Below, one piece after another: positions 1 through 64,000 of a stretch of DNA of 64,000 bases (positions are counted from its first letter, which is position 1; the number at the start of each line of letters is the position of its first letter). A program made the translations under genes and the position numbers. The notes below the pieces were generated by a model. The model made no database searches, had not been told where the DNA came from, and was given only the letters and a program-made list of their open reading frames with translations. This stretch comes from Xestospongia muta (Eukaryota; Porifera; Demospongiae; Haplosclerida; Petrosiidae): contig OY848917.1 in NCBI GenBank assembly GCA_963693285.1, positions 64,501 to 128,500 on the forward strand, in the 5' to 3' direction.

Positions 1-1
1 T

Positions 2-208
2 CAGTCTTTTACTGGTTCATCAGCTGTACCTCCACTTGGGTTTGATATAGGTCCAACTATGTCGTTCAGCCACAATGCAGTCTATCCAACAGCCTCTACA
101 TGTGTTTTCTCACTCACTCTACCTACAAGATACTACAATGACTACAATCAATTTAAGCTCAAAACGAATCAGGCGTTTACTTGTCATGGTGGGTCTAGCT
201 CAGTTTGA
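2..208 (+). CDS. C-terminal tail of a HECT-type E3 ubiquitin ligase domain (partial)
   Basis: An open frame enters from the left edge and stops with TGA at 206-208, giving 68 residues. It reads LGFDIGPTMSF, then YPTASTCVFSLTLPTRY, ending near HGGSSSV. The PTASTC block followed by LxLPT and an aromatic/acidic stretch matches the extreme C-terminus of HECT domains, where that Cys is the ubiquitin-accepting residue. The N-lobe and upstream exons lie outside the window. The stretch converges on the integrase-like gene at 399-1931 with about 190 bp between the stops. It could be the end of a real G2E3-like gene or a transposon-captured HECT fragment. Recognition rests on a short motif, so certainty is moderate. 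Confidence 0.5.
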   Translation, partial: QSFTGSSAVPPLGFDIGPTMSFSHNAVYPTASTCVFSLTLPTRYYNDYNQFKLKTNQAFTCHGGSSSV

Positions 209-398
209 TTAATGTTATGCTCAATATTATGCTCTTGATGAAACTATGTCAATCAATAATGTATCTTATCCTCATTGTATTCATTTTATGTTCAATTTAT
301 TTGTTTTCCTTGTATACTCTTGATGATGAGATTTTGGTAAAATGTTTTGTCAATCAATCTTTTTTTGGAAGAAATCTTTTCAAAAAAAGTGAAAATGT

Positions 399-1931
399 TT
401 ATGTAACTGTTTGTGTAACTGTTTTTGGAGGAGAGTGACAGTTTGATAGGAAGGCTCTTGCTAAGAAATAGCGTTCTACACCAAATTTTGTCTCGGGGTA
501 CTTTTGAAGTTCTTCTGCTAATAGGATTCTTTGATGTTCAGTTAAGAAATTAGAGGGAAGATCAGGTATGATAACAGTATTACTATCATCATCAGTACTC
601 ACTGGTCCACTACAATCAATGCCATAATCACAATCCTACAAATAAAAGCACCTGATAAGTAATACTTTCATTTCTTTCTAAATAGTACTCACAACAGTAT
701 GCTAATCTAACTTTACACATGGTATAATGTTACAGACTTAAAATCTGCTATGTTTTGTAAACTACATAGGCTAACATACATACTGTATAACATGACACTG
801 ATTACAAAATATACATACTTCAGTAGTTCCTGTAACTCCTAGTACTGCTGTACTTGTTGGTGTTTCCATCCTAGCTTGAGTCATTCCCAGAATCTATAGG
901 TGATGTGGTGTTTGGTTATGTGCTGTACGGAGAGGATGGTTACACCATACCTCACGAAACATGTCCACTTGAGATTGTATAATTGATAGATAAACACAAT
1001 GAAGGGCACATAGATCAACTTCGCTAGCTGGATCTAATAGACCGACTTCTTCCAGCGAATAGAATAGGAAGTAATAGAAACTAATGCAACCTTGATAAAG
1101 ATCTCTCCATAAACGTTCTATCCTTTGGTTGTGGACACTTCTACCACAGATGAAACTTTTTTCTGGACCTCTCTCGGAATGATCGAGCATGAAGCGTCCA
1201 ACTAGAACATTTTCTCCTCCATTGTCTGAACGTACACAAGATGGTAATCCATAACTCTCGACAGGTTGCAGAAACGCATTAAAAACAGTCATAGCTTTGT
1301 TATTAGAGGCTACTTTTAAGTAAACTGGAACTTGGCTATATCCATCTATACCTCCATGTATTACTAACCGCCACCTTATAAGCTTGTGATATCCATCAAT
1401 GTGCCACAATGCATTGGGGCTTGCAACGTTATATTGCCAACGATGAAGAGTGCTATGTAGCCTAGTTTCCAGTCCCAAGGGGTCAACACGACGAATTGAC
1501 TCTCTCACTCTTTCTCTTTGCAATATCACACCATTAACTTTAAGCAGAGTCTGTATTGATCGTGTGCCACAAGCAGGTAAGCGTGTTACAATCTCCTTAA
1601 CTAGGTCATCCAAATCTTGATTAGTTATTTCACTGAATCGATTGAATTCTATCCCAAACTCCTTTAGTTTTCTTTGAATCGTACCTATTGAGCAACCAAT
1701 CAGGATAGCAATTTCAGTTTCTTTAAATCCATTTTCAACCAAGAATCTAACTTGATCCTCACATATGTCTAAAGGTCGTCTCACACCCGAAGTAATCACC
1801 TCTATCTCATAGTCAGTATTTAATTGCACAATCAGTTGTTGGACTACTCTAGTCACAGCAGTGAAGTCGTGACGATTAGGAACCAGCTGTTCCAGCTGTA
1901 CACACGCTTCCAATTTTTGGCCTACTAACAT
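399..1931 (-). pseudogene. Two-exon DDE integrase-like gene with an in-frame TAG
   Basis: Exon 1 (1931-819) encodes a helix-turn-helix-like region ([22 protein letters not shown]) and then an integrase core. Candidate catalytic acids are the Asp in WHIDGYHK, the Asp in RSDNGGEN and the Glu in [14 protein letters not shown] stop at 894-896 falls after TPHHL, yet the same frame stays open through LGMTQARMETPTS to a GTATGT donor at 819. The acceptor at 635 resumes in phase (DCDYGIDCSGPVS) and the frame ends at 399-401. Coding continuity past the TAG suggests a recent nonsense mutation. The family is a transposon-derived or domesticated integrase seen across animals. Exon 1 also supplies the left edge of the tandem repeat unit. 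Confidence 0.7.
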
Positions 1932-2070
1932 TTTCTTGTAGACTATTATACTTTAATTGGTCATCACTTATTATTCTTGAGTACAATGTAATACTAACAG
2001 TCTATAGCTTAGATATGTCAAACAATAGATACAGCATTTGTCTGTTTATCACTGTAGTAAAATTAAACAA

Positions 2071-3104
2071 ATGGCATCCCAAATTGTTCTTGTTCTGATC
2101 CTTTTGGTTTTGTTACAGATGCTTCCAATGCCATCTTTAAAGTTGATGTAGCTCCAATAAGTCTCTAAAGGAATCAGATTCTCGTCTGAATCCTTTTGAT
2201 TTTCTTACAGTTACTTCCAATGCTATTGCTAAAGTTGACGAGGTTCCCAAAGAGTTTCTGAATCTAGTGGTAGTTGTACAGGATGCTAAAACGTTGATAG
2301 ATGAGGCAGAAAACAAGGATGAAGACGTTGCTACCACCATTATCCAAGTACATGAAGCTGTTGATACTGCTTTTGTTCATGCTCGTTCCTATATCACCAA
2401 ATGTTATGAGGTTGGTGACTATATCTGTGATGAAGTAGAAAAGGTTGTCAAAGCAATAGAGGAAGGAAATGTGGAAGGATTCAAGGATTTCCTTGAGGAA
2501 GTTTTGGCTAAGTCAGAAAGCTGCCAGAAAGACATTACGACTCTTTTAGACTTTATTGAAAAGGAGAAAGAGAAAATAATTGAAGAAAAGAAAAAAGCAA
2601 AAACAAAAAAAGATGAAGCTGCAGCAAGTGATAGAAATAAAAGTATTGCAAAAGGTGTAGCTGGTGGAGGATTAGTTGCTGCTGGAGGTGGAGTGATAGC
2701 AGCTGGAGCTCTTTTAATTGGACCTCAAGCAATTGTAACTGTTCCTACATTACTGGGGGTTGGACTATTTGGTGCTGCAGCATGTACAATATATAGTGCC
2801 GTGTGGGGATCTTCTTCACCTTACCAATTTTATGGAAAAGCCATCAAAGCCTTTGAAGACTTGAGAGAAGCTCTTGCAAAGATTGAAAATGCCCTAAAGA
2901 AAGCTAATGAACAATTAAGAATAACAAAATAATTTAAGTGAAATGAAAGGCAAGAGCGGCATAAAAGACTTTATTAAGAGAAGCATTATAAAACAACTTG
3001 GAACAGTCAAAGTTCAATCAGAACATTTAAAGGAGTATTGTGGACCATTGAAAGATGCCAAAGATCTAGAAGATTTCAAAAACACATACAAAACAGCTAA
3101 ATAG
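2071..3104 (+). pseudogene. HARSY family, subfamily X (MASKSGG type), unit A copy
   Basis: This is the unit A counterpart of the intact gene at 34503-35456. The core (HARSYITKCYEVGDYICDE), hydrophobic segment and C-terminal motif (EYCGPLKDAKDLEDF) are recognisable, but not in one frame. The 5' end begins with an ATG at 2071 and then carries a partial internal duplication (2094-2156 and 2185-2248) with stops between the copies. The longest open stretch starts at 2267. Near 2915 an indel replaces the NEQLKLGIDNN helix and shifts the frame to a stop at 2930-2932; coding similarity resumes in another frame to a TAG at 3102-3104. All three units share these two defects. Confidence 0.75.
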
Positions 3105-3215
3105 ATAAAAAGTTTTTCTGAGGTGGTAATATTGATGTATAACGTATTGTTATTAGCTAGTAGTTGTCTTTAATGATTGTTAATTTAAATGTCCCTTTTG
3201 TTAAAATTATTGTAA

Positions 3216-3745
3216 AATGCCAAAAGTAAAATATCCTACTATCAACTTGTTATTTAATAAAATAAAGAACTCTTCAATACATCGTGTGGACATTTACTCC
3301 CTCATTAACAACAAGTAATGAATATAATTATACTACATTGTGGTATGCTACTAATAAATACAATATTACTGTTATAGGTTATATCATTAGTGGGTGGGAC
3401 ATTCCATTTTGTAACTGAGCAGTTTAGATGTAACCAATATCTGAATTATGTCATTGTATTGATCATTATTTTGTGACTTCTATTATGGTTCTAGATGCAC
3501 TTGGGTGGACTCCTATAATATATTCATATTATATTTACTTGGTATAAATATGTCAATGTGGAATCGTTCTCTCATAAAGAATGATCATGTTTCTACTGGA
3601 GACTGTTTTAGACAACTAAACTGTAAAAATCTAATTCATTGAAATTTACTACTTGGACTGAACAGTGTTGTCATCATGTCCTCAATTAATTTGTTGTTAA
3701 AATATTAGGAGAGCGAAACGTTTTAATAACAAGTTATTAAACTTT
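3216..3745 (+). repeat. Dispersed intergenic repeat of about 530 bp
   Basis: AT-rich block between the convergent X and MAFK genes, beginning around AAATATCCTACTATCAACTT and ending around AGGAGAGCGAAACG. It recurs at 7837-8365 and 12258-12790 by tandem duplication, inverted at 45240-45790, and as partial inverted copies around 19360-19895 and 34120-34375. No terminal repeats or coding potential were seen. It travels with family genes, so it may simply be an ancestral 3' intergenic segment. Confidence 0.7.
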
Positions 3746-3823
3746 TATGTGAACTTTTTAAAACTATAAGGCAAGACATTTTAGCAGAATATTTGAAGTA
3801 ATAGTTACTACAAAAAAGCAAAG

Positions 3824-4903
3824 TTATTTCATTTCTAACAACTTAATAAATGCTTCCAAGCTCTTTGCATTGACTAATGGATGACAGTATTCTTTTAGCA
3901 CGTTGGTTTCTTTTGTAACTGTCTTGAGTTTCTTCAAAATGGATCGTTTAACTTGTCCACTACCAGATCGCCCTTTCACTGGTTTTAACTTTTCCAATCG
4001 TTCATCATCTTCATATACATCATTTAAATTGTTATCAATGGCAGTTTTTAAATGCTCATTGACATTTTTCAAACTGGTCTCAATTTGTATTAGTTTGTTT
4101 TTCATCTTATAGACAGCGACGAGTGCTTTCATACAAAATTCTTCCACTTTCTTACTTTCATTATAATTCTTATGACCACGAACAGCAACTACAAGTCCTG
4201 CCAAGGCTACACCAAGTCCAATGGGAACTGCAATAACTCCTCCCAGAACTAGTGCTTGCGGTGTTACCATAGTAACAATTACACCACCCACAAGGACTGG
4301 TAGGTAACCAACACCACCAGCTATTGCTGTCACTCCACTTGCCGTAGTAACAGCTCCTATTAAAGCTCCTGTACCTGCTACAGCAGATGTAATGAGAGCA
4401 TCAGTACATTTATTATGTGCTTTGTCTTTCTTTTCTTCTATCATACTCTGTCTTTCACTGATAGACTCCTTCTCAGCATTAATAAAATCTATCAAAGTAC
4501 ATAAATCTTTCTGGCAACATTTTGACTTGGATAAGACCTCTTCCAAAAAATCCTTGAATTCTTCCACATTCCCTTCTTCTATTGCTTTGATAGTGTATTG
4601 TTCCTCATCACAGATATAGTCAGCTAACTCATGACATTTGGTGACGTAAGATCGAGCATGAACGAAGGTAGTATCAATAGTTGCCTTCACTTGAAGAACG
4701 GCGCCAGCCACTTCTTCATCGTGAATGTCTTCGTCTTTCAGCTGTGGTATCTCATGTATTTTAGCCAGCAACTCCTTGAACTCATTTGGGACAGCTTTTG
4801 CCTTTTCAAAAGAGTCGCAAAGCTCTTGCAGAGCTGCGTCAGTTGGAGTGTCAGGAACTAAGCTGTGTTCAGTGCAGTCATCATCACTTAACTTGAACGC
4901 CAT
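3824..4903 (-). CDS. HARSY family protein, MAFK subfamily, unit A (359 aa)
   Basis: Intact single-exon frame. Residues 1-79 form a charged helical N-terminus rich in Asp/Glu. Residues 82-150 hold the core (HARSYVTKCHELADYICDE, GNVEEFKDFLEEVLSKSKCC). Residues 168-242 are a long Gly/Ala/Val hydrophobic stretch that could make a membrane hairpin. Residues 255-293 are an amphipathic helix with NEHLKTAIDNN, and 335-352 carry the EYCHPLVNAKSLEAF motif. No signal peptide is evident. The ATG is the first in frame and lies just downstream of a TGCTGAGTCA site. It converges on the X pseudogene. Function unknown; membrane insertion is an inference from the hydrophobic core. Confidence 0.8.
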   Translation of the reverse strand: MAFKLSDDDCTEHSLVPDTPTDAALQELCDSFEKAKAVPNEFKELLAKIHEIPQLKDEDIHDEEVAGAVLQVKATIDTTFVHARSYVTKCHELADYICDEEQYTIKAIEEGNVEEFKDFLEEVLSKSKCCQKDLCTLIDFINAEKESISERQSMIEEKKDKAHNKCTDALITSAVAGTGALIGAVTTASGVTAIAGGVGYLPVLVGGVIVTMVTPQALVLGGVIAVPIGLGVALAGLVVAVRGHKNYNESKKVEEFCMKALVAVYKMKNKLIQIETSLKNVNEHLKTAIDNNLNDVYEDDERLEKLKPVKGRSGSGQVKRSILKKLKTVTKETNVLKEYCHPLVNAKSLEAFIKLLEMK

Positions 4904-4909
4904 ATTTAC

Positions 4910-4919
4910 TGACTCAGCA
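4910..4919 (-). promoter_or_regulatory. NF-E2/MARE-like site TGCTGAGTCA upstream of the MAFK gene
   Basis: On the minus strand TGCTGAGTCA ends 6 bp before the ATG. It matches the consensus for AP-1/NF-E2/Maf factors. It is repeated at 9523-9532, 13947-13956 and in front of the MAFK pseudogene at 44353-44362. A 10-bp match this close to the start could be 5' UTR by chance. Confidence 0.35.
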
Positions 4920-5553
4920 ATGTACGATGAATTACCGTATATCCGGAAACAATTTCCAATTATCTTTAGTAGTATTAATATTATAATAAATATTGACTAT
5001 CGTTGTTTGCAAAATAAGCACTATGATATCTTAATGAATTATATAAAGTACATCATAGCACAAGAAATCTAACTGGTAATCGAGCTAGGTAGCATCTTAC
5101 CTCTCAACACCTTTTTCTATATATGAATTGATTCATATAACAAATAAACTAGCTATAGACACATTTATAAAATAAAATAGAGTAACACAATAATACAACA
5201 ATAGTTAGTGTAATGACAGTCTTTACATAAAGCTGTTTTCTATGTCTCTATATCCAGTGATCTCTCTACTATAATAATGTTAGAAAACTACTGATGAGAT
5301 GGATACACACTTTGTTCTATTTTGTTAAACTGAGTTATTATAGAAATACAATGACATATTCAATAATAAAATGTATCTCTTCTCAAGACATATCTGACAA
5401 TATATCCTCATACCTAATAATATGATATAGCCTCATCACATAAGGTTATTGTCAGGCCATGAATTCTATGAACTATTCAATATTAAATAAAATAGAGTCA
5501 ACAATTTGTGATGTGGTATGAAAAGCTTTATATTGTTGCATATAATATATTAT

Positions 5554-5571
5554 ATGTGTGTGTGTGTGTGT
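5554..5571. repeat. (TG)n microsatellite
   Basis: A run of nine TG dinucleotides upstream of the MASK-ETEQ gene, copied at about 10168-10185 and 14592-14609, with an inverted CA version near 24170-24190 in front of the paralogue at 22773-24044. Confidence 0.85.
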
Positions 5572-5603
5572 CACAATAATGTCCATATTTGGAGTTACTC
5601 TAG

Positions 5604-5643
5604 AGGTGGGTGGATCATTATAACAATATTCATAGTCTCTAAC
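5604..5643 (+). promoter_or_regulatory. Family promoter module, unit A MASK-ETEQ gene
   Basis: GTGGGTGGATCATTATAAC followed by AATATTCATAGTC lies about 55-95 bp before the ATG at 5697. Similar blocks precede genes of other subfamilies whose coding N-termini are unrelated, which argues for regulatory conservation. Confidence 0.45.
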
Positions 5644-5696
5644 AATACCCAACACACCTTTAAAGTAGACATCCCCAGTATATCAACTGTTGCAAT

Positions 5697-6040
5697 ATGG
5701 CCTCCAAAAAAACAGAGCAGAGTTCATCCATGGGTGGTTCTTGGTGTAACTTGACTATGATGACATCATAATGAAATGACACATAGTAATGTCATCATAT
5801 TGATGACATCACCTAAACCTTAAACCAAACCTAACATTATTAACTCTATGACACATAGTGATGTCATCATAGGACATGTTGTTACATCATCAGTCAAGTT
5901 ACACCAAGAAGCACCCTCATCCATTGACGGTTGTGTCAATGAACTTGACACACTTGTCAATACTGTCACAGAGACAACACCAGCTGTTTCAACTGAGCTC
6001 TGTAAACTGCTTTCTGATTTGAAAGAAAAGCTTGTTCATG
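5697..6040 (+). pseudogene. MASK-ETEQ 5' fragment, unit A, interrupted by a MITE
   Basis: The ATG at 5697 begins the MASK-ETEQ N-terminus. After about 11 codons the frame is broken by a 185-bp MITE (5732-5916). The N-terminal coding sequence (SIDGCVNELDTLVNTVTET) resumes after it and reaches the GTTCATG breakpoint, where it runs into the antisense of the integrase exon of unit B. No core or hydrophobic domain remains. Confidence 0.8.
5732..5916. mobile_element. 185-bp MITE with 25-bp terminal inverted repeats and an 8-bp target duplication
   Basis: The left end GGGTGGTTCTTGGTGTAACT and the reverse complement of the right end agree at 24 of 25 positions. TCATCCAT flanks both sides (5724-5731 and 5917-5924). 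Units B and C carry the uninterrupted single TCATCCAT, so the empty site is known. Subterminal GATGACATCA-type repeats occur inside. The 8-bp duplication fits hAT-, Mutator- or Merlin-like families; no transposase is encoded. Confidence 0.9.
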
Positions 6041-6548
6041 CAACGTTATATTGCCAACGATGAAGAGTGCTATGTAGCCTAGTTTCCAGTCCCAAGGGGT
6101 CAACACGACGAATTGACTCTCTCACTCTTTCTCTTTGCAATATCACACCATTAACTTTAAGCAGAGTCTGTATTGATCGTGTGCCACAAGCAGGTAAGCG
6201 TGTTACAATCTCCTTAACTAGGTCATCCAAATCTTGATTAGTTATTTCACTGAATCGATTGAATTCTATCCCAAACTCCTTTAGTTTTCTTTGAATCGTA
6301 CCTATTGAGCAACCAATCAGGATAGCAATTTCAGTTTCTTTAAATCCATTTTCAACCAAGAATCTAACTTGATCCTCACATATGTCTAAAGGTCGTCTCA
6401 CACCCGAAGTAATCACCTCTATCTCATAGTCAGTATTTAATTGCACAATCAGTTGTTGGACTACTCTAGTCACAGCAGTGAAGTCGTGACGATTAGGAAC
6501 CAGCTGTTCCAGCTGTACACACGCTTCCAATTTTTGGCCTACTAACAT
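6036..6548 (-). pseudogene. Integrase N-terminal fragment, unit B
   Basis: 170 codons identical in type to the first half of the integrase at 399-1931 (helix-turn-helix-like region), cut off at the unit junction just before the catalytic WHIDGYHK block. It cannot encode an integrase core. Confidence 0.85.
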
Positions 6549-6687
6549 TTTCTTGTAGACTATTATACTTTAATTGGTCATCACTTATTATTCTTGAGTA
6601 CAATGTAATACTAACAGTCTATAGCTTAGATATGTCAAACAATAGCTACAGCATTTGTCTGTTTATCACTGTAGTAAAATTAAACAA

Positions 6688-7720
6688 ATGGCATCCCAAA
6701 TTGTTCTTGTTCTGATCCTTTTGGTTTTGTTACAGATGCTTCCAATGCCATCTTTAAAGTTGATGTAGCTCCAATAAGTCTCTAAAGGAATCAGATTCTC
6801 GTCTGAATCCTTTTGATTTTCTTACAGTTACTTCCAATGCTATTGCTAAAGTTGACGAGGTTCCCAAAGAGTTTCTGAATCTAGTGGTAGTTGTACAGGA
6901 TGCTAAAACGTTGATAGATGAGGCAGAAAACAAGGATGAAGACGTTGCTACCACCATTATCCAAGTACATGAAGCTGTTGATACTGCTTTTGTTCATGCT
7001 CGTTCCTATATCACCAAATGTTATGAGGTTGGTGACTATATCTGTGATGAAGTAGAAAAGGTTGTCAAAGCAATAGAGGAAGGAAATGTGGAAGGATTCA
7101 AGGATTTCCTTGAGGAAGTTTTGGCTAAGTCAGAAAGCTGCCAGAAAGACATTACGACTCTTTTAGACTTTATTGAAAAGGAGAAAGAGAAAATAATTGA
7201 AGAAAAGAAAAAAGCAAAACAAAAAAAGATGAAGCTGCAGCAAGTGATAGAAATAAAAGTATTGCAAAAGGTGTAGCTGGTGGAGGATTAGTTGCTGCTG
7301 GAGGTGGAGTGATAGCAGCTGGAGCTCTTTTAATTGGACCTCAAGCAATTGTAACTGTTCCTACATTACTGGAGGTTGGACTATTTGGGGCTGCAGCATG
7401 TACAATATATAGTGCCGTGTGGGGATCTTCTTCACCTTACCAATTTTATGGAAAAGCCACCAAAGCCTTTGAAGACTTGAGAGAAGCTCTTGCAAAGATT
7501 GAAAATGCCCTAAAGAAAGCTAATGAACAATTAAGAATAACAAAATAATTTAAGTGAAATGAAAGGCAAGAGCGGCATAAAAGACTTTATTAAGAGAAGC
7601 ATTATAAAACAACTTGGAACAGTCAAAGTTCAATCAGAACAATTAAAGGAGTATTGTGGACCATTGAAAGATGCCAAAGATCTAGAAGATTTCAAAAACA
7701 CATACAAAACAGCTAAATAG
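6688..7720 (+). pseudogene. HARSY subfamily X pseudogene, unit B
   Basis: Same 5' duplication and 3' indel as unit A, plus loss of one A near 7220 that shifts the frame inside the Lys-rich linker, before the hydrophobic segment. The longest upstream frame ends at 7276 and the hydrophobic part reopens at 7309-7548. The additional break shows that decay continued after duplication. Confidence 0.75.
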
Positions 7721-7836
7721 ATAAAAAGTTTTTCTGAGGTGGTAATATTGATGTATAACGTATTGTTATTAGCTAGTAGTTGTCTTTAATGATTGTTAAT
7801 TTAAATGTCCCTTTTGTTAAAATTATTGTAAAATGC

Positions 7837-8365
7837 CAAAAGTAAAATATCCTACTATCAACTTGTTATTTAATAAAATAAAGAACTCTTCAATACATCG
7901 TGTGGACATTTACTCCCTCATTAACAACAAGTAATGAATATAATTATACTACATTGTGGTATGCTACTAATAAATACAATATTACTGTTATAGGTTATAT
8001 CATTAGTGGGTGGGACATTCCATTTTGTAACTGAGCAGTTTAGATGTAACCAATATCTGAATTATGTCATTGTATTGATCATTATTTTGTGACTTCTATT
8101 ATGGTTCTAGATGCACTTGGGTGGACTCCTATAATATATTCATATTATATTTACTTGGTATAAATATGTCAATGTGAAATCATTCTCTCATAAAGAATGA
8201 TCATGTTTCTACTGGAGACTGTTTTAGACAACTAAACTGTAAAAATCTAATTCATTGAAATTTACTACTTGGACTGAACAGTGTTGTCATCATGTCCTCA
8301 ATTAATTTGTTGTTAAAATATTAGGAGAGCGAAACGTTTTAATAACAAGTTATTAAACTTTTATG
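7837..8365 (+). repeat. Dispersed intergenic repeat, unit B copy
   Basis: Tandem-duplicated copy of the block at 3216-3745, between the X pseudogene and the MAFK gene; no coding potential seen. Confidence 0.7.
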
Positions 8366-8439
8366 TGAACTTTTTAAAACTATAAGGCAAGACATTTTAG
8401 CAGAATATTTGAAGTAATAGTTACTACAAAAAAGCAAAG

Positions 8440-9516
8440 TTATTTCATTTCTAACAACTTAATAAATGCTTCCAAGCTCTTTGCATTGACTAATGGATGA
8501 CAGTATTCTTTTAGCACGTTGGTTTCTTTTGTAACTGTCTTGAGTTTCTTCAAAATGGATCGTTTAACTTGTCCACTACCAGATCGCCCTTTCACTGGTT
8601 TTAACTTTTCCAATCGTTCATCATCTTCATATATATCATTTAAATTGTTATCAATGGCAGTTTTTAAATGCTCATTGACATTTTTCAAACTGGTCTCAAT
8701 TTGTATTAGTTTGTTTTTCATCTTATAGACAGCGACGAGTGCTTTCATACAAAATTCTTCCACTTTCTTACTTTCTTTATAATTCTTATGACCACGAACA
8801 GCAACTACAAGTCCTGCCAAGGCTACACCAAGTCCAATGGGAACTGCAATAACTCCTCCCAGAACTAGTGCTTGCGGTGTTACCATAGTAACAATTACAC
8901 CACCCACAAGGACTGGTAGGTAACCAACACCACCAGCTATTGCTGTCACTCCACTTGCCGTAGTAACAGCTCCTATTAAAGCTCCTGTACCTGCTACAGC
9001 AGATGTAATGAGAGCATCAGTACATTTATTATGTGCTTTGTCTTTCTTTTCTTCTATCATACTCTGTCTTTCACTGATAGACTCCTTCTCAGCATTAATA
9101 AAATCTATCAAAGTACACAAATCTTTCTGGCAACATTTTGACTTGGATAAGACCTCTTCCAAAAAATCCTTGAATTCTTCCACATTCCCTTCTTCTATTG
9201 CTTTGATAGTGTATTGTTCCTCATCACAGATATAGTCAGCTAACTCATGACATTTGGTGACGTAAGATCGAGCATGAACGAAGGTAGTATCAATAGTTGC
9301 CTTCACTTGAAGAACGGCGCCAGCCACTTCATCGTGAATGTCTTCGTCTTTCAGCTGTGGTATCTCATGTATTTTAGCCAGCAACTCCTTGAACTCATTT
9401 GGGACAGCTTTTGCCTTTTCAAAAGAGTCGCAAAGCTCTTGCAGAGCTGCGTCAGTTGGAGTGTCAGGAACTAAGCTGTGTTCAGTGCAGTCATCATCAC
9501 TTAACTTGAACGCCAT
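8440..9516 (-). CDS. HARSY family protein, MAFK subfamily, unit B (358 aa)
   Basis: Intact frame, nearly identical to the unit A protein. One of the paired Glu residues near position 63 is missing (an in-frame GAA loss) and there are a few substitutions (Asn to Lys near residue 248, Val to Ile near 296). All domains are retained. The in-frame nature of the only indel, beside the shattered neighbour gene in the same unit, suggests that MAFK is under constraint. Confidence 0.8.
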   Translation of the reverse strand: MAFKLSDDDCTEHSLVPDTPTDAALQELCDSFEKAKAVPNEFKELLAKIHEIPQLKDEDIHDEVAGAVLQVKATIDTTFVHARSYVTKCHELADYICDEEQYTIKAIEEGNVEEFKDFLEEVLSKSKCCQKDLCTLIDFINAEKESISERQSMIEEKKDKAHNKCTDALITSAVAGTGALIGAVTTASGVTAIAGGVGYLPVLVGGVIVTMVTPQALVLGGVIAVPIGLGVALAGLVVAVRGHKNYKESKKVEEFCMKALVAVYKMKNKLIQIETSLKNVNEHLKTAIDNNLNDIYEDDERLEKLKPVKGRSGSGQVKRSILKKLKTVTKETNVLKEYCHPLVNAKSLEAFIKLLEMK

Positions 9517-10309
9517 ATTTACTGACTCAGCAATGTACGATGAATTACCGTATATCAGGAAACAATTTCCAATTATCTTTAGTAGTATTAATATTATAAT
9601 AAATATTGACTATCGTTGTTTGCAAAATAAGCACTATGATATCTTAATGAATTATATAAAGTACATCATAGCACAAGAAATCTAACTGGTAATCGAGCTA
9701 GGTAGCATCTTACCTCTCAACACCTTTTTCTATATATGAATTGATTCATATAACAAATAAACTAGCTATAGACACATTTATAAAATAAAATAGAGTAACA
9801 CAATAATACAACAATAGTTAGTGTAATGACAGTCTTTACATAAAGCTGTTTTCTATGTCTCTATATCCAGTGATCTCTCTACTATAATAATGTTAGAAAA
9901 CTACTGATGAGATGGATACACACTTTGTTCTATTTTGTTAAACTGAGTTATTATAGAAATACAATGACATATTCAATAATAAAATGTATCTCTTCTCAAG
10001 ACATATCTGACAATATATCCTCATACCTAATAATATGATATAGCCTCATCACATAAGGTTATTGTCAGGCCATGAATTCTATGAACTATTCAATATTAAA
10101 TAAAATAGAGTCAACAATTTGTGATGTGGTATGAAAAGCTTTATATTGTTGCATATAATATATTATATGTGTGTGTGTGTGTGTCACAATAATGTCCATA
10201 TTTGGAGTTACTCTAGAGGTGGGTGGATCATTATAACAATATTCATAGTCTCTAACAATACCCAACACACCTTTAAAGTAGACATCCCCAGTATATCAAC
10301 TGTTGCAAT

Positions 10310-10483
10310 ATGGCCTCCAAAGAAACAGAGCAGAGTTCATCCATTGACGGTTGTGTCAATGAACTTGACACACTTGTCAATACTGTCACAGAGACAACAC
10401 CAGCTGTTTCAACTGAGCTCTGTAAACTGCTTTCTGATTTGAAAGAAAAGCTTGTTCATGCAACGTTATATTGCCAACGATGA
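10310..10483 (+). pseudogene. Chimeric 57-codon frame: MASK-ETEQ N-terminus joined to antisense integrase
   Basis: The ATG at 10310 opens the MASK-ETEQ N-terminus, stays in frame to the GTTCATG junction, then reads antisense integrase sequence (ATLYCQR) to a TGA at 10481-10483. It keeps the intact promoter region of the parent gene, so it may be transcribed. It has only the variable N-terminal helix region and no core. Coding function is doubtful. Confidence 0.6.
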
Positions 10484-10968
10484 AGAGTGCTATGTAGCCT
10501 AGTTTCCAGTCCCAAGGGGTCAACACGACGAATTGACTCTCTCACTCTTTCTCTTTGCAATATCACACCATTAACTTTAAGCAGAGTCTGTATTGATCGT
10601 GTGCCACAAGCAGGTAAGCGTGTTACAATCTCCTTAACTAGGTCATCCAAATCTTGATTAGTTATTTCACTGAATCGATTGAATTCTATCCCAAACTCCT
10701 TTAGTTTTCTTTGAATCGTACCTATTGAGCAACCAATCAGGATAGCAATTTCAGTTTCTTTAAATCCATTTTCAACCAAGAATCTAACTTGATCCTCACA
10801 TATGTCTAAAGGTCGTCTCACACCCGAAGTAATCACCTCTATCTCATAGTCAGTATTTAATTGCACAATCAGTTGTTGGACTACTCTAGTCACAGCAGTG
10901 AAGTCGTGACGATTAGGAACCAGCTGTTCCAGCTGTACACACGCTTCCAATTTTTGGCCTACTAACAT
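10456..10968 (-). pseudogene. Integrase N-terminal fragment, unit C
   Basis: Same 170-codon truncated fragment as at 6036-6548, ending at the unit junction and lacking the DDE core. Confidence 0.85.
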
Positions 10969-11107
10969 TTTCTTGTAGACTATTATACTTTAATTGGTCA
11001 TCACTTATTATTCTTGAGTACAATGTAATACTAACAGTCTATAGCTTAGATATGTCAAACAATAGATACAGCATTTGTCTGTTTATCACTGTAGTAAAAT
11101 TAAACAA

Positions 11108-12141
11108 ATGGCATCCCAAATTGTTCTTGTTCTGATCCTTTTGGTTTTGTTACAGATGCTTCCAATGCCATCTTTAAAGTTGATGTAGCTCCAATAAGTC
11201 TCTAAAGGAATCAGATTCTCGTCTGAATCCTTTTGATTTTCTTACAGTTACTTCCAATGCTATTGCTAAAGTTGACGAGGTTCCCAAAGAGTTTCTGAAT
11301 CTAGTGGTAGTTGTACAGGATGCTAAAACGTTGATAGATGAGGCAGAAAACAAGGATGAAGACGTTGCTACCACCATTATCCAAGTACATGAAGCTGTTG
11401 ATACTGCTTTTGTTCATGCTCGTTCCTATATCACCAAATGTTATGAGGTTGGTGACTATATCTGTGATGAAGTAGAAAAGGTTGTCAAAGCAATAGAGGA
11501 AGGAAATGTGGAAGAATTCAAGGATTTCCTTGAGGAAGTTTTGGCTAAGTCAGAAAGCTGCCAGAAAGACATTACGACTCTTTTAGACTTTATTGAAAAG
11601 GAGAAAGAGAAAATAATTGAAGAAAAGAAAAAAGCAAAAACAAAAAAAGATGAAGCTGCAGCAAGTGATAGAAATAAAAGTATTGCAAAAGGTGTAGCTG
11701 GTGGAGGATTAGTTGCTGCTGGAGGTGGAGTGATAGCAGCTGGAGCTCTTTTAATTGGACCTCAAGCAATTGTAACTGTTCCTACATTACTGGGAGTTGG
11801 ACTATTTGGTGCTGCAGCATGTACAATATATAGTGCCGTGTGGGGATCTTCTTCACCTTACCAATTTTATGGAAAAGCCATCAAAGCCTTTGAAGACTTG
11901 AGAGAAGCTCTTGCAAAGATTGAAAATGCCCTAAAGAAAGCTAATGAACAATTAAGAATAACAAAATAATTTAAGTGAAATGAAACGCAAGTGCGGCATA
12001 AAAGACTTTATTAAGAGAAGCATTATAAAACAACTTGGAACAGTCAAAGTTCAATCAGAACATTTAAAGGAGTATTGTGGACCATTGAAAGATGCCAAAG
12101 ATCTAGAAGATTTCAAAAACACATACAAAACAGCTAAATAG
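11108..12141 (+). pseudogene. HARSY subfamily X pseudogene, unit C
   Basis: Shares the 5' internal duplication with stops and the C-terminal indel of unit A, but keeps the Lys-rich linker in frame, so core and hydrophobic segment are open from 11304 to 11969. It has a Gly to Glu change in the GNVEEF motif that matches the other subfamilies, possibly by gene conversion. Confidence 0.75.
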
Positions 12142-12257
12142 ATAAAAAGTTTTTCTGAGGTGGTAATATTGATGTATAACGTATTGTTATTAGCTAGTAG
12201 TTGTCTTTAATGATTGTTAATTTAAATGTCCCTTTTGTTAAAATTATTGTAAAATGC

Positions 12258-12790
12258 CAAAAGTAAAATATCCTACTATCAACTTGTTATTTAATAAAAT
12301 AAAGAACTCTTCAATACATCGTGTGGACATTTACTCCCTCATTAACAACAAGTAATGAATATAATTATACTACATTGTGGTATGCTACTAATAAATACAA
12401 TATTACTGTTATAGGTTATATCATTAGTGGGTGGGACATTCCATTTTGTAACTGAGCAGTTTAGATGTAACCAATATCTGAATTATGTCATTGTATTGAT
12501 CATTATTTTGTGACTTCTATTATGGTTCTAGATGCACTTGGGTGGACTCCTATAATATATTCATATTATATTTACTTGGTATAAATATGTCAATGTGGAA
12601 TCGTTCTCTCATAAAGAATGATCATGTTTCTACTGGAGACTGTTTTAGACAACTAAACTGTAAAAATCTAATTCATTGAAATTTACTACTTGGACTGAAC
12701 AGTGTTGTCATCATGTCCTCAATTAATTTGTTGTTAAAATATTAGGAGAGCGAAACGTTTTAATAACAAGTTATTAAACTTTTATGTAAA
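12258..12790 (+). repeat. Dispersed intergenic repeat, unit C copy
   Basis: Third tandem copy of the block at 3216-3745. Confidence 0.7.
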
Positions 12791-12860
12791 CTTTTTAAAA
12801 CTATAAGGCAAGACATTTTAGCAGAATATTTGAAGTAATAGTTACTACAAAAAAGCAAAG

Positions 12861-13940
12861 TTATTTCATTTCTAACAACTTAATAAATGCTTCCAAGCTC
12901 TTTGCATTGACTAATGGATGACAGTATTCTTTTAGCACGTTGGTTTCTTTTGTAACTGTTTTGAGTTTCTTCAAAATGGATCGTTTAACTTGTCCACTAC
13001 CAGATCGCCCTTTCACTGGTTTTAACTTTTCCAATCGTTCATCATCTTCATATACATCATTTAAATTGTTATCAATGGCAGTTTTTAAATGCTCATTGAC
13101 ATTTTTCAAACTGGTCTCAATTTGTATTAGTTTGTTTTTCATCTTATAGACAGCGACGAGTGCTTTCATACAAAATTCTTCCACTTTCTTACTTTCTTTA
13201 TAATTCTTATGACCACGAACAGCAACTACAAGTCCTGCCAAGGCTACACCAAGTCCAATGGGAACTGCAATAACTCCTCCCAGAACTAGTGCTTGCGGTG
13301 TTACCATAGTAACAATTACACCACCCACAAGGACTGGTAGGTAACCAACACCACCAGCTATTGCTGTCACTCCACTTGCCGTAGTAACAGCTCCTATTAA
13401 AGCTCCTGTACCTGCTACAGCAGATGTAATGAGAGCATCAGTACATTTATTATGTGCTTTGTCTTTCTTTTCTTCTATCATACTCTGTCTTTCACTGATA
13501 GACTCCTTCTCAGCATTAATAAAATCTATCAAAGTACACAAATCTTTCTGGCAACATTTTGACTTGGATAAGACCTCTTCCAAAAAATCCTTGAATTCTT
13601 CCACATTCCCTTCTTCTATTGCTTTGATAGTGTATTGTTCCTCATCACAGATATAGTCAGCTAACTCATGACATTTGGTGACGTAAGATCGAGCATGAAC
13701 GAAGGTAGTATCAATAGTTGCCTTCACTTGAAGAACGGCGCCAGCCACTTCTTCATCGTGAATGTCTTCGTCTTTCAGCTGTGGTATCTCATGTATTTTA
13801 GCCAGCAACTCCTTGAACTCATTTGGGACAGCTTTTGCCTTTTCAAAAGAGTCGCAAAGCTCTTGCAGAGCTGCGTCAGTTGGAGTGTCAGGAACTAAGC
13901 TGTGTTCAGTGCAGTCATCATCACTTAACTTGAACGCCAT
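12861..13940 (-). CDS. HARSY family protein, MAFK subfamily, unit C (359 aa)
   Basis: Intact and almost the same protein as at 3824-4903. N-terminal acidic helices, core, 75-residue hydrophobic stretch, NEHLKTAIDNN helix and EYCHPLVNAKSLEAF tail are all present. The TGCTGAGTCA site lies upstream at 13947-13956. With units A and B, this gives three expressible copies of one protein in about 10 kb. Confidence 0.8.
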   Translation of the reverse strand: MAFKLSDDDCTEHSLVPDTPTDAALQELCDSFEKAKAVPNEFKELLAKIHEIPQLKDEDIHDEEVAGAVLQVKATIDTTFVHARSYVTKCHELADYICDEEQYTIKAIEEGNVEEFKDFLEEVLSKSKCCQKDLCTLIDFINAEKESISERQSMIEEKKDKAHNKCTDALITSAVAGTGALIGAVTTASGVTAIAGGVGYLPVLVGGVIVTMVTPQALVLGGVIAVPIGLGVALAGLVVAVRGHKNYKESKKVEEFCMKALVAVYKMKNKLIQIETSLKNVNEHLKTAIDNNLNDVYEDDERLEKLKPVKGRSGSGQVKRSILKKLKTVTKETNVLKEYCHPLVNAKSLEAFIKLLEMK

Positions 13941-14640
13941 ATTTACTGACTCAGCAATGTACGATGAATTACCGTATATCCGGAAACAATTTCCAATTAT
14001 CTTTAGTAGTATTAATATTATAATAAATATTGACTATCGTTGTTTGCAAAATAAGCACTATGATATCTTAATGAATTATATAAAGTACATCATAGCACAA
14101 GAAATCTAACTGGTAATCGAGCTAGGTAGCATCTTACCTCTCAACACCTTTTTCTATATATGAATTGATTCATATAACAAATAAACTAGCTATAGACACA
14201 TTTATAAAATAAAATAGAGTAACACAATAATACAACAATAGTTAGTGTAATGACAGTCTTTACATAAAGCTGTTTTCTATGTCTCTATATCCAGTGATCT
14301 CTCTACTATAATAATGTTAGAAAACTACTGATGAGATGGATACACACTTTGTTCTATTTTGTTAAACTGAGTTATTATAGAAATACAATGACATATTCAA
14401 TAATAAAATGTATCTCTTCTCAAGACATATCTGACAATATATCCTCATACCTAATAATATGATATAGCCTCATCACATAAGGTTATTGTCAGGCCATGAA
14501 TTCTATGAACTATTCAATATTAAATAAAATAGAGTCAACAATTTGTGATGTGGTATGAAAAGCTTTATATTGTTGCATATAATATATTATATGTGTGTGT
14601 GTGTGTGTCACAATAATGTCCATATTTGGAGTTACTCTAG

Positions 14641-14680
14641 AGGTGGGTGGATCATTATAACAATATTCATAGTCTCTAAC
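14641..14680 (+). promoter_or_regulatory. Family promoter module, unit C MASK-ETEQ gene
   Basis: GGTGGGTGGATCATTATAAC followed by AATATTCATAGTC, 54-93 bp before the ATG at 14734. It matches blocks upstream of subfamilies 5, 7, 8, 9 and X. Confidence 0.45.
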
Positions 14681-14733
14681 AATACCCAACACACCTTTAA
14701 AGTAGACATCCCCAGTATATCAACTGTTGCAAT

Positions 14734-15911
14734 ATGGCCTCCAAAGAAACAGAGCAGAGTTCATCCATTGACGGTTGTGTCAATGAACTTGACACACTTG
14801 TCAATACTGTCACAGAGACAACACCAGCTGTTTCAACTGAGCTCTGTAAACTGCTTTCTGATTTGAAAGAAAAGCTTGTTCATGCTCGATCTTATATCAC
14901 CAAATGTCATGAGTTAGCTGACTATATCTGTGATGAGGAACAATACACTATCAAAGCAATAGAAGAAGGGAATGTGGAAGAATTCAAGGATTACTTGGAA
15001 GAGGTCTTGTCTAAATCAAAGGGATGTCACAAAGACCTACAGACTTTTTTAGAGTTTATAGAGAGAGAAGAGAGACACTTTCATGAAGAAGAGGATCAAC
15101 TGACAAGGAAAAACAAAGCTCTGATAAACACAGGAATAGGGATTGTAGCAGGTATTGCACTGGGTATTCTTGGAGGCATACTACTGGGATTATACTGTGA
15201 TCTTGGAGTACTTGTGGTAGCTGGAATAGTTGTTGGAGCTGTGATTGGTACAATGGCTAAAATAATAGGTTTTGTTAAAGGTGAAGTCATGGGAACTGAT
15301 TTGAATGTTGTGGTGGTTGCCCTTGCTATTGTAGCTTTTGGGGCTGTTATCGGTGGAACAGTAGGAGTCTATTTAAGAAGTGATGTCATAAAATTAAATG
15401 TCCATCTTAAAACAATTGGTCTATATATTGGAAACACAATGAAAAAATTAGACCCAAACAATGAAATGACTATAATAGCTAGCATAGGTCTGGGTGGAGT
15501 TCTAGGTGGAGCTATAGTTGGAGGTATGGTGATAGGATTACAATGTGATCTACAAACTACTTCTCTGACTGCAGCAGTTCTTGGTGCTATACTTGGTGGA
15601 TTAATGGGCATAATAATACATTTGAAAGGAGACACTCAGGTTTCTCATCAAGAGATTTTACGTGAAATACAACTTTATCTGTACAACATTGAGAAATGAT
15701 TAGGTGGAGTTAACTCTTGTTTTAAACTGACGTTAGATGATTATCTTGTGAACAAACAATTCTCTATCAACATCAAGGTAACAAAAGTTCTACTATTCAA
15801 GCTATAAGGAAGGTGATAGGTAAAGCAACTTACTTAAAAGACCATTGCCAACCATTAAAAGATGCATCAACATTAGAAGATTTCATTGCCCTCTGTTATG
15901 TGATGAAATAA
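14734..15911 (+). pseudogene. HARSY family, MASK-ETEQ (subfamily 9) gene with internal deletions and premature stop
   Basis: Compared with the 423-aa paralogues at 22773-24044 and 38428-39699, this copy has an 18-bp in-frame deletion just before the core (KLVHARSY instead of KPSMSTAFVHARSY), an exact 25-codon loss that removes one hydrophobic module, and a TGA at 15697-15699 where the paralogues have Arg (CGA to TGA). A one-base loss follows near 15757. The C-terminal DHCQPLKDASTLEDF motif remains legible to 15911. The 321-codon frame up to the TGA keeps core and most membrane segments, so a truncated protein is possible. Confidence 0.75.
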
Positions 15912-16316
15912 TACATTAATGGTAGTAGCCAATGAACTGGACACAACTATTGAGTATATCCTTACTTTGTTCTTGTGCACGTGATTTAGATTATTAAAAA
16001 TTATTTACTTTTTGTGTGTAATGATTAATAGCTTTTGAAAAATGAAATTTGAATTTCTTGTATTATGATGACTATACTATAGTATGTACTACGAAGATAT
16101 TACTACAACATCTCCCTCTCCCACAGAATATTGTCACCATATACACTACTGTAGAGGAATTTACCATTGTTAAGTATGTGTAGCATTGTAAACTATATTA
16201 TTTGAATAGTAATATCAAAATACAAGAACATTAGTATTTGGTTAGCAAAAATGTTTTATTGTTACATGTTATGTTGACAGGAAATTACTGATATCCCAGA
16301 AATATAATTTATTACT
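15912..16316. other. Intergenic, no gene seen
   Basis: AT-rich. The stretch near 16190-16310 is the inverted counterpart of sequence at about 22140-22290 and 38040-38190, showing that it derives from flanks of subfamily 8/9 genes. No open frame of interest. Confidence 0.5.
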
Positions 16317-16762
16317 GTAGTTCAACAAAAAGTCATGTCAGAACTATAGTGGGAGGTGCAACAGCAGTGACTGGAGCAGGTCTGGTTTTGGCAGGTCCAT
16401 ATACTGTTGTGACCATTGGAGTAGGTGCTCTTGCATTGGGTATAGCTGCAGTGATTTATTATAATGTCAACCCTGGTCACGAGAGTACTAATGTAATAAA
16501 GATTATCAATGATTTAAAGGATAACCTTCAAGATATTAAGGAAAATTTACAAGCAACCAATGACCAGTTAAAAGAAGTAATTGATTGTCGTCTTGTCAAG
16601 TATGAGGGTGTAGAACCTTATAAGATGTCTTAACAAGTTAACACACTGGAGACAGATGCTGTTAAAACTACCACTGCACGAGCCAAAACAATCAAAGATT
16701 ATTGTCAGCCATTTTTAAATGTCGAAAGTTTGGAGGGTTTCTTAGTGTTACCATATGATTAA
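16317..16762 (+). pseudogene. 3' fragment of a subfamily 11 (MASKIS) gene
   Basis: Homologous to the last 145 or so codons of the intact gene at 29245-30225: hydrophobic segment (GGATAVTGAGLVLAGPYTVV), helix with NDQLKEVIDC and the DYCQPFLNVESLEGF tail. The N-terminus and core are missing. A Gln codon has become TAA at 16631-16633. It is the leftmost recognisable gene of segmental block 1. Confidence 0.8.
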
Positions 16763-17090
16763 ACAAGTTAAGAATTAATATTTAAAAAATAAGGTTGTAG
16801 TAATTGTCATGAATATACTTGCTGTCTGTTGTTATAACATTAAAAGATCATTTTACTAATGTACTTAGATCATTTATGTATGATATGTCAGCTAATAGAC
16901 AATACATATAACATGCAACATATATTGACTTAACTATTATAATAATAGATCATGTATGCTAGTCATTGTTTAAATAAAATCATTTATAGAGAATGTTTCT
17001 AATTTTCTTATTGTCCATAATTACACTACACTAACAAACAGATTATGAATGCTTTTAACAAATTCTACTACTGCCTTATTGGGAGTAACT
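16763..17090. other. Intergenic, no gene seen
   Basis: AT-rich spacer that is closely matched by 30226-30550 in the second block; no coding potential. Confidence 0.5.
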
Positions 17091-17130
17091 ACAGTGGGTG
17101 AGGCATAATAACATTCATAGTGTGTCATAT
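17091..17130 (+). promoter_or_regulatory. Family promoter module, subfamily 5 fragment
   Basis: ACAGTGGGTGAGGCATAATA followed by ACATTCATAGTGTGTCAT, about 25-64 bp before the ATG at 17155. Nearly identical to 30554-30592. Confidence 0.45.
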
Positions 17131-17154
17131 GACCTACATTGGTTAAGTAACAAT

Positions 17155-17533
17155 ATGGCTTGTAGGATCACTGATTTTAGTGAGACTTCTTCAACTGCTG
17201 ATGTACTTAAAGGTCTGTCAGAAGTATTCCAGAAAGCAAAAAGTGTACCAGATGAGGTCCAAAAAATATTAACAACACTCAACATGATACCAGAGTTTAA
17301 AAATCAGAAGAGTACTCAAAATAAAGAAGTAGAAACTGTTGTGTATTGTTTCAAATTAGTTGTTGAAGGGATTTTCTCATTAGCTCAATCATATGTCACC
17401 AAATGTCACAAGTTAGCTGATTATATCTGTGAAGAGGAACCACACACAATTAAAGTGATTAATGAAGGGAATGTGAAAGAATTTAAAGAGTTCCTCGATG
17501 AGGTCTTATCTTATTCAGATAGCTGCCAAAAAA
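17155..17533 (+). pseudogene. 5' fragment of a subfamily 5 (MACR) gene
   Basis: The ATG opens MACRITDFSE, the N-terminal helices and the core variant LAQSYVTKCHKLADYICEEE through SDSCQK. At 17534 the sequence jumps to what lies downstream of the intact paralogue (31865 onward), so about 860 bp holding the hydrophobic domain and C-terminus were deleted. The frame continues into non-coding sequence to 17751. Confidence 0.85.
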
Positions 17534-17850
17534 CTTGCAAATTGAAAATCCTTTGTTTTTTAAACAAATTCATTTCTTCATTAAAATTAAAACTATTATT
17601 GATTTGGAATTTTCTTCTAACAATATCATTTACTTCCAGTCACTACAGGAAGCAAAGATATCTATTGTTGGGTATTGGTACCAAATATCTAATAGTATAT
17701 ATACTCATTTTTATGTACTTATTATTACAGTGTACTACCCACTTAGATTAACTCCAAATAAAGGTATATATATTCTTGTGAATATACATAATATTACTAT
17801 TAGAACAGAACTGGCAACACAAACAAAACATTAATGAAAAAAATCATCTT
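17534..17850. other. Intergenic remnant downstream of the truncated gene
   Basis: Matches 31865-32036 and then about 32371-32510 of the second block. Block 2 has roughly 330 extra bp between these parts. Confidence 0.6.
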
Positions 17851-18867
17851 TTACTTTTTTAAGAACTCCTCCAAACTTGTTGCCTTCATTAGTGGACAGC
17901 AGTGTTCCTTAATAACATCTGCTTGTTGTGTTAATGTGTCTAGGGTTTTTAAAATGGAACGTTTTATTATTCTGTTCCCACCACTGAGCTTGTTCATCTT
18001 TTCTTCCTCTTGGAGATCTTCAAGATTATTATCAATTGCTAATTTTAATTGTTCATTGACACATTGAGAATCCTTTTCAATTGATATAAGAATTGTATTC
18101 ATTTCATTAAGTTCGTCAGCTAATTGTTCAAAAAATTTAATCTTTTTCATGAAACGAGACAGGAATATACCTCCTACAGTAGCTCCTGTCATTGCTACAC
18201 TTCCCCCAGCAGCAAAGAGAGAGGCTCCACCCATTACAGCTGCTGCAACTGGAATAGTTATTAAAGCCTGAGGGCCAAGACTTGCAAAAAGAAAAACACC
18301 ACCAGCTCCAGCAAATCCTAATCCAGTTAAAATACCTCCTCCTATACCTAAACCTCCACTTAATCCAGCTTTAGTTTGAGCACTCTTTTTGTTACATTTC
18401 ACTATATCCAGTTCCTTTTTTAATTGTTTCTCCTCCTCCTCAATACATTTAATGAGACTTCGTAACTCCTTCTGGCAATTTTTTGACTTGATCAATATTT
18501 CATTAAGGAAGTCTTTGAATCGTCTGATGTTACATTCCTCTACTGACCAGACAATTTGTTTCTTTTTCTCAGATATATATTTAGCCAAAGCGTGACATTT
18601 AGTGACATATACACGAGCGTGGTAAAAAATGGTATCCACGGCTAACTTTTCATTGAAAACGGCAGCAGCTGCTTCTCCTTCTTCCTTATCGTGCATGTGC
18701 TCGCTATCAATCTCTGATAGTTTGTGTATTTTAGTTAGGAGTGTTTCCAGTTTGACGGGGACCTCCTTTGCCCCTTCTAATATATCCAGCAGTCCACGAA
18801 GTGATTCGGAGGCGTTAGCAGTATCTTTGTTGGTACCTTTAGCAGTGCCTGTTGATTTGCAGGCCAT
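17851..18867 (-). CDS. HARSY family protein, subfamily 6 (MACK-STG; 338 aa)
   Basis: Intact frame. I chose the ATG at 18867 (MACKSTGTAKG), because family members begin MA[CS][KRS]; the frame stays open 29 codons further upstream. It is the most diverged core here: YHARVYVTKCHALAKYISEK, with KK in place of the DEE acids and NIRRFKDFLNEIL instead of NVEEFKDFLEEVL. A Gly-rich hydrophobic stretch follows (GLGIGGGILTGLGFAGAGG and on), then NEQLKLAIDNN and EHCCPLMKATSLEEF. A decayed copy lies at 32515-33105. Confidence 0.8.
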   Translation of the reverse strand: MACKSTGTAKGTNKDTANASESLRGLLDILEGAKEVPVKLETLLTKIHKLSEIDSEHMHDKEEGEAAAAVFNEKLAVDTIFYHARVYVTKCHALAKYISEKKKQIVWSVEECNIRRFKDFLNEILIKSKNCQKELRSLIKCIEEEEKQLKKELDIVKCNKKSAQTKAGLSGGLGIGGGILTGLGFAGAGGVFLFASLGPQALITIPVAAAVMGGASLFAAGGSVAMTGATVGGIFLSRFMKKIKFFEQLADELNEMNTILISIEKDSQCVNEQLKLAIDNNLEDLQEEEKMNKLSGGNRIIKRSILKTLDTLTQQADVIKEHCCPLMKATSLEEFLKK

Positions 18868-18954
18868 AACTGTATCAGTTAATGTAGAGAGACGACTCTG
18901 ACGACTCTTAGCGTAATGTGGTTTTGACCGTTCGACGAAATGACTGACTGTCAC

Positions 18955-20070
18955 GTGCTGACACGCACCAATCAGATAATAGTAACAGGTATTTTCAATT
19001 GAGTTAAAAATATCCTATTAATCCATAGAACTCTAACGTTTTAAAATCACTATTTTTAAACTGGGATAGTTAGACCTTTGAACAAATGTAGAGTCAGCAG
19101 TTTCATCTAAAACAGATACACTACACTAATATACAGTTTATAAATGCTTTTAACAAATTCCACTACTGCTTTATTTGGAATAGATACAGTGGATGAGGCA
19201 CAATAATATTTATAGTGTGTCATTTGACCTATAGTTAGGTCTTCTTTTAATATGTCAGCATATGACTAACATTTACAGTCACCACACTGACTGTATGTTA
19301 GAGTGGATTATATCAAGCATTAGTAGTTCTGATGTAGAACAATTTGAATTGAATATGTGATCATTCTTTATGAGAGAATAACTTCACATTGAACCAAGTA
19401 TAATATTAATATTATTATAGGACTCCACCCACCCTAATAGTAGTCATGGTTACAAAACAAAGTATTATATTTATTACTAGCTGTTTAGATATGTTGTATG
19501 ATATTAAAGTTATTTAAAATGAATTTACCAAACATATCAAAAGTCATACACAATACAATTAAAGGGTCCTTCAAGATATAATGACACAGTTATAGTAACA
19601 TTGATCATGTATAACTGTTTATGGTTTAGGAAAGTTTAGAGACTAGAAAACAATGATCAATACAATGACATAATCCAGATATTGGTTACATCTAAACTGC
19701 TCAGTTACAAAATGGAATGTCCCACCCACTAGTAATATAACCTATAACAGTAATATTGTATTTATTAGTAACATACCACAATGTAGTATAATTATATTCA
19801 TTACTTGTTTGTTAGCGAGGGAGTGAATGTCCACATGATGTATTGAAGAGTTCTTTATTTTATTAAATAGCAAGTTGATAGTAAGATATTTTACTATGTA
19901 TGTATGTATGTATGTATGTATGTATGTATGTATGTACATATGTATGTATATATACTTACTCAATACTATTGTGAAAATTATTATCAGCAAAACAATCACA
20001 AAATGAGCAATCACACTAAATATGATTACAATAGAAATGCAAACAAATACAACAAAATAATGTATATTGT
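18955..20070. other. Intergenic with relics of subfamily 5 promoter and the dispersed repeat
   Basis: An orphan promoter-like block (AGTGGATGAGGCACAATAAT, TTTATAGTGTGTCAT) sits near 19190-19230 without a following gene. Parts of the dispersed repeat appear inverted at about 19360-19430 and 19640-19895. No subfamily X gene is here, although one occupies the same place in block 2 (34503-35456); it was lost here or gained there. Confidence 0.55.
19895..19954. repeat. (TATG)n microsatellite
   Basis: About twelve TATG repeats, with one ACATATG interruption, downstream of the subfamily 7 gene. A shorter relative lies at the same place in block 2 (35791-35840). Confidence 0.9.
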
Positions 20071-20919
20071 TTACACTTCCAGGTAATTATAATGTTGACT
20101 TAATATCATAATGAAGTCCTCTAGAGTCGCTGCATCTTTTAATTGTTGGCAATAGTCCTTTAGTTTTCTTGCTTCTGGTATAACTTTACGTGTAACTTGA
20201 GTACCATTAGGTCTACTACTACCTTGGATTTGTTTACCAACAAGATAATCAACTGTTGATGATTTGAAACGAGTGTTTACTTCAACAAATCTTCCCTCAA
20301 TGTGGTAAATGTGAAGACGCATATTTTGTAATTTTTCATTTATTCCTTCTTGCTTTTTTTGGTAACGATTTATTAACACTGCAACAACTATACCAAGAAT
20401 AGCTCCACAAATGCCAACCGAAACGACTGACACTTCTCTATTGCTGGTTAACCTAACAACTTTACCTCCAGCCAGTCCTGTGATGGTACCTACTACAACA
20501 CCAATTACTATGTTCTTCCAGTTAGGATTCTTAGCAGCACGATGTTCCTCTACATCATTAATGCGTCTCTCTTCTCTCTCTATAAACTCTAAAAGAGTCT
20601 GTAGGTCTTTGTAACATCCCTTTGATTTAGACAAGATCTCTTCCAAGTAATCCTTGAATTCTTCCACATTCCCTTCTTCTATTGCTTTGATAGTGTATTG
20701 TTCCTCATCACAGATATAGTCAGCTAACTCATGACATTTGGTGATATAAGATCGAGCATGAACAAAGGCAGTTGACAGAGCTGGTTTCTGCTCTAGAATA
20801 GGAATAAGTTTAGAGAGCTCAAGTAAACCATTTTTTGTCATTTCCGAGACAGCTCTAAGGTGAGTTTCAAGAGCGTAGACACAGCTATCTATAGCTGGAC
20901 TGTGATTTGTTGTGGCCAT
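20071..20919 (-). CDS. HARSY family protein, subfamily 7 (MATT; 282 aa), block 1
   Basis: Start taken at MATTNHSPAI (20919); an upstream in-frame ATG at 21003 would overlap the promoter module. Residues 1-50 are a short helical N-terminus, 54-118 the core with HARSYITKCHELADYICDEE, and 136-184 a short hydrophobic region of two segments separated by a basic stretch (KVVRLTSNRE). The C-terminal helix has NTRFKSSTVDYL and the tail DYCQQLKDAATLEDF. The core is essentially that of the MASK-ETEQ subfamily although the N-terminus is unrelated. Compared with the copy at 35964-36812, the flanks are almost identical but the hydrophobic part is strongly diverged. Confidence 0.8.
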   Translation of the reverse strand: MATTNHSPAIDSCVYALETHLRAVSEMTKNGLLELSKLIPILEQKPALSTAFVHARSYITKCHELADYICDEEQYTIKAIEEGNVEEFKDYLEEILSKSKGCYKDLQTLLEFIEREERRINDVEEHRAAKNPNWKNIVIGVVVGTITGLAGGKVVRLTSNREVSVVSVGICGAILGIVVAVLINRYQKKQEGINEKLQNMRLHIYHIEGRFVEVNTRFKSSTVDYLVGKQIQGSSRPNGTQVTRKVIPEARKLKDYCQQLKDAATLEDFIMILSQHYNYLEV

Positions 20920-20952
20920 ATTGTCAGATAAGCTATTGCTGTTGCCCTCTCC

Positions 20953-21008
20953 ACGAATATGACACACTACACGATGAATACTATTACTATTATAAGTATC
21001 CACCCACA
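20953..21008 (-). promoter_or_regulatory. Family promoter module, subfamily 7
   Basis: On the minus strand TGTGGGTGGATACTTATAAT is followed by AGTATTCATCGTG and AGTGTGTCAT, ending about 35 bp before the ATG at 20919. It is repeated at about 36846-36901 for the block 2 copy. Confidence 0.45.
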
Positions 21009-21111
21009 GTTAGGGGACGTCAGGTTACGCCCCTTCTTAATTAATTTCAGTAGTGTTTTTGAAAAATTTTTTAAGTCTGCTAAATGTTCTACAAACTAAA
21101 GAAACAAACTC

Positions 21112-22044
21112 CTAAATACTAGCTATTTTCACAAACTCTTCTAAACTTTTTGCCCTCACTAATGGTTCACAATAGTCTTTAACATGTTTTGTTTGCGATG
21201 TAATATTCTTGATTTTTAATACAATGATATGTTTGGATGACCCGCTATCTCTTGATAACTCATCTTTTAACACTTCAAGATTATCATCAATGACTCGCTG
21301 TAACTGAAGACTAACTGTTTTTAAACTCTCTTCAATTAATTTGAGGTTCTTTGTCATTTCTTTGATGAATTTTATTGCCTTTTCACAATTCAACTCTATT
21401 TTTGTGTTTGTTGTATAGAGCTCACCACCCTTAACTGTAGCATACAGAGAAAGTAATGCAACACCTAATCCAACTGGTACACCAATGACAGCTGGAGGAC
21501 CTGCCAACCCAGCCACTGCTACTCCAGCTCCAGCTACTGCTATACTTCCACCAACTACTGCAATACCAGCTCCTGCAGCAGCTTTCATCTTAGCATGATT
21601 TTGTCTATGTTCTATTTTCCTTTCTTGTTTGTCAATAAAAGGTTTTTCTTCAGTCCTTATGTACTCTATCAGTGTTCTCAAATCTTTCTGGCAACATATT
21701 GACTTTGACAAGACCTCTTCAAAGAAATTCTTGAATTCTTCCACATTCCCTTCTTCTACTGCTTTCATAGTGTATCTCTCCTCCCCACAGGCATAGTCTG
21801 CTAACTCATGACACTTCATAATATAGGAACGAGCATGAATAAATGTAGTTTTAACATTCTCTTTCACTCGAGTTACTGCATCAGCAACTTCTTTGTCTGG
21901 AACAGCTCCCTCATCTAACTCTGGTATCTCATTTATTTCAGCTAATGTTTGTCCAACTTTAGCTACAACTGCTTTGGCCATTTCTTTTACAATAACATCA
22001 GCTAATGTTTGAAGAACTTGACAGCAAACATCACTTGATGCCAT
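21112..22044 (-). CDS. HARSY family protein, subfamily 8 (MASS; 310 aa), block 1
   Basis: Intact frame starting MASSDVCCQV. Residues 1-66 are a helical N-terminus (ADVIVKEMAKAVVAKVGQTL), 69-135 the core variant IHARSYIMKCHELADYACGE, and 154-204 the Ala/Gly/Val-rich hydrophobic stretch. These are followed by a helix with SLQLQRVIDDNL and the tail DYCEPLVRAKSLEEF. It differs from its block 2 copy in the core at a conserved position (YACGEE against YVCEEE). It lies about 190 bp upstream of the subfamily 7 gene on the same strand. Confidence 0.8.
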   Translation of the reverse strand: MASSDVCCQVLQTLADVIVKEMAKAVVAKVGQTLAEINEIPELDEGAVPDKEVADAVTRVKENVKTTFIHARSYIMKCHELADYACGEERYTMKAVEEGNVEEFKNFFEEVLSKSICCQKDLRTLIEYIRTEEKPFIDKQERKIEHRQNHAKMKAAAGAGIAVVGGSIAVAGAGVAVAGLAGPPAVIGVPVGLGVALLSLYATVKGGELYTTNTKIELNCEKAIKFIKEMTKNLKLIEESLKTVSLQLQRVIDDNLEVLKDELSRDSGSSKHIIVLKIKNITSQTKHVKDYCEPLVRAKSLEEFVKIASI

Positions 22045-22333
22045 ATCTGATGTCTTGTCTACTTACCAATAAACAACAACTCATGTGACCATATATAGCA
22101 AACTATGAATATAGTTAGATCATTGCCCCACCTATGACAGTAATAAATGATATTTCTGGGATATCAGTAATTTGCTGTTAACATAACATGTAACACTAAA
22201 ACATTTTTGCTAACCAAACAATAATGTTATTGTATTTTGATATTACTATTCAAATAATATAGTTTACAATGCTACACATACTTAACAATGATAAATTCCT
22301 CTAGAGTTGTGTATATGGTGACAATATTTTGTG
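22045..22333. other. Spacer upstream of subfamily 8
   Basis: Contains a weaker version of the promoter module near 22090-22135 (minus strand GGTGGGGCAATGATC, TATTCATAGTTTGC), otherwise AT-rich. Confidence 0.4.
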
Positions 22334-22576
22334 CACTGTAAAAATTGATTTGTTGATTTAACTAATATATTGTTATACAGGTTACATGTAATAAACTTAA
22401 TATGATGTAAAAGTAAACATAACACTGTTTTCATTACTAATGTACTACTGTTTGTGCAGCTGTAGTGTATTAGTAATAAAAACAGTGTTATGTTTACTTT
22501 CACATCATATTAGGTTTATTACATACAACCTGTATAACAATATATTAGTTAAAGCAACAAATCAATTTTTACAGTG
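22334..22576. mobile_element. 243-bp foldback MITE with arms of about 110 bp
   Basis: The element starts CACTGTAAAAATTGATTTGT and ends with its inverse. The two arms match over nearly their whole length, with a short centre near 22440-22460. The same place in block 2 (near 38229) has the uninterrupted ATTTTGTGGGAGAGGG, so the empty site is known. The target duplication appears to be only 2 bp (TG), closest to a Tc1/mariner-like element. Non-coding. Confidence 0.88.
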
Positions 22577-22772
22577 TGGGAGAGGGAGATGTTATAGTAA
22601 TATCCTCGTAGTACATACTATAGTATTGTCATCATAATACGAGAAATTTTTTTTCAAAGACTTTAATCATTACTAACGAAAGTAAATGTTTTTCAATAAT
22701 CTAAATCACAAGAACAAAGTAAGGATATACTCAATAGTTGTGTCCAGTTCATTGGCTACTACCATTAATGTA

Positions 22773-24044
22773 TTATTTCATCACATAACAGAGGGCAATG
22801 AAATCTTCTAATGTAGATGCATCTTTTAATGGTTGGCAATGGTCTTTTAAGTAACTTGCTTTACTTATCACCTTCCTTATAGCTTGAATAGTAGAACTTT
22901 TGTTACCTTGATGTTGATAATAGAATCGTTTGTTCACAAGATAATCATCTAATGTCAGTTTAAAACGAGAGTTAACTCCACCTAATCGTTTCTCAATGTT
23001 GTACAGATGAAGTTGTATTTCATGTAAAATCTCCTGATGAGAAACCTGAGTGTCTCCTTTCAAATGTATTATTATGCCCATTAATCCACCTATTATAGCT
23101 CCAAGAACTGCTGCAGTCAGAGAAGTAGTTTGTAGATCACATTGTAATCCTATCACCATACCTCCAACTATAGCTCCACCTAGAACTCCACCCAGACCTA
23201 TGCTAGCTATTATAGTCATTTCATTGTTTGGGTCTAATTTTTTCATTGCGTTTCCAATATATAGACCAATTGTTGTAACCATTCCACCAATGACAGCTCC
23301 AAGAATGGCAGCAGATAGACCAGTCTGTTCATTATCATATCTAGATGTTTTAAGATGGACATTTAATTCTATGACATCACTTCTCAAATAGACTCCTACT
23401 GTTCCACCGATAACAGCCCCAAAAGCTACAATAGCAAGGCCAACCACCACAACATTCAAATCAGTTCCCATGACTTCACCTTTAACAAAACCTATTATTT
23501 TAGCCATTGCACCGATCACAGCCCCAACAACTATTCCTGCTACCACAAGTACTCCAAGATCACAGTATAATCCCAGTAGTATGCCTCCAAGAATACCCAG
23601 TGCCATACCTGCTACAATCCCTATTCCTGTGTTTATCAGAGCTTTGTTTTTCCTTGTCAGTCGATCCTCTTCTTCATTAAAGTGTCTCTCTTCTCTCTCT
23701 ATAAACTCTAAAAGAGTCTGTAGGTCTTTATGACATCCTTTTGATTTAGACAAAACCTCTTCCAAGTAATCCTTGAATTCTTCCACATTCCCTTCTTCTA
23801 TTGCTTTGATAGTGTATTGTTCCTCATCACAGATATAGTCAGCTAACTCATGACATTTGGTGATATAAGATCGAGCATGAACAAAGGCAGTTGACATGGA
23901 TGGCTTTTCTTTCAAATCAGAAAGCAACTTAGAGAGCTCAGTTGAAACAGCTGGTGTTGTCTCTGTGACAGTATTGACAAGTGTGTCAAGTTCATTGACA
24001 CAACCGTCAATGGATGAACTCTGCTCTGTTTCTTTGGAGGCCAT
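22773..24044 (-). CDS. HARSY family protein, MASK-ETEQ subfamily 9 (423 aa), block 1
   Basis: Longest family member and intact. N-terminus 1-52; core 56-120 (HARSYITKCHELADYICDEE, GNVEEFKDYLEEVLSKSKGC). Six Gly-zipper hydrophobic segments follow at about 136-160, 164-184, 197-219, 242-264, 276-300 and 307-326. The C-terminal part has NSRFKLTLDDYLV and DHCQPLKDASTLEDF. The hydrophobic segments resemble one another (LGAVIGG, LGAIIGG, FGAVIGG), suggesting internal repeat growth. No signal peptide. Repeated membrane insertion is the obvious prediction, but no enzymatic motif was found. Confidence 0.85.
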   Translation of the reverse strand: MASKETEQSSSIDGCVNELDTLVNTVTETTPAVSTELSKLLSDLKEKPSMSTAFVHARSYITKCHELADYICDEEQYTIKAIEEGNVEEFKDYLEEVLSKSKGCHKDLQTLLEFIEREERHFNEEEDRLTRKNKALINTGIGIVAGMALGILGGILLGLYCDLGVLVVAGIVVGAVIGAMAKIIGFVKGEVMGTDLNVVVVGLAIVAFGAVIGGTVGVYLRSDVIELNVHLKTSRYDNEQTGLSAAILGAVIGGMVTTIGLYIGNAMKKLDPNNEMTIIASIGLGGVLGGAIVGGMVIGLQCDLQTTSLTAAVLGAIIGGLMGIIIHLKGDTQVSHQEILHEIQLHLYNIEKRLGGVNSRFKLTLDDYLVNKRFYYQHQGNKSSTIQAIRKVISKASYLKDHCQPLKDASTLEDFIALCYVMK

Positions 24045-24750
24045 ATTGCAACAGTTGATATACTGGGGATGTCTACTTTAAAGGTGTGTTGGGTATTGTT
24101 AGAGACTATGAATATTGTTATAATGATCCACCCACCTCTAGAGTAACTCCAAATATGGACATTATTGTGACACACACACACTCACACACATAATATATTA
24201 CATGCAACAATATAGGTTTTCATACCACATCACAAATTGTTGACTCTATTTTATTTTAATATTAAATAGTTCATAGAATTCATGGCCTGACAATAACTTT
24301 ATGTGATGAGACTACATCACATTATTAGATGTGAGGATATATTGTCAGATATGTCTTGAAAAGAGATACATTTTATTATAGAATATGTGATTGTATTTCT
24401 ATAATAACTCAGTTTAACAAAATAGAACAAAGTATGTATCCATTTTATCAGTAATTTTCTAACATTATAATAGTAGATAGAACATTGGATATAGAGACAT
24501 AGAAAACAACTATATGTAAAGACTATCATTACACTAACTATTGTTGTAATGTTGTGTTACTCTATTTTATTTTGTAAATGTGTCTCTAGTTTAAGTTGTT
24601 GTAGAGAAACACATGTTGTATGTTCGTCCTCCTCCCTCCTAACATCACTTACCACCTACAGTCTACAGGATTTCCACTAATGAGAGCTATATTTAGTTTG
24701 CTAACCCCTCACTTCCTGTAGGGGGAGGTGCTGGTTACGGAGCACACAAT
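24045..24750. other. Divergent promoter region between subfamilies 9 and 10
   Basis: The half near 24100-24580 is the inverted counterpart of 14200-14690, including the GTGGGTGG/ATTCATAG module (minus strand, about 24100-24136) and a CA microsatellite. The half near 24700-24750 (GGAGGTGCTGGTTACGGAGC) matches 39790-39831 before the subfamily 10 copy. No gene seen. Confidence 0.55.
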
Positions 24751-24769
24751 ATGGAGGAAGAAGTAATAG

Positions 24770-26590
24770 ACAAGCCATTAGGGGAAGGACCACGCCTCTG
24801 ATAATGTACTTTATGCATCATCTGTTGATAATATGATATAATAATGTCAGGTAAATTCATGCCTATGATATTGATCCCAGTATTATTCAATCATCTAAAA
24901 TAATAGAACTGGCTATATTTTCTTTTACTATAGATCTGTTATAATAATGTCAGCTAAATTATTATTATACTGTATACATTACTAATATCAGTTATAGTCA
25001 ATACTTATTACTAAAATCAAACTGTAACAGTACAACTTTTGCAAAGAAAATCCTCATCTTCAATTATATTGTCACAACATAGGCCACAGGAGTCACATTG
25101 GATCCATAAAATTTGTTCACCTTAACATTCTCATCATCCTCCTTCCAGCATACACCACACACTTTGACATTGGTTTTAACCATCATCTATTCAATTTTTC
25201 ATTGTTCTTCTATTGATGGTTTAGCCCATCATAACTTTGTCATTTTTCTCTTTTTTTGGTTAAAAAACCTGTTGTTTCATATTATTTGTATTGGGAGCTG
25301 GAATGATAGTGGATATGAAGTTTTCTTTATTTTCTGAATTAGATTTAGCTTGGAGAACTAAAACAGCTGATTGGAGGTGAGATTTCACTGCTTTTAGTGT
25401 GTCTATATCATTACGTGGCTGTATAAATGAAAAAACGTTATGTGTTATATTTTCTACATCACTTTTTAATCGACTCACAATTGGGTTTGTGTGTAGTATA
25501 TGTAAAGAATATTCACAAGTATTAAACTGTATTTGTGGAGTTTCAGCTTGGTCATCAGTTTCCATACTTGGTATTTCCTTTCCACTCTCGTTTCCATCCC
25601 CACATTCACTTTCTGTTTCTTTGTCATCACTTTTGCTGTTGTATTCTGTCATGTCATCATCTTTCTCATCTTTCAAAGCTTTGTTCATGCTTTGAATAAC
25701 CTTATATCCGTCTTCTTGTCTAGAAATAGTATTGTGAAGGAGATGCATGCGTTTGCATACTGTACTATGAAAAGTAGCATCCATGCATTTACATGTATAC
25801 ATGTGAACACATGCATTGCACATTGAGCAACAAAATGGACAGTCACACTCTTGTTGTAGTTGTTGTAGAATATAACAAAGATAGATATGAACTAAAAATT
25901 ACTACCGTACAATTTAGCTGATGAATTCTGTATGTGCATGATTTAGATGTTTTGTCCTCTTGTACTTTCCATTCATTGAATTTTGTGAAATTTTCAAATG
26001 AATGTGTCTGGTTGCCTATCTCCATGTTATGGTCATTATGAAGATGTGAGATAACACCTTGTATTGTGGGAAATCTGTAAGAATGTGTCATAAATGATTA
26101 TTATTATTACAAAATAACCACTACTAACCTAAAGTCACACAAATTACGGTAATACTGCTGCCTGCCTCTTTTTTTGCTAAGTGCTTATCTCTCATGTGCC
26201 GTGATAATCCACTTTGAAATAAAAATGTTTTTCACAATAAAAACACAATAATTGTGAAATTGATTTGGCCATTATGTAGTTGTTAAAACAACTTTTTAAA
26301 TACAATAATAACTAAACTATTGGATTTAGTATAGATGTAGAATATTATGTAGTATAATGTAGAATGAAAAGATTGATATATACAATAAGGAAGAAAAGGT
26401 AATTATAGACAAAATATATCAAATAACTTACAATTAAAGAAAAGGAAAGGAAAGTCCAGTAAGTTCACAAGTTTTTATGTTTGCACGATTATTATTAAAG
26501 ATTGGTGGGTGGGTGGTCCCCACGCCCTCTTCTTATACCAAAATATGCGGAAATATTCTAAATGATAACATCCTTCCCCTAATGGCTCGT
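24770..26590. mobile_element. 1.82-kb Mutator-like DNA element with 20-bp TIRs and imperfect 8-bp target duplication
   Basis: Left terminus ACAAGCCATTAGGGGAAGGA (24770-24789); the right terminus (26571-26590) is its inverse with one mismatch. Flanks are AGTAATAG (24762-24769) and AGTAAACG (26591-26598), agreeing at 6 of 8. The block 3 copy has AGTAATAG once and no insertion. The 8-bp duplication and an internal SWIM zinc finger both fit Mutator-like elements. No DDE core was found, so the element is probably non-autonomous by internal deletion. Confidence 0.8.
25260..26211 (-). pseudogene. Decayed zinc-finger/SWIM transposase-like gene inside the Mutator-like element
   Basis: From 5' to 3': a half C2H2 finger (GLSRHMRDKH, near 26211-26175) with a frame slip in an A-run; an exon (26074-25906) joined by good splice sites, reading TIQGVISHLHNDHN then FENFTKFNEWKVQEDKTSK; and a long open frame (25823-25260 and a little upstream) with CDCPFCCSMCNACVHMYTCK and HSTVCKRMHLLH. 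The last matches a SWIM-type CxC...CxH finger. The middle exon does not splice in phase to the SWIM exon, and the DDE region expected between them is absent. A low-complexity acidic tail follows. Confidence 0.6.
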
Positions 26591-26804
26591 AGTAAACGTA
26601 TTTCCAACGAGCTCTTCCACGAGGTACTACAAGCGTTACTGGATGTTGCTATCAAGAAAACAGTACGGGCTATCGTAACTAAAGTCTCAGAGACACTATC
26701 AGAAATAAACAAAGTTCCAGAATTGGATGATGAAAAAATCCCAGACAACGTGTAGCAGATGCTGTTACTGAAGTCAGAGAAAGTGTCAAAACTTCTTTTG
26801 TTAT

Positions 26805-28387
26805 TATTATTATTTATTATTGAACTTTACAGTACATAAAGTGAACCAGTTGCTGAGTGTGAATAATTTAGAGAAAAGATAGTACTGATGGTTTATCTGT
26901 GATATACACAGACTACCAGTGATCAAAAGAAAAATTTAAAAGAAAATCAAAATGAGATAATTGATAAGGAAAGTTGTAATGTGAGAAATTGTATACAGCA
27001 AAATGAGTAAAGAAAGTCTAACCTAGTGAGAGAATGTAGTTACTATACACATGTTACATGGGCAGTAAAAATGGAAAGCACAGACATCATCATTGTTGAA
27101 ATGATCTACAAAGGACGACCACATAACATGACACAGTCTCTTCTTGGCCACAGGCAGTGAGCAATTAGTCAATTCAGTTGAGACAGGCAATCTGTTCCAC
27201 AGTCGAGGTAGTTTTGTAAGAAAAAGTGGCGTGACAGATTACAAGAGGAATGAAGGTGTTTCAATTTGTGACCACACGAACATGTTGACTAGAATGAGAA
27301 TGTAACAAACTGTGATATGTCAAAAGCGGGACAAGGATTTTTTAATGATTTCAGAAAAGAGGTTATATCATATATCTCATAAAGCATCATGAGAGGTAGC
27401 ATTTGAAAAGAACATAATCTGGTTTTGTAATCAGATACATAGTCGTTTAATATCTATTTGGTGGCTTTTCGCTGGACACTCTAGAAGACTGATATTTTTG
27501 ATATGGTGAGGTCGCCATACTAGGGAAGAGTAAGTTATTTGTGATCTTATTATATAAAGAAATTTACTAAGTTTAATAGATGATGAGGAAGCAACAGTTC
27601 TTCTTAATAACCCTAGCATTTTCAGTGTTTTGATACTAAGGAGGTATAGTGGGATGACCATGAAAGGTTGTCAGAGATAATGATACCTAGGTCTCATTGG
27701 TGTTCATTTTGGGTTATTGGTTGGTCATTAAGGAAGAGGTTACATGGAATGGTGTTTTTGGGGCCACTAAATCTGAGGTGAGTTGTCTTGGAGCTATTGA
27801 AGATAATATTAGATAAGCTCCATTGATAGAGACTGTCTAGATCAATTTGGAGAGATGAAATGGAATTGGAAGTGGTATAGCACTTTGTATCATCAGGATA
27901 CAGAAGCTGATTGAACATGTAGTGGTAAGTCATTTATGAAGTTAAGGAAAAGCAGAGGTCCCAGTAGACTACCTTGTGGGACTCCAGAGTTTACGGGAAG
28001 GAACTGGGACAAGTTATCATTGATGGAGATTGTCTGCCTCCTAGAACTAAGATAAGATCTAAACCACAACCACAAGTTTCCTGTAATGTCCATAGACCAT
28101 AACTTTTTTAGCAGCTTGTCATGAGGAACTGTGTCAAAAGCCTTTCTGAAGTTGAGATGAACAACGTCTGTGTGAAGTCTATTATCAATGTTATGGACAT
28201 CAGATAGAAAAAGTAGTAACTGTTGGAGAGTGGATCTACCAGCTAGGAATCTAAACTGTGAAGGAGAAAAAGATAAAGAAAGTCAATTACTTTACTATAC
28301 ACAAGTCTTTCAAGTACTTTTGAAACAGTACATATAGCAGAGAAATAGGTCTGTAGTTACAGACAGAGGATCTATCACCAGATTTAA
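26805..28387 (-). mobile_element. 5'-truncated LINE (CR1/Jockey-like reverse transcriptase) inserted in subfamily 10
   Basis: Minus-strand frames at 28093-27893, 27933-27694 and 27661-27431 carry SGVPQGSLLGPLLF, YPDDTKCY (in place of the catalytic xxDD box) and LSKFLYIIRSQITYSSLVW, which are successive reverse-transcriptase motifs in different frames. The 3' end is an (AAT)n-type tail at 26805-26823. Target duplication TTTTGTT occurs at 26798-26804 and 28388-28394. The 5' half (endonuclease, ORF1) is missing. Confidence 0.88.
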
Positions 28388-29244
28388 TTTTGTTCATGCT
28401 CGATCTTATATCACCAAATGTCATGAGTTAGCTGACTATATCTGTGATGAGGAACAATACACTATCAAAGCAATAGAAGAAGGGAATGCTGAAAGTTTTA
28501 AAGACTATATGAGAGAGGTCTTGTCCAAGTCAGCAACTTGTCAAAAAGATATCAAGATTATAAGAAAGACTTTTGATTGATAAAAAAGAAAAAGAAATTG
28601 AAAGCAGACATAGCGATGCAAAGATGAAAGCAACTGCAGGGGCTAGTGTTGCTGGGGTCTTTGGGGCTGGAACAATAGGGAGTGCTGGTTTAGCAGCTGC
28701 AGGTTTAGCTGGTCCTCATGCAGCTGTTATTGCTCCTCTAGGACTTGGGGCAGCATTAATTTGTTTAGCTGTTACAATTAAAGGTGGTGATGTCTATGCA
28801 AAATATACATAGATAGAATTGTATTGTGAGAAAGCAATCAGAGCTATCAAAGAATTGAAGAAATCACTTGAATTGATTGAAAAAAGATTACAGGAGACAT
28901 GTGATTTCTTAAAATTAGCAATCAATGGTAACCTTGAGATGATTAAAGAAAATGACATTAACAAAATGTCAAAAGGAGATCAAACAACACAACAATCTAT
29001 TATAGTTCAAGTCAAAACAATAGCAGTACAAGCACAACAATTAAAGGAATACTGTCAGCCGTTAATAAATGCCAAAACATTAGAAGACTTCTCTAAAATA
29101 ACATAATTGAGTTTTGTTAAATATAATGTATTATCACGAGTAGAATTTGTTATTATTAGAGTGACATCTCAACATTAATAGCAGGTATTAGGGGTGTGGT
29201 TATTTACTGGATCACATGATCACAACCACTGCAGCAAACTTACC

Positions 29245-30225
29245 ATGGCGAGCAAGATCTCAGATACTGAGCACTTTACTACCGTGAACTGTACTACTGA
29301 ACAGTCTGATACGTTTCACTCTGATACAACCCATACTGCTACTAGAATTCACTCTATAACTGAAGATTGTACTACTGAAAAGTCTGCTAATACAGTCACT
29401 CATGTTCTTGAAATTGTCTCGGCCATTGTTGATATAGAGAGAATTAAAGAAGTCTCATCGCAAATTACAAAGTTAGGCACAATAACGGACCATCCTGTGT
29501 TTAATGATAAAAGTAAAGAAGAGACAGTAGCTATTCAGCAGTTGAAGGAAGCTCTTCAAGTTACCTTTGTCCATTTACGATCCTACATTACCAAGTGTTA
29601 TGAATTAGCCGACTATATCTGTGATGAAGAAGAAAATGTGTTAAAAACAATAAAAGAAGGGAATATGGAAGACTTTAATGATTATCTAGAGGAGGTGTTA
29701 TCCAAATCCAAAGGCTGCCAGAATGACCTAAAGACATTATTAGAATATATTGAAACTAAGGAGATGCCTCCTGTTACAAGTAGTTCAACAAATAGTCGTG
29801 TCGGAACTATAGTTGGAGGTGCAACAGCAGTGACTGGAGCAGGTCTGGTTTTGGCAGGTCCATATACTGTTGTGACCATTGGAGTAGGTGCTCTTGCATT
29901 GGGTATAGCTGCAGTGATTTATTATAATGTCAACCCTGGTCAAGAGAGTACTAATGTAATAAAGATTATCAATGATTTAAAGGATAACCTTCAAGATATT
30001 AAGGACAATTTACAAGCAACCAATGACCAGTTAAAAGAAGTAATTGATTGTCGTCTTGTCAAGTATGAGGGTGTAGAACCTGATATGATATCTCAACAAA
30101 TTAACACACAAGAGGCAGCTGCTGTCAAAGATACTATCGCAAGAGCCAAAACAATCAAAGATTATTGTCAGCCATTTATGAATGTCAAAAGTTTTGAGGA
30201 TTTCTTAGTGTTACCATATGATTAA
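29245..30225 (+). CDS. HARSY family protein, subfamily 11 (MASKIS; 326 aa), block 2
   Basis: Start chosen at ACCATGG (29245), a strong initiation context; the frame is open 17 codons upstream. The N-terminus is unusual: a Thr/Ser/His-rich tract (CTTEQSDTFHSDTTHTATR) and a near repeat of CTTEQS/CTTEKS. Core variant: HLRSYITKCYELADYICDEE, GNMEDFNDYLEEVLSKSKGC. There is one hydrophobic stretch (TIVGGATAVTGAGLVLAGPY to AAVIYYNV), a helix with NDQLKEVIDC and the DYCQPFMNVKSFEDF tail. Intact; a fragment lies at 16317-16762 and a second intact copy at 40928-41905. Confidence 0.82.
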   Translation: MASKISDTEHFTTVNCTTEQSDTFHSDTTHTATRIHSITEDCTTEKSANTVTHVLEIVSAIVDIERIKEVSSQITKLGTITDHPVFNDKSKEETVAIQQLKEALQVTFVHLRSYITKCYELADYICDEEENVLKTIKEGNMEDFNDYLEEVLSKSKGCQNDLKTLLEYIETKEMPPVTSSSTNSRVGTIVGGATAVTGAGLVLAGPYTVVTIGVGALALGIAAVIYYNVNPGQESTNVIKIINDLKDNLQDIKDNLQATNDQLKEVIDCRLVKYEGVEPDMISQQINTQEAAAVKDTIARAKTIKDYCQPFMNVKSFEDFLVLPYD

Positions 30226-30553
30226 GCAAGATAAGAATTAATATTTAGCAAATAAGATTGTAGTAATTGCCATGAATATACTTGCTGTCTGTTGTTACGA
30301 CATTAAAAGATTATTTTATTAATGTACTTAGATCATTTATGTATGATATGTCAGCTAATAGACAATACATATAACATGCAACATATATTGACTTAACTAT
30401 TATAATAATAGATCATGTATGCTAGTCATTGTTTAAATATAAACATTTATAGAGAATGTTTCTAATTTTCTTATTGTCCATAATCACACTACACTAACAA
30501 ACAGATTATGAATGCTTTTAACAAATTCCACTACTACCTTATTAGGAGTGACA
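30226..30553. other. Intergenic spacer between subfamilies 11 and 5
   Basis: AT-rich; nearly the same as 16763-17090. No gene seen. Confidence 0.5.
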
Positions 30554-30592
30554 ACAGTGGGTGAGGCATAATAACATTCATAGTGTGTCATA
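30554..30592 (+). promoter_or_regulatory. Family promoter module, subfamily 5, block 2
   Basis: CAGTGGGTGAGGCATAATAA then CATTCATAGTGTGTCAT, ending about 26 bp before the ATG at 30618. Probably overlaps the transcription start. Confidence 0.45.
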
Positions 30593-30617
30593 TGACCTAC
30601 ATTGGTTAAGTAACAAT

Positions 30618-31646
30618 ATGGCTTGTAGGATCACTGATTTTAGTGAGACCTTTTCAACTGCTGATGTACTTGAAGGTCTGTCAGAAGTATTCCAGAAAGC
30701 AAAAAGTGTACCAGATGAGGTCCAAAAACTATTAACAACACTCAACATGATACCAGAGTTTAAAAATCAGAAGAGTATTCAAGATAAAGAAGTAGAAACT
30801 GTTGTGTATTGTTTCAAATTAGTCGTTGAAGGGATTTTCTCATTAGCTCAATCATATGTCACCAAATGTCACAAGTTAGCTGATTATATCTGTGAAGAGG
30901 AACCACACACAATTAAAGTGATTAATGAAGGGAATGTGAAAGAATTTAAAGAGTTCCTCGATGAGGTCTTATCTTATTCAGATAGCTGCCAAAAAGAATT
31001 GAAAGCCTTATTACAGTTTATGGAAGCAGAGAAGAAACAGTTAATTGATAAAAAACAGTCAGTACAGAATAAAGAGAGTAAAGCTAAAAATAAAGCAAGG
31101 TTAGCTGGTGGAGTGGGTATAGGAGGAGGCATTACCCTAGGAGGTGTATTAGCTTCTGCTGGGACAATGACACTCATTACTTTTGCCAGTAGCATTGGTC
31201 CTCAAGCACCTATCACAATTCCCTTTGGACTAGCAGTTACACTAGGGGCATCATTACTTGCTGCAGCTGGAGGTACAGCCATAACTGGGACAGCTGTAGG
31301 TGGTGTTCTAGTATCACGTTATGTAACAGAAATGGATTTTTATAAAAAAATTTTGGAAGCTTTTAAAGAAACACACGATAACCTCACAGTCATTCAAGTT
31401 AGCTTGGAAAACATCAATGAGCAGCTTAAATTAGGTATTGATAATAATCTTTTAGGTATGCAGGGAGAGCAGAAAATGAATAAACTGAAGTCTGGCAGTG
31501 AATTTGTTAAGAGTTCTATATTGAAATCTCTCAGAACACTAATAAAACAAACAGAAACACTCGAGGAATACTGTCGTCCATTAATGGATGCAAGTGATTC
31601 AGAGGAGTTCTTCATATTAAAAGAATATCAGTTTGTTGAGTGTTAA
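30618..31646 (+). CDS. HARSY family protein, subfamily 5 (MACR; 342 aa)
   Basis: Start at MACRITDFSE, consistent with other members; an upstream in-frame ATG exists at 30561. Core variant LAQSYVTKCHKLADYICEEE, with the His-Ala-Arg replaced by Leu-Ala-Gln, then GNVKEFKEFLDEVLSYSDSC. The hydrophobic stretch is Gly-rich (GGVGIGGGITLGGVLASAGT to GGTAITGTAVGG). It is followed by NEQLKLGIDNN and EYCRPLMDASDSEEF. Intact. A truncated copy lies at 17155-17533, a relic at 42708 and a diverged intact relative at 43137-44069. Confidence 0.82.
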   Translation: MACRITDFSETFSTADVLEGLSEVFQKAKSVPDEVQKLLTTLNMIPEFKNQKSIQDKEVETVVYCFKLVVEGIFSLAQSYVTKCHKLADYICEEEPHTIKVINEGNVKEFKEFLDEVLSYSDSCQKELKALLQFMEAEKKQLIDKKQSVQNKESKAKNKARLAGGVGIGGGITLGGVLASAGTMTLITFASSIGPQAPITIPFGLAVTLGASLLAAAGGTAITGTAVGGVLVSRYVTEMDFYKKILEAFKETHDNLTVIQVSLENINEQLKLGIDNNLLGMQGEQKMNKLKSGSEFVKSSILKSLRTLIKQTETLEEYCRPLMDASDSEEFFILKEYQFVEC

Positions 31647-32514
31647 GTAAATCTTTTCTTACTTGTCATGTTAATATAATTTTGAAAGTTATGTTTGTTA
31701 CAATCAATATTTTGTCTTTTAATTATATCAATTATTACTTTATAAACTCTACTAGCATTTACTATACGATAACACATTTTGTAAGATGACCTGATTAGTT
31801 CTGCACGATTCTATAGCTAGTCAGTCTGTTTAAATGTTTTTGTGATTATATTTATTACAATTATAACTTGCAAATTGAAAGTCCTTTGTTTTTTTTAAAA
31901 ACAAATCCATTTTTTCATTTAAATTAAAACTATTATTGATTTGAAATTTTCTTCTAACAATATCATTTACTTCCAGTCACTACAGGAAGCAAAGATATCT
32001 ATTGTCGGGTATTGGTACCAAATATCTAATAGTATATGTTTCTTGATGGTATAGTTTCTAGGATGTTTATACTGAGTTTTGTGTAGTGGACTATTCCTTT
32101 TATACTCTTCAGATTACTGTCCTTGTATCACCATGATTTGATGATCCTGTTTGCCATTACAGCAATATTATTGGATGCTAATATCCAATTGCCTGGATTC
32201 AGCGTTAGATAAAATTCTGTAACCCCTCCCTCTAATGTGAGTGGGCCAATTAAGGCCACCGATGGATTTATCCCACAAATTATAGTGGGCATTGCCCAAA
32301 AATATGCCTTGTGTGTGCCATAATTTCAGTGAGCACTTTCCATAATCGTTTTTAATGTGTATGGTTATTATATTACAGTGTACCACCAACATAGGACTAA
32401 TTCCAAATAAGGGCATAAATATTTTTGTAAAAATACATAACATTACTATTAAAACAGAACTGATTATATTAGCAACACATACAAACATTAATGAAAAAAA
32501 TCATCTTTCACTTT
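31647..32514. other. Intergenic with a block-2-specific insertion of about 330 bp
   Basis: 31865-32036 matches 17534-17700. The stretch from about 32037 to 32370 has no counterpart in block 1 and includes GC-richer sequence (GTAACCCCTCCCTCTAATGT). It is probably an inserted repeat, but I could not define termini or a target duplication. No gene seen. Confidence 0.45.
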
Positions 32515-33105
32515 TTTAAGAACTGCTCCAAACTTGTTGCCTTAATTAGTGGACAGCAGTATTTCATCACTCCACCCATTACAGCTGTTACAAGTGAAAT
32601 AGTTATTAAAGCCTGAGGGCCAAGACTTGCAAAAAGAAAAACACCGCCAGCCTTAGTTTGAGCACTCTTTTTGTTACATTTCACTATTTCCAGTTCCTTT
32701 TTAATTGTTTCTTTTCCTCCTCAATACATTTAATGAGACTTTGTAACTCCTTCTGACAATTTTGTGACTTGATCAATATTTCATTAAGGAAGTCTTTGAA
32801 TCGTCTGATGTTACATTCCTCTACTGACCAGACAATTTGTTTCTTTTTCTCAGATATATATTTAGCCAAAGCGTGACATTTAGTGACATATACACGAGCG
32901 TGGTAAAAAATGGTATCCACGGCTAACTTTTCATTGAAAACGGCAGCAGCTGCTTCTCCTTCTTCCTTATCGTGCATGTGCTCGCTATCAATCTCTGATA
33001 GTTTGTGTATTTTAGTCAGGAGTGTTTCCAGTTTGACGGGGACCTCCTTTGCCCCTTCTAATGTATCCAGCAATCCACTAAGTGATTCGGAGGCGTTAGC
33101 AATAT
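32515..33105 (-). pseudogene. Subfamily 6 (MACK-STG) pseudogene, block 2
   Basis: Homologous to 17851-18867, but the start codon region is replaced, a base is missing in the Lys-rich linker (ending QLKRNWK), most of the hydrophobic segment is deleted between about 32590 and 32665, and the C-terminal helix is gone. The N-terminal and core coding sequence (YHARVYVTKCHALAKYISEK) is still highly similar. Confidence 0.85.
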
Positions 33106-33228
33106 CTTTGTCGTTTGCGGAAGTAGCTGCACGAAATAGCTGTCACGTGCAGACACGCACCAATCAGTAACAGCTATTTTAAAAATTAAATATTCCCTAT
33201 TATTCAAAACTTGAAACGAACGTTTTAA

Positions 33229-33836
33229 GGGGTTACAGGGTTACCTTTTTTACGTTGTTAAAAGTGTTCTTGCCATCTGGTTCCCTTTCTATATTTTTTC
33301 AAAATTTCTTACTTCATTAAAGCTGAAAAATGATAGTACATTTTCTTGTTAAAAGTGTTATTATTCATGAATTAAAGCTTGATGACGCTTTAATTAATCA
33401 TTTAGTCATGATGATGATACTTTGTAATTATGATGAATAAAATAAGGAGGTTCACGGTTCGAAACAGGCATCTCTCTCTCTTTTTTTGATTGAATACCCA
33501 TCACAAAAATTAAAGAAAATGGCGGATTAGTAAAGCTGTTGTTGTGAGATGGTTTTTTAGAAATAACTTCAGTTAGGGTTTAGTCCAAAACTTCAGATGT
33601 GTACAATAGGATGATCTCTTAAAAATCACGTATGCTTTTTCAGATAAGTGCGTAACAATTAAATTAGACTAATAAATTTATGAAAGCTTAGAATGAATAA
33701 AAAGCTGTATCAAAATATCCATGGGCATTGTTTTGGTATTTAGAAACCCTATAATTAGGTTTTTTAAGTTGCAAAATATGTTATAAAAATGATTTTAAAA
33801 TAAATTTCGAAAAAATCAAATTTAGAATGTAATCCC
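33229..33836. mobile_element. 608-bp TTAA-type element
   Basis: Flanked by TTAA at 33225-33228 and 33837-33840. Block 1 has the empty site (ACGTTTTAAAATCAC near 19040). Ends GGGGTTACAGGG and, inverted, GGGATTACATTC form short imperfect inverted repeats. TTAA targets are typical of piggyBac- or Kolobok-like elements. Non-coding, so non-autonomous. Confidence 0.8.
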
Positions 33837-33840
33837 TTAA

Positions 33841-34502
33841 AATCACTGAATTCTAACTAGGATAGTTAGACTTTTGAACAAATGTAGAGTCAGCAGTTTT
33901 TTCTTAAACAAATATACTATACTAACAAACAGGTTATGAATGGTTTTAACAAATTCCACTACTGCCTTATTAGGAGTATAAACAGTGGATGAGGCATAAT
34001 AATATTCATAGTGTGTCATATGACCTATAGTTAGGTCTTTCTTCTAATATGTCATTGCATATTACTAATATTTACAGACAATAGTCACCAACACTGTCTG
34101 ACTGTATGTTAGTGTACAGTTTAGAGACTAGAAAACAATGATCAATACAATGACATAATTCAGATATTGGTTACATCTAAACTACTCAATTACAAAATAG
34201 AATGTCCCACCCACTAGTAATATAACCTATAACAGTAATATTGTATTTATTACATACCACAATGTAGTATAATTATATTCATTACTTGTTTGTTAATGAG
34301 GGAGTGAATGTCCACATGATGTATTGAAGAGTTCTTTATTTTATTAACTAAATTGACAGCAAGATATTTTACTTTAGCCTTTTACAATCATTTTAACAAA
34401 AGGGTCATTTAAACATTCATTAAAGACAAGTACTAGCTAATAACAATACATTACACAACATTAGGTGTTCATAAAAACTTGCAAATTTAAGTGTTTTATT
34501 GT
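33841..34502. other. Intergenic with orphan promoter module and partial dispersed repeat
   Basis: An orphan subfamily 5-type promoter block (AGTGGATGAGGCATAATAAT, ATTCATAGTGTGTCATATGA) lies near 33985-34020 with no gene after it; a partial inverted copy of the dispersed repeat lies at about 34120-34375. An AATAAA on the minus strand at 34494-34499 lies just past the stop of the next gene. Confidence 0.5.
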
Positions 34503-35456
34503 CTATTTACTTGTTTTGTATATCTTTTTGAAATCTTCTAGATCTTTGGCATCTTTCAATGGTCGACAATACTCCTTTAAATGTTCTGATTGAACTTTGA
34601 CTGTTCCCATTTTTTTAATAATGCTCTTCTTTATAAAGTCTTTGTCCAACTTGTCGGACTTTTCTTTCATGTCACTTAAATTATTATCAATTCCTAGTTT
34701 AAGTTGTTCGTTAACTTTCTTTAGGGCATTTTCAATCTTTGCAAGAATTTCTCTCAAGTCTTCAAAGGCTTTGATGGCTTTTCCATAAAATTGGTAGAGT
34801 GAAGATCCCCACACGGCACTATATATTGTACATGCTGCAGCTCCAAATAGTCCAACCCCCAGTAATGTAGGAACAGTTACAATTGCTTGAGGTCCAATTA
34901 AAAGAGCTCCAGCTGCTATCACTCCACCTCCAGCAGCAACTAATCCTCCACCAGCTACACCTTTTGCAATACTTTTATTTCTATCACTTGCTGCAGCTTC
35001 ATCTTTTTTTGTTTTTGCTTTTTTCTTTTCTTCAATTATTTTCTCTTTCTCCTTTTCAATAAAGTCTAAAAGAGTCGTAATGTCTTTCTGGCAGCTTTCT
35101 GACTTATCCAAAACTTCCTCAAGGAAATCCTTGAATCCTTCCACATTTCCTTCCTCTATTGCTTTGACAACCTTTTCTACTTCATCACAGATATAGTCAC
35201 CAACCTCATAACATTTGGTGATATAGGAACGAGCATGAACAAAAGCAGTATCAACAGCTTCGCTTGCTTGGATAATGGCGGTAGCAATGTCTTCATCCTT
35301 GCTTTTTGCTTCATCTATCAACGTTTTAGCATCTTCTATAACTCCCACTAATTTTAGAAACTCTTTAGGAACCTCTTCAACTTTAGCAATAGCATTGGTA
35401 GCATCTGTAAGAAAATCAAAAGGATCAGGACAAGAACCTCCTGATTTAGACGCCAT
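34503..35456 (-). CDS. HARSY family protein, subfamily X (MASKSGG; 317 aa)
   Basis: Only intact member of the subfamily represented by the three tandem pseudogenes. Start chosen at MASKSGGSCPDPFDF (35456); an in-frame ATG 39 codons upstream overlaps the promoter-like block. The N-terminus has an acidic helix (DAKTLIDEAKSKDED), then the core HARSYITKCYEVGDYICDE with VEKVVKAIEEGNVEGF, a Lys-rich linker (EKKKAKTKKDEAAASD), and a hydrophobic stretch GGGLVAAGGGVIAAGALLIG. NEQLKLGIDNN and EYCRPLKDAKDLEDF close it. The polyadenylation signal lies almost at the stop. Confidence 0.82.
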   Translation of the reverse strand: MASKSGGSCPDPFDFLTDATNAIAKVEEVPKEFLKLVGVIEDAKTLIDEAKSKDEDIATAIIQASEAVDTAFVHARSYITKCYEVGDYICDEVEKVVKAIEEGNVEGFKDFLEEVLDKSESCQKDITTLLDFIEKEKEKIIEEKKKAKTKKDEAAASDRNKSIAKGVAGGGLVAAGGGVIAAGALLIGPQAIVTVPTLLGVGLFGAAACTIYSAVWGSSLYQFYGKAIKAFEDLREILAKIENALKKVNEQLKLGIDNNLSDMKEKSDKLDKDFIKKSIIKKMGTVKVQSEHLKEYCRPLKDAKDLEDFKKIYKTSK

Positions 35457-35803
35457 TTGTTCACCTCCACGAGTTATTAACGGAGGAGTGACGTTTTTTG
35501 CTATGTCATTCAATATATACACTATGATTGTTACACTCCACCCACCACTGGCAACCAGTAGTGAGTGTGACAATATTTAAAGTAGCACTTTTCTAATGTC
35601 AGACAGAATTCCTTCATTGCTTGATTATATTTAATAACTACAAAACGGATTGTTGTATTAGCCTACTATTATCACACTGGTTTAATTTTGTTACATTTCT
35701 TTTATCTCATATATACAAATAGAGTAAGACACTCCTCCACCTTCTTACTTTCGTCCACTTATAGCAAACAAATGTATTAATCAATGTTTAAATATATATA
35801 TAC

Positions 35804-35836
<33 letters not shown>

Positions 35837-35963
35837 TATATTGTAAAAAATATGTACTCAATACTATTGTGAACATTATTATCAGGAAAACAATCACAAA
35901 ATGAACAATCACACTAAATATTATAAAGTATAACAAATTCATCAACAAAATAATGTATATTGC
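35457..35963. other. Intergenic with promoter module and (TATG)n
   Basis: Minus-strand GGTGGGTGGAGTGTAACAAT, CATAGTGTATATATTG at about 35511-35556 is the subfamily X version of the promoter module. A TATG microsatellite occupies 35791-35840. No gene seen. Confidence 0.5.
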
Positions 35964-36812
35964 TTACACTTCCAGGTAATTATAATGTTGACTTAATATA
36001 ATAATGAAGTCATCTAGAGTTGCTGCATCTTTTAATTGTTGGCAATAGTCCTTTATTTTTCTTGCTTCTGGTATAACTTTATGTGTAACTTGAGTACCAT
36101 TAGGTCTACTACTACCTTGGATTTGTTTACCAACAAGATAATCAACTGTTGATGATTTGAAACGAGTGTTTACTTCAACAAATCTTCCCTCGATGTGGTA
36201 AATGTGAAGACGCATATTTTGTAAAATTTCAGTTATTTCATCTTGCTTCTTTTGGTAATGATTTATTAACATTGCAACAGCTCCACCAATAACAGCTCCA
36301 CAAATGCCACCTGCAAGAATCGAAACTCCTATACCAGTAACTAACCCAAACCCTCCACCTCCAGCAAGTCCAGTGACAGTACCTGCTCCAACACCAATTG
36401 CTATGTTTTTACATTTGAGATTTTTGGCAGCACGATGTTCCTCTACATCATTAATGTGTCTCTCTTCTCTCTCTATAAACTCTAAAAGAGTCTGTAGGTC
36501 TTTATGACATCCTTTTGATTTAGACAAGACCTCTTCCAAGTAATCCTTGAATTCTTCCACATTCCCTTCTTCTATTACTTTGATAGTGTATTGTTCCTCA
36601 TCACAGATATAGTCAGCTAACTCATGACATTTGGTGATATAAGATCGAGCATGAACAAAGGCAGTTGACAGAGCTGGTTTCTGCTTTAGAATAGGAATAA
36701 GTTTAGGGAGCTCAAGTAAACCATTTTTTGTCATTTCCGAGACAGCTCTAAGATGAGTTTCAAGAGCGTAGACACAGCTATCTATGGCTGGACTGTGATT
36801 TGTTGTGGCCAT
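35964..36812 (-). CDS. HARSY family protein, subfamily 7 (MATT; 282 aa), block 2
   Basis: Intact. N-terminus, core and C-terminal third are nearly identical to 20071-20919, but the hydrophobic part reads GVGAGTVTGLAGGGGFGLVT and ILAGGICGAVIGGAVAM, with Gly-zipper periodicity and no basic break. The block 1 copy instead has a KVVRLTSNRE insert. This gives a continuous potential membrane hairpin here and an interrupted one there. Confidence 0.82.
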   Translation of the reverse strand: MATTNHSPAIDSCVYALETHLRAVSEMTKNGLLELPKLIPILKQKPALSTAFVHARSYITKCHELADYICDEEQYTIKVIEEGNVEEFKDYLEEVLSKSKGCHKDLQTLLEFIEREERHINDVEEHRAAKNLKCKNIAIGVGAGTVTGLAGGGGFGLVTGIGVSILAGGICGAVIGGAVAMLINHYQKKQDEITEILQNMRLHIYHIEGRFVEVNTRFKSSTVDYLVGKQIQGSSRPNGTQVTHKVIPEARKIKDYCQQLKDAATLDDFIIILSQHYNYLEV

Positions 36813-37008
36813 ATTGTCAGATAAGCTATTGCTGTTGCCCTCTCCTCGAATATGACACACTACACGATGAATACTATTACTATTATAAGCATCCACCCAC
36901 AGTTAGGGGACGTCAGGTTACGCCCCCTTCTTAATTAATTTCAGTAGTGTTTTTTGAAAAAATTTTTGAAAGTCTGCTAAATGTTCTACAAACTAAAGAA
37001 ACAAACTC

Positions 37009-37941
37009 CTAAATACTAGCTATTTTCACAAACTCTTCTAAACTTTTTGCCCTCACTAATGGTTCACAATAGTCTTTAACATGTTTTGTTTGCGATGTAA
37101 TATTCTTGATTTTTAATACAATGATATGTTTGGATGACCCGCTATCTCTTGATAACTCATCTTTTAACACTTCAAGATTATCATCAATGACTCGCTGTAA
37201 CTGAAGACTAACTGTTTTTAAACTCTCTTCAATTAATTCGAGGTTCTTTGTCATTTCTTTGATGGCTTTTATTGCCTTTTCACAATACAACTCTATTTTT
37301 TTGTTTGTTTTATAGAGCTCACCACCTTTAACTGTAGCATACAGAGAAAGTAATGCAACACCTAATCCAACTGGTACAACAATGACAGCTTGAGGACCTG
37401 CCAACCCAGCCACTGCTACTCCAGCTCCAGCTACTGCTATACTTCCACCAACTACTGCAATACCAGCTCCTGCAGCAGCTTTCATCTTAGCATTATTTTG
37501 TCTATGTTCTATTTTCCTCTCTTGTTTGTCAATAAAAGGTTTTTCTTCAGTCTCAATGTACTCTATCAGTGTTCTCAAATCTTTCTGACAACACGTTGAC
37601 TTTGACAAGACCTCTTCAAAGAAATTCTTGAATTCTTCCACATTCCCTTCTTCTACTGCTTTCATAGTGTATCTCTCCTCCTCACAGACATAATCTGCTA
37701 ACTCATGACACTTCATAATATAGGAACGAGCATGAATAAATGTAGTTTTAACATTCTCTTTCACTCGAGTTACTGCATCAGCAACTTCTTTGTCTGGAAC
37801 ATCTCCCTCATCTAACTCTGGTATCTCATTTATTTCAGCTAATGTTTGTCCAACTTTAGCTACAACTGCTTCGGCCATTTCTTTTACAATAACATCAGCT
37901 AATGTTTGAAGGACTTGACAGCAAACATCACTTGATGCCAT
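37009..37941 (-). CDS. HARSY family protein, subfamily 8 (MASS; 310 aa), block 2
   Basis: Intact and the same length as the block 1 copy. Core variant IHARSYIMKCHELADYVCEE; hydrophobic region GAGIAVVGGSIAVAGAGVAV to VPVGLGVALLSLYATV; tail DYCEPLVRAKSLEEF. Most substitutions against block 1 are conservative. The gene is followed on the same strand by the subfamily 7 gene after about 200 bp. Confidence 0.82.
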   Translation of the reverse strand: MASSDVCCQVLQTLADVIVKEMAEAVVAKVGQTLAEINEIPELDEGDVPDKEVADAVTRVKENVKTTFIHARSYIMKCHELADYVCEEERYTMKAVEEGNVEEFKNFFEEVLSKSTCCQKDLRTLIEYIETEEKPFIDKQERKIEHRQNNAKMKAAAGAGIAVVGGSIAVAGAGVAVAGLAGPQAVIVVPVGLGVALLSLYATVKGGELYKTNKKIELYCEKAIKAIKEMTKNLELIEESLKTVSLQLQRVIDDNLEVLKDELSRDSGSSKHIIVLKIKNITSQTKHVKDYCEPLVRAKSLEEFVKIASI

Positions 37942-38427
37942 ATCTGATGTCTTGCCTACTTACCAATAAACAACAACTCATGTGACCATATATAGCAAAC
38001 TATGAATATAGTTAGATCATTGCCCCACCTATGACAGTAATAAATGATATATCTGGGTTATCAGTAATTTGGTGTCAACATAACATGTAACACTAAAACA
38101 TTTTTGCTAACCAAATAATAATGTTCTTGTATTTTGATATTACTATTCAAATAATATAGTTTACAATGCTACACATACTTAACAATTATAAATTCCTCTA
38201 GAGTTGTGTATATGGTGACAATATTTTGTGGGAGAGGGAGATGTTGTAGTAATATCTTCATAGTACATACTATAGTATAGTCATCATAATACAAGAAATT
38301 TATTTTTCAAAAACTTTAAATCGTTACTAACAAAAAGTAAATGTTTTTCAATAATCTAAATCACAAAAACAAAGTAAGAATATACTCAATAGTTGTGTCC
38401 TGTTCATTGGCTACTACCATTAATGTA
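37942..38427. other. Spacer between subfamilies 8 and 9, empty site for the foldback MITE
   Basis: Matches 22045-22772 without the 243-bp MITE; the joined site lies near 38229. No gene seen. Confidence 0.6.
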
Positions 38428-39699
38428 TTATTTCATCACATAACAGAGGGCAATGAAATCTTCTAATGTAGATGCATCTTTTAATGGTTGGCAATGGTCT
38501 TTTAAGTAACTTGCTTTACCTATCACCCTCCTTATAGCTTGAATAGTAGAACTTTTGTTATCTTGATGTTGATAGTAGAATCGTTTGTTCACAAGATAAT
38601 CATCTAATGTCAGTTTAAAACGAGAGTTGACTCCACCTAATCGTTTCTCAATGTTGTACAGATGAAGTTGTATTTCACGTAAAATCTCCTGACGAGAAAC
38701 CTGAGTGTCTTCTTTTAAATGTATTATTATGCCCATTAATCCACCAAGTGTAGCACCAAGAACTGCCCCGGTCAGAGAAGTAGTTTGTAGATCACATTGT
38801 AATCCTATCACCATACCTCCAACTATAGCTCCACCTAGAACTCCACCCAGACCTATGCTAGCTATTATAGTCATTTCATTGTTTGGGTCTAATTTTTTCA
38901 TTGCGTTTCCAATATATATACCAATTGTTGTAACCATTCCACCAATGACAGCTCCAAGAATGGCAGCAGATAGACCAGTCTGTTCATTATCATATCTTGA
39001 TGTTTTAAGATGGACATTTCGTTCTATGACATCACTTCTCAAATAGACTCCTACTGTTCCACCGATAACAGCCCCAAAAGCTACAATAGCAAGGCCAACC
39101 ACCACGATATTCAAATCAGTTCCCATGACTTCACCTTTAACAAAACCCATTATTTTAGCCATTGCACCAATCACAGCCCCAACAACTATTCCTGCTACCA
39201 CAAGTACTCCAAGATCACAGTATAATCCCAGTAGTATGCCTCCAAGAATACCCAGTGCAATACCTGCTACAATCCCTATTCCTGTGTTTATCAGAGCTTT
39301 GTTTTTCCTTGTCAGTCGATCCTCTTCATCATTAAAGTGTCTCTCTTCTCTCTCTATAAACTCTAAAAGAGTCTGTAGGTCTTTGTGACATCCCTTTGAT
39401 TTAGACAAGACCTCTTCCAAGTAATCCCTGAATTCTTCCACATTCCCTTCTTCTATTGCTTTGATAGTGTATTGTTCCTCATCACAGATATAGTCAGCTA
39501 ACTCATGACATTTGGTGATATAAGATCGAGCATGAACAAAGGCAGTTGACATGGATGGCTTTTCTTTCAAATCAGAAAGCAACTTAGAGAGCTCAGTTGA
39601 AACAGCTGGTGTTGTCTCTGTGACAGTATTGACAAGTGTGTCAAGTTCATTGACACAACCGTCAATGGATGAACTCTGCTCTGTTTCTTTCGAGGCCAT
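38428..39699 (-). CDS. HARSY family protein, MASK-ETEQ subfamily 9 (423 aa), block 2
   Basis: Intact. Same six-segment hydrophobic layout as 22773-24044, with scattered substitutions (for example EEFRDYLEE, ERNVHLKTS, TGAVLGATLGG). The tail DHCQPLKDASTLEDF is unchanged. The 5' flank is shorter than in block 1: the usual promoter block is cut and only ATATTCATAGTCTC remains (about 39740-39760), so expression may differ. Confidence 0.83.
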   Translation of the reverse strand: MASKETEQSSSIDGCVNELDTLVNTVTETTPAVSTELSKLLSDLKEKPSMSTAFVHARSYITKCHELADYICDEEQYTIKAIEEGNVEEFRDYLEEVLSKSKGCHKDLQTLLEFIEREERHFNDEEDRLTRKNKALINTGIGIVAGIALGILGGILLGLYCDLGVLVVAGIVVGAVIGAMAKIMGFVKGEVMGTDLNIVVVGLAIVAFGAVIGGTVGVYLRSDVIERNVHLKTSRYDNEQTGLSAAILGAVIGGMVTTIGIYIGNAMKKLDPNNEMTIIASIGLGGVLGGAIVGGMVIGLQCDLQTTSLTGAVLGATLGGLMGIIIHLKEDTQVSRQEILREIQLHLYNIEKRLGGVNSRFKLTLDDYLVNKRFYYQHQDNKSSTIQAIRRVIGKASYLKDHCQPLKDASTLEDFIALCYVMK

Positions 39700-39831
39700 A
39701 TTGCAACAGTTATATACTGGGGATGTCTAGGATCATTATAACAATATTCATAGTCTCTAAAAACACTATATTTACAGTTTGCCAAACCCTCCCTTCACGT
39801 GGAGGGAGGTGCTGGTTACGGAGCACACAAT

Positions 39832-40783
39832 ATGGAGGAAGAAAGTAATAGTGTTTCCAACGACCTCTGCCACTAGGCACTACAAGCGTTATTGGATGTT
39901 GCTATCAAGAAAACAGTACAGGCTATCGTAACTAAAGTCTCAGAGACTCTATCAGAAATAAACAAAGTTCCAGAATTGGATGATGAAAAAATCCCAGACA
40001 AACGTGTAGCAGATGCTGTTACTGAAGTCATAGAAAGTGTCAAAACTACTTTTGTTCATGCTCGATCTTATATCACCAAATGTCATGAGTTAGCTGACTA
40101 TATCTGTGATGAGGAACAATACACTATCAAAGTAATAGAAGAAGGGAATGTTGAAAGTTTTAAAGACTATATGAGAGAGGTCTTGTCCAAGTCAGCAACT
40201 TGTCAAAAAGATATCAAGACACTTATTGATTATATTGAAACTGAAGAAAGACCTTTGATAAAAAAGAAAAGGAAATTGAAAGCAGACATAGCGATGCAAA
40301 GATAAAAGCAACTGCGGGGCTAGTGTTGCTGGGGTCTTTGGGGCTGGAACAATAGGGAGTGCTGGTTTAGCAGCTGCAGGTTTAGCTGGTCCTCATGCAG
40401 CTGTTATTGCTCCTCTAGGACTTGGGGCAGCATTAATTTGTTTAGCTGTTACAATTAAAGGTGGTGACATTTATGCAAAATATACACAGATAGAATTGTA
40501 TTGTGAGAAAGCAATCAGAGCTATCAAAGAATTGAAGAAATCGCTTGAATTGATTGAAAAAAGATTACAGGAGACATGTGATTTCTTAAAATTAGCAGTC
40601 AATGGTAACCTTGAGATAATTAAAGAAAATGACATTAATAAAATGTCAAAAGGAGATCAAACAGCACAACAATCTATTATAGTTCAAGTCAAAACAATAG
40701 CAGTACAAGGACAACAATTAAAGGAATACTGTCAGCCGTTAATAAATGCCAAAACATAAGAAGACTTCTCTAAAATAATATAA
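39832..40783 (+). pseudogene. HARSY subfamily 10 pseudogene, block 3 (uninterrupted copy)
   Basis: The ATG opens MEEESNSVSNDLCH, then TAG replaces Glu (39874-39876). The rest of the N-terminus and core (HARSYITKCHELADYICDEE, GNVESFKDYMREVLSKSATC) are in frame from 39892. A frame slip near 40285-40315 disrupts the linker; the hydrophobic region follows, then from 40496 a helix and the tail, with a TTA to TAA stop inside the last motif (40757-40759). It carries no mobile elements and so defines the empty sites for the block 2 copy. Confidence 0.82.
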
Positions 40784-40927
40784 TTGAGTTTTGTTAAATA
40801 TAATGTATTATTACAAGTAGAATTTGTTATTATTAATTTAGAGTGACATCTTCGACATTAATAGCAGGTATTAGGGGTGTGGTTATTTACTGGATCACAT
40901 GATCACAACCACTGCAGCAAACTTACC

Positions 40928-41905
40928 ATGGCGAGCAAGATCTCAGATACTGAGCACTTTACTACCGTGAACTGTACTACTGAACAGTCTGATACGTTTC
41001 ACTCTGATACAACCCATACTGCTACTAGAATTCACTCTATAACTGAAGATTGTACTACTGAACAGTCTGCTAATACAGTCACTCATGTTCTTGAAATTGT
41101 CTCAGCCATTGTTGATATAGAGAGAATTAAAGAAGTCTCATCGCAAATTACAAAGTTAGGCACAATAACGGACCATCCTGTGTTTAATGATAAAAGTAAA
41201 GAAGAGACAGTAGCTATTCAGCAGTTGAAGGAAGCTCTTCAAGTTACCTTTGTCTATTTACGATCCTACATTACCAAGTGTTATGAATTAGCCGGCTATA
41301 TCTGTAATGAAGAAGAAATTGTGTTAAAAACAATAAAAGAAGGGAATATGGAAGACTTTAATGATTATCTAGAGGAGGTGTTATCCAAATCAAAAGGCTG
41401 CCAGAATGACCTAAAGACACTATTAGAGTATATTGAAACTAAGGAGATGCCTCCAGTTACAAGTAGTTCAACAATTTGTCGTGTCGGAACTGTAGTGGGA
41501 GGTGCAACAGCAGTGACTGGAGCAGGTCTGGTTTTGGCAGGTCCATATACTGTGGCCATTGGAGTAGGTGCTCTTGCATTGGGTGTAGCTGCAGTGATTT
41601 ATTATAATGTCAACCCTGGTCAAGAGAGTGCTAATGTAATAAAGATTATCAATGATTTTAAAGATAACCTTCAAGATATTAAGGACAATTTACAAGCAAC
41701 CAATGACCAGTTAAAGGAAGTAATTGATCGTTATCTCGTCAAGTATGAGGGTGTAGAACCTTATATCATGTCTCAACAAATTAACACACTAGAGGCAGCT
41801 GCTGTCAAAGATACTATTGCACGAGCCAAAACAATCAAAGATTATTGTCAGCCATTTATGAATGTCAAAAGTTTGGAGGATTTCTTAGTGTTACTATATG
41901 ATTAA
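40928..41905 (+). CDS. HARSY family protein, subfamily 11 (MASKIS; 325 aa), block 3
   Basis: Intact, with start ACCATGG at 40928. Core variant YLRSYITKCYELAGYICNEE: two changes (Asp to Gly, Asp to Asn) at positions otherwise conserved in the family. One codon is lost in the hydrophobic stretch (PYTVAIGVG against PYTVVTIGVG, with a further substitution). Tail DYCQPFMNVKSLEDF. Loss of acidic core residues may mean relaxed constraint. Confidence 0.8.
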   Translation: MASKISDTEHFTTVNCTTEQSDTFHSDTTHTATRIHSITEDCTTEQSANTVTHVLEIVSAIVDIERIKEVSSQITKLGTITDHPVFNDKSKEETVAIQQLKEALQVTFVYLRSYITKCYELAGYICNEEEIVLKTIKEGNMEDFNDYLEEVLSKSKGCQNDLKTLLEYIETKEMPPVTSSSTICRVGTVVGGATAVTGAGLVLAGPYTVAIGVGALALGVAAVIYYNVNPGQESANVIKIINDFKDNLQDIKDNLQATNDQLKEVIDRYLVKYEGVEPYIMSQQINTLEAAAVKDTIARAKTIKDYCQPFMNVKSLEDFLVLLYD

Positions 41906-41944
41906 GCAAGTTAAGAATTAATATTTAGCAAATAAGGTTGTAGT

Positions 41945-42436
41945 CATAGGCGTATGTAGGGCTCACAACATACCAGGGCTTATAATTATTCATAAAATTA
42001 ATCGATATTATTAATAGTTATTAGTGTTTATTATTATAATTATTGCCATTACAAGTGGGTGCGGTTGGTTCAGTGAAATTGACAAAAAAAAGAACAAAAC
42101 AAAACTATAGAACTATTTTGGAGTTGTTATGAACCTGCGCAAACTTAATAACTAAGTCATTGATGGAACTCCATAGTTGTGATGAGAGATCTTCTTCGAT
42201 GTGGAGAATGGCTAGATCGTTTATAGCCTCTGTTGAGACATAGTCGTACGCAAGAATGGTTTCAAACGACAAAGGGACGAAAAGCTACGTTTTACTGTTG
42301 CTGTTGATGTTCCAAGCGTCATGGCTATCATCAAGCATTCCCTCAAATTTATTACTATTGTTTGAATTATCATACTTACTGTCATCATTGAAGTCAATTG
42401 TCTGACTTACTACTTACTTATTACTATTACTACAAC
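41945..42436. mobile_element. 492-bp insertion with 7-bp target duplication
   Basis: TTGTAGT occurs at 41938-41944 and 42437-42443; block 2 has it once (near 30254). The inserted sequence begins CATAGGCGTATGTAGGGCTC and ends in a TTACTACTT/TACTACAAC repeat-like stretch, without inverted termini. A SINE or truncated retroelement is the likeliest class. No open frame. Confidence 0.65.
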
Positions 42437-42707
42437 TTGTAGTAATTGCCATTAATATACTTGCTGTTGGTTGTTTCAACATTAAAAGATTATTTTACGA
42501 ATGTACTTAGATAATTTATGTATGATATGTCAGCTAATAGACAGTACATATAATAGGCAACGTATATTGACTTAACTACTTTAATAATAGATCGTCTATT
42601 CTGGTCATTGTTTAAATAAAAAACATTTATAGAATGTTCCTAATTTCCTTGCGGTCCATAAACTAGCAAACTGTTTATAATACTTTAACATGGGTTAAGT
42701 AACAATA

Positions 42708-42900
42708 TGGTATGTAGAGTTATTGATGTTGGAGGGAATAATTCAAATCCTGATATGTACTCAAAGAAATCTCTGAAGTATTTTAGATGAGGTCTTGTCT
42801 CATTCAGATAACTGCCAAAAATTAATTGAAAATTTATTAGAATTTATGGAAGCAGAAAAGAAACAGATAATTCATGAAATGTTAATTATTATTTTCAATT
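42708..42900 (+). pseudogene. Subfamily 5 relic
   Basis: The ATG begins MVCRVIDVGG, a decayed MACR N-terminus. After SLKYF (compare LSEVF) a deletion joins directly to LDEVLSHSDNCQKLIENLLEFMEAEKKQ, skipping the core. The frame then enters unrelated sequence. This relic sits where block 3 should have its subfamily 5 gene. Confidence 0.75.
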
Positions 42901-43075
42901 TAAATCAGTGTATTAATAAGAAGGCCTTGATTTTTGTTATACATAGCGCCATCCCCTACAATCATACCACAAGTATTTCGTTGACTCTGTCATCCTGACC
43001 ACTTCATGAAGTCCCTCCCACATCCTGTCCTGACCACTCTAAACATGGCCTGTACTCCCTTATTTGGAGTTGCTA

Positions 43076-43115
43076 CAGTGGGAGTGGCACAATATATATT
43101 CATAGTGTGTCATGT
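43076..43115 (+). promoter_or_regulatory. Family promoter module, subfamily 5 relative
   Basis: ACAGTGGGAGTGGCACAATA, then TATTCATAGTGTGTCATGTG, ending about 20 bp before the ATG at 43137. Confidence 0.4.
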
Positions 43116-43136
43116 GACTTGGACTAAATAACAATA

Positions 43137-44069
43137 ATGGCTTGTAAGGTCGCTGATGTTAGAGGAACTACTTTAACTGCTAGTGCATTTGAAGGACTGT
43201 CCGAAGTATTCCAAAAGACAAAAATTGTTCCAGATGAGGTCCAAAAACTTTTAATCACACTTAACCAGATACCCGAATTTAAGGATCAGAGTAGCATTCA
43301 AGATAAAGAAGTGAAAACTGTTGTGTTTCGTTTTAAAATGCTCGTTGAAACTACTTTCTTGTTGGCTCAATCATATGTCACCAAATGTCACAAGTTAGCT
43401 GACTATATTTGTCATGAAGAACCACACACAATTAAAGTGATTAATGAAGGGAATGTGAAAGAATTTAAAGACTTCCTCAAAGACATCTTGTCTCAGTCCA
43501 AAAATTGCCAAGAACAATTGAAAACTTTAATAGAGTTTATGGAAGCAGAAAGAAAACAGTTAATTTGTGGGAAACAGACAGTACAAAACAAAGAGAGTGA
43601 AGCTGAAACAAAAGCAATAGCTGCTGGAGTGGCTATAGGAGGAGGCGTCGCCCTTGGAATGATCAGTAGCATTGTTCGCCAAGCTCCAATAGCTGGAATA
43701 GTGGTTGCTGTGGGTGCATCATTACTTGCTGCAGGTGCAGGTATGACTTGGATGTCCATAACAGAAATGGAATTTTATAAAAAAATTGTAAAAGCTTTTC
43801 AAGAAACTCACGATAACCTCAAAGTTATTCAAGATAGCTTGAAAAAAGTCAATGAGCAGCTTAAATTAGCTATTGATAATAATGTTCTAGGCGTGCAGGG
43901 AGAAGATAAAATGAATAAACTCAAGTCTGGCAGTGAATGTATTACGAGTTCCATTTTTAAATCTCTTGGTACACTAATAAAACAAACAGAAACAATCAAA
44001 GAATATTGCCGTCCATTAATCGGGGCCAGTAATTCCGAGGAGTTCTTTATGTTATATCAATTTGTCTAA
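43137..44069 (+). CDS. HARSY family protein, subfamily 5 relative (MACKVAD; 310 aa)
   Basis: Intact. The N-terminus MACKVADVRG and core LAQSYVTKCHKLADYICHEE are similar to the gene at 30618, but the hydrophobic region is about 30 residues shorter (AIAAGVAIGGGVALGMISSI, AGIVVAVGASLLAAGAG). NEQLKLAIDNN and EYCRPLIGASNSEEF close it. A more diverged, older paralogue than the block copies. Confidence 0.82.
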   Translation: MACKVADVRGTTLTASAFEGLSEVFQKTKIVPDEVQKLLITLNQIPEFKDQSSIQDKEVKTVVFRFKMLVETTFLLAQSYVTKCHKLADYICHEEPHTIKVINEGNVKEFKDFLKDILSQSKNCQEQLKTLIEFMEAERKQLICGKQTVQNKESEAETKAIAAGVAIGGGVALGMISSIVRQAPIAGIVVAVGASLLAAGAGMTWMSITEMEFYKKIVKAFQETHDNLKVIQDSLKKVNEQLKLAIDNNVLGVQGEDKMNKLKSGSECITSSIFKSLGTLIKQTETIKEYCRPLIGASNSEEFFMLYQFV

Positions 44070-44352
44070 AGTCTACCAAGTTGTACAAATTTGGTTGTCT
44101 TTCTTACTAGTATTGATACGTTCTTTAGATGCTTTGTCCTACTTACATTGCAGGTCTTAGATCTGGTGATGAAATGGTACACTGGGTACAGAGGTTTTGT
44201 CTGTACTCACTTTATTCTATATATATAGTTCACTATACGTGATCAGAGTACTTATTTTACATGTTCATATCAACAACGAAAGTTAATAATATTAATACCA
44301 GTATAGATAATATGGTAACAAATTTCCTGATTTACGGTAATTCATCGTACAT

Positions 44353-44362
44353 TGCTGAGTCA
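44353..44362 (+). promoter_or_regulatory. NF-E2/MARE-like site before the MAFK pseudogene
   Basis: TGCTGAGTCA, 6 bp before the ATG at 44369, the same spacing as at the three intact MAFK genes. Confidence 0.3.
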
Positions 44363-44368
44363 GTAAAT

Positions 44369-45149
44369 ATGGCCTTCAAGTTAAGTGATGATGACTGCAC
44401 TGAACACAGCTTAGTTCCTGACACTCCAACTGACACAGCTCTGCAAGAGCTTTACGATTCTTTTGAAAAGACTAAAGCTGTCCCACATGAGTTCAAGGAG
44501 TTGCTGGCTAAAATACATGAGATACCACAGCTGAAAGACGAGGACATTCACGATAAAGAAGTGGCTGGAAGCACTTGTTTCTGTCCATGAGATGAAAAAT
44601 AACTTGATAAAAATTGAGACCAATTTTAAAAATGTTAATGAGCATTTAAAAACTGCCATTGATAACAATTTAGAAGATATATACGAAGATACGGAAGCCG
44701 AAGGCGGACATCCAATTCCAATTCTACTTTCCATCGCTCATTGTAGTAAAGCAAGCACCGCGAGCTGTCTCTTAGAATGGAGCGAAGCGACATGTTTCCG
44801 GTTAGGGTGGGGCTATAGGATTTTAACTGTTAAATATTCCATCGAAGGATAGAAAATAGAATTGGAATTGGAATATTTTTGGAAAGCTGTAAAGTAGAAT
44901 TGCATATGGTCGGCAAACTTCAAAGCACAGTATATGAAATTTGAAATAGAATTGGATGTCCGCCTTCCGCTTCCGTACGAAGATGATGAGAGATTGGAAA
45001 AGTTAAAACCAGTGAACGGGCGATCTGGTAGTGGACAAGTTAAACGATCCATTTTGAAAAAAGTCAAGGCAGTTACAAAAGAAACCAATGTGCTAAAAGA
45101 ATTATGTCATGCTAAAAGCTTGGAAGCATATTATTTATGTAGTTGTTAG
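44369..45149 (+). pseudogene. MAFK subfamily pseudogene with deleted middle and a MITE
   Basis: MAFKLSDDDC and the acidic N-terminus are intact to DKEVAG. Then the entire core and hydrophobic region are missing: coding similarity resumes within 10-20 bp at the C-terminal helix (KNVNEHLKTAIDNN). A 286-bp MITE splits the next acidic stretch, and the tail RSGSGQVKRSILKKVK leads to a damaged final motif (LKELCHAKSLEA). Confidence 0.85.
44691..44976. mobile_element. 286-bp MITE with about 28-bp TIRs and 8-bp target duplication
   Basis: ACGGAAGCCGAAGGCGGACA at the left and its inverse at the right (one mismatch). Target duplication ACGAAGAT at 44683-44690 and 44977-44984; intact MAFK genes have one related copy. 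The interior includes ATTCCAATTC-like inverted stretches and is GC-richer than its surroundings. Not the same family as the 185-bp MITE at 5732. Confidence 0.87.
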
Positions 45150-45239
45150 AATAATTCTTGAAATAATTTTGCTTTTTCTCTGCAGTAACTATATATTACT
45201 TTAAGTATTTTACTAATTAATATCTTGTCTTACAGTTTT

Positions 45240-45790
45240 AAAAAAAGTTCACATAAACTTTTAATAACTTGTCAATAAATTGTTTCGCTCTCCTAATAGT
45301 TTAACAACACATTGAGGACATGATGACAACACTGTTCAGTCCAAGTAGTAAATTTCAATGAATTAGACTTTTACAGTTTAGTTGTCTAAAACAGTCTGTA
45401 GTAGAAACATGATCATTCTTTATGAGAGAACAATTCCACATTGACATGTTTGTACCAACGAAGTATTATATGAATATATTATAGGAGTATGTTCATCCAC
45501 ATGGAGCTTGACCAATAATAGAAGTCACAGAATAATGATCAATGCAATGACGTAATCTAGATATTGGTTACATCTAAACTATCACGTTACGTAATGGGAT
45601 GTCCACTAATGATATAACCTATAACAGTAATATTGTATTTATTAGTAACATACCACAATGTAGTATAATTATATTCATTACTTGTTTGTTAGTGAGGGAG
45701 TAAATGTCCACATGATGTATTGAAGAGTTCTTTATTTTATTAAATAACAAGTTGATAGTAGGATATTTTACTTTTTGCATTTTACAATCA
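45240..45790 (-). repeat. Dispersed intergenic repeat, inverted copy
   Basis: Reverse-complement relative of 3216-3745, again just 3' of a MAFK gene, which supports common descent with the flanking gene rather than independent transposition. Confidence 0.7.
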
Positions 45791-45793
45791 TTT

Positions 45794-46169
45794 TTAATTA
45801 TTACTATTAATTAAACAATAAATTGTCACCTCGAATTGTTCACTATAATCTGATCCTCCAAGTGATGTGTTACTGTCACCTTCCTTAAGTAATAGATTAT
45901 CAGGAATATGATGTACCTATAAATAAAAATGTATGCTTGTATAAATTGGAGAATCTGCAATGCAAATACAAGTGATATTATTTACTGATATTTTTTACAC
46001 TTACTGTATTTTCTACTCTTTTGTTTCTTTTTTGAATAATGTGTGAATGTGAATGGTGATGATAAATATGAGAATACAATGCAGAGAAACTTTTCAATGT
46101 TGTTGAGCATCCATTAATACCACAGCAAACTAAAAACCTAGGATCACTGGAGTGCACAGTCCAAGCCAT
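45794..46169 (-). CDS. Small two-exon C2H2-like zinc-finger protein (probable fragment)
   Basis: Exon 1 (46169-46005) reads MAWTVHSSDPRFLVCCGING, then a spaced CSTTLKSFSALYSHIYHHH, a C2H2-like pattern, ending at a GTAAGTG donor. An acceptor at 45917 (TTTATAG) continues in phase (VHHIPDNLLLKEGDSNTS) to a TAA at 45794-45796. About 95 residues. It resembles the N-terminal finger of longer transposase-associated proteins, so it may be an element relic. Neighbouring sequence gives no TIR. Confidence 0.45.
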
Positions 46170-47253
46170 TATATCATATGCTGAAAAGAGCTCAAAGAAG
46201 ATTTTATCTGCTCATCTTGTTGAACTAGATGAATCTGGTAATTAACCTTATACATATTTCATTATAGTATTGTATGAATAATTGTCTATATTGTTTTAAG
46301 TGTAGATGTTTACATGTATTATGTATAGTATCATTAATTTTGTTGTTGTTCACATATACTTCATTATATTAGAATTGTATTGTTTACATGTACTAAATTT
46401 TACTAATGTCTTTTAACAGATGACGTATTGAAGCAATTGATAGCACTTAAGGTGCTTACAGAGTGTTTAATAAAGGGAAAAAACTCACTCTGATACTTAT
46501 ATGAAGAACACACAGTAAGATACATGTAAATGTTTAGTTTGTTATTTTTATATAATAGGCTATGGAGAACATTCAATTGGCATGTAAAACACCACTGCAC
46601 CCCAAAAAAACACAACTAAGAATTGTAGCATTTACTGGGGAAAATGATACTCAGTACTTACTTGTTTGTGAGTAAAAAGTACTATGTAAGATGCCGTCGT
46701 TAGAAGATGCTCTGTTCACCACATTTGCAGCGTACTATTGTTTTAATTTAGAGCATCCCCCAATAATAAAAAATGTATTCTATTTTTTCATGATTTTTTG
46801 TTGAAATATCCAGACTCTTCTAAAAATCTTGTCTTATTTAGCTATTGTATCATAAAATGTAACATATAGTCTTTGCTAACCATATTCATTTTTATGTTCC
46901 TTTTTGTAAATATACTATAGTAAAATCATTTATTGCTCATTTATCTTTTTTCATTTTTTGTAAAGTTACTAATACCTTAGAAGTTATACTTATTGTGATT
47001 CAACCAAAAAACATTATAATAAAAATATAATCACCATGGACAAAGTTAAAGTAACAGCAATCGTTACTTCAACTACTTACATCAGATGTCACTTTAACTC
47101 AAGGTGTGGGTTATAATCACCAGTACATTTTATAGTTGTTTTAACTATTATTTTGATTGGGTTATTTTAATTCAAAACATGGGTTACCTGAGTTGCAGGT
47201 GTTTTGACCCAAACATTTGGGTACTTTCCACTCATCACTTTTTACTTTTTTTT
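46170..47253. other. AT-rich intergenic, no firm gene
   Basis: A possible plus-strand exon pair (SKKILSAHLVELDES to about 46241, resuming at 46421 with DDVLKQLIALKVLTECLIKG) joins in phase and ends at TGA, but no start or homology is recognised. The rest is AT-rich with no pattern. Confidence 0.3.
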
Positions 47254-47432
47254 ATGAACAAAGGCAGTTGACATGGATGGCTTTTCTTTCAAATCAGAAA
47301 GCAACTTAGAGAGCTCAGTTGAAACAGCTGGTGTTGTCTCTGTAACAGTATTGACAAGTGTGTCAAGTTCATCGACACAACCATCAATTGCTGAACTCTG
47401 GTCTGATTCCAGTAATCCAGTTTGGAGGCCAT
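47254..47432 (-). pseudogene. MASK-ETEQ 5' fragment ending at the HARSY breakpoint
   Basis: From ATG (47432) the N-terminus MASK is followed by altered codons and a frame slip, then GCVDELDTLVNTVTETTPAV to STAFVH. The similarity stops exactly at GTTCAT and is followed by A8 on the coding strand. No core remains. This is the most distal family relic toward the DLG5-like locus. Confidence 0.8.
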
Positions 47433-47709
47433 ATTCCAGTTAGAACACATGCTGATTGATACAGGGGATTGCTTGGTATTTAGTATATCATGAATATTGT
47501 TATAATGTTCCAACCATTTCAGATATATAATAGCTAGATATTATTATACATATAGTCGGACTATATGCTAGTCCTTGTTTTGAGGTATACTTTAAACCAA
47601 AAACCACCAAGTTTGGTATTTTCCTATAAAGATATTATAATGGCATGAAAATAACATAATGTTACACAATAATTATCTGTATAAAGGCAAATGAATCAGT
47701 TGGTAAGTT
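47433..47709. other. Intergenic, weak promoter relic
   Basis: Minus-strand ATAACAATATTCATGATATA near 47490-47505 is a decayed piece of the MASK-ETEQ promoter block. Nothing else seen. Confidence 0.35.
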
Positions 47710-50700
47710 TTATTGATCATCTGTTGTCACATTATGTGTCGCAGTAAGGACAGTCATTTTCTTTGTTCTATAGGTAGTACTTTCCTGACTATGATGAGAG
47801 CCCATTTGGTCAGATACAGGAGGTGAACAAAGTGGTCCTGTAGAAGAGATATTACTATATCCAACACTTTGTTCTGAGTCAGTTATACTGCTTTGTTTGG
47901 ATGTGACACTATGTTCTTTAGAATCACGATCAGATAACACTGTTGGAGGACGTTTGATCTCCATGACAACATCACCACGGCAAGACTGTAACAGTTTTCT
48001 CAATTGTGATGTTCGTAAGCCATCAATATAAGTATCCTGAATCTAATAACAATGAGTAAGTTATGAAATTCATTCTGTAGTACTAACTTTAATGATTTGA
48101 TCTTCTTTTTGTAATGGACTATCTTTTTCAGTATCTGATATGATATATTGTGTCTTGTAACAAAAGCCAAGAGAACTGATGTTAGTACGACTGTTATGTG
48201 GGAGATAAACTCTCATCTTTACTGGATCTGGTGGACACACCCTCAGAATACTGAGACTAAGTGTCAGTTCATTGGTAAACTGATGAATCAGTTCTCCTAT
48301 TGAAGATTTTGACAAACCTTTAATACTAACACCATCCACACTCTCCAACCTATCACCATATCTATAACAGACAATATAAAACGTCTTTTCTCTATTGATT
48401 GTGTTTACCTCAAAGTTTTAGCAGCCGCAGATTCTGGAGTAATTCCAGTTATAAAAATTGATGGATCACCAGGAAGATACTCTGAACTACATCCACCATC
48501 AATACTAAATCCCCATGATTCAGTAATTGTCTGACGTTGTAAACTTATATCCAGTACTACACAACTCTACACAGAAATATTGTTTATTATATTATTTAAT
48601 TACCAATTATTATAAAATGGTATAGTATATTAATTTTCAAGCCAGCATATAAACATATTGTGTATAAGTCTAAGACATATAGATTGATACATAAACTATA
48701 TTGAAATGAAACACTTACCTTACCACATAGGATTTCATTTTGTAATTTAAGTGATCTTGAGAGTCTTTCTAGTTGTGCTACTGATGATATATGATGTTCT
48801 AATTGACTGTGTAGTTTCTGTTGTTCTGATACAGTCTCTTGTAACTTGTGTTGAAGCATTAATGTCTTTTCAAATAATTCATCTCTTTCATCTTGTAAAC
48901 GCTTTATTTCTGATTGCAGAATCTGTCTCTCCTCTATTAACTGCAGATAAAGTACATTCTATTAATTTCATTTAATATACTTTATTTACAATTACAGATA
49001 ATAATAAACTTATGGAATAGATACTGGTGCTCACATTTTTCTGTACAAAGAGCAACTAACATATCACTACCACTCATAGAATGAACCCACACAGAGTGAG
49101 GCTGTTTTATATTGTTTTACTGGAAGTATGTGGTCGGTTTAGTGCTCAGATGGGATTAAATTCAGACAAGAGATTATAACTTTTATCAAGTGGTAACCTT
49201 TATTCGTAATTGCCATGTCAGGTCTTTGTGAACTCTAATGTTAACTTTAGACATTAACAGTGGTTTCATTGTCAACTTATCAGTAATATAATTGCAATGT
49301 TATAATACTTTATAGTACAATAATTTATGATATGGACGGCAACTTAACTTTGAATTTAATAACAACAAAAATGCTTAACCTTATTACATCCAATAGTTGC
49401 ATTGAATTCTAAACATTTAATTCTTAATGCATCACTTATAAATGTGTACATAATGGGTTCATTATTACATCCTTTACATAACTAAAATGTAGAATTTGGA
49501 TTATAAAAAGGTCAACATAACCTATATCAAAGTTGTTTTGATTGTAATGTAAACTAAAACACACACTTTTATGGTTTATTTCAATAGTACACATTATTAA
49601 TAGCACACATTATCAATAGCACACATTATCAATAGCACACATTATCAATACATATTAACAGAGTGACAATACTTATGTAATATGTTAATGACCTTTGATC
49701 TTTCTTGTAGAGCTGCTTCCCTCATAGTTTGAGCGGCATCATTAGCTTGTTGAAGAGTAATGTTATCATTCTCAAGATCAGCACAACGTTTCGCAAATTT
49801 TGTCTTTTCACATTCTATCATATGTAGTGTAGCAGCTGTACGTTCACTAGACACTTTACATAAATGATGACTGTATAAAGAGATAGTGTGACTTTAAATT
49901 CATTAATATGTAATGATGTGAATAATTAACTGCTTTATGGAGAGTGTGTATTTATGTAGAAATGGTATCATTGATGATGTTGGATTTAATCATTTCTAAG
50001 ATCTAACAAATATCACTACTAATAATGTCACCACTAACAATGTCACTACTAATAATGGTGCTACTAATACTACTTCTCTTGTGCTGAAAATACTATAAAA
50101 ATGGTTTGGATTTTAATATAATGTTTGCCTACAAAATAATGTTTAACAATGAATTACTTAATGCTCCATTCCACATAGCAAGAATAGCAGGTTAACCAAT
50201 TACTTTGGTCTAAATATTTTGTTCCTATTTATTTTTACTGTATATTTGTTGTGAATATTTATTATCATTAATTCTTTGATTTATTATTACTAAATAAATG
50301 TAGCATGGAATACATGGCCTATAGTCATTCTTGTATTGAAATGTGTATAGTATTCATTACAGCACACACTCTTCATATATTAAAAGTCATGTAGAGTTAT
50401 CATTTCTAACCTGTGTAATAGTTTGTCTCTTTCTTCATAAGCTAATAGTCTTTCTCTTCTAGCAACTTCTAACATTCCTTCAAGTTCTGTTACTTTATTT
50501 TGTAATGTTTGTCTTTCTTTCAATACAGTATTGATTAAGTCACTGACATCAGTGAGTGAGATCTATAATCAGATTATATCATTCCTTAAAATTTCAAAAT
50601 ATATTCATATTCAAAGAATTCTAGTTTAAGTACTAGTAACTACAGCCATTAAAAATGTTCTAACACATATTTAATACTATCGTAATTATGGGCTATATCA

Positions 50701-51706
50701 TTATGACTGTCTCTAATCACTGGACTAGATAACTAATTGATCATTTAATCTTGTGAAGTTGCTAAAATTATCAACCTCTGCCCACAAAACACCCAACAAA
50801 TTAAAATTGACGATAATATAAACTCTTTGGTTACTAAACAATAAAATCTTCATTTGATTTTAAAATCAAATAAATTTATTGAACCAATATATTGTACCAT
50901 TATAAATATTAATTGGTTGATTTACCCAATCCATTGATATTTTGGTTACAATAATGAGATAATGAGCAGTATAGTAAACACCACTCTATATAAATTACTA
51001 ATATACTACAATTAATAAAACATTAATGATAGTAATCGCGTAAACAGAAGTAAAACAACAGACTTCTCAGAAATATGTTGTTTCATTATTTCATGATAAT
51101 CAAAGCTATCCATTCAGTACAATGATTTTAACAAGTTTAAAAGACACTATAGACTATAGTCAAATTTGACAATCCTTGCAAAACTGAGCTTCAATATGGT
51201 TTTTGTGTTAAAGTGGGACTTTGTGGCTTAGTAGAGATAATTTATGTAATTCAAATTTTATGGGTGGAGTGATATGTGGGTAGATATACTCAATATATAA
51301 TTTACATGAGTGAGATCAAGAGGTCAGTCCAGTGATTATAGATAGCCTATGATTAAGATACTACTTCACATCACATGACGTACTAGTCATATTAATACTA
51401 CCTTTGTATTTTCATCTAATATACTAGAGTATGAGGAGGTAGGAGGAGTAGGGGGTGGAGTTTTGGGAGGTTGAGGAGGTAGATCAAACAAAACATCTGA
51501 TGCTGAACGTTGATAGGGAGGTTTTTGTTTTGATGTCACAGGAGAAGGCTCATCACGTTTCAGTAGTTGCTACATTAACAAAGGAAAGAGATTATCCCTT
51601 TGCTTGTAGTGTCAAGCAGACACCAGCCAGCTCACACAGAAACTATCAATTTCAAATATACCTCATAAATTTGACTTAGAGAGTGATCATCAATAGGACT
51701 AGCCAT
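47710..51706 (-). CDS. Coiled-coil protein with two PDZ domains (509 aa, 8 exons), truncated DLG5-like paralogue
   Basis: Exons, all GT-AG and in phase: 51706-51662, 51569-51402, 50562-50411, 49870-49693, 48940-48719, 48566-48409, 48361-48088, 48042-47710. It starts MASPIDDHSLSQIYE, followed by a Pro-rich stretch (LPPQPPKTPPPTPPTS), then coiled coil (exons 3-5) and PDZ1 (GFSIDGG; ITGITPESAAAKTLRYGDRL). PDZ2 has a GLGF-like SSLGFCYKTQY and QKEDQIIK. The C-terminus is Ser/Thr-rich. AATAAA overlaps the stop codon. Introns after TLR|YGD (phase 2) and IIK|IQD (phase 0) match those in the neighbouring MAGUK (ILR|VGD, IIQ|VNG). There is no SH3 or guanylate-kinase part. Likely a cortical scaffold; partners unknown. 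Confidence 0.85.
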
Positions 51707-52230
51707 AACAAAACAGTCTGTAGTAATGCCACGCCCATTTGTTAATAGTAATAACCACATTACTGAACATTACTAAGTATTCCTTCAAATAGTTTACTAA
51801 AGCTAATGTCATAAGTCTAATAATAAATATACTGTGTATATAAATACATATACTATATATTAGTACATATACTGTACATGTATAATACATGTATTAGTAA
51901 ATATATATATATATATATATATATATTAAGCTTAAACATTAGTACAACCTAATATGACTTAATGATGTTATATATTCTTTAAGTAAGTGACATAATAGCT
52001 AATGAATAATACAAAACTGACAACAATGACAACAACAATAATGAAATAAATTAAATTAATGATTGATGGGAATAATAATAGTTCAGTTTATTTTACTCAA
52101 TAAAAAGAACATAAAACACTATAAATAAAAACGTATAATTATTAATATTATGAGATAGAGTATGAATTAAAAGATTATATCAAACAAGACAACATCAATA
52201 ACAATATGGAGCCACGGGATGATATTTTAA
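51707..52230. other. Intergenic between the two MAGUK-like genes, with (AT)n
   Basis: Contains an (AT)n tract at 51901-51926 and, on the minus strand, AATAAA at about 52087-52092, a likely poly(A) signal for the upstream gene. The promoter of the downstream gene must fit in about 380 bp. Confidence 0.55.
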
Positions 52231-55200
52231 TCAAGGTGAAATAGGTTCTTTGATTACAGGAACCCATGTCTGGTTGAGTTTCTCATGTCGAACAATATTA
52301 GCAATTTGTTTCAATAGAGTATCCTCATATACTAACATGAGACAGGCTATGAAAAAAAGAGGAACATCAAACAATAGATCAGCTAATAAACAAACAATGA
52401 CATTTCTGGTTAAGGGAACTCATTCTATGCATTACAATATTATCTTGTGTATAGTAAATATGTATATATATAGTAAATGAATAGTTTTAATGACAAGTTA
52501 TCTATTTAATAACATATCTTATATTGTTACATTCCCTATTTACATGGATATATTAGATGTACATAACAATTGTGTTATTTCTCTTTTTAAACAATTGTTT
52601 GTTTTCTTTACCTGTAAATTCATGACTGTGTTCTTCTTCTAACATTTTAGCATCAGCATACATTCTTTGAACTTCATTTGGACTAAGTTTTGCAAGACCA
52701 AATGTACTACAAAAGATATAGTTATAAGATAATATATTAGTAAGTGATATAACATAGTTAAAGCAGACATAGTATTAGTACAGACAAGAAATCACTGGTC
52801 TCACATACATGTGTGTACATGCAGTTAAGATGTAACTAAAACTAGTTTTAAATAAGTTGAATAAATGGCTTATAGTTTCAAAATGGTTCTTGTATGGACT
52901 CATATTAATTTTGTATAATTAATAAAAGAAATACTAACTAATAAATGAGTTTTGCAATGGAATTGAGTCACCTATATTAACATTACATTTAAACAACCAA
53001 CATACTAGCTAACAACATCATTACAATCATAATATATGATCTTATTACTTGATGCTGTCTTCAGCCCCAGCTTTTACAAGAATGGATATGGGTGGAGCAA
53101 ATGTCTTGAGAACATGTATCGAAGAAATACTACCGGCTACCAAGATATGTTTGCCCTAAAATAGAGAGACATTAAATGGAATAAAATAATGATATATTAA
53201 AATTTAAAATTATCATATAACAACAAATAAAATAAGAGTCACAAATAACAACAGTTTATATCAACACAAAATATATACAATCGTTATTTACTATTGGATG
53301 TTATGTACCTTAGTATCAACTGATATAAAAGCATCTCTTGGTATGACAGAGAACCCAGAGTCTCCATGGCGTTCATAATGAACTATTCTTCCTTCACTTT
53401 GATCACGATGAAGACGGGCCTCAGTGATACGAGCAGTACCATCAACAAATTCTATAGAAATAGTTCACATTTATTTGTAATAATATTGAAGCCATTTTAC
53501 CTGGATGGTAATAGTGGAATAATTTAGGATAGCTCTCAACTAATAATGTAGCTATTGGACTAGCAAGCACTCCACACACTACAACAGGACGTACTCCAGT
53601 GAATGCCTCTACCTCCTCATAAAGTGCAATGTCTAAAGCTAAAAGGAGAGACAAAGTAAGTAGTATTGAAGGTATGTCAATTTGATCACATAATACTCAC
53701 TATTTCCTTGTTCATTTAACCATTCTTGAGCTCGGGCTGTATTGGGTATGGCACCTACACCAGCGTCAGTGCCATCTTCATTGAGACGTGATACCCAAAA
53801 TGATCGCCTATGACGAATAGGGGCATCCTCAATAATATGGAAAACATCTCCAGGTTTGACATGTAGTTCCTATAAAATAAAAGGACACATTTGATTAACT
53901 AGAAGTCTGATATTATTGAAGATCAAAGTGCTGATGAAGTATTTGAACACTTCACAAAATGAGATCACAATACTGTATCCAGATATACATAGTCTTGTGA
54001 CATCATATAAAAAGGCTATGTCGTTATCATATGATAGGAATGTTATATAAATTGAGTGAGCTGATATTGTCTTGCATAGTCATCTCCTCCTTTACAGAAA
54101 AGAGGGTTTGTATACATTTTAGCATAATGTGACTAATGCACAATGAACAACAGCACTTTACTATTGAACTACTTAGAGGTTCATTTATATGTTGTATCAG
54201 TATTAATGTAGGACACTACATTAATGTAAATTGAATGGGGATCATGTCCCTTAGTCCCCTCTTTCCTGTTCTCATGTACAGCATCATATAGAAATGGAGA
54301 CATTGTGTACTGTAATGTAGGCCTTCAGACTCTTCTATGTCACAGTATAGTATATCAGCAATCTCCATAATTTGGTTATAAGTATCTTTAATAAAACACT
54401 GACCTGAGTCTGTCGTGGTATATAAGAGAAATTAGCTCTGATATATGTAGCATCAGCTAGAGGATCCTGTTCACTGTTTACACCTAAAGATACAGAATAA
54501 TATAACAGACATATTTACTGCAAGGAAGAGTACACAAATATAATGACTACTCAATCTTATATGTTATGATATGCTGCATCCTAAAGACCATTTATATTCT
54601 TGGAAAAATAGTAGGTACTTCTGTATATTTAAATTAACATAATAACATTACATACTAGTAGTAGATATTGATCGACGTGGTTCCTCTTGAACTGATGTCA
54701 TTGATCGAGCTGGTGTTAGTGATAAGTTAGATCGGCTTCGTCCTCTAAATGCTAATGCTGAGTTACTTCTTGATTTCTTTTTAGAATGATTACTGGATTC
54801 AACTATAAATCATATCAAAAATAATGATATGTTTAATTCAGTCTTACTATATTCTTCATATTCTGGCTCTGAGAGTTGAGAGAGAGATCCACTCCTTCCT
54901 GGCCATCCTTTTCTGATTCGATTCAATTTTGAAGGAGATTTCTTACCAGACCTTTTAAGACTTCTATAGTTACAAAATATAAAATAATAACATTAACAAC
55001 ATAATGAAAAGAATGGTTACTTTGCTTTGCTTTCCATGTCTCTGAACTGAGAAATCCCATTTGACACTGTTCCTTCAGAACCTGATCTATTTCTAAAGGT
55101 AGTCCTTGTGTCATCATCACGAGCAAAGTAGGCCTCCTCTTCATCAGAGCGACTATCTTTTTCTGGTTGTGTGGAGATTGTAGATTGGACTGTTAAACGA

Positions 55201-58200
55201 TTGTGAGATACCTATCAAAGAAGAAATTGATCCTGTTGTCATGGTAACATAATGACAAATAAGTACAGAACATAGACTTCATGAAAGTAACAGAACTTCT
55301 AAAGTCACTATAGTACATGTGTATGTTTGAGATTATCATAGAGTTCTAAATAACTATCTTTAACTAGATTATTACCATATTTCTGTTACAGTAAATGCAT
55401 TAACTGAAATAATATCAAGGACAACATTCCTTGATATCTTACTTGAGATACTGTGTGAAAGGTAAGTTCTATAGATGTCTGAGATGATTCCATGGGTAGA
55501 TAGCCATCAGGATAAGTTGATGGTTCACTGAGGAAGCTTTCACTTACTCCCTCACTGTATCCAGTACTGCCAATTTCACTGCTGTATTCCTATATTAGTG
55601 AAATAGGAATATTAATATATTACAATAGAATGAATGTAATAAATGTTCACTCTTAGTGTATTATTATATCTTTTTAAAATGATTGCTATATTACATAACT
55701 GGCAAGTTTAATATGATTTTATTATCGCCATGAAAATTCATTAATACTAAGACACCAATAGTTGGGTACAAGTACTAGATAATATGTTTAGTGCTCATAT
55801 TCTTTGCTAAACAAGTGTTCATTTGAAAATAATTGCAAAGTTTCATTTCTAATTTAAATAAAACAGCTAAACACTTTGTTAGTATTTACCTCAAATTCTA
55901 CTCTTCTCTCAGGATATGCTGAAAACATAATTCCATCACTGGTAGGACGGGGACCATCAGCAACATAACCACGCCCATCAGGCCTCAAACGAGGAGTGGC
56001 TCCTGGAACTTTGACAGGTTCCTAGAAAATGTTTACAAATAAACCACACCCACTAATTAGAGGATTAAATGATAGAAGACATTTGTTAGAGACACAATAC
56101 AATACATAAATAATGCACTGATCAGAACGTGTACATTACTGGTATGTCCTGATAACTAGATTCAAACTATGTCACAGACTTATAGTGAATTGACTCCATT
56201 AACAGTATTAATGGTAACATGTAGTCATGTACATAGTAAATATGGTCTTACTTGAGAAGCATTGCTTTCCTGTGTTGCAGAGTGATAAGAATCTGGTCGT
56301 TGACGATAGGAGGTGTGGTCTTGTGAATTTTGAGAATATGAATAATCATCACTATCCCAACTTGAACCACCTAATAATAAATTGTTATTAAAAGAATTAT
56401 AATATTAGATAATATTACATAACAAGTGTTAATTAACAAGTTGATATTTCCTTCATTTACCAGTTCATCCATTCATCTATCTATATATTTATCAATCCAT
56501 CTATCTGTCTATCAAACTATTTTTGTCTGTCTATTAGTCTATCTAACATTTATAGTATGGATGGCCAAACAATGTTGATTGTACAAGTAGTGGATCATAC
56601 CTTTGTTACGAGATGATCCATGATCACTACTAGAAGCTGATGCACTCTTAGTGGCTGGAGTGAGTATCTCTGATACTAAATAACAATAAATGATAAACTG
56701 TATTACATTACAATGTACCTGATGGAGGTGGAGCTTCAGATAATAGCAGTTGATTAGCACCAGGTTCTACTTCTCGCTCTACAACTACACGTAGAACACC
56801 TTTGTGTGGTTTTAGGAGCTTCTTGACAGCACTTGGCTTTTCTTTAGTAATAGGAGTACCATTAACCTAATATAAAAAGTAACATTAGGTAAAGCATATA
56901 GTACATGGTATATATTATTATGTACTAATGGCAGTATATGGTATATATTATTATGTACTAATGGCAGTATATTTGTACATTTGACAACATACAATAACAT
57001 AATGATGATGAGCAATGTAACTCCTTAATAACAAGGAGTCCCTTATCTGGATGTCTCATATATACTTATCCAGATGCTCCACTTTTACAACATTGTCTAA
57101 GCAAGTGAATACCTGGATAATTTTGTCTCCTGTCATTAAGATCTTATCAGCTGATCCTCCTTCATTGATTGTAGTAATAGTGTATTGTGTCTCCCATTCC
57201 CAAGCAAATCCAAGACCTAAATAAATCAAAGCATTGAAGAAAAGATGAATCAAGTTTATGGGCCTCTAATAATATGGCACACTTTGTCTGTTATAATGTT
57301 TGATTCAGTGTTGTCTGGGTAACTCCTTTATACAATATGTATTGAACATAAAATCCATTATAACTCAGTTAAGCAATAATAACCTCAGCAATTTTTCATA
57401 GTCACACCCACTTAAGTAATATTAATCAGTAACATTAAAGTTGCATACACACATTATAGTAATCACCAAGTGTAGCAGAATTAATACATCCCGTAATAAT
57501 AAGATAATTAGAGTATTACTACAATGGGAATATACATGATTTGTTAAGGTCCATTTACTGACCATCTTTTTGTTGCATGAGAGAAAACTCCATCGATTCC
57601 TTCTTCCTTTCAACCTCTCCTAGTTTCATTACAGCACCTGCCACACCCACTTGTAAGGCATGAGCATTCTTACGACGTCTCAAGACCTGTGTAATACAAT
57701 AATCATATTACTATCACTAGATTCATGGATGAAATTCCTTGCAATTGTAAGACATTTAAAGAATTGTCTTTTCCTTTTTATCTAGTCTTGGTTTGTGTCA
57801 TTTCATCTACCCATAACATAACTCTACATGTTCTTCCTTTAAAAGATTTCTCTAGTATAATCTAAGACTGTTTCATTTCTTAATGTAAGCTTAACATCTT
57901 ATCTTGCCACATAAACAACATTTACACAATAATAGAAGAATTGAGTAATAAAAAATGGTGACATGATAAGGCAAAAATATTATGTACATTTCTACGTGTC
58001 TTCTCAAAACTATAATTATATAAATTAAGACTGACATATTTGATTGTCCTGACTTGCTATTACAAAAGCCACTTACAATATCAAGTAGTCCTTTAGATTC
58101 TTTGACAGCTGACACAGCCTGAGAGTGATTAGCATCCTTTAAACTTTGGCTGTTTATGCTCTCCAAAACATCACCCACTCTGTAAAACAAAATTGGAATA

Positions 58201-61200
58201 TTACCAGTCAATATAAATTATGACCTATCTTAGAAAAGGTACCTCCAAATTAACAGTCCTGATTAATTTAAAATGTCTGCAGAGGCATTCTATACTGCAT
58301 TGACTACTACTGCTGGTATAATGTATTAGAGATATTATAGTGTAAAATCACCAGCTCTAAATTACAACTGTCAGTATTTATAGTACTTGTTCTATTTGCC
58401 CATATGATATAAAAGCTATACTTCAAAGGATGGCACTATAGCTACAAGAACAGTTTACAAGGTAAAGAGTCTATTATAGTGACATTATTGTACATGGTCC
58501 TCTATAGTGGTAGTAACTAACCTTAAGATGCCATCTGCTGGTCCTCCTTTATTGACAAAAGTGACCATAAAAGCTCCTGGATTAGGTAACTGGGGTTGAT
58601 CACTACCACCTACTACACTAAATCCAGCCCTTCCTTCAGTCCCCTATCACAACACAAGATAAAGTAAAAGTTCATTTGCACAACATCAATGTCTCTTACC
58701 AATGGAATTTGTACATGTTTCATTTCCCAATTCTATATGACAAAAATAGAATAAAATTAATGAATAAGAGAGCTACTATGGTCTCTATTGTTATTGCTCT
58801 ATTATTGATATGCTCAGTCATTTTAGCAAAAATCCTGGGAACCTCTCTAAAATACACTGAGGCATCCTTAATACAATAGTGTTATAATATAGTGGTATTA
58901 AAACAAGTGTCAGAGTTAACATTCAGTCCAAACTATCATTAATGATAGTATACTCAATAGTGGTTCAAAAGTGTAGGCTGTGTTTATAAGTCAGGATTTA
59001 CATTGTGTGTACATTGGCGCTATTTAGTTAATGTTTCCATATGTCATATACTAACACTACATTGATTGCAATCCAGTGAATGTAGGATTCACTGTAATTA
59101 GTAGGGAGTGTTTCAAACCATTACCATACACAGCGATCATTACAATAACCCTTGAAAAAATATGTTCAACTAAGAATGCTGTCTACAAATGTTACATTAC
59201 ATGTCAATTTGTAAAAAATATATTATACAATGTCATGTTTTAAGAAGACTTTATACTTTCTATTGTAGTATTATTTACTTTATGACAATTGTCTTACTCC
59301 CACACTAATAACAAATTTATTTGCTTATTGAGAACACTTCTATACAAGCATCAAGCATCATACAAGATGATCATCAAAACTGTCCACTAAAATACAGTTT
59401 CATTGTTAAAACACAATGTATAGTATTACAAAATCATTACATTCTAGGAGCTGATATACTTAGATTACACTAACATGATAGCTAGCACCAATTGTATAAT
59501 GGTTAGTGGGAAGACACACGATACCTTTAAAGATATGGCGAAATGCATTTTATACAGTGTGCTTGTTATTTCATAATGAGGTGTAACAGTAGATATAGAC
59601 TTTATTCACACTGTTTCAAATGTAACTTGGCTACAGATCACCTTGTTATAATGACATTCTTTATTGTGACTTTTAGTCAATCAAACTAGTAGGGAGGATA
59701 TCCCATGAATAAAGGTAATTAACTTAGAACAAATGTCGTCATGACAACAGACTTGGCTTACTTATCACTATGCAATTTAAGAATAAGTTCTTACCTCTCC
59801 CCATGGAACAGATTCAGGTGAAGGTGTAAAGGAACGAGATGCATTCAGCTCCTGACACAGACTGTCCAACCGGTCACACTCTTGTCGTAACTTCCCTCTC
59901 TCTGTCTCCAGTTTTCCAATTCTACTCATCAGAGATCTGTTCTTTCCTTGTAATGAATCCTGTTCCATCATTAGAGTCTCTATTGTCTGCTTCAAGTCAA
60001 AAATATAGTCTTCATTTTGTTTACCAGCCTGTCAAGACAAAGTACAGAAAGTGATACTAACACACAATGCTGTCAAGGATTACAAGCAATAAAAAGGAAA
60101 CATCTTTCAAAAAGTAACTTTGTACAAACACAGGGTTTTAAAGCAATCAACAGTTAACTCTTGGAGGTAAACACACTTACAAACATATTGGATATTATAT
60201 GACAAAGATAATCCACTTACAGATCGTTGCAGTTCCTCTACTTCTAGAACTAGATTGCTCTTCTCATGATAGAGAGCCTCTAGTTTAGCAACAGCTTCAC
60301 TTGAAGTAACATCTTCCACTTTATCTCGACCATAAAGACACTTCAACATAGCAAGATAGCCTGAATGTTCCTGCCTTAAGACTGTTATCAGATTACGAAT
60401 CTATTGAAAACAATAAAAGGATTAACCACTGATTCTAAACATTAAAGTAATGTAATTATGGACATTGTACATGTATCATAAATGTATGATCTACATATAT
60501 TTGGAAATGTTTGCGATAAACGAGTACTGTACAACAAACATTAGTGTTTCATATTACACTTCATTGCCAAATGTTTATTAAGTAATCTCCCCCGGCACTA
60601 TGTTATGTAGTGTACATTGTATAGGGAAATTTAAGTTGTCTGCAATGTTACATTCCACTAAAACCACTAACTATATTGTAAGTTGATAATTAGCAGTAAA
60701 CACATATTAAATTGTCACAAAGTGTAGGAGTGATACACCTACACATCATTACATTGTTACATGGAATTGTTTTGACAATTTATGGAATAGTTTGTAATGA
60801 CTTACATCTGACTCAGCATCTTTTCCTGTTATCTCTTTAAGAGCAGTAAGTGTTTCTGCCTTTTGAGCATCAATCTACAAATAGTAGTATTACTTGTATA
60901 GAAATATAAATAATATGAATGTCTATGTACAATGACTAACACAATGAATGGGTAATCAGTTTGTCTGTATTAATATTAGCTATTTGTACTCTCTTTATTA
61001 GTGGTGGGTGTGGTTTAGAGATGTCTTTACCTTTACAATTGACTCTTTGAGTTCATTCAACTGTTTCAGTACATCCTGGTTCTCCTGTACTGTCTTATCT
61101 CTTAGTTTTCTCATGGAGGACAACTCCTTAGCATCTTTCTGACGTTGAGCCTACAAACAATTTCATATGAAAAAAACAAATACAATAATTCCTTAAAACA

Positions 61201-63731
61201 TTTGTCTGTCTATCTGTCCATCCATCCATTCCCTTATACATCCATTCATTATTCAAATATTATTACTTTGATAGTCTCCAGTTTCTTTTTCAAGGAGATG
61301 GCATCAGACACAACTCGATCTCTTTCTCTCAAAGCAATATCTCGCTGCTTCTCAGCCAATGTTCGTTCAGTCTATAAAATATGATATCAACACAATTAAT
61401 ATCACTAATGTTAGGATTTTGTAAATGTTAGCATTGATTCTGTGAAATGTAGTAGGTAAACCTAACCATATACTTAGGAATCTAATCATACGTCATACAT
61501 TTTATATTTCACCTTGTGTCTAGTACAAGCACTAAATAGTCTGATAGACAAATTAGAAACATTTGCATTAGCAGTGAAGATACTATATGGACAACATTGG
61601 ATGTCCAGTACAAGTATAATAGTATAACATGTTTTTAATATTGACAACATATAGGATGTTCAGTGATTATAGTATAATAATATGGGGTATACCTGCAGTT
61701 CCACTAGTTGTGTCTGTAGTTGCATACTCTTTTCATAAGTCTCAGTACTCTGTTGCATTGTCACACCTTTTAACAATTTCATTTGTTCCTGTACAGCAGT
61801 ACTCTCAACTTTCATTTTACTAATTTCATCTTTTAAAGTTCCATTTTCTGTTTCCGTTGTCTTCAGTTTACCTTCTAATTCACTACGTGAATCTCTCATC
61901 TCAGACAACTGGTGTGATAGCTTCTCCTAACAAAATGAACAAGACAGTAATAGTTGATAAGTTAATACAATGTTAGTTATAAATTCCTTCTATTACTATA
62001 AACACACACAATACATGAAAAAAGTAATTATTTATTGATATTTATAAAATGTCACTTAATCAAAAATCGAGTCATTTACGTTTCGATCTGAGTCAATACA
62101 TACTCTCATATTTCCTGACATATCCTGACCTTATCTCGGAAAGCTCTGTTCAGTTGGCCTTGCAGTTGAGACAGGACTGTATCATAACTGGTCACACCTC
62201 CTACATCATTTTCTAATAGATTACTAGCACTGGCACTAAGTTTCTTTCTAGTCAGGAACAACATCTGCTCACGACTAGACACTCCATTGTTACTTCTCCT
62301 AGACAATAAACACACTATATACATTACTACTATTACATGTACTAATGACAGATATGAACAAATGGAGATCCATATACAAACCAAATGAAAATATATAAAT
62401 GACTTTGAAATAATTGGATATGGATGAATAAATGTTATTGGAAACATGTGCACAACTATTAATTAACTACATGTTTATTTCAGTGATGCATGTAATTAAT
62501 AAATAGTTACTATACTATATAATAGACATTGGTAAGCAGGAAGCTAAGAATGAGTATAGATGTTAGATGCTAACACTGAACATTTCAAAGTATACAATAT
62601 ATATAGTATCTATTATTAAGGTCATGTGTCTTACATGCGCTGATCTAGTTCTGTGGCAGAGTTACTGTGACTTCGTCCAAATGGTGGGGACTCGTCTCCT
62701 TGATTTGGTTGAAGGTGTGGCCTCAATCGACTATTTGTTCTGCCTCCTATACCACCACCCATACTCTCCTCACTGCCACTTTGACAACCAAGACTTTCTC
62801 GTGATGAAGTTGACTTAACAGGACTTACATCTCTGGGATGATACAAGATCGGTTAAACACATTGTTTATATTATTAATATTCTTTAGTCAACAAGGTAGG
62901 CATTTGGTTGGTTGAATACAGTAGCATTTAAAGTAATGATGTCAATTTACAAACTAAGTAACATGCCTTGTTATCTTCTATTGTAATAGTTCATGTTTTG
63001 TGTCAAGTTCAAAAAGAGTACTCAAATTATTTAAAACAGCATTTCAAAGGAGGTCATTAAATGTATTATCAATCTACATACAAATTATTTTAAACTCTAA
63101 CCTTGAAGCTTTGTGCCTGTTATTTTCTGCTTCCATAAAAAGCAATTTATCTTGCATCTCTTTCAACTGTTTTACAAGTTCTATATTTCTCTCTTTGAGA
63201 TTTTTAACATCATGATTTGAATGGGTGGTTGTTGTCATTAAGTGGTTTTCTCCAAGTTTAAGTTGATCCTATAACACACAATACAAGTACATCTATGACA
63301 AATGTACTGATGAATATAAAAAGCCTTTCTGGTAACTATGTAATAAAAGGCAAACAGCTTGTTCTTTTGGATTTCATTTATAATAAAGCTTCTCTGTAAT
63401 GGGCCGTCAAGGCCCTTTCAGACTGTCCTTAGTATACAGATGGTCACAATACCATTATCAGTATAGAACTAAAACAAGTGATACACCTTACAATATCGTA
63501 GTTTTAGTTACTATGTCACATACTTTCAATTTGCTATTTTCAGTCTTTAATTCAGCTAAATTTGAAGCTAAGCGATCTCGTTGGTCAATGATATTATCCA
63601 GTTCCTTTTTGGAAGAGTCATAAGTTGGAGCTAGTGAACGAATCTTTTCAGTGAGTCGTTGATTCTCTCTCTGTAGTTCAGTTACTTTGTATTTATAACT
63701 GTCTCGATCTTGTACAGCACACTCCAAGTCA
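52231..63731 (-). CDS. DLG5-like: DLG5-like MAGUK scaffold (partial; 30 exons, about 1,360 codons in the window)
   Basis: All splices are GT-AG and stay in phase. Coiled coils: 63731-63524, 63268-63102, 62832-62635 (Ser-rich), 62298-62130, 61926-61693, 61371-61267, 61150-61031, 60874-60806, 60400-60221, 60028-59795. PDZ1: 58732-58700, 58643-58522, 58179-58077 (GFSVVGGS, GPADGILRVGDVLESIN). PDZ2: 57686-57563, 57216-57113, 56866-56719 (LGFAWEWE, GGSADKILMTGDKIIQVNG). Ser-rich linker: 56675-56601, 56370-56252, 56021-55890, 55589-55443, 55211-55021, 54963-54848, 54802-54656. SH3: 54483-54404, 53869-53701 (ATYIRANFSYIP, GDVFHI, RSFWVSRL). Guanylate-kinase-like: 53638-53501, 53451-53309, 53155-53049, 52706-52612, 52331-52231 (ARITEARLHRDQSEGRIVHY, DAFISVDTK), stop 52231-52233. 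Vertebrate DLG5 has four PDZ domains; I find two. The 5' end lies beyond the window. Expected role: cell polarity and junction scaffold. Confidence 0.88.
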
Positions 63732-64000
63732 CTATCATACAAGTGAATAATACCATTAATAGACAACATTATAATACAATCATCCATTCATCTATCTACA
63801 TATTCGTCTGTCTATTTTTCCATCTGTCAGTTATTCATCTAAATATTGTCAATACAAAAACCTAGCACTGTCTAATACTAGAGAGTTCACATACAAAGCA
63901 TTTAAATCAACAATGCTCTATATTCCTACAATACTATATTGATGTGTTTATTTAGAGACAACATGTACTACATGTGTAAGTGGTATACAGTAACAACATT
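63732..64000. other. Intron or 5' region of the DLG5-like gene
   Basis: No exon recognised. The first exon seen (63731) has a TAG acceptor and begins in mid-codon, so at least one upstream exon lies to the right of the window. Confidence 0.6.

Follow-up and report, generated by a model that had tools for sequence, protein, structure and literature searches.

What kind of protein is encoded by the single-exon gene cluster close to one end of chromosome 1 in the giant barrel sponge Xestospongia muta, and might such proteins act on membranes? We searched this genome and analyzed a stretch of 64,000 nucleotides (the window). Of its 21 open reading frames (ORFs) with at least 150 aa and an ATG start, 17 belong to one family, each with an in-frame stop closely upstream. 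Both the core and the C-terminal tail are present in 15 of them, which represent full-length single-exon genes, while ORFs 14734 and 17155 are truncated. The intact genes, all from the ORF list and with further evidence in brackets, are:

3824..4903, minus strand: 359 aa, type MAFKLSDDD, tandem triplication copy 1 (tblastn)
8440..9516, minus strand: 358 aa, tandem triplication copy 2 (tblastn)
12861..13940, minus strand: 359 aa, tandem triplication copy 3 (tblastn)
17851..18867, minus strand: 338 aa, type MACKSTGTAK, core with HARVY (tblastn)
20071..20919, minus strand: 282 aa, type MATTNHSPA (tblastn)
21112..22044, minus strand: 310 aa, type MASSDVCC (tblastn)
22773..24044, minus strand: 423 aa, type MASKETEQ, long multi-segment hydrophobic head (tblastn, hydropathy)
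29245..30225, plus strand: 326 aa, type MASKISDTE (tblastn)
30618..31646, plus strand: 342 aa, type MACRITDF (tblastn)
34503..35456, minus strand: 317 aa, type MASKSGGSC, protein modeled with AlphaFold2 (model)
35964..36812, minus strand: 282 aa, paralogue of 20071 (pair comparison)
37009..37941, minus strand: 310 aa, paralogue of 21112 (pair comparison)
38428..39699, minus strand: 423 aa, paralogue of 22773 (pair comparison)
40928..41905, plus strand: 325 aa, paralogue of 29245 (pair comparison)
43137..44069, plus strand: 310 aa, paralogue of 30618 (pair comparison)

Using the 17 proteins as tblastn queries we found at least 14 broken copies, the two truncated ORFs included, in agreement with the initial annotation, which had claimed at least 14 intact and more than 12 broken genes. 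An element of the form GTGGG-N(8-26)-TTCATAGT occurs 10 times in the window versus 0.03 expected, and eight of the ten matches sit 30-60 bases 5' of an ATG that opens a family ORF or fragment. The broken copies, all detected by tblastn (additional evidence in brackets), and one example of the element are:

2168..3101, plus strand: broken copy, triplication unit 1 (own-genome search)
5908..6060, plus strand: N-terminal fragment
6785..7717, plus strand: broken copy, triplication unit 2 (own-genome search)
10310..10480, plus strand: N-terminal fragment
11205..12138, plus strand: broken copy, triplication unit 3 (own-genome search)
14734..15908, plus strand: broken copy, tailless open frame of 321 aa (ORF list)
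16319..16759, plus strand: C-terminal fragment
17137..17748, plus strand: broken copy, 198-aa open frame (ORF list)
24105..24135, minus strand: shared upstream element, 60 bases 5' of ATG
26603..26802, plus strand: N-terminal fragment
28347..29103, plus strand: broken copy directly 5' of gene 29245 (own-genome search)
32511..33121, minus strand: broken copy (own-genome search)
39838..40783, plus strand: broken copy 5' of gene 40928 (own-genome search)
44372..45131, plus strand: broken copy, MAFKLSDDD type (own-genome search)
47248..47409, minus strand: N-terminal fragment

Within the window the tblastn matches span 2168-47409, close to the extent first proposed (2071..47432), but the cluster runs further left, to C1:33.8 kb. 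Genome-wide, the family consists of a single subtelomeric cluster (C1:33.8-111.9 kb) and a relic on C3. A single query yielded 49 matches in its own genome, the best being the query itself (E 1.4e-232) and the best of another type lying far above chance (E 1.1e-67). A DNA pattern of the core was dropped as a search tool, with 135 forward and 134 reverse matches where the reversed control had 151 and 118. Relatives in the protein collection were only window-encoded, 'ena' or 'lgn' entries (16, 6 and 22 rows, about 8,000 candidates scored each), from which sponge restriction cannot be read. Across the window Rfam gave zero matches at the gathering threshold.

The core is conserved rather than invariant, as it had been described: ten of the 15 intact genes have the literal HARSY motif, the others reading HARVY, HLRSY, YLRSY, LAQSY and LAQSY, and core identity averages 62% (range 41-93%) over 28 pairs of eight type representatives. 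Over 28 pairs the mean falls to 29% in the first helix, 30% in the hydrophobic head and 28% in helix 4. The N-termini, at first considered eight unrelated types, all align as one diverged first helix. Four cysteines are kept in at least 90% of 23 aligned proteins (C82, C90, C122 and C297, numbered as in w34503, the modeled protein); they place conserved cysteines in the core, the second motif and the tail, but not in the head, which had also been credited with them. By analogy with ClyA, such cysteines might have a disulfide role. Hydrophobic windows of transmembrane strength (Kyte-Doolittle mean >1.6) are found in all 15 intact proteins, and the 423-aa type has six of them over about 200 residues. 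The term Gly-zipper, applied to these segments earlier, is loose, because the longest uncharged run of the 15 proteins contains anywhere from 0 to 7 GxxxG motifs.

As initially annotated, the family is unrecognized: no known family reached its cut-off, and the confident match to a non-membrane housekeeping family that had been named as counter-evidence did not arise. At E 1, PF05791 (Bacillus_HBL) was listed for none of the 15 intact proteins and PF05461 (ApoL) for none of these or of four scanned proteins of a sister family described below. A phmmer search of one protein against the PDB gave chance-level matches, the best being an RNA polymerase subunit (E 0.021). Pfam lines under the cut-off vary between types of the family and were set aside, among them DUF3482 in w35964 (E 2.1e-5, 24.5 bits versus a cut-off of 29.2), DUF5930, CD59, and STING_LBD (E 0.0012) and SLATT_1 (E 0.0023) in w43137. 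The last two are immune-effector families and these lines may merit attention; for P0013, a copy of w35964, the protein collection lists PF11981. In profile comparisons with the PDB, SmhB was weakly matched by the family (E 0.025) and HblL1 by the sister family (E 1.8e-4, ranked below two designed coiled coils). A positive control built from four sponge HBL proteins matched Hbl-B at 1.7e-8. An ApoL control profile matched MakE at E 9.2e-5, over its head, more strongly than SmhB is matched by the family; the SmhB and HblL1 matches are therefore unspecific, and sequence support for ClyA homology was withdrawn. A comparison by hhalign with four of the sponge's own Bacillus_HBL proteins detected no relation, the probabilities being 2.4% (family) and 8.0% (sister).

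The locus displays tandem triplication, segmental duplication and many relics, which together with a gene-conversion signal bear out the birth-and-death evolution proposed for it. At codon level, seven pairs carry a significant signal of core exchange, confined to three types, and 21 of 78 pairs lack the effect; synonymous sites in the helix-2/helix-3 core suggest gene conversion among these three. Recent paralogue pairs have dN/dS <1. In the C-terminal part, two pairs have region-wise values of up to 1.47 and 1.08, and since these rest on only 1 and 3.5 synonymous changes, we do not claim positive selection.

We modeled w34503 with AlphaFold2 and compared the model to the PDB by Foldseek and VIA-align. 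Chains of the ClyA/HlyE class, whose members include Hbl-B, HblL1, NheA, AhlB, SmhB, MakA/B/E and XaxA/YaxA, occupy the first 14 VIA-align and first 10 Foldseek rows, but the ten Foldseek matches have low TM-scores (0.27-0.44, rmsd 10-21). In Foldseek, TM 0.61-0.62 is reached by a designed bundle (6z0c, E 0.064) and the fungal pink protein (8ii8, E 0.11), normalized on their own shorter length. With VIA-align, designed bundles score up to 14.5 and the pink protein 15.9, a tie with the ClyA-class chains in the lower rows. The viral structure library returned no match with E <0.001. The predicted likeness to the class comprises helix order, size (about 280-420 aa) and a hydrophobic head between helices 3 and 4, whose position and hydrophobicity are seen in the model and in 15 of 15 sequences. 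Like that of HblL1, as described in PMC8065917, the head is rich in Gly, Ala and Pro. The family differs in its animal host, the lack of a detectable sequence-family match or an obvious signal sequence, its four conserved cysteines and its organization as a paralogue cluster with core exchange. To our knowledge, ClyA-class pore-formers are known chiefly from bacteria. Burial of the hydrophobic stretch in a soluble fold, named beforehand as evidence against a membrane role, did not appear in the model; the head is of low confidence (block mean pLDDT 28-49), so that the model shows neither its burial nor its insertion.

A distantly related sister family maps to C11:1.310-1.342 Mb and C5:7.907 Mb. 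It shares the layout and a homologous helix 2/3 (hhalign 97.2%, E 4e-11, 77 columns), with C122 common to both and C90 at most one residue from the sister's cysteine, but differs in having a head and tail of its own and only 22-31% identity in genome matches. Its model (6 rows, pLDDT 60) is closest to designed bundles (15.4, tied with AhlC at 14.5), with a best Foldseek ClyA line of E 0.16, and so gives no independent support for a ClyA-class fold. Bacillus_HBL-domain proteins are also expanded in this genome (C7:7.65-7.69 Mb and C5:7.08 Mb). They resemble the family in clustered open frames, size and, in most of those examined, a hydrophobic stretch following the long helices, but are recognized by PF05791 (E 9.7e-18 to 4.3e-20 in four that were rescanned) and lack profile similarity to it.

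The reading that we tentatively prefer, at somewhat under an even chance, is a latent ClyA-like membrane-permeabilizing effector family with the alpha-helical ClyA/Hbl/Nhe/Ahl architecture. Its best-placed competitor, less probable yet to be taken seriously, holds that these proteins are constitutively integral to membranes, or shape them, and carry a helical domain in the cytosol; their head would be a transmembrane hairpin at all times, with several passes in the 423-aa type, and form no pore. The transmembrane-strength windows fit this, fold similarity does not give function and the head confidence is low; however, the apparent full-length match is to proteins that stay soluble until they insert, and structural genes seldom turn over fast and leave many relics.

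ApoL proteins begin with a helical N-terminal domain, followed by a hydrophobic hairpin and then by C-terminal helices, a layout described in part in PMC8316464. The window family has this order of parts and might comprise ApoL-like intracellular channels or membrane remodelers, kin by descent or in layout only. ApoL is itself expanded in the genome: of the 27 places listed, 26 pass the cut-off, three of them only with neighbors in frame, and none falls within this cluster. We consider this reading improbable, as PF05461 is missing at E 1 from the 15 intact window proteins and four scanned sister proteins though found elsewhere in the genome, and the PDB ranking puts ClyA-class chains first; an ApoL N-terminal-domain chain is absent from the best 50 rows, which excludes nothing. 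Of the layouts first suggested, that of an alpha-helical pore-former is supported by the model and the PDB comparison, and ApoL membership is not supported. A generic long helical coiled-coil family, matching the ClyA class through a common arrangement and functionally unrelated to membranes, is similarly unlikely, given that the top rows of both programs are one class and that the head sits at that class's own insertion point.

Under the preferred ClyA-like reading, the proteins would probably be cytosolic, and we infer pore formation and an immune or cell-death role. In a long-helix bundle, the Gly/Ala-rich head would form an insertion that separates helices 3 and 4; upon a trigger, the head would leave its protected state and enter a membrane, where several subunits may assemble into a pore or lesion. 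This could kill an invader, a symbiont-containing compartment or the sponge's own cell. The locus evolves by tandem and segmental duplication and decay; in three types or more, gene conversion apparently acts on the helix-2/helix-3 core while helix 1, head and helix 4 diverge. A bolder version, to which we give little credence, is a subtelomeric arsenal in which ClyA-like types co-assemble like the tripartite Hbl/Nhe/Ahl components. Gene conversion would preserve an assembly core that can be swapped between types, even as the heads and first helices diversified. The outcome would be a combinatorial cytotoxic system, possibly differing from one individual to the next, that serves immunity, the control of symbionts or self-recognition on tissue contact.

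Among the titles listed by a literature search that covered few subscription papers, none concerned such a family in sponges. Actinoporin-like proteins have another fold. They were reported earlier as candidate pore-formers in Porifera (PMC8778704). The predicted fold suggests a home-grown membrane-attacking defense or cell-death family. If true, these Pfam-unrecognized proteins, expanded near a chromosome end and exchanging their core, would join the candidate immune or cell-death effectors of animals as a class of their own that is new. With three helical hydrophobic-head families in one genome (the window family with its sister, the Bacillus_HBL type and the ApoL type), X. muta is a good sponge for asking how alpha-helical pore-formers came to animals and what use is made of them, and its genome also suits the question of a common origin for ApoL and ClyA-class proteins.

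The clustered single-exon HARSY genes constitute a real, unnamed and expanding sponge gene family. The window (C1:64501-128500 of G000, a 158,027,690-base genome in 28 contigs) contains 21 ORFs of at least 150 aa. Seventeen of these belong to the family, 15 being full-length, and there are at least 14 broken copies, so the intact and broken gene counts of the initial annotation hold. An in-frame stop lies 4-50 codons 5' of the ATG in 17/17 family ORFs, which suggests that their starts are well placed unless coding 5' exons exist. Three family members used as genome queries yielded 49, 53 and 47 matches. Contig C1 accounts for 43, 44 and 45 of these, all inside C1:33.8-111.9 kb. The matches on other contigs are a relic with stops at C3:6.282 Mb and a sister family of distant relatives on C11 and C5. 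As the first 2,500 bases of C1 are N and CCCTAAA-type repeats follow at 2501-3011, the cluster is situated about 31-109 kb from the telomere-type repeat. At this chromosome end, a few six-base units occur among the seven-base CCCTAAA repeats; the usual telomere unit in animals is TTAGGG. In the left flank of the cluster (locus L035, C1:31000-40900) there are two short ORFs, 128 and 213 aa long, neither with a Pfam match over cut-off. On the minus strand between window positions 47710 and 63787 we observed pieces that resemble a spliced gene; their PDZ-like and coiled-coil matches all fall below Pfam cut-offs.

In Pfam scans, none of the 15 intact window proteins reached a cut-off; the closest line was DUF3482 in w35964 (genes are named by their start in the window), with 24.5 bits against a cut-off of 29.2. 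None of the four sister proteins scanned, out of 12 sister ORF matches, reached one either. For the gene at window positions 43137-44069, two immune-effector families appear among the sub-threshold Pfam lines, STING_LBD (E 0.0012) and SLATT_1 (E 0.0023). A sister query had 24 matches in the genome: 11 long ORF matches and two fragments on C11, one match on C5 and ten in the C1 cluster. The C5 sister protein matched itself and six C11 places. Family and sister profiles match over helix 2/3 at 97.2%, with an E-value of 4e-11 that applies to this one comparison; with more rows the value is 96.9%. Protein-collection searches returned 16 rows, 22 when run with the alignment and 6 with a sister query; every row is an 'ena' or 'lgn' entry or a protein encoded in the window itself. 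Against the window types, the non-window entries reach best identities of 44-98%, indicating that several types are present in other assemblies too.

The core proved less uniform than the invariant one described initially, as the literal HARSY motif occurs in only 10 of the 15 intact genes; the other five read HARVY, HLRSY, YLRSY, LAQSY and LAQSY. With each of eight N-terminal types represented by one protein (28 pairs), mean identity is highest in the core (62%), followed by helix 2 (53%), helix 3 (44%) and helix 5 with the tail (34%), and lowest in the hydrophobic head (30%), helix 1 (29%) and helix 4 (28%). The N-termini, previously regarded as unrelated, align through helix 1, which has diverged to about the same degree as head and helix 4. 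A segment after helix 1 is absent from the MATTNH and MASKETEQ types. Types with differing coding 5' ends also have an upstream element in common: GTGGG-N(8-26)-TTCATAGT has 10 matches in the window versus 0.03 expected, a chance figure that overstates the case because duplication links some of the copies. Eight of the ten are located 30-60 bases 5' of the start codon of a family ORF or fragment, and three types are represented among them. Of the other two, one precedes a fragment by about 0.3 kb and the match at 38228 is unassigned. The stretch upstream of gene 38428 (window positions 39700-39810) seems to contain, in reverse-complement orientation, the element region found 5' of its paralogue 22773, as though this piece had been inverted.

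The left part is formed by a unit repeated three times in tandem, with starts about 4.6 and 4.4 kb apart. Each unit contains an intact gene alongside a broken copy, and also integrase sequence. Over the three units there is one integrase-like frame of 345 aa and there are two of 170 aa:

Integrase-like protein within the triplicated unit (PF24764 rva_4, E 1.1e-72): window positions 894-1931, with further copies around 6036 and 10456

Most 300-base reference copies are 97-100% identical between units, and one integrase stretch is 69% identical. Other family pairs arose by segmental duplication, their members lying about 11.7 and 15.7-15.9 kb from each other. Overall dN/dS in the triplicates is 0.55 and 0.14, resting on 1-2 synonymous changes; point estimates for five other within-type pairs are 0.56, 0.69, 0.31, 0.52 and 0.35. 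We compared same-codon use at residues identical in both proteins between the core and elsewhere in 13 genes (78 pairs); w8440 and w12861 were excluded because they are nearly identical copies. The pairs are mutually non-independent; codon sharing was higher in the core in 57 of them, and the effect was absent in 21. Seven pairs were significant after Bonferroni correction, all from the MATTNH, MASKETEQ and MAFKLS types; w20071 and w38428, for example, share 56/56 codons in the core versus 59/93 elsewhere. These codon patterns are most simply read as gene conversion or core exchange between the three types.

The genome also encodes other helical families with a hydrophobic head. A search with PF05791 (Bacillus_HBL) found 16 places, 12 over cut-off, of which 11 lie at C7:7654781-7688021 and one at C5:7084306, compared with matches in four of 14 control genomes, none of them over cut-off. 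The C7 matches are open frames of about 320-400 aa on animal chromosomes, and contamination seems unlikely since the contigs are chromosome-scale. PF05461 (ApoL) matched 27 places on C1, C2, C4, C5, C8 and C11 and 0/14 control genomes. Twenty-six places are marked over cut-off, three of them only with neighbours in the frame, and two rows represent one gene; by these matches the ApoL family is expanded here. Rescanning six proteins confirmed both families.

Against the PDB, the best line for the HARSY family profile was SmhB (E 0.025), matched across the head and helix 4; HblL1 came ninth (E 0.33). The sister profile matched HblL1 third (E 1.8e-4), below two designed coiled coils. As a positive control, four sponge Bacillus_HBL proteins matched Hbl-B, SmhB, NheA and AhlB at 1.7e-8 to 8.7e-6. 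A two-protein sponge ApoL profile (L059, L060) also matched ClyA-class MakE over head and next helix (E 9.2e-5), which may point to an ApoL/ClyA relation or to similar composition. Since this control behaves alike, head-region matches are unspecific and we rejected them as signs of ClyA homology. Hhalign against the sponge HBL proteins was negative for both the family (2.4%) and the sister (8.0%).

The predicted structure of w34503 has helices at 14-49, 55-101, 105-168, 207-266, 272-301 and 306-316, with pLDDT below 50 at residues 164-216. Foldseek placed Hbl-B on top (E 2.6e-4, the sole match below 0.001), followed by nine ClyA and HblL1 lines. The TM-scores of these ClyA-class lines are 0.27-0.44, and two unrelated bundles ranked lower exceed them. 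Re-alignment of Foldseek's own matches with VIA-align, in which helical models without true relatives often score 13-14, gave AhlB 18.5, HblL1 17.5, Hbl-B 17.4, ClyA 17.0, MakE 16.8, SmhA 16.8 and SmhB 16.3. The highest row outside the class, a fungal pink protein (15.9), is level with the lower ClyA-class rows; designed bundles reach 14.5 and less. The alpha-pore-former layout suspected earlier is thus supported in that ClyA-class chains top both rankings, but TM-scores are low and unrelated bundles compete, so that the ClyA class is probable and favoured, short of proof. The model of the sister protein P0017 (6 rows, pLDDT 60, pTM 0.49) shows long helices in a comparable order, flanking a head modelled with low confidence. 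For this model VIA-align ranked designed bundles best (15.4), ahead of AhlC (14.5), AhlB (13.6) and HblL1 (13.3), and Foldseek gave zero matches below 0.001. A BFVD search likewise gave none below 0.001.

The predicted ClyA-class fold, a hydrophobic head at that class's insertion point and the lack of an obvious secretion signal suggest a latent cytosolic protein that would insert into a membrane after a trigger; computed support in this chain covers the fold and the head position. The conserved cysteines C82, C90, C122 and C297 could form a redox latch. The initial annotation guessed at immune or self-recognition functions. Locus turnover is compatible with four roles, which the present data do not separate: immunity, symbiont control, cell death and self-recognition would each fit.
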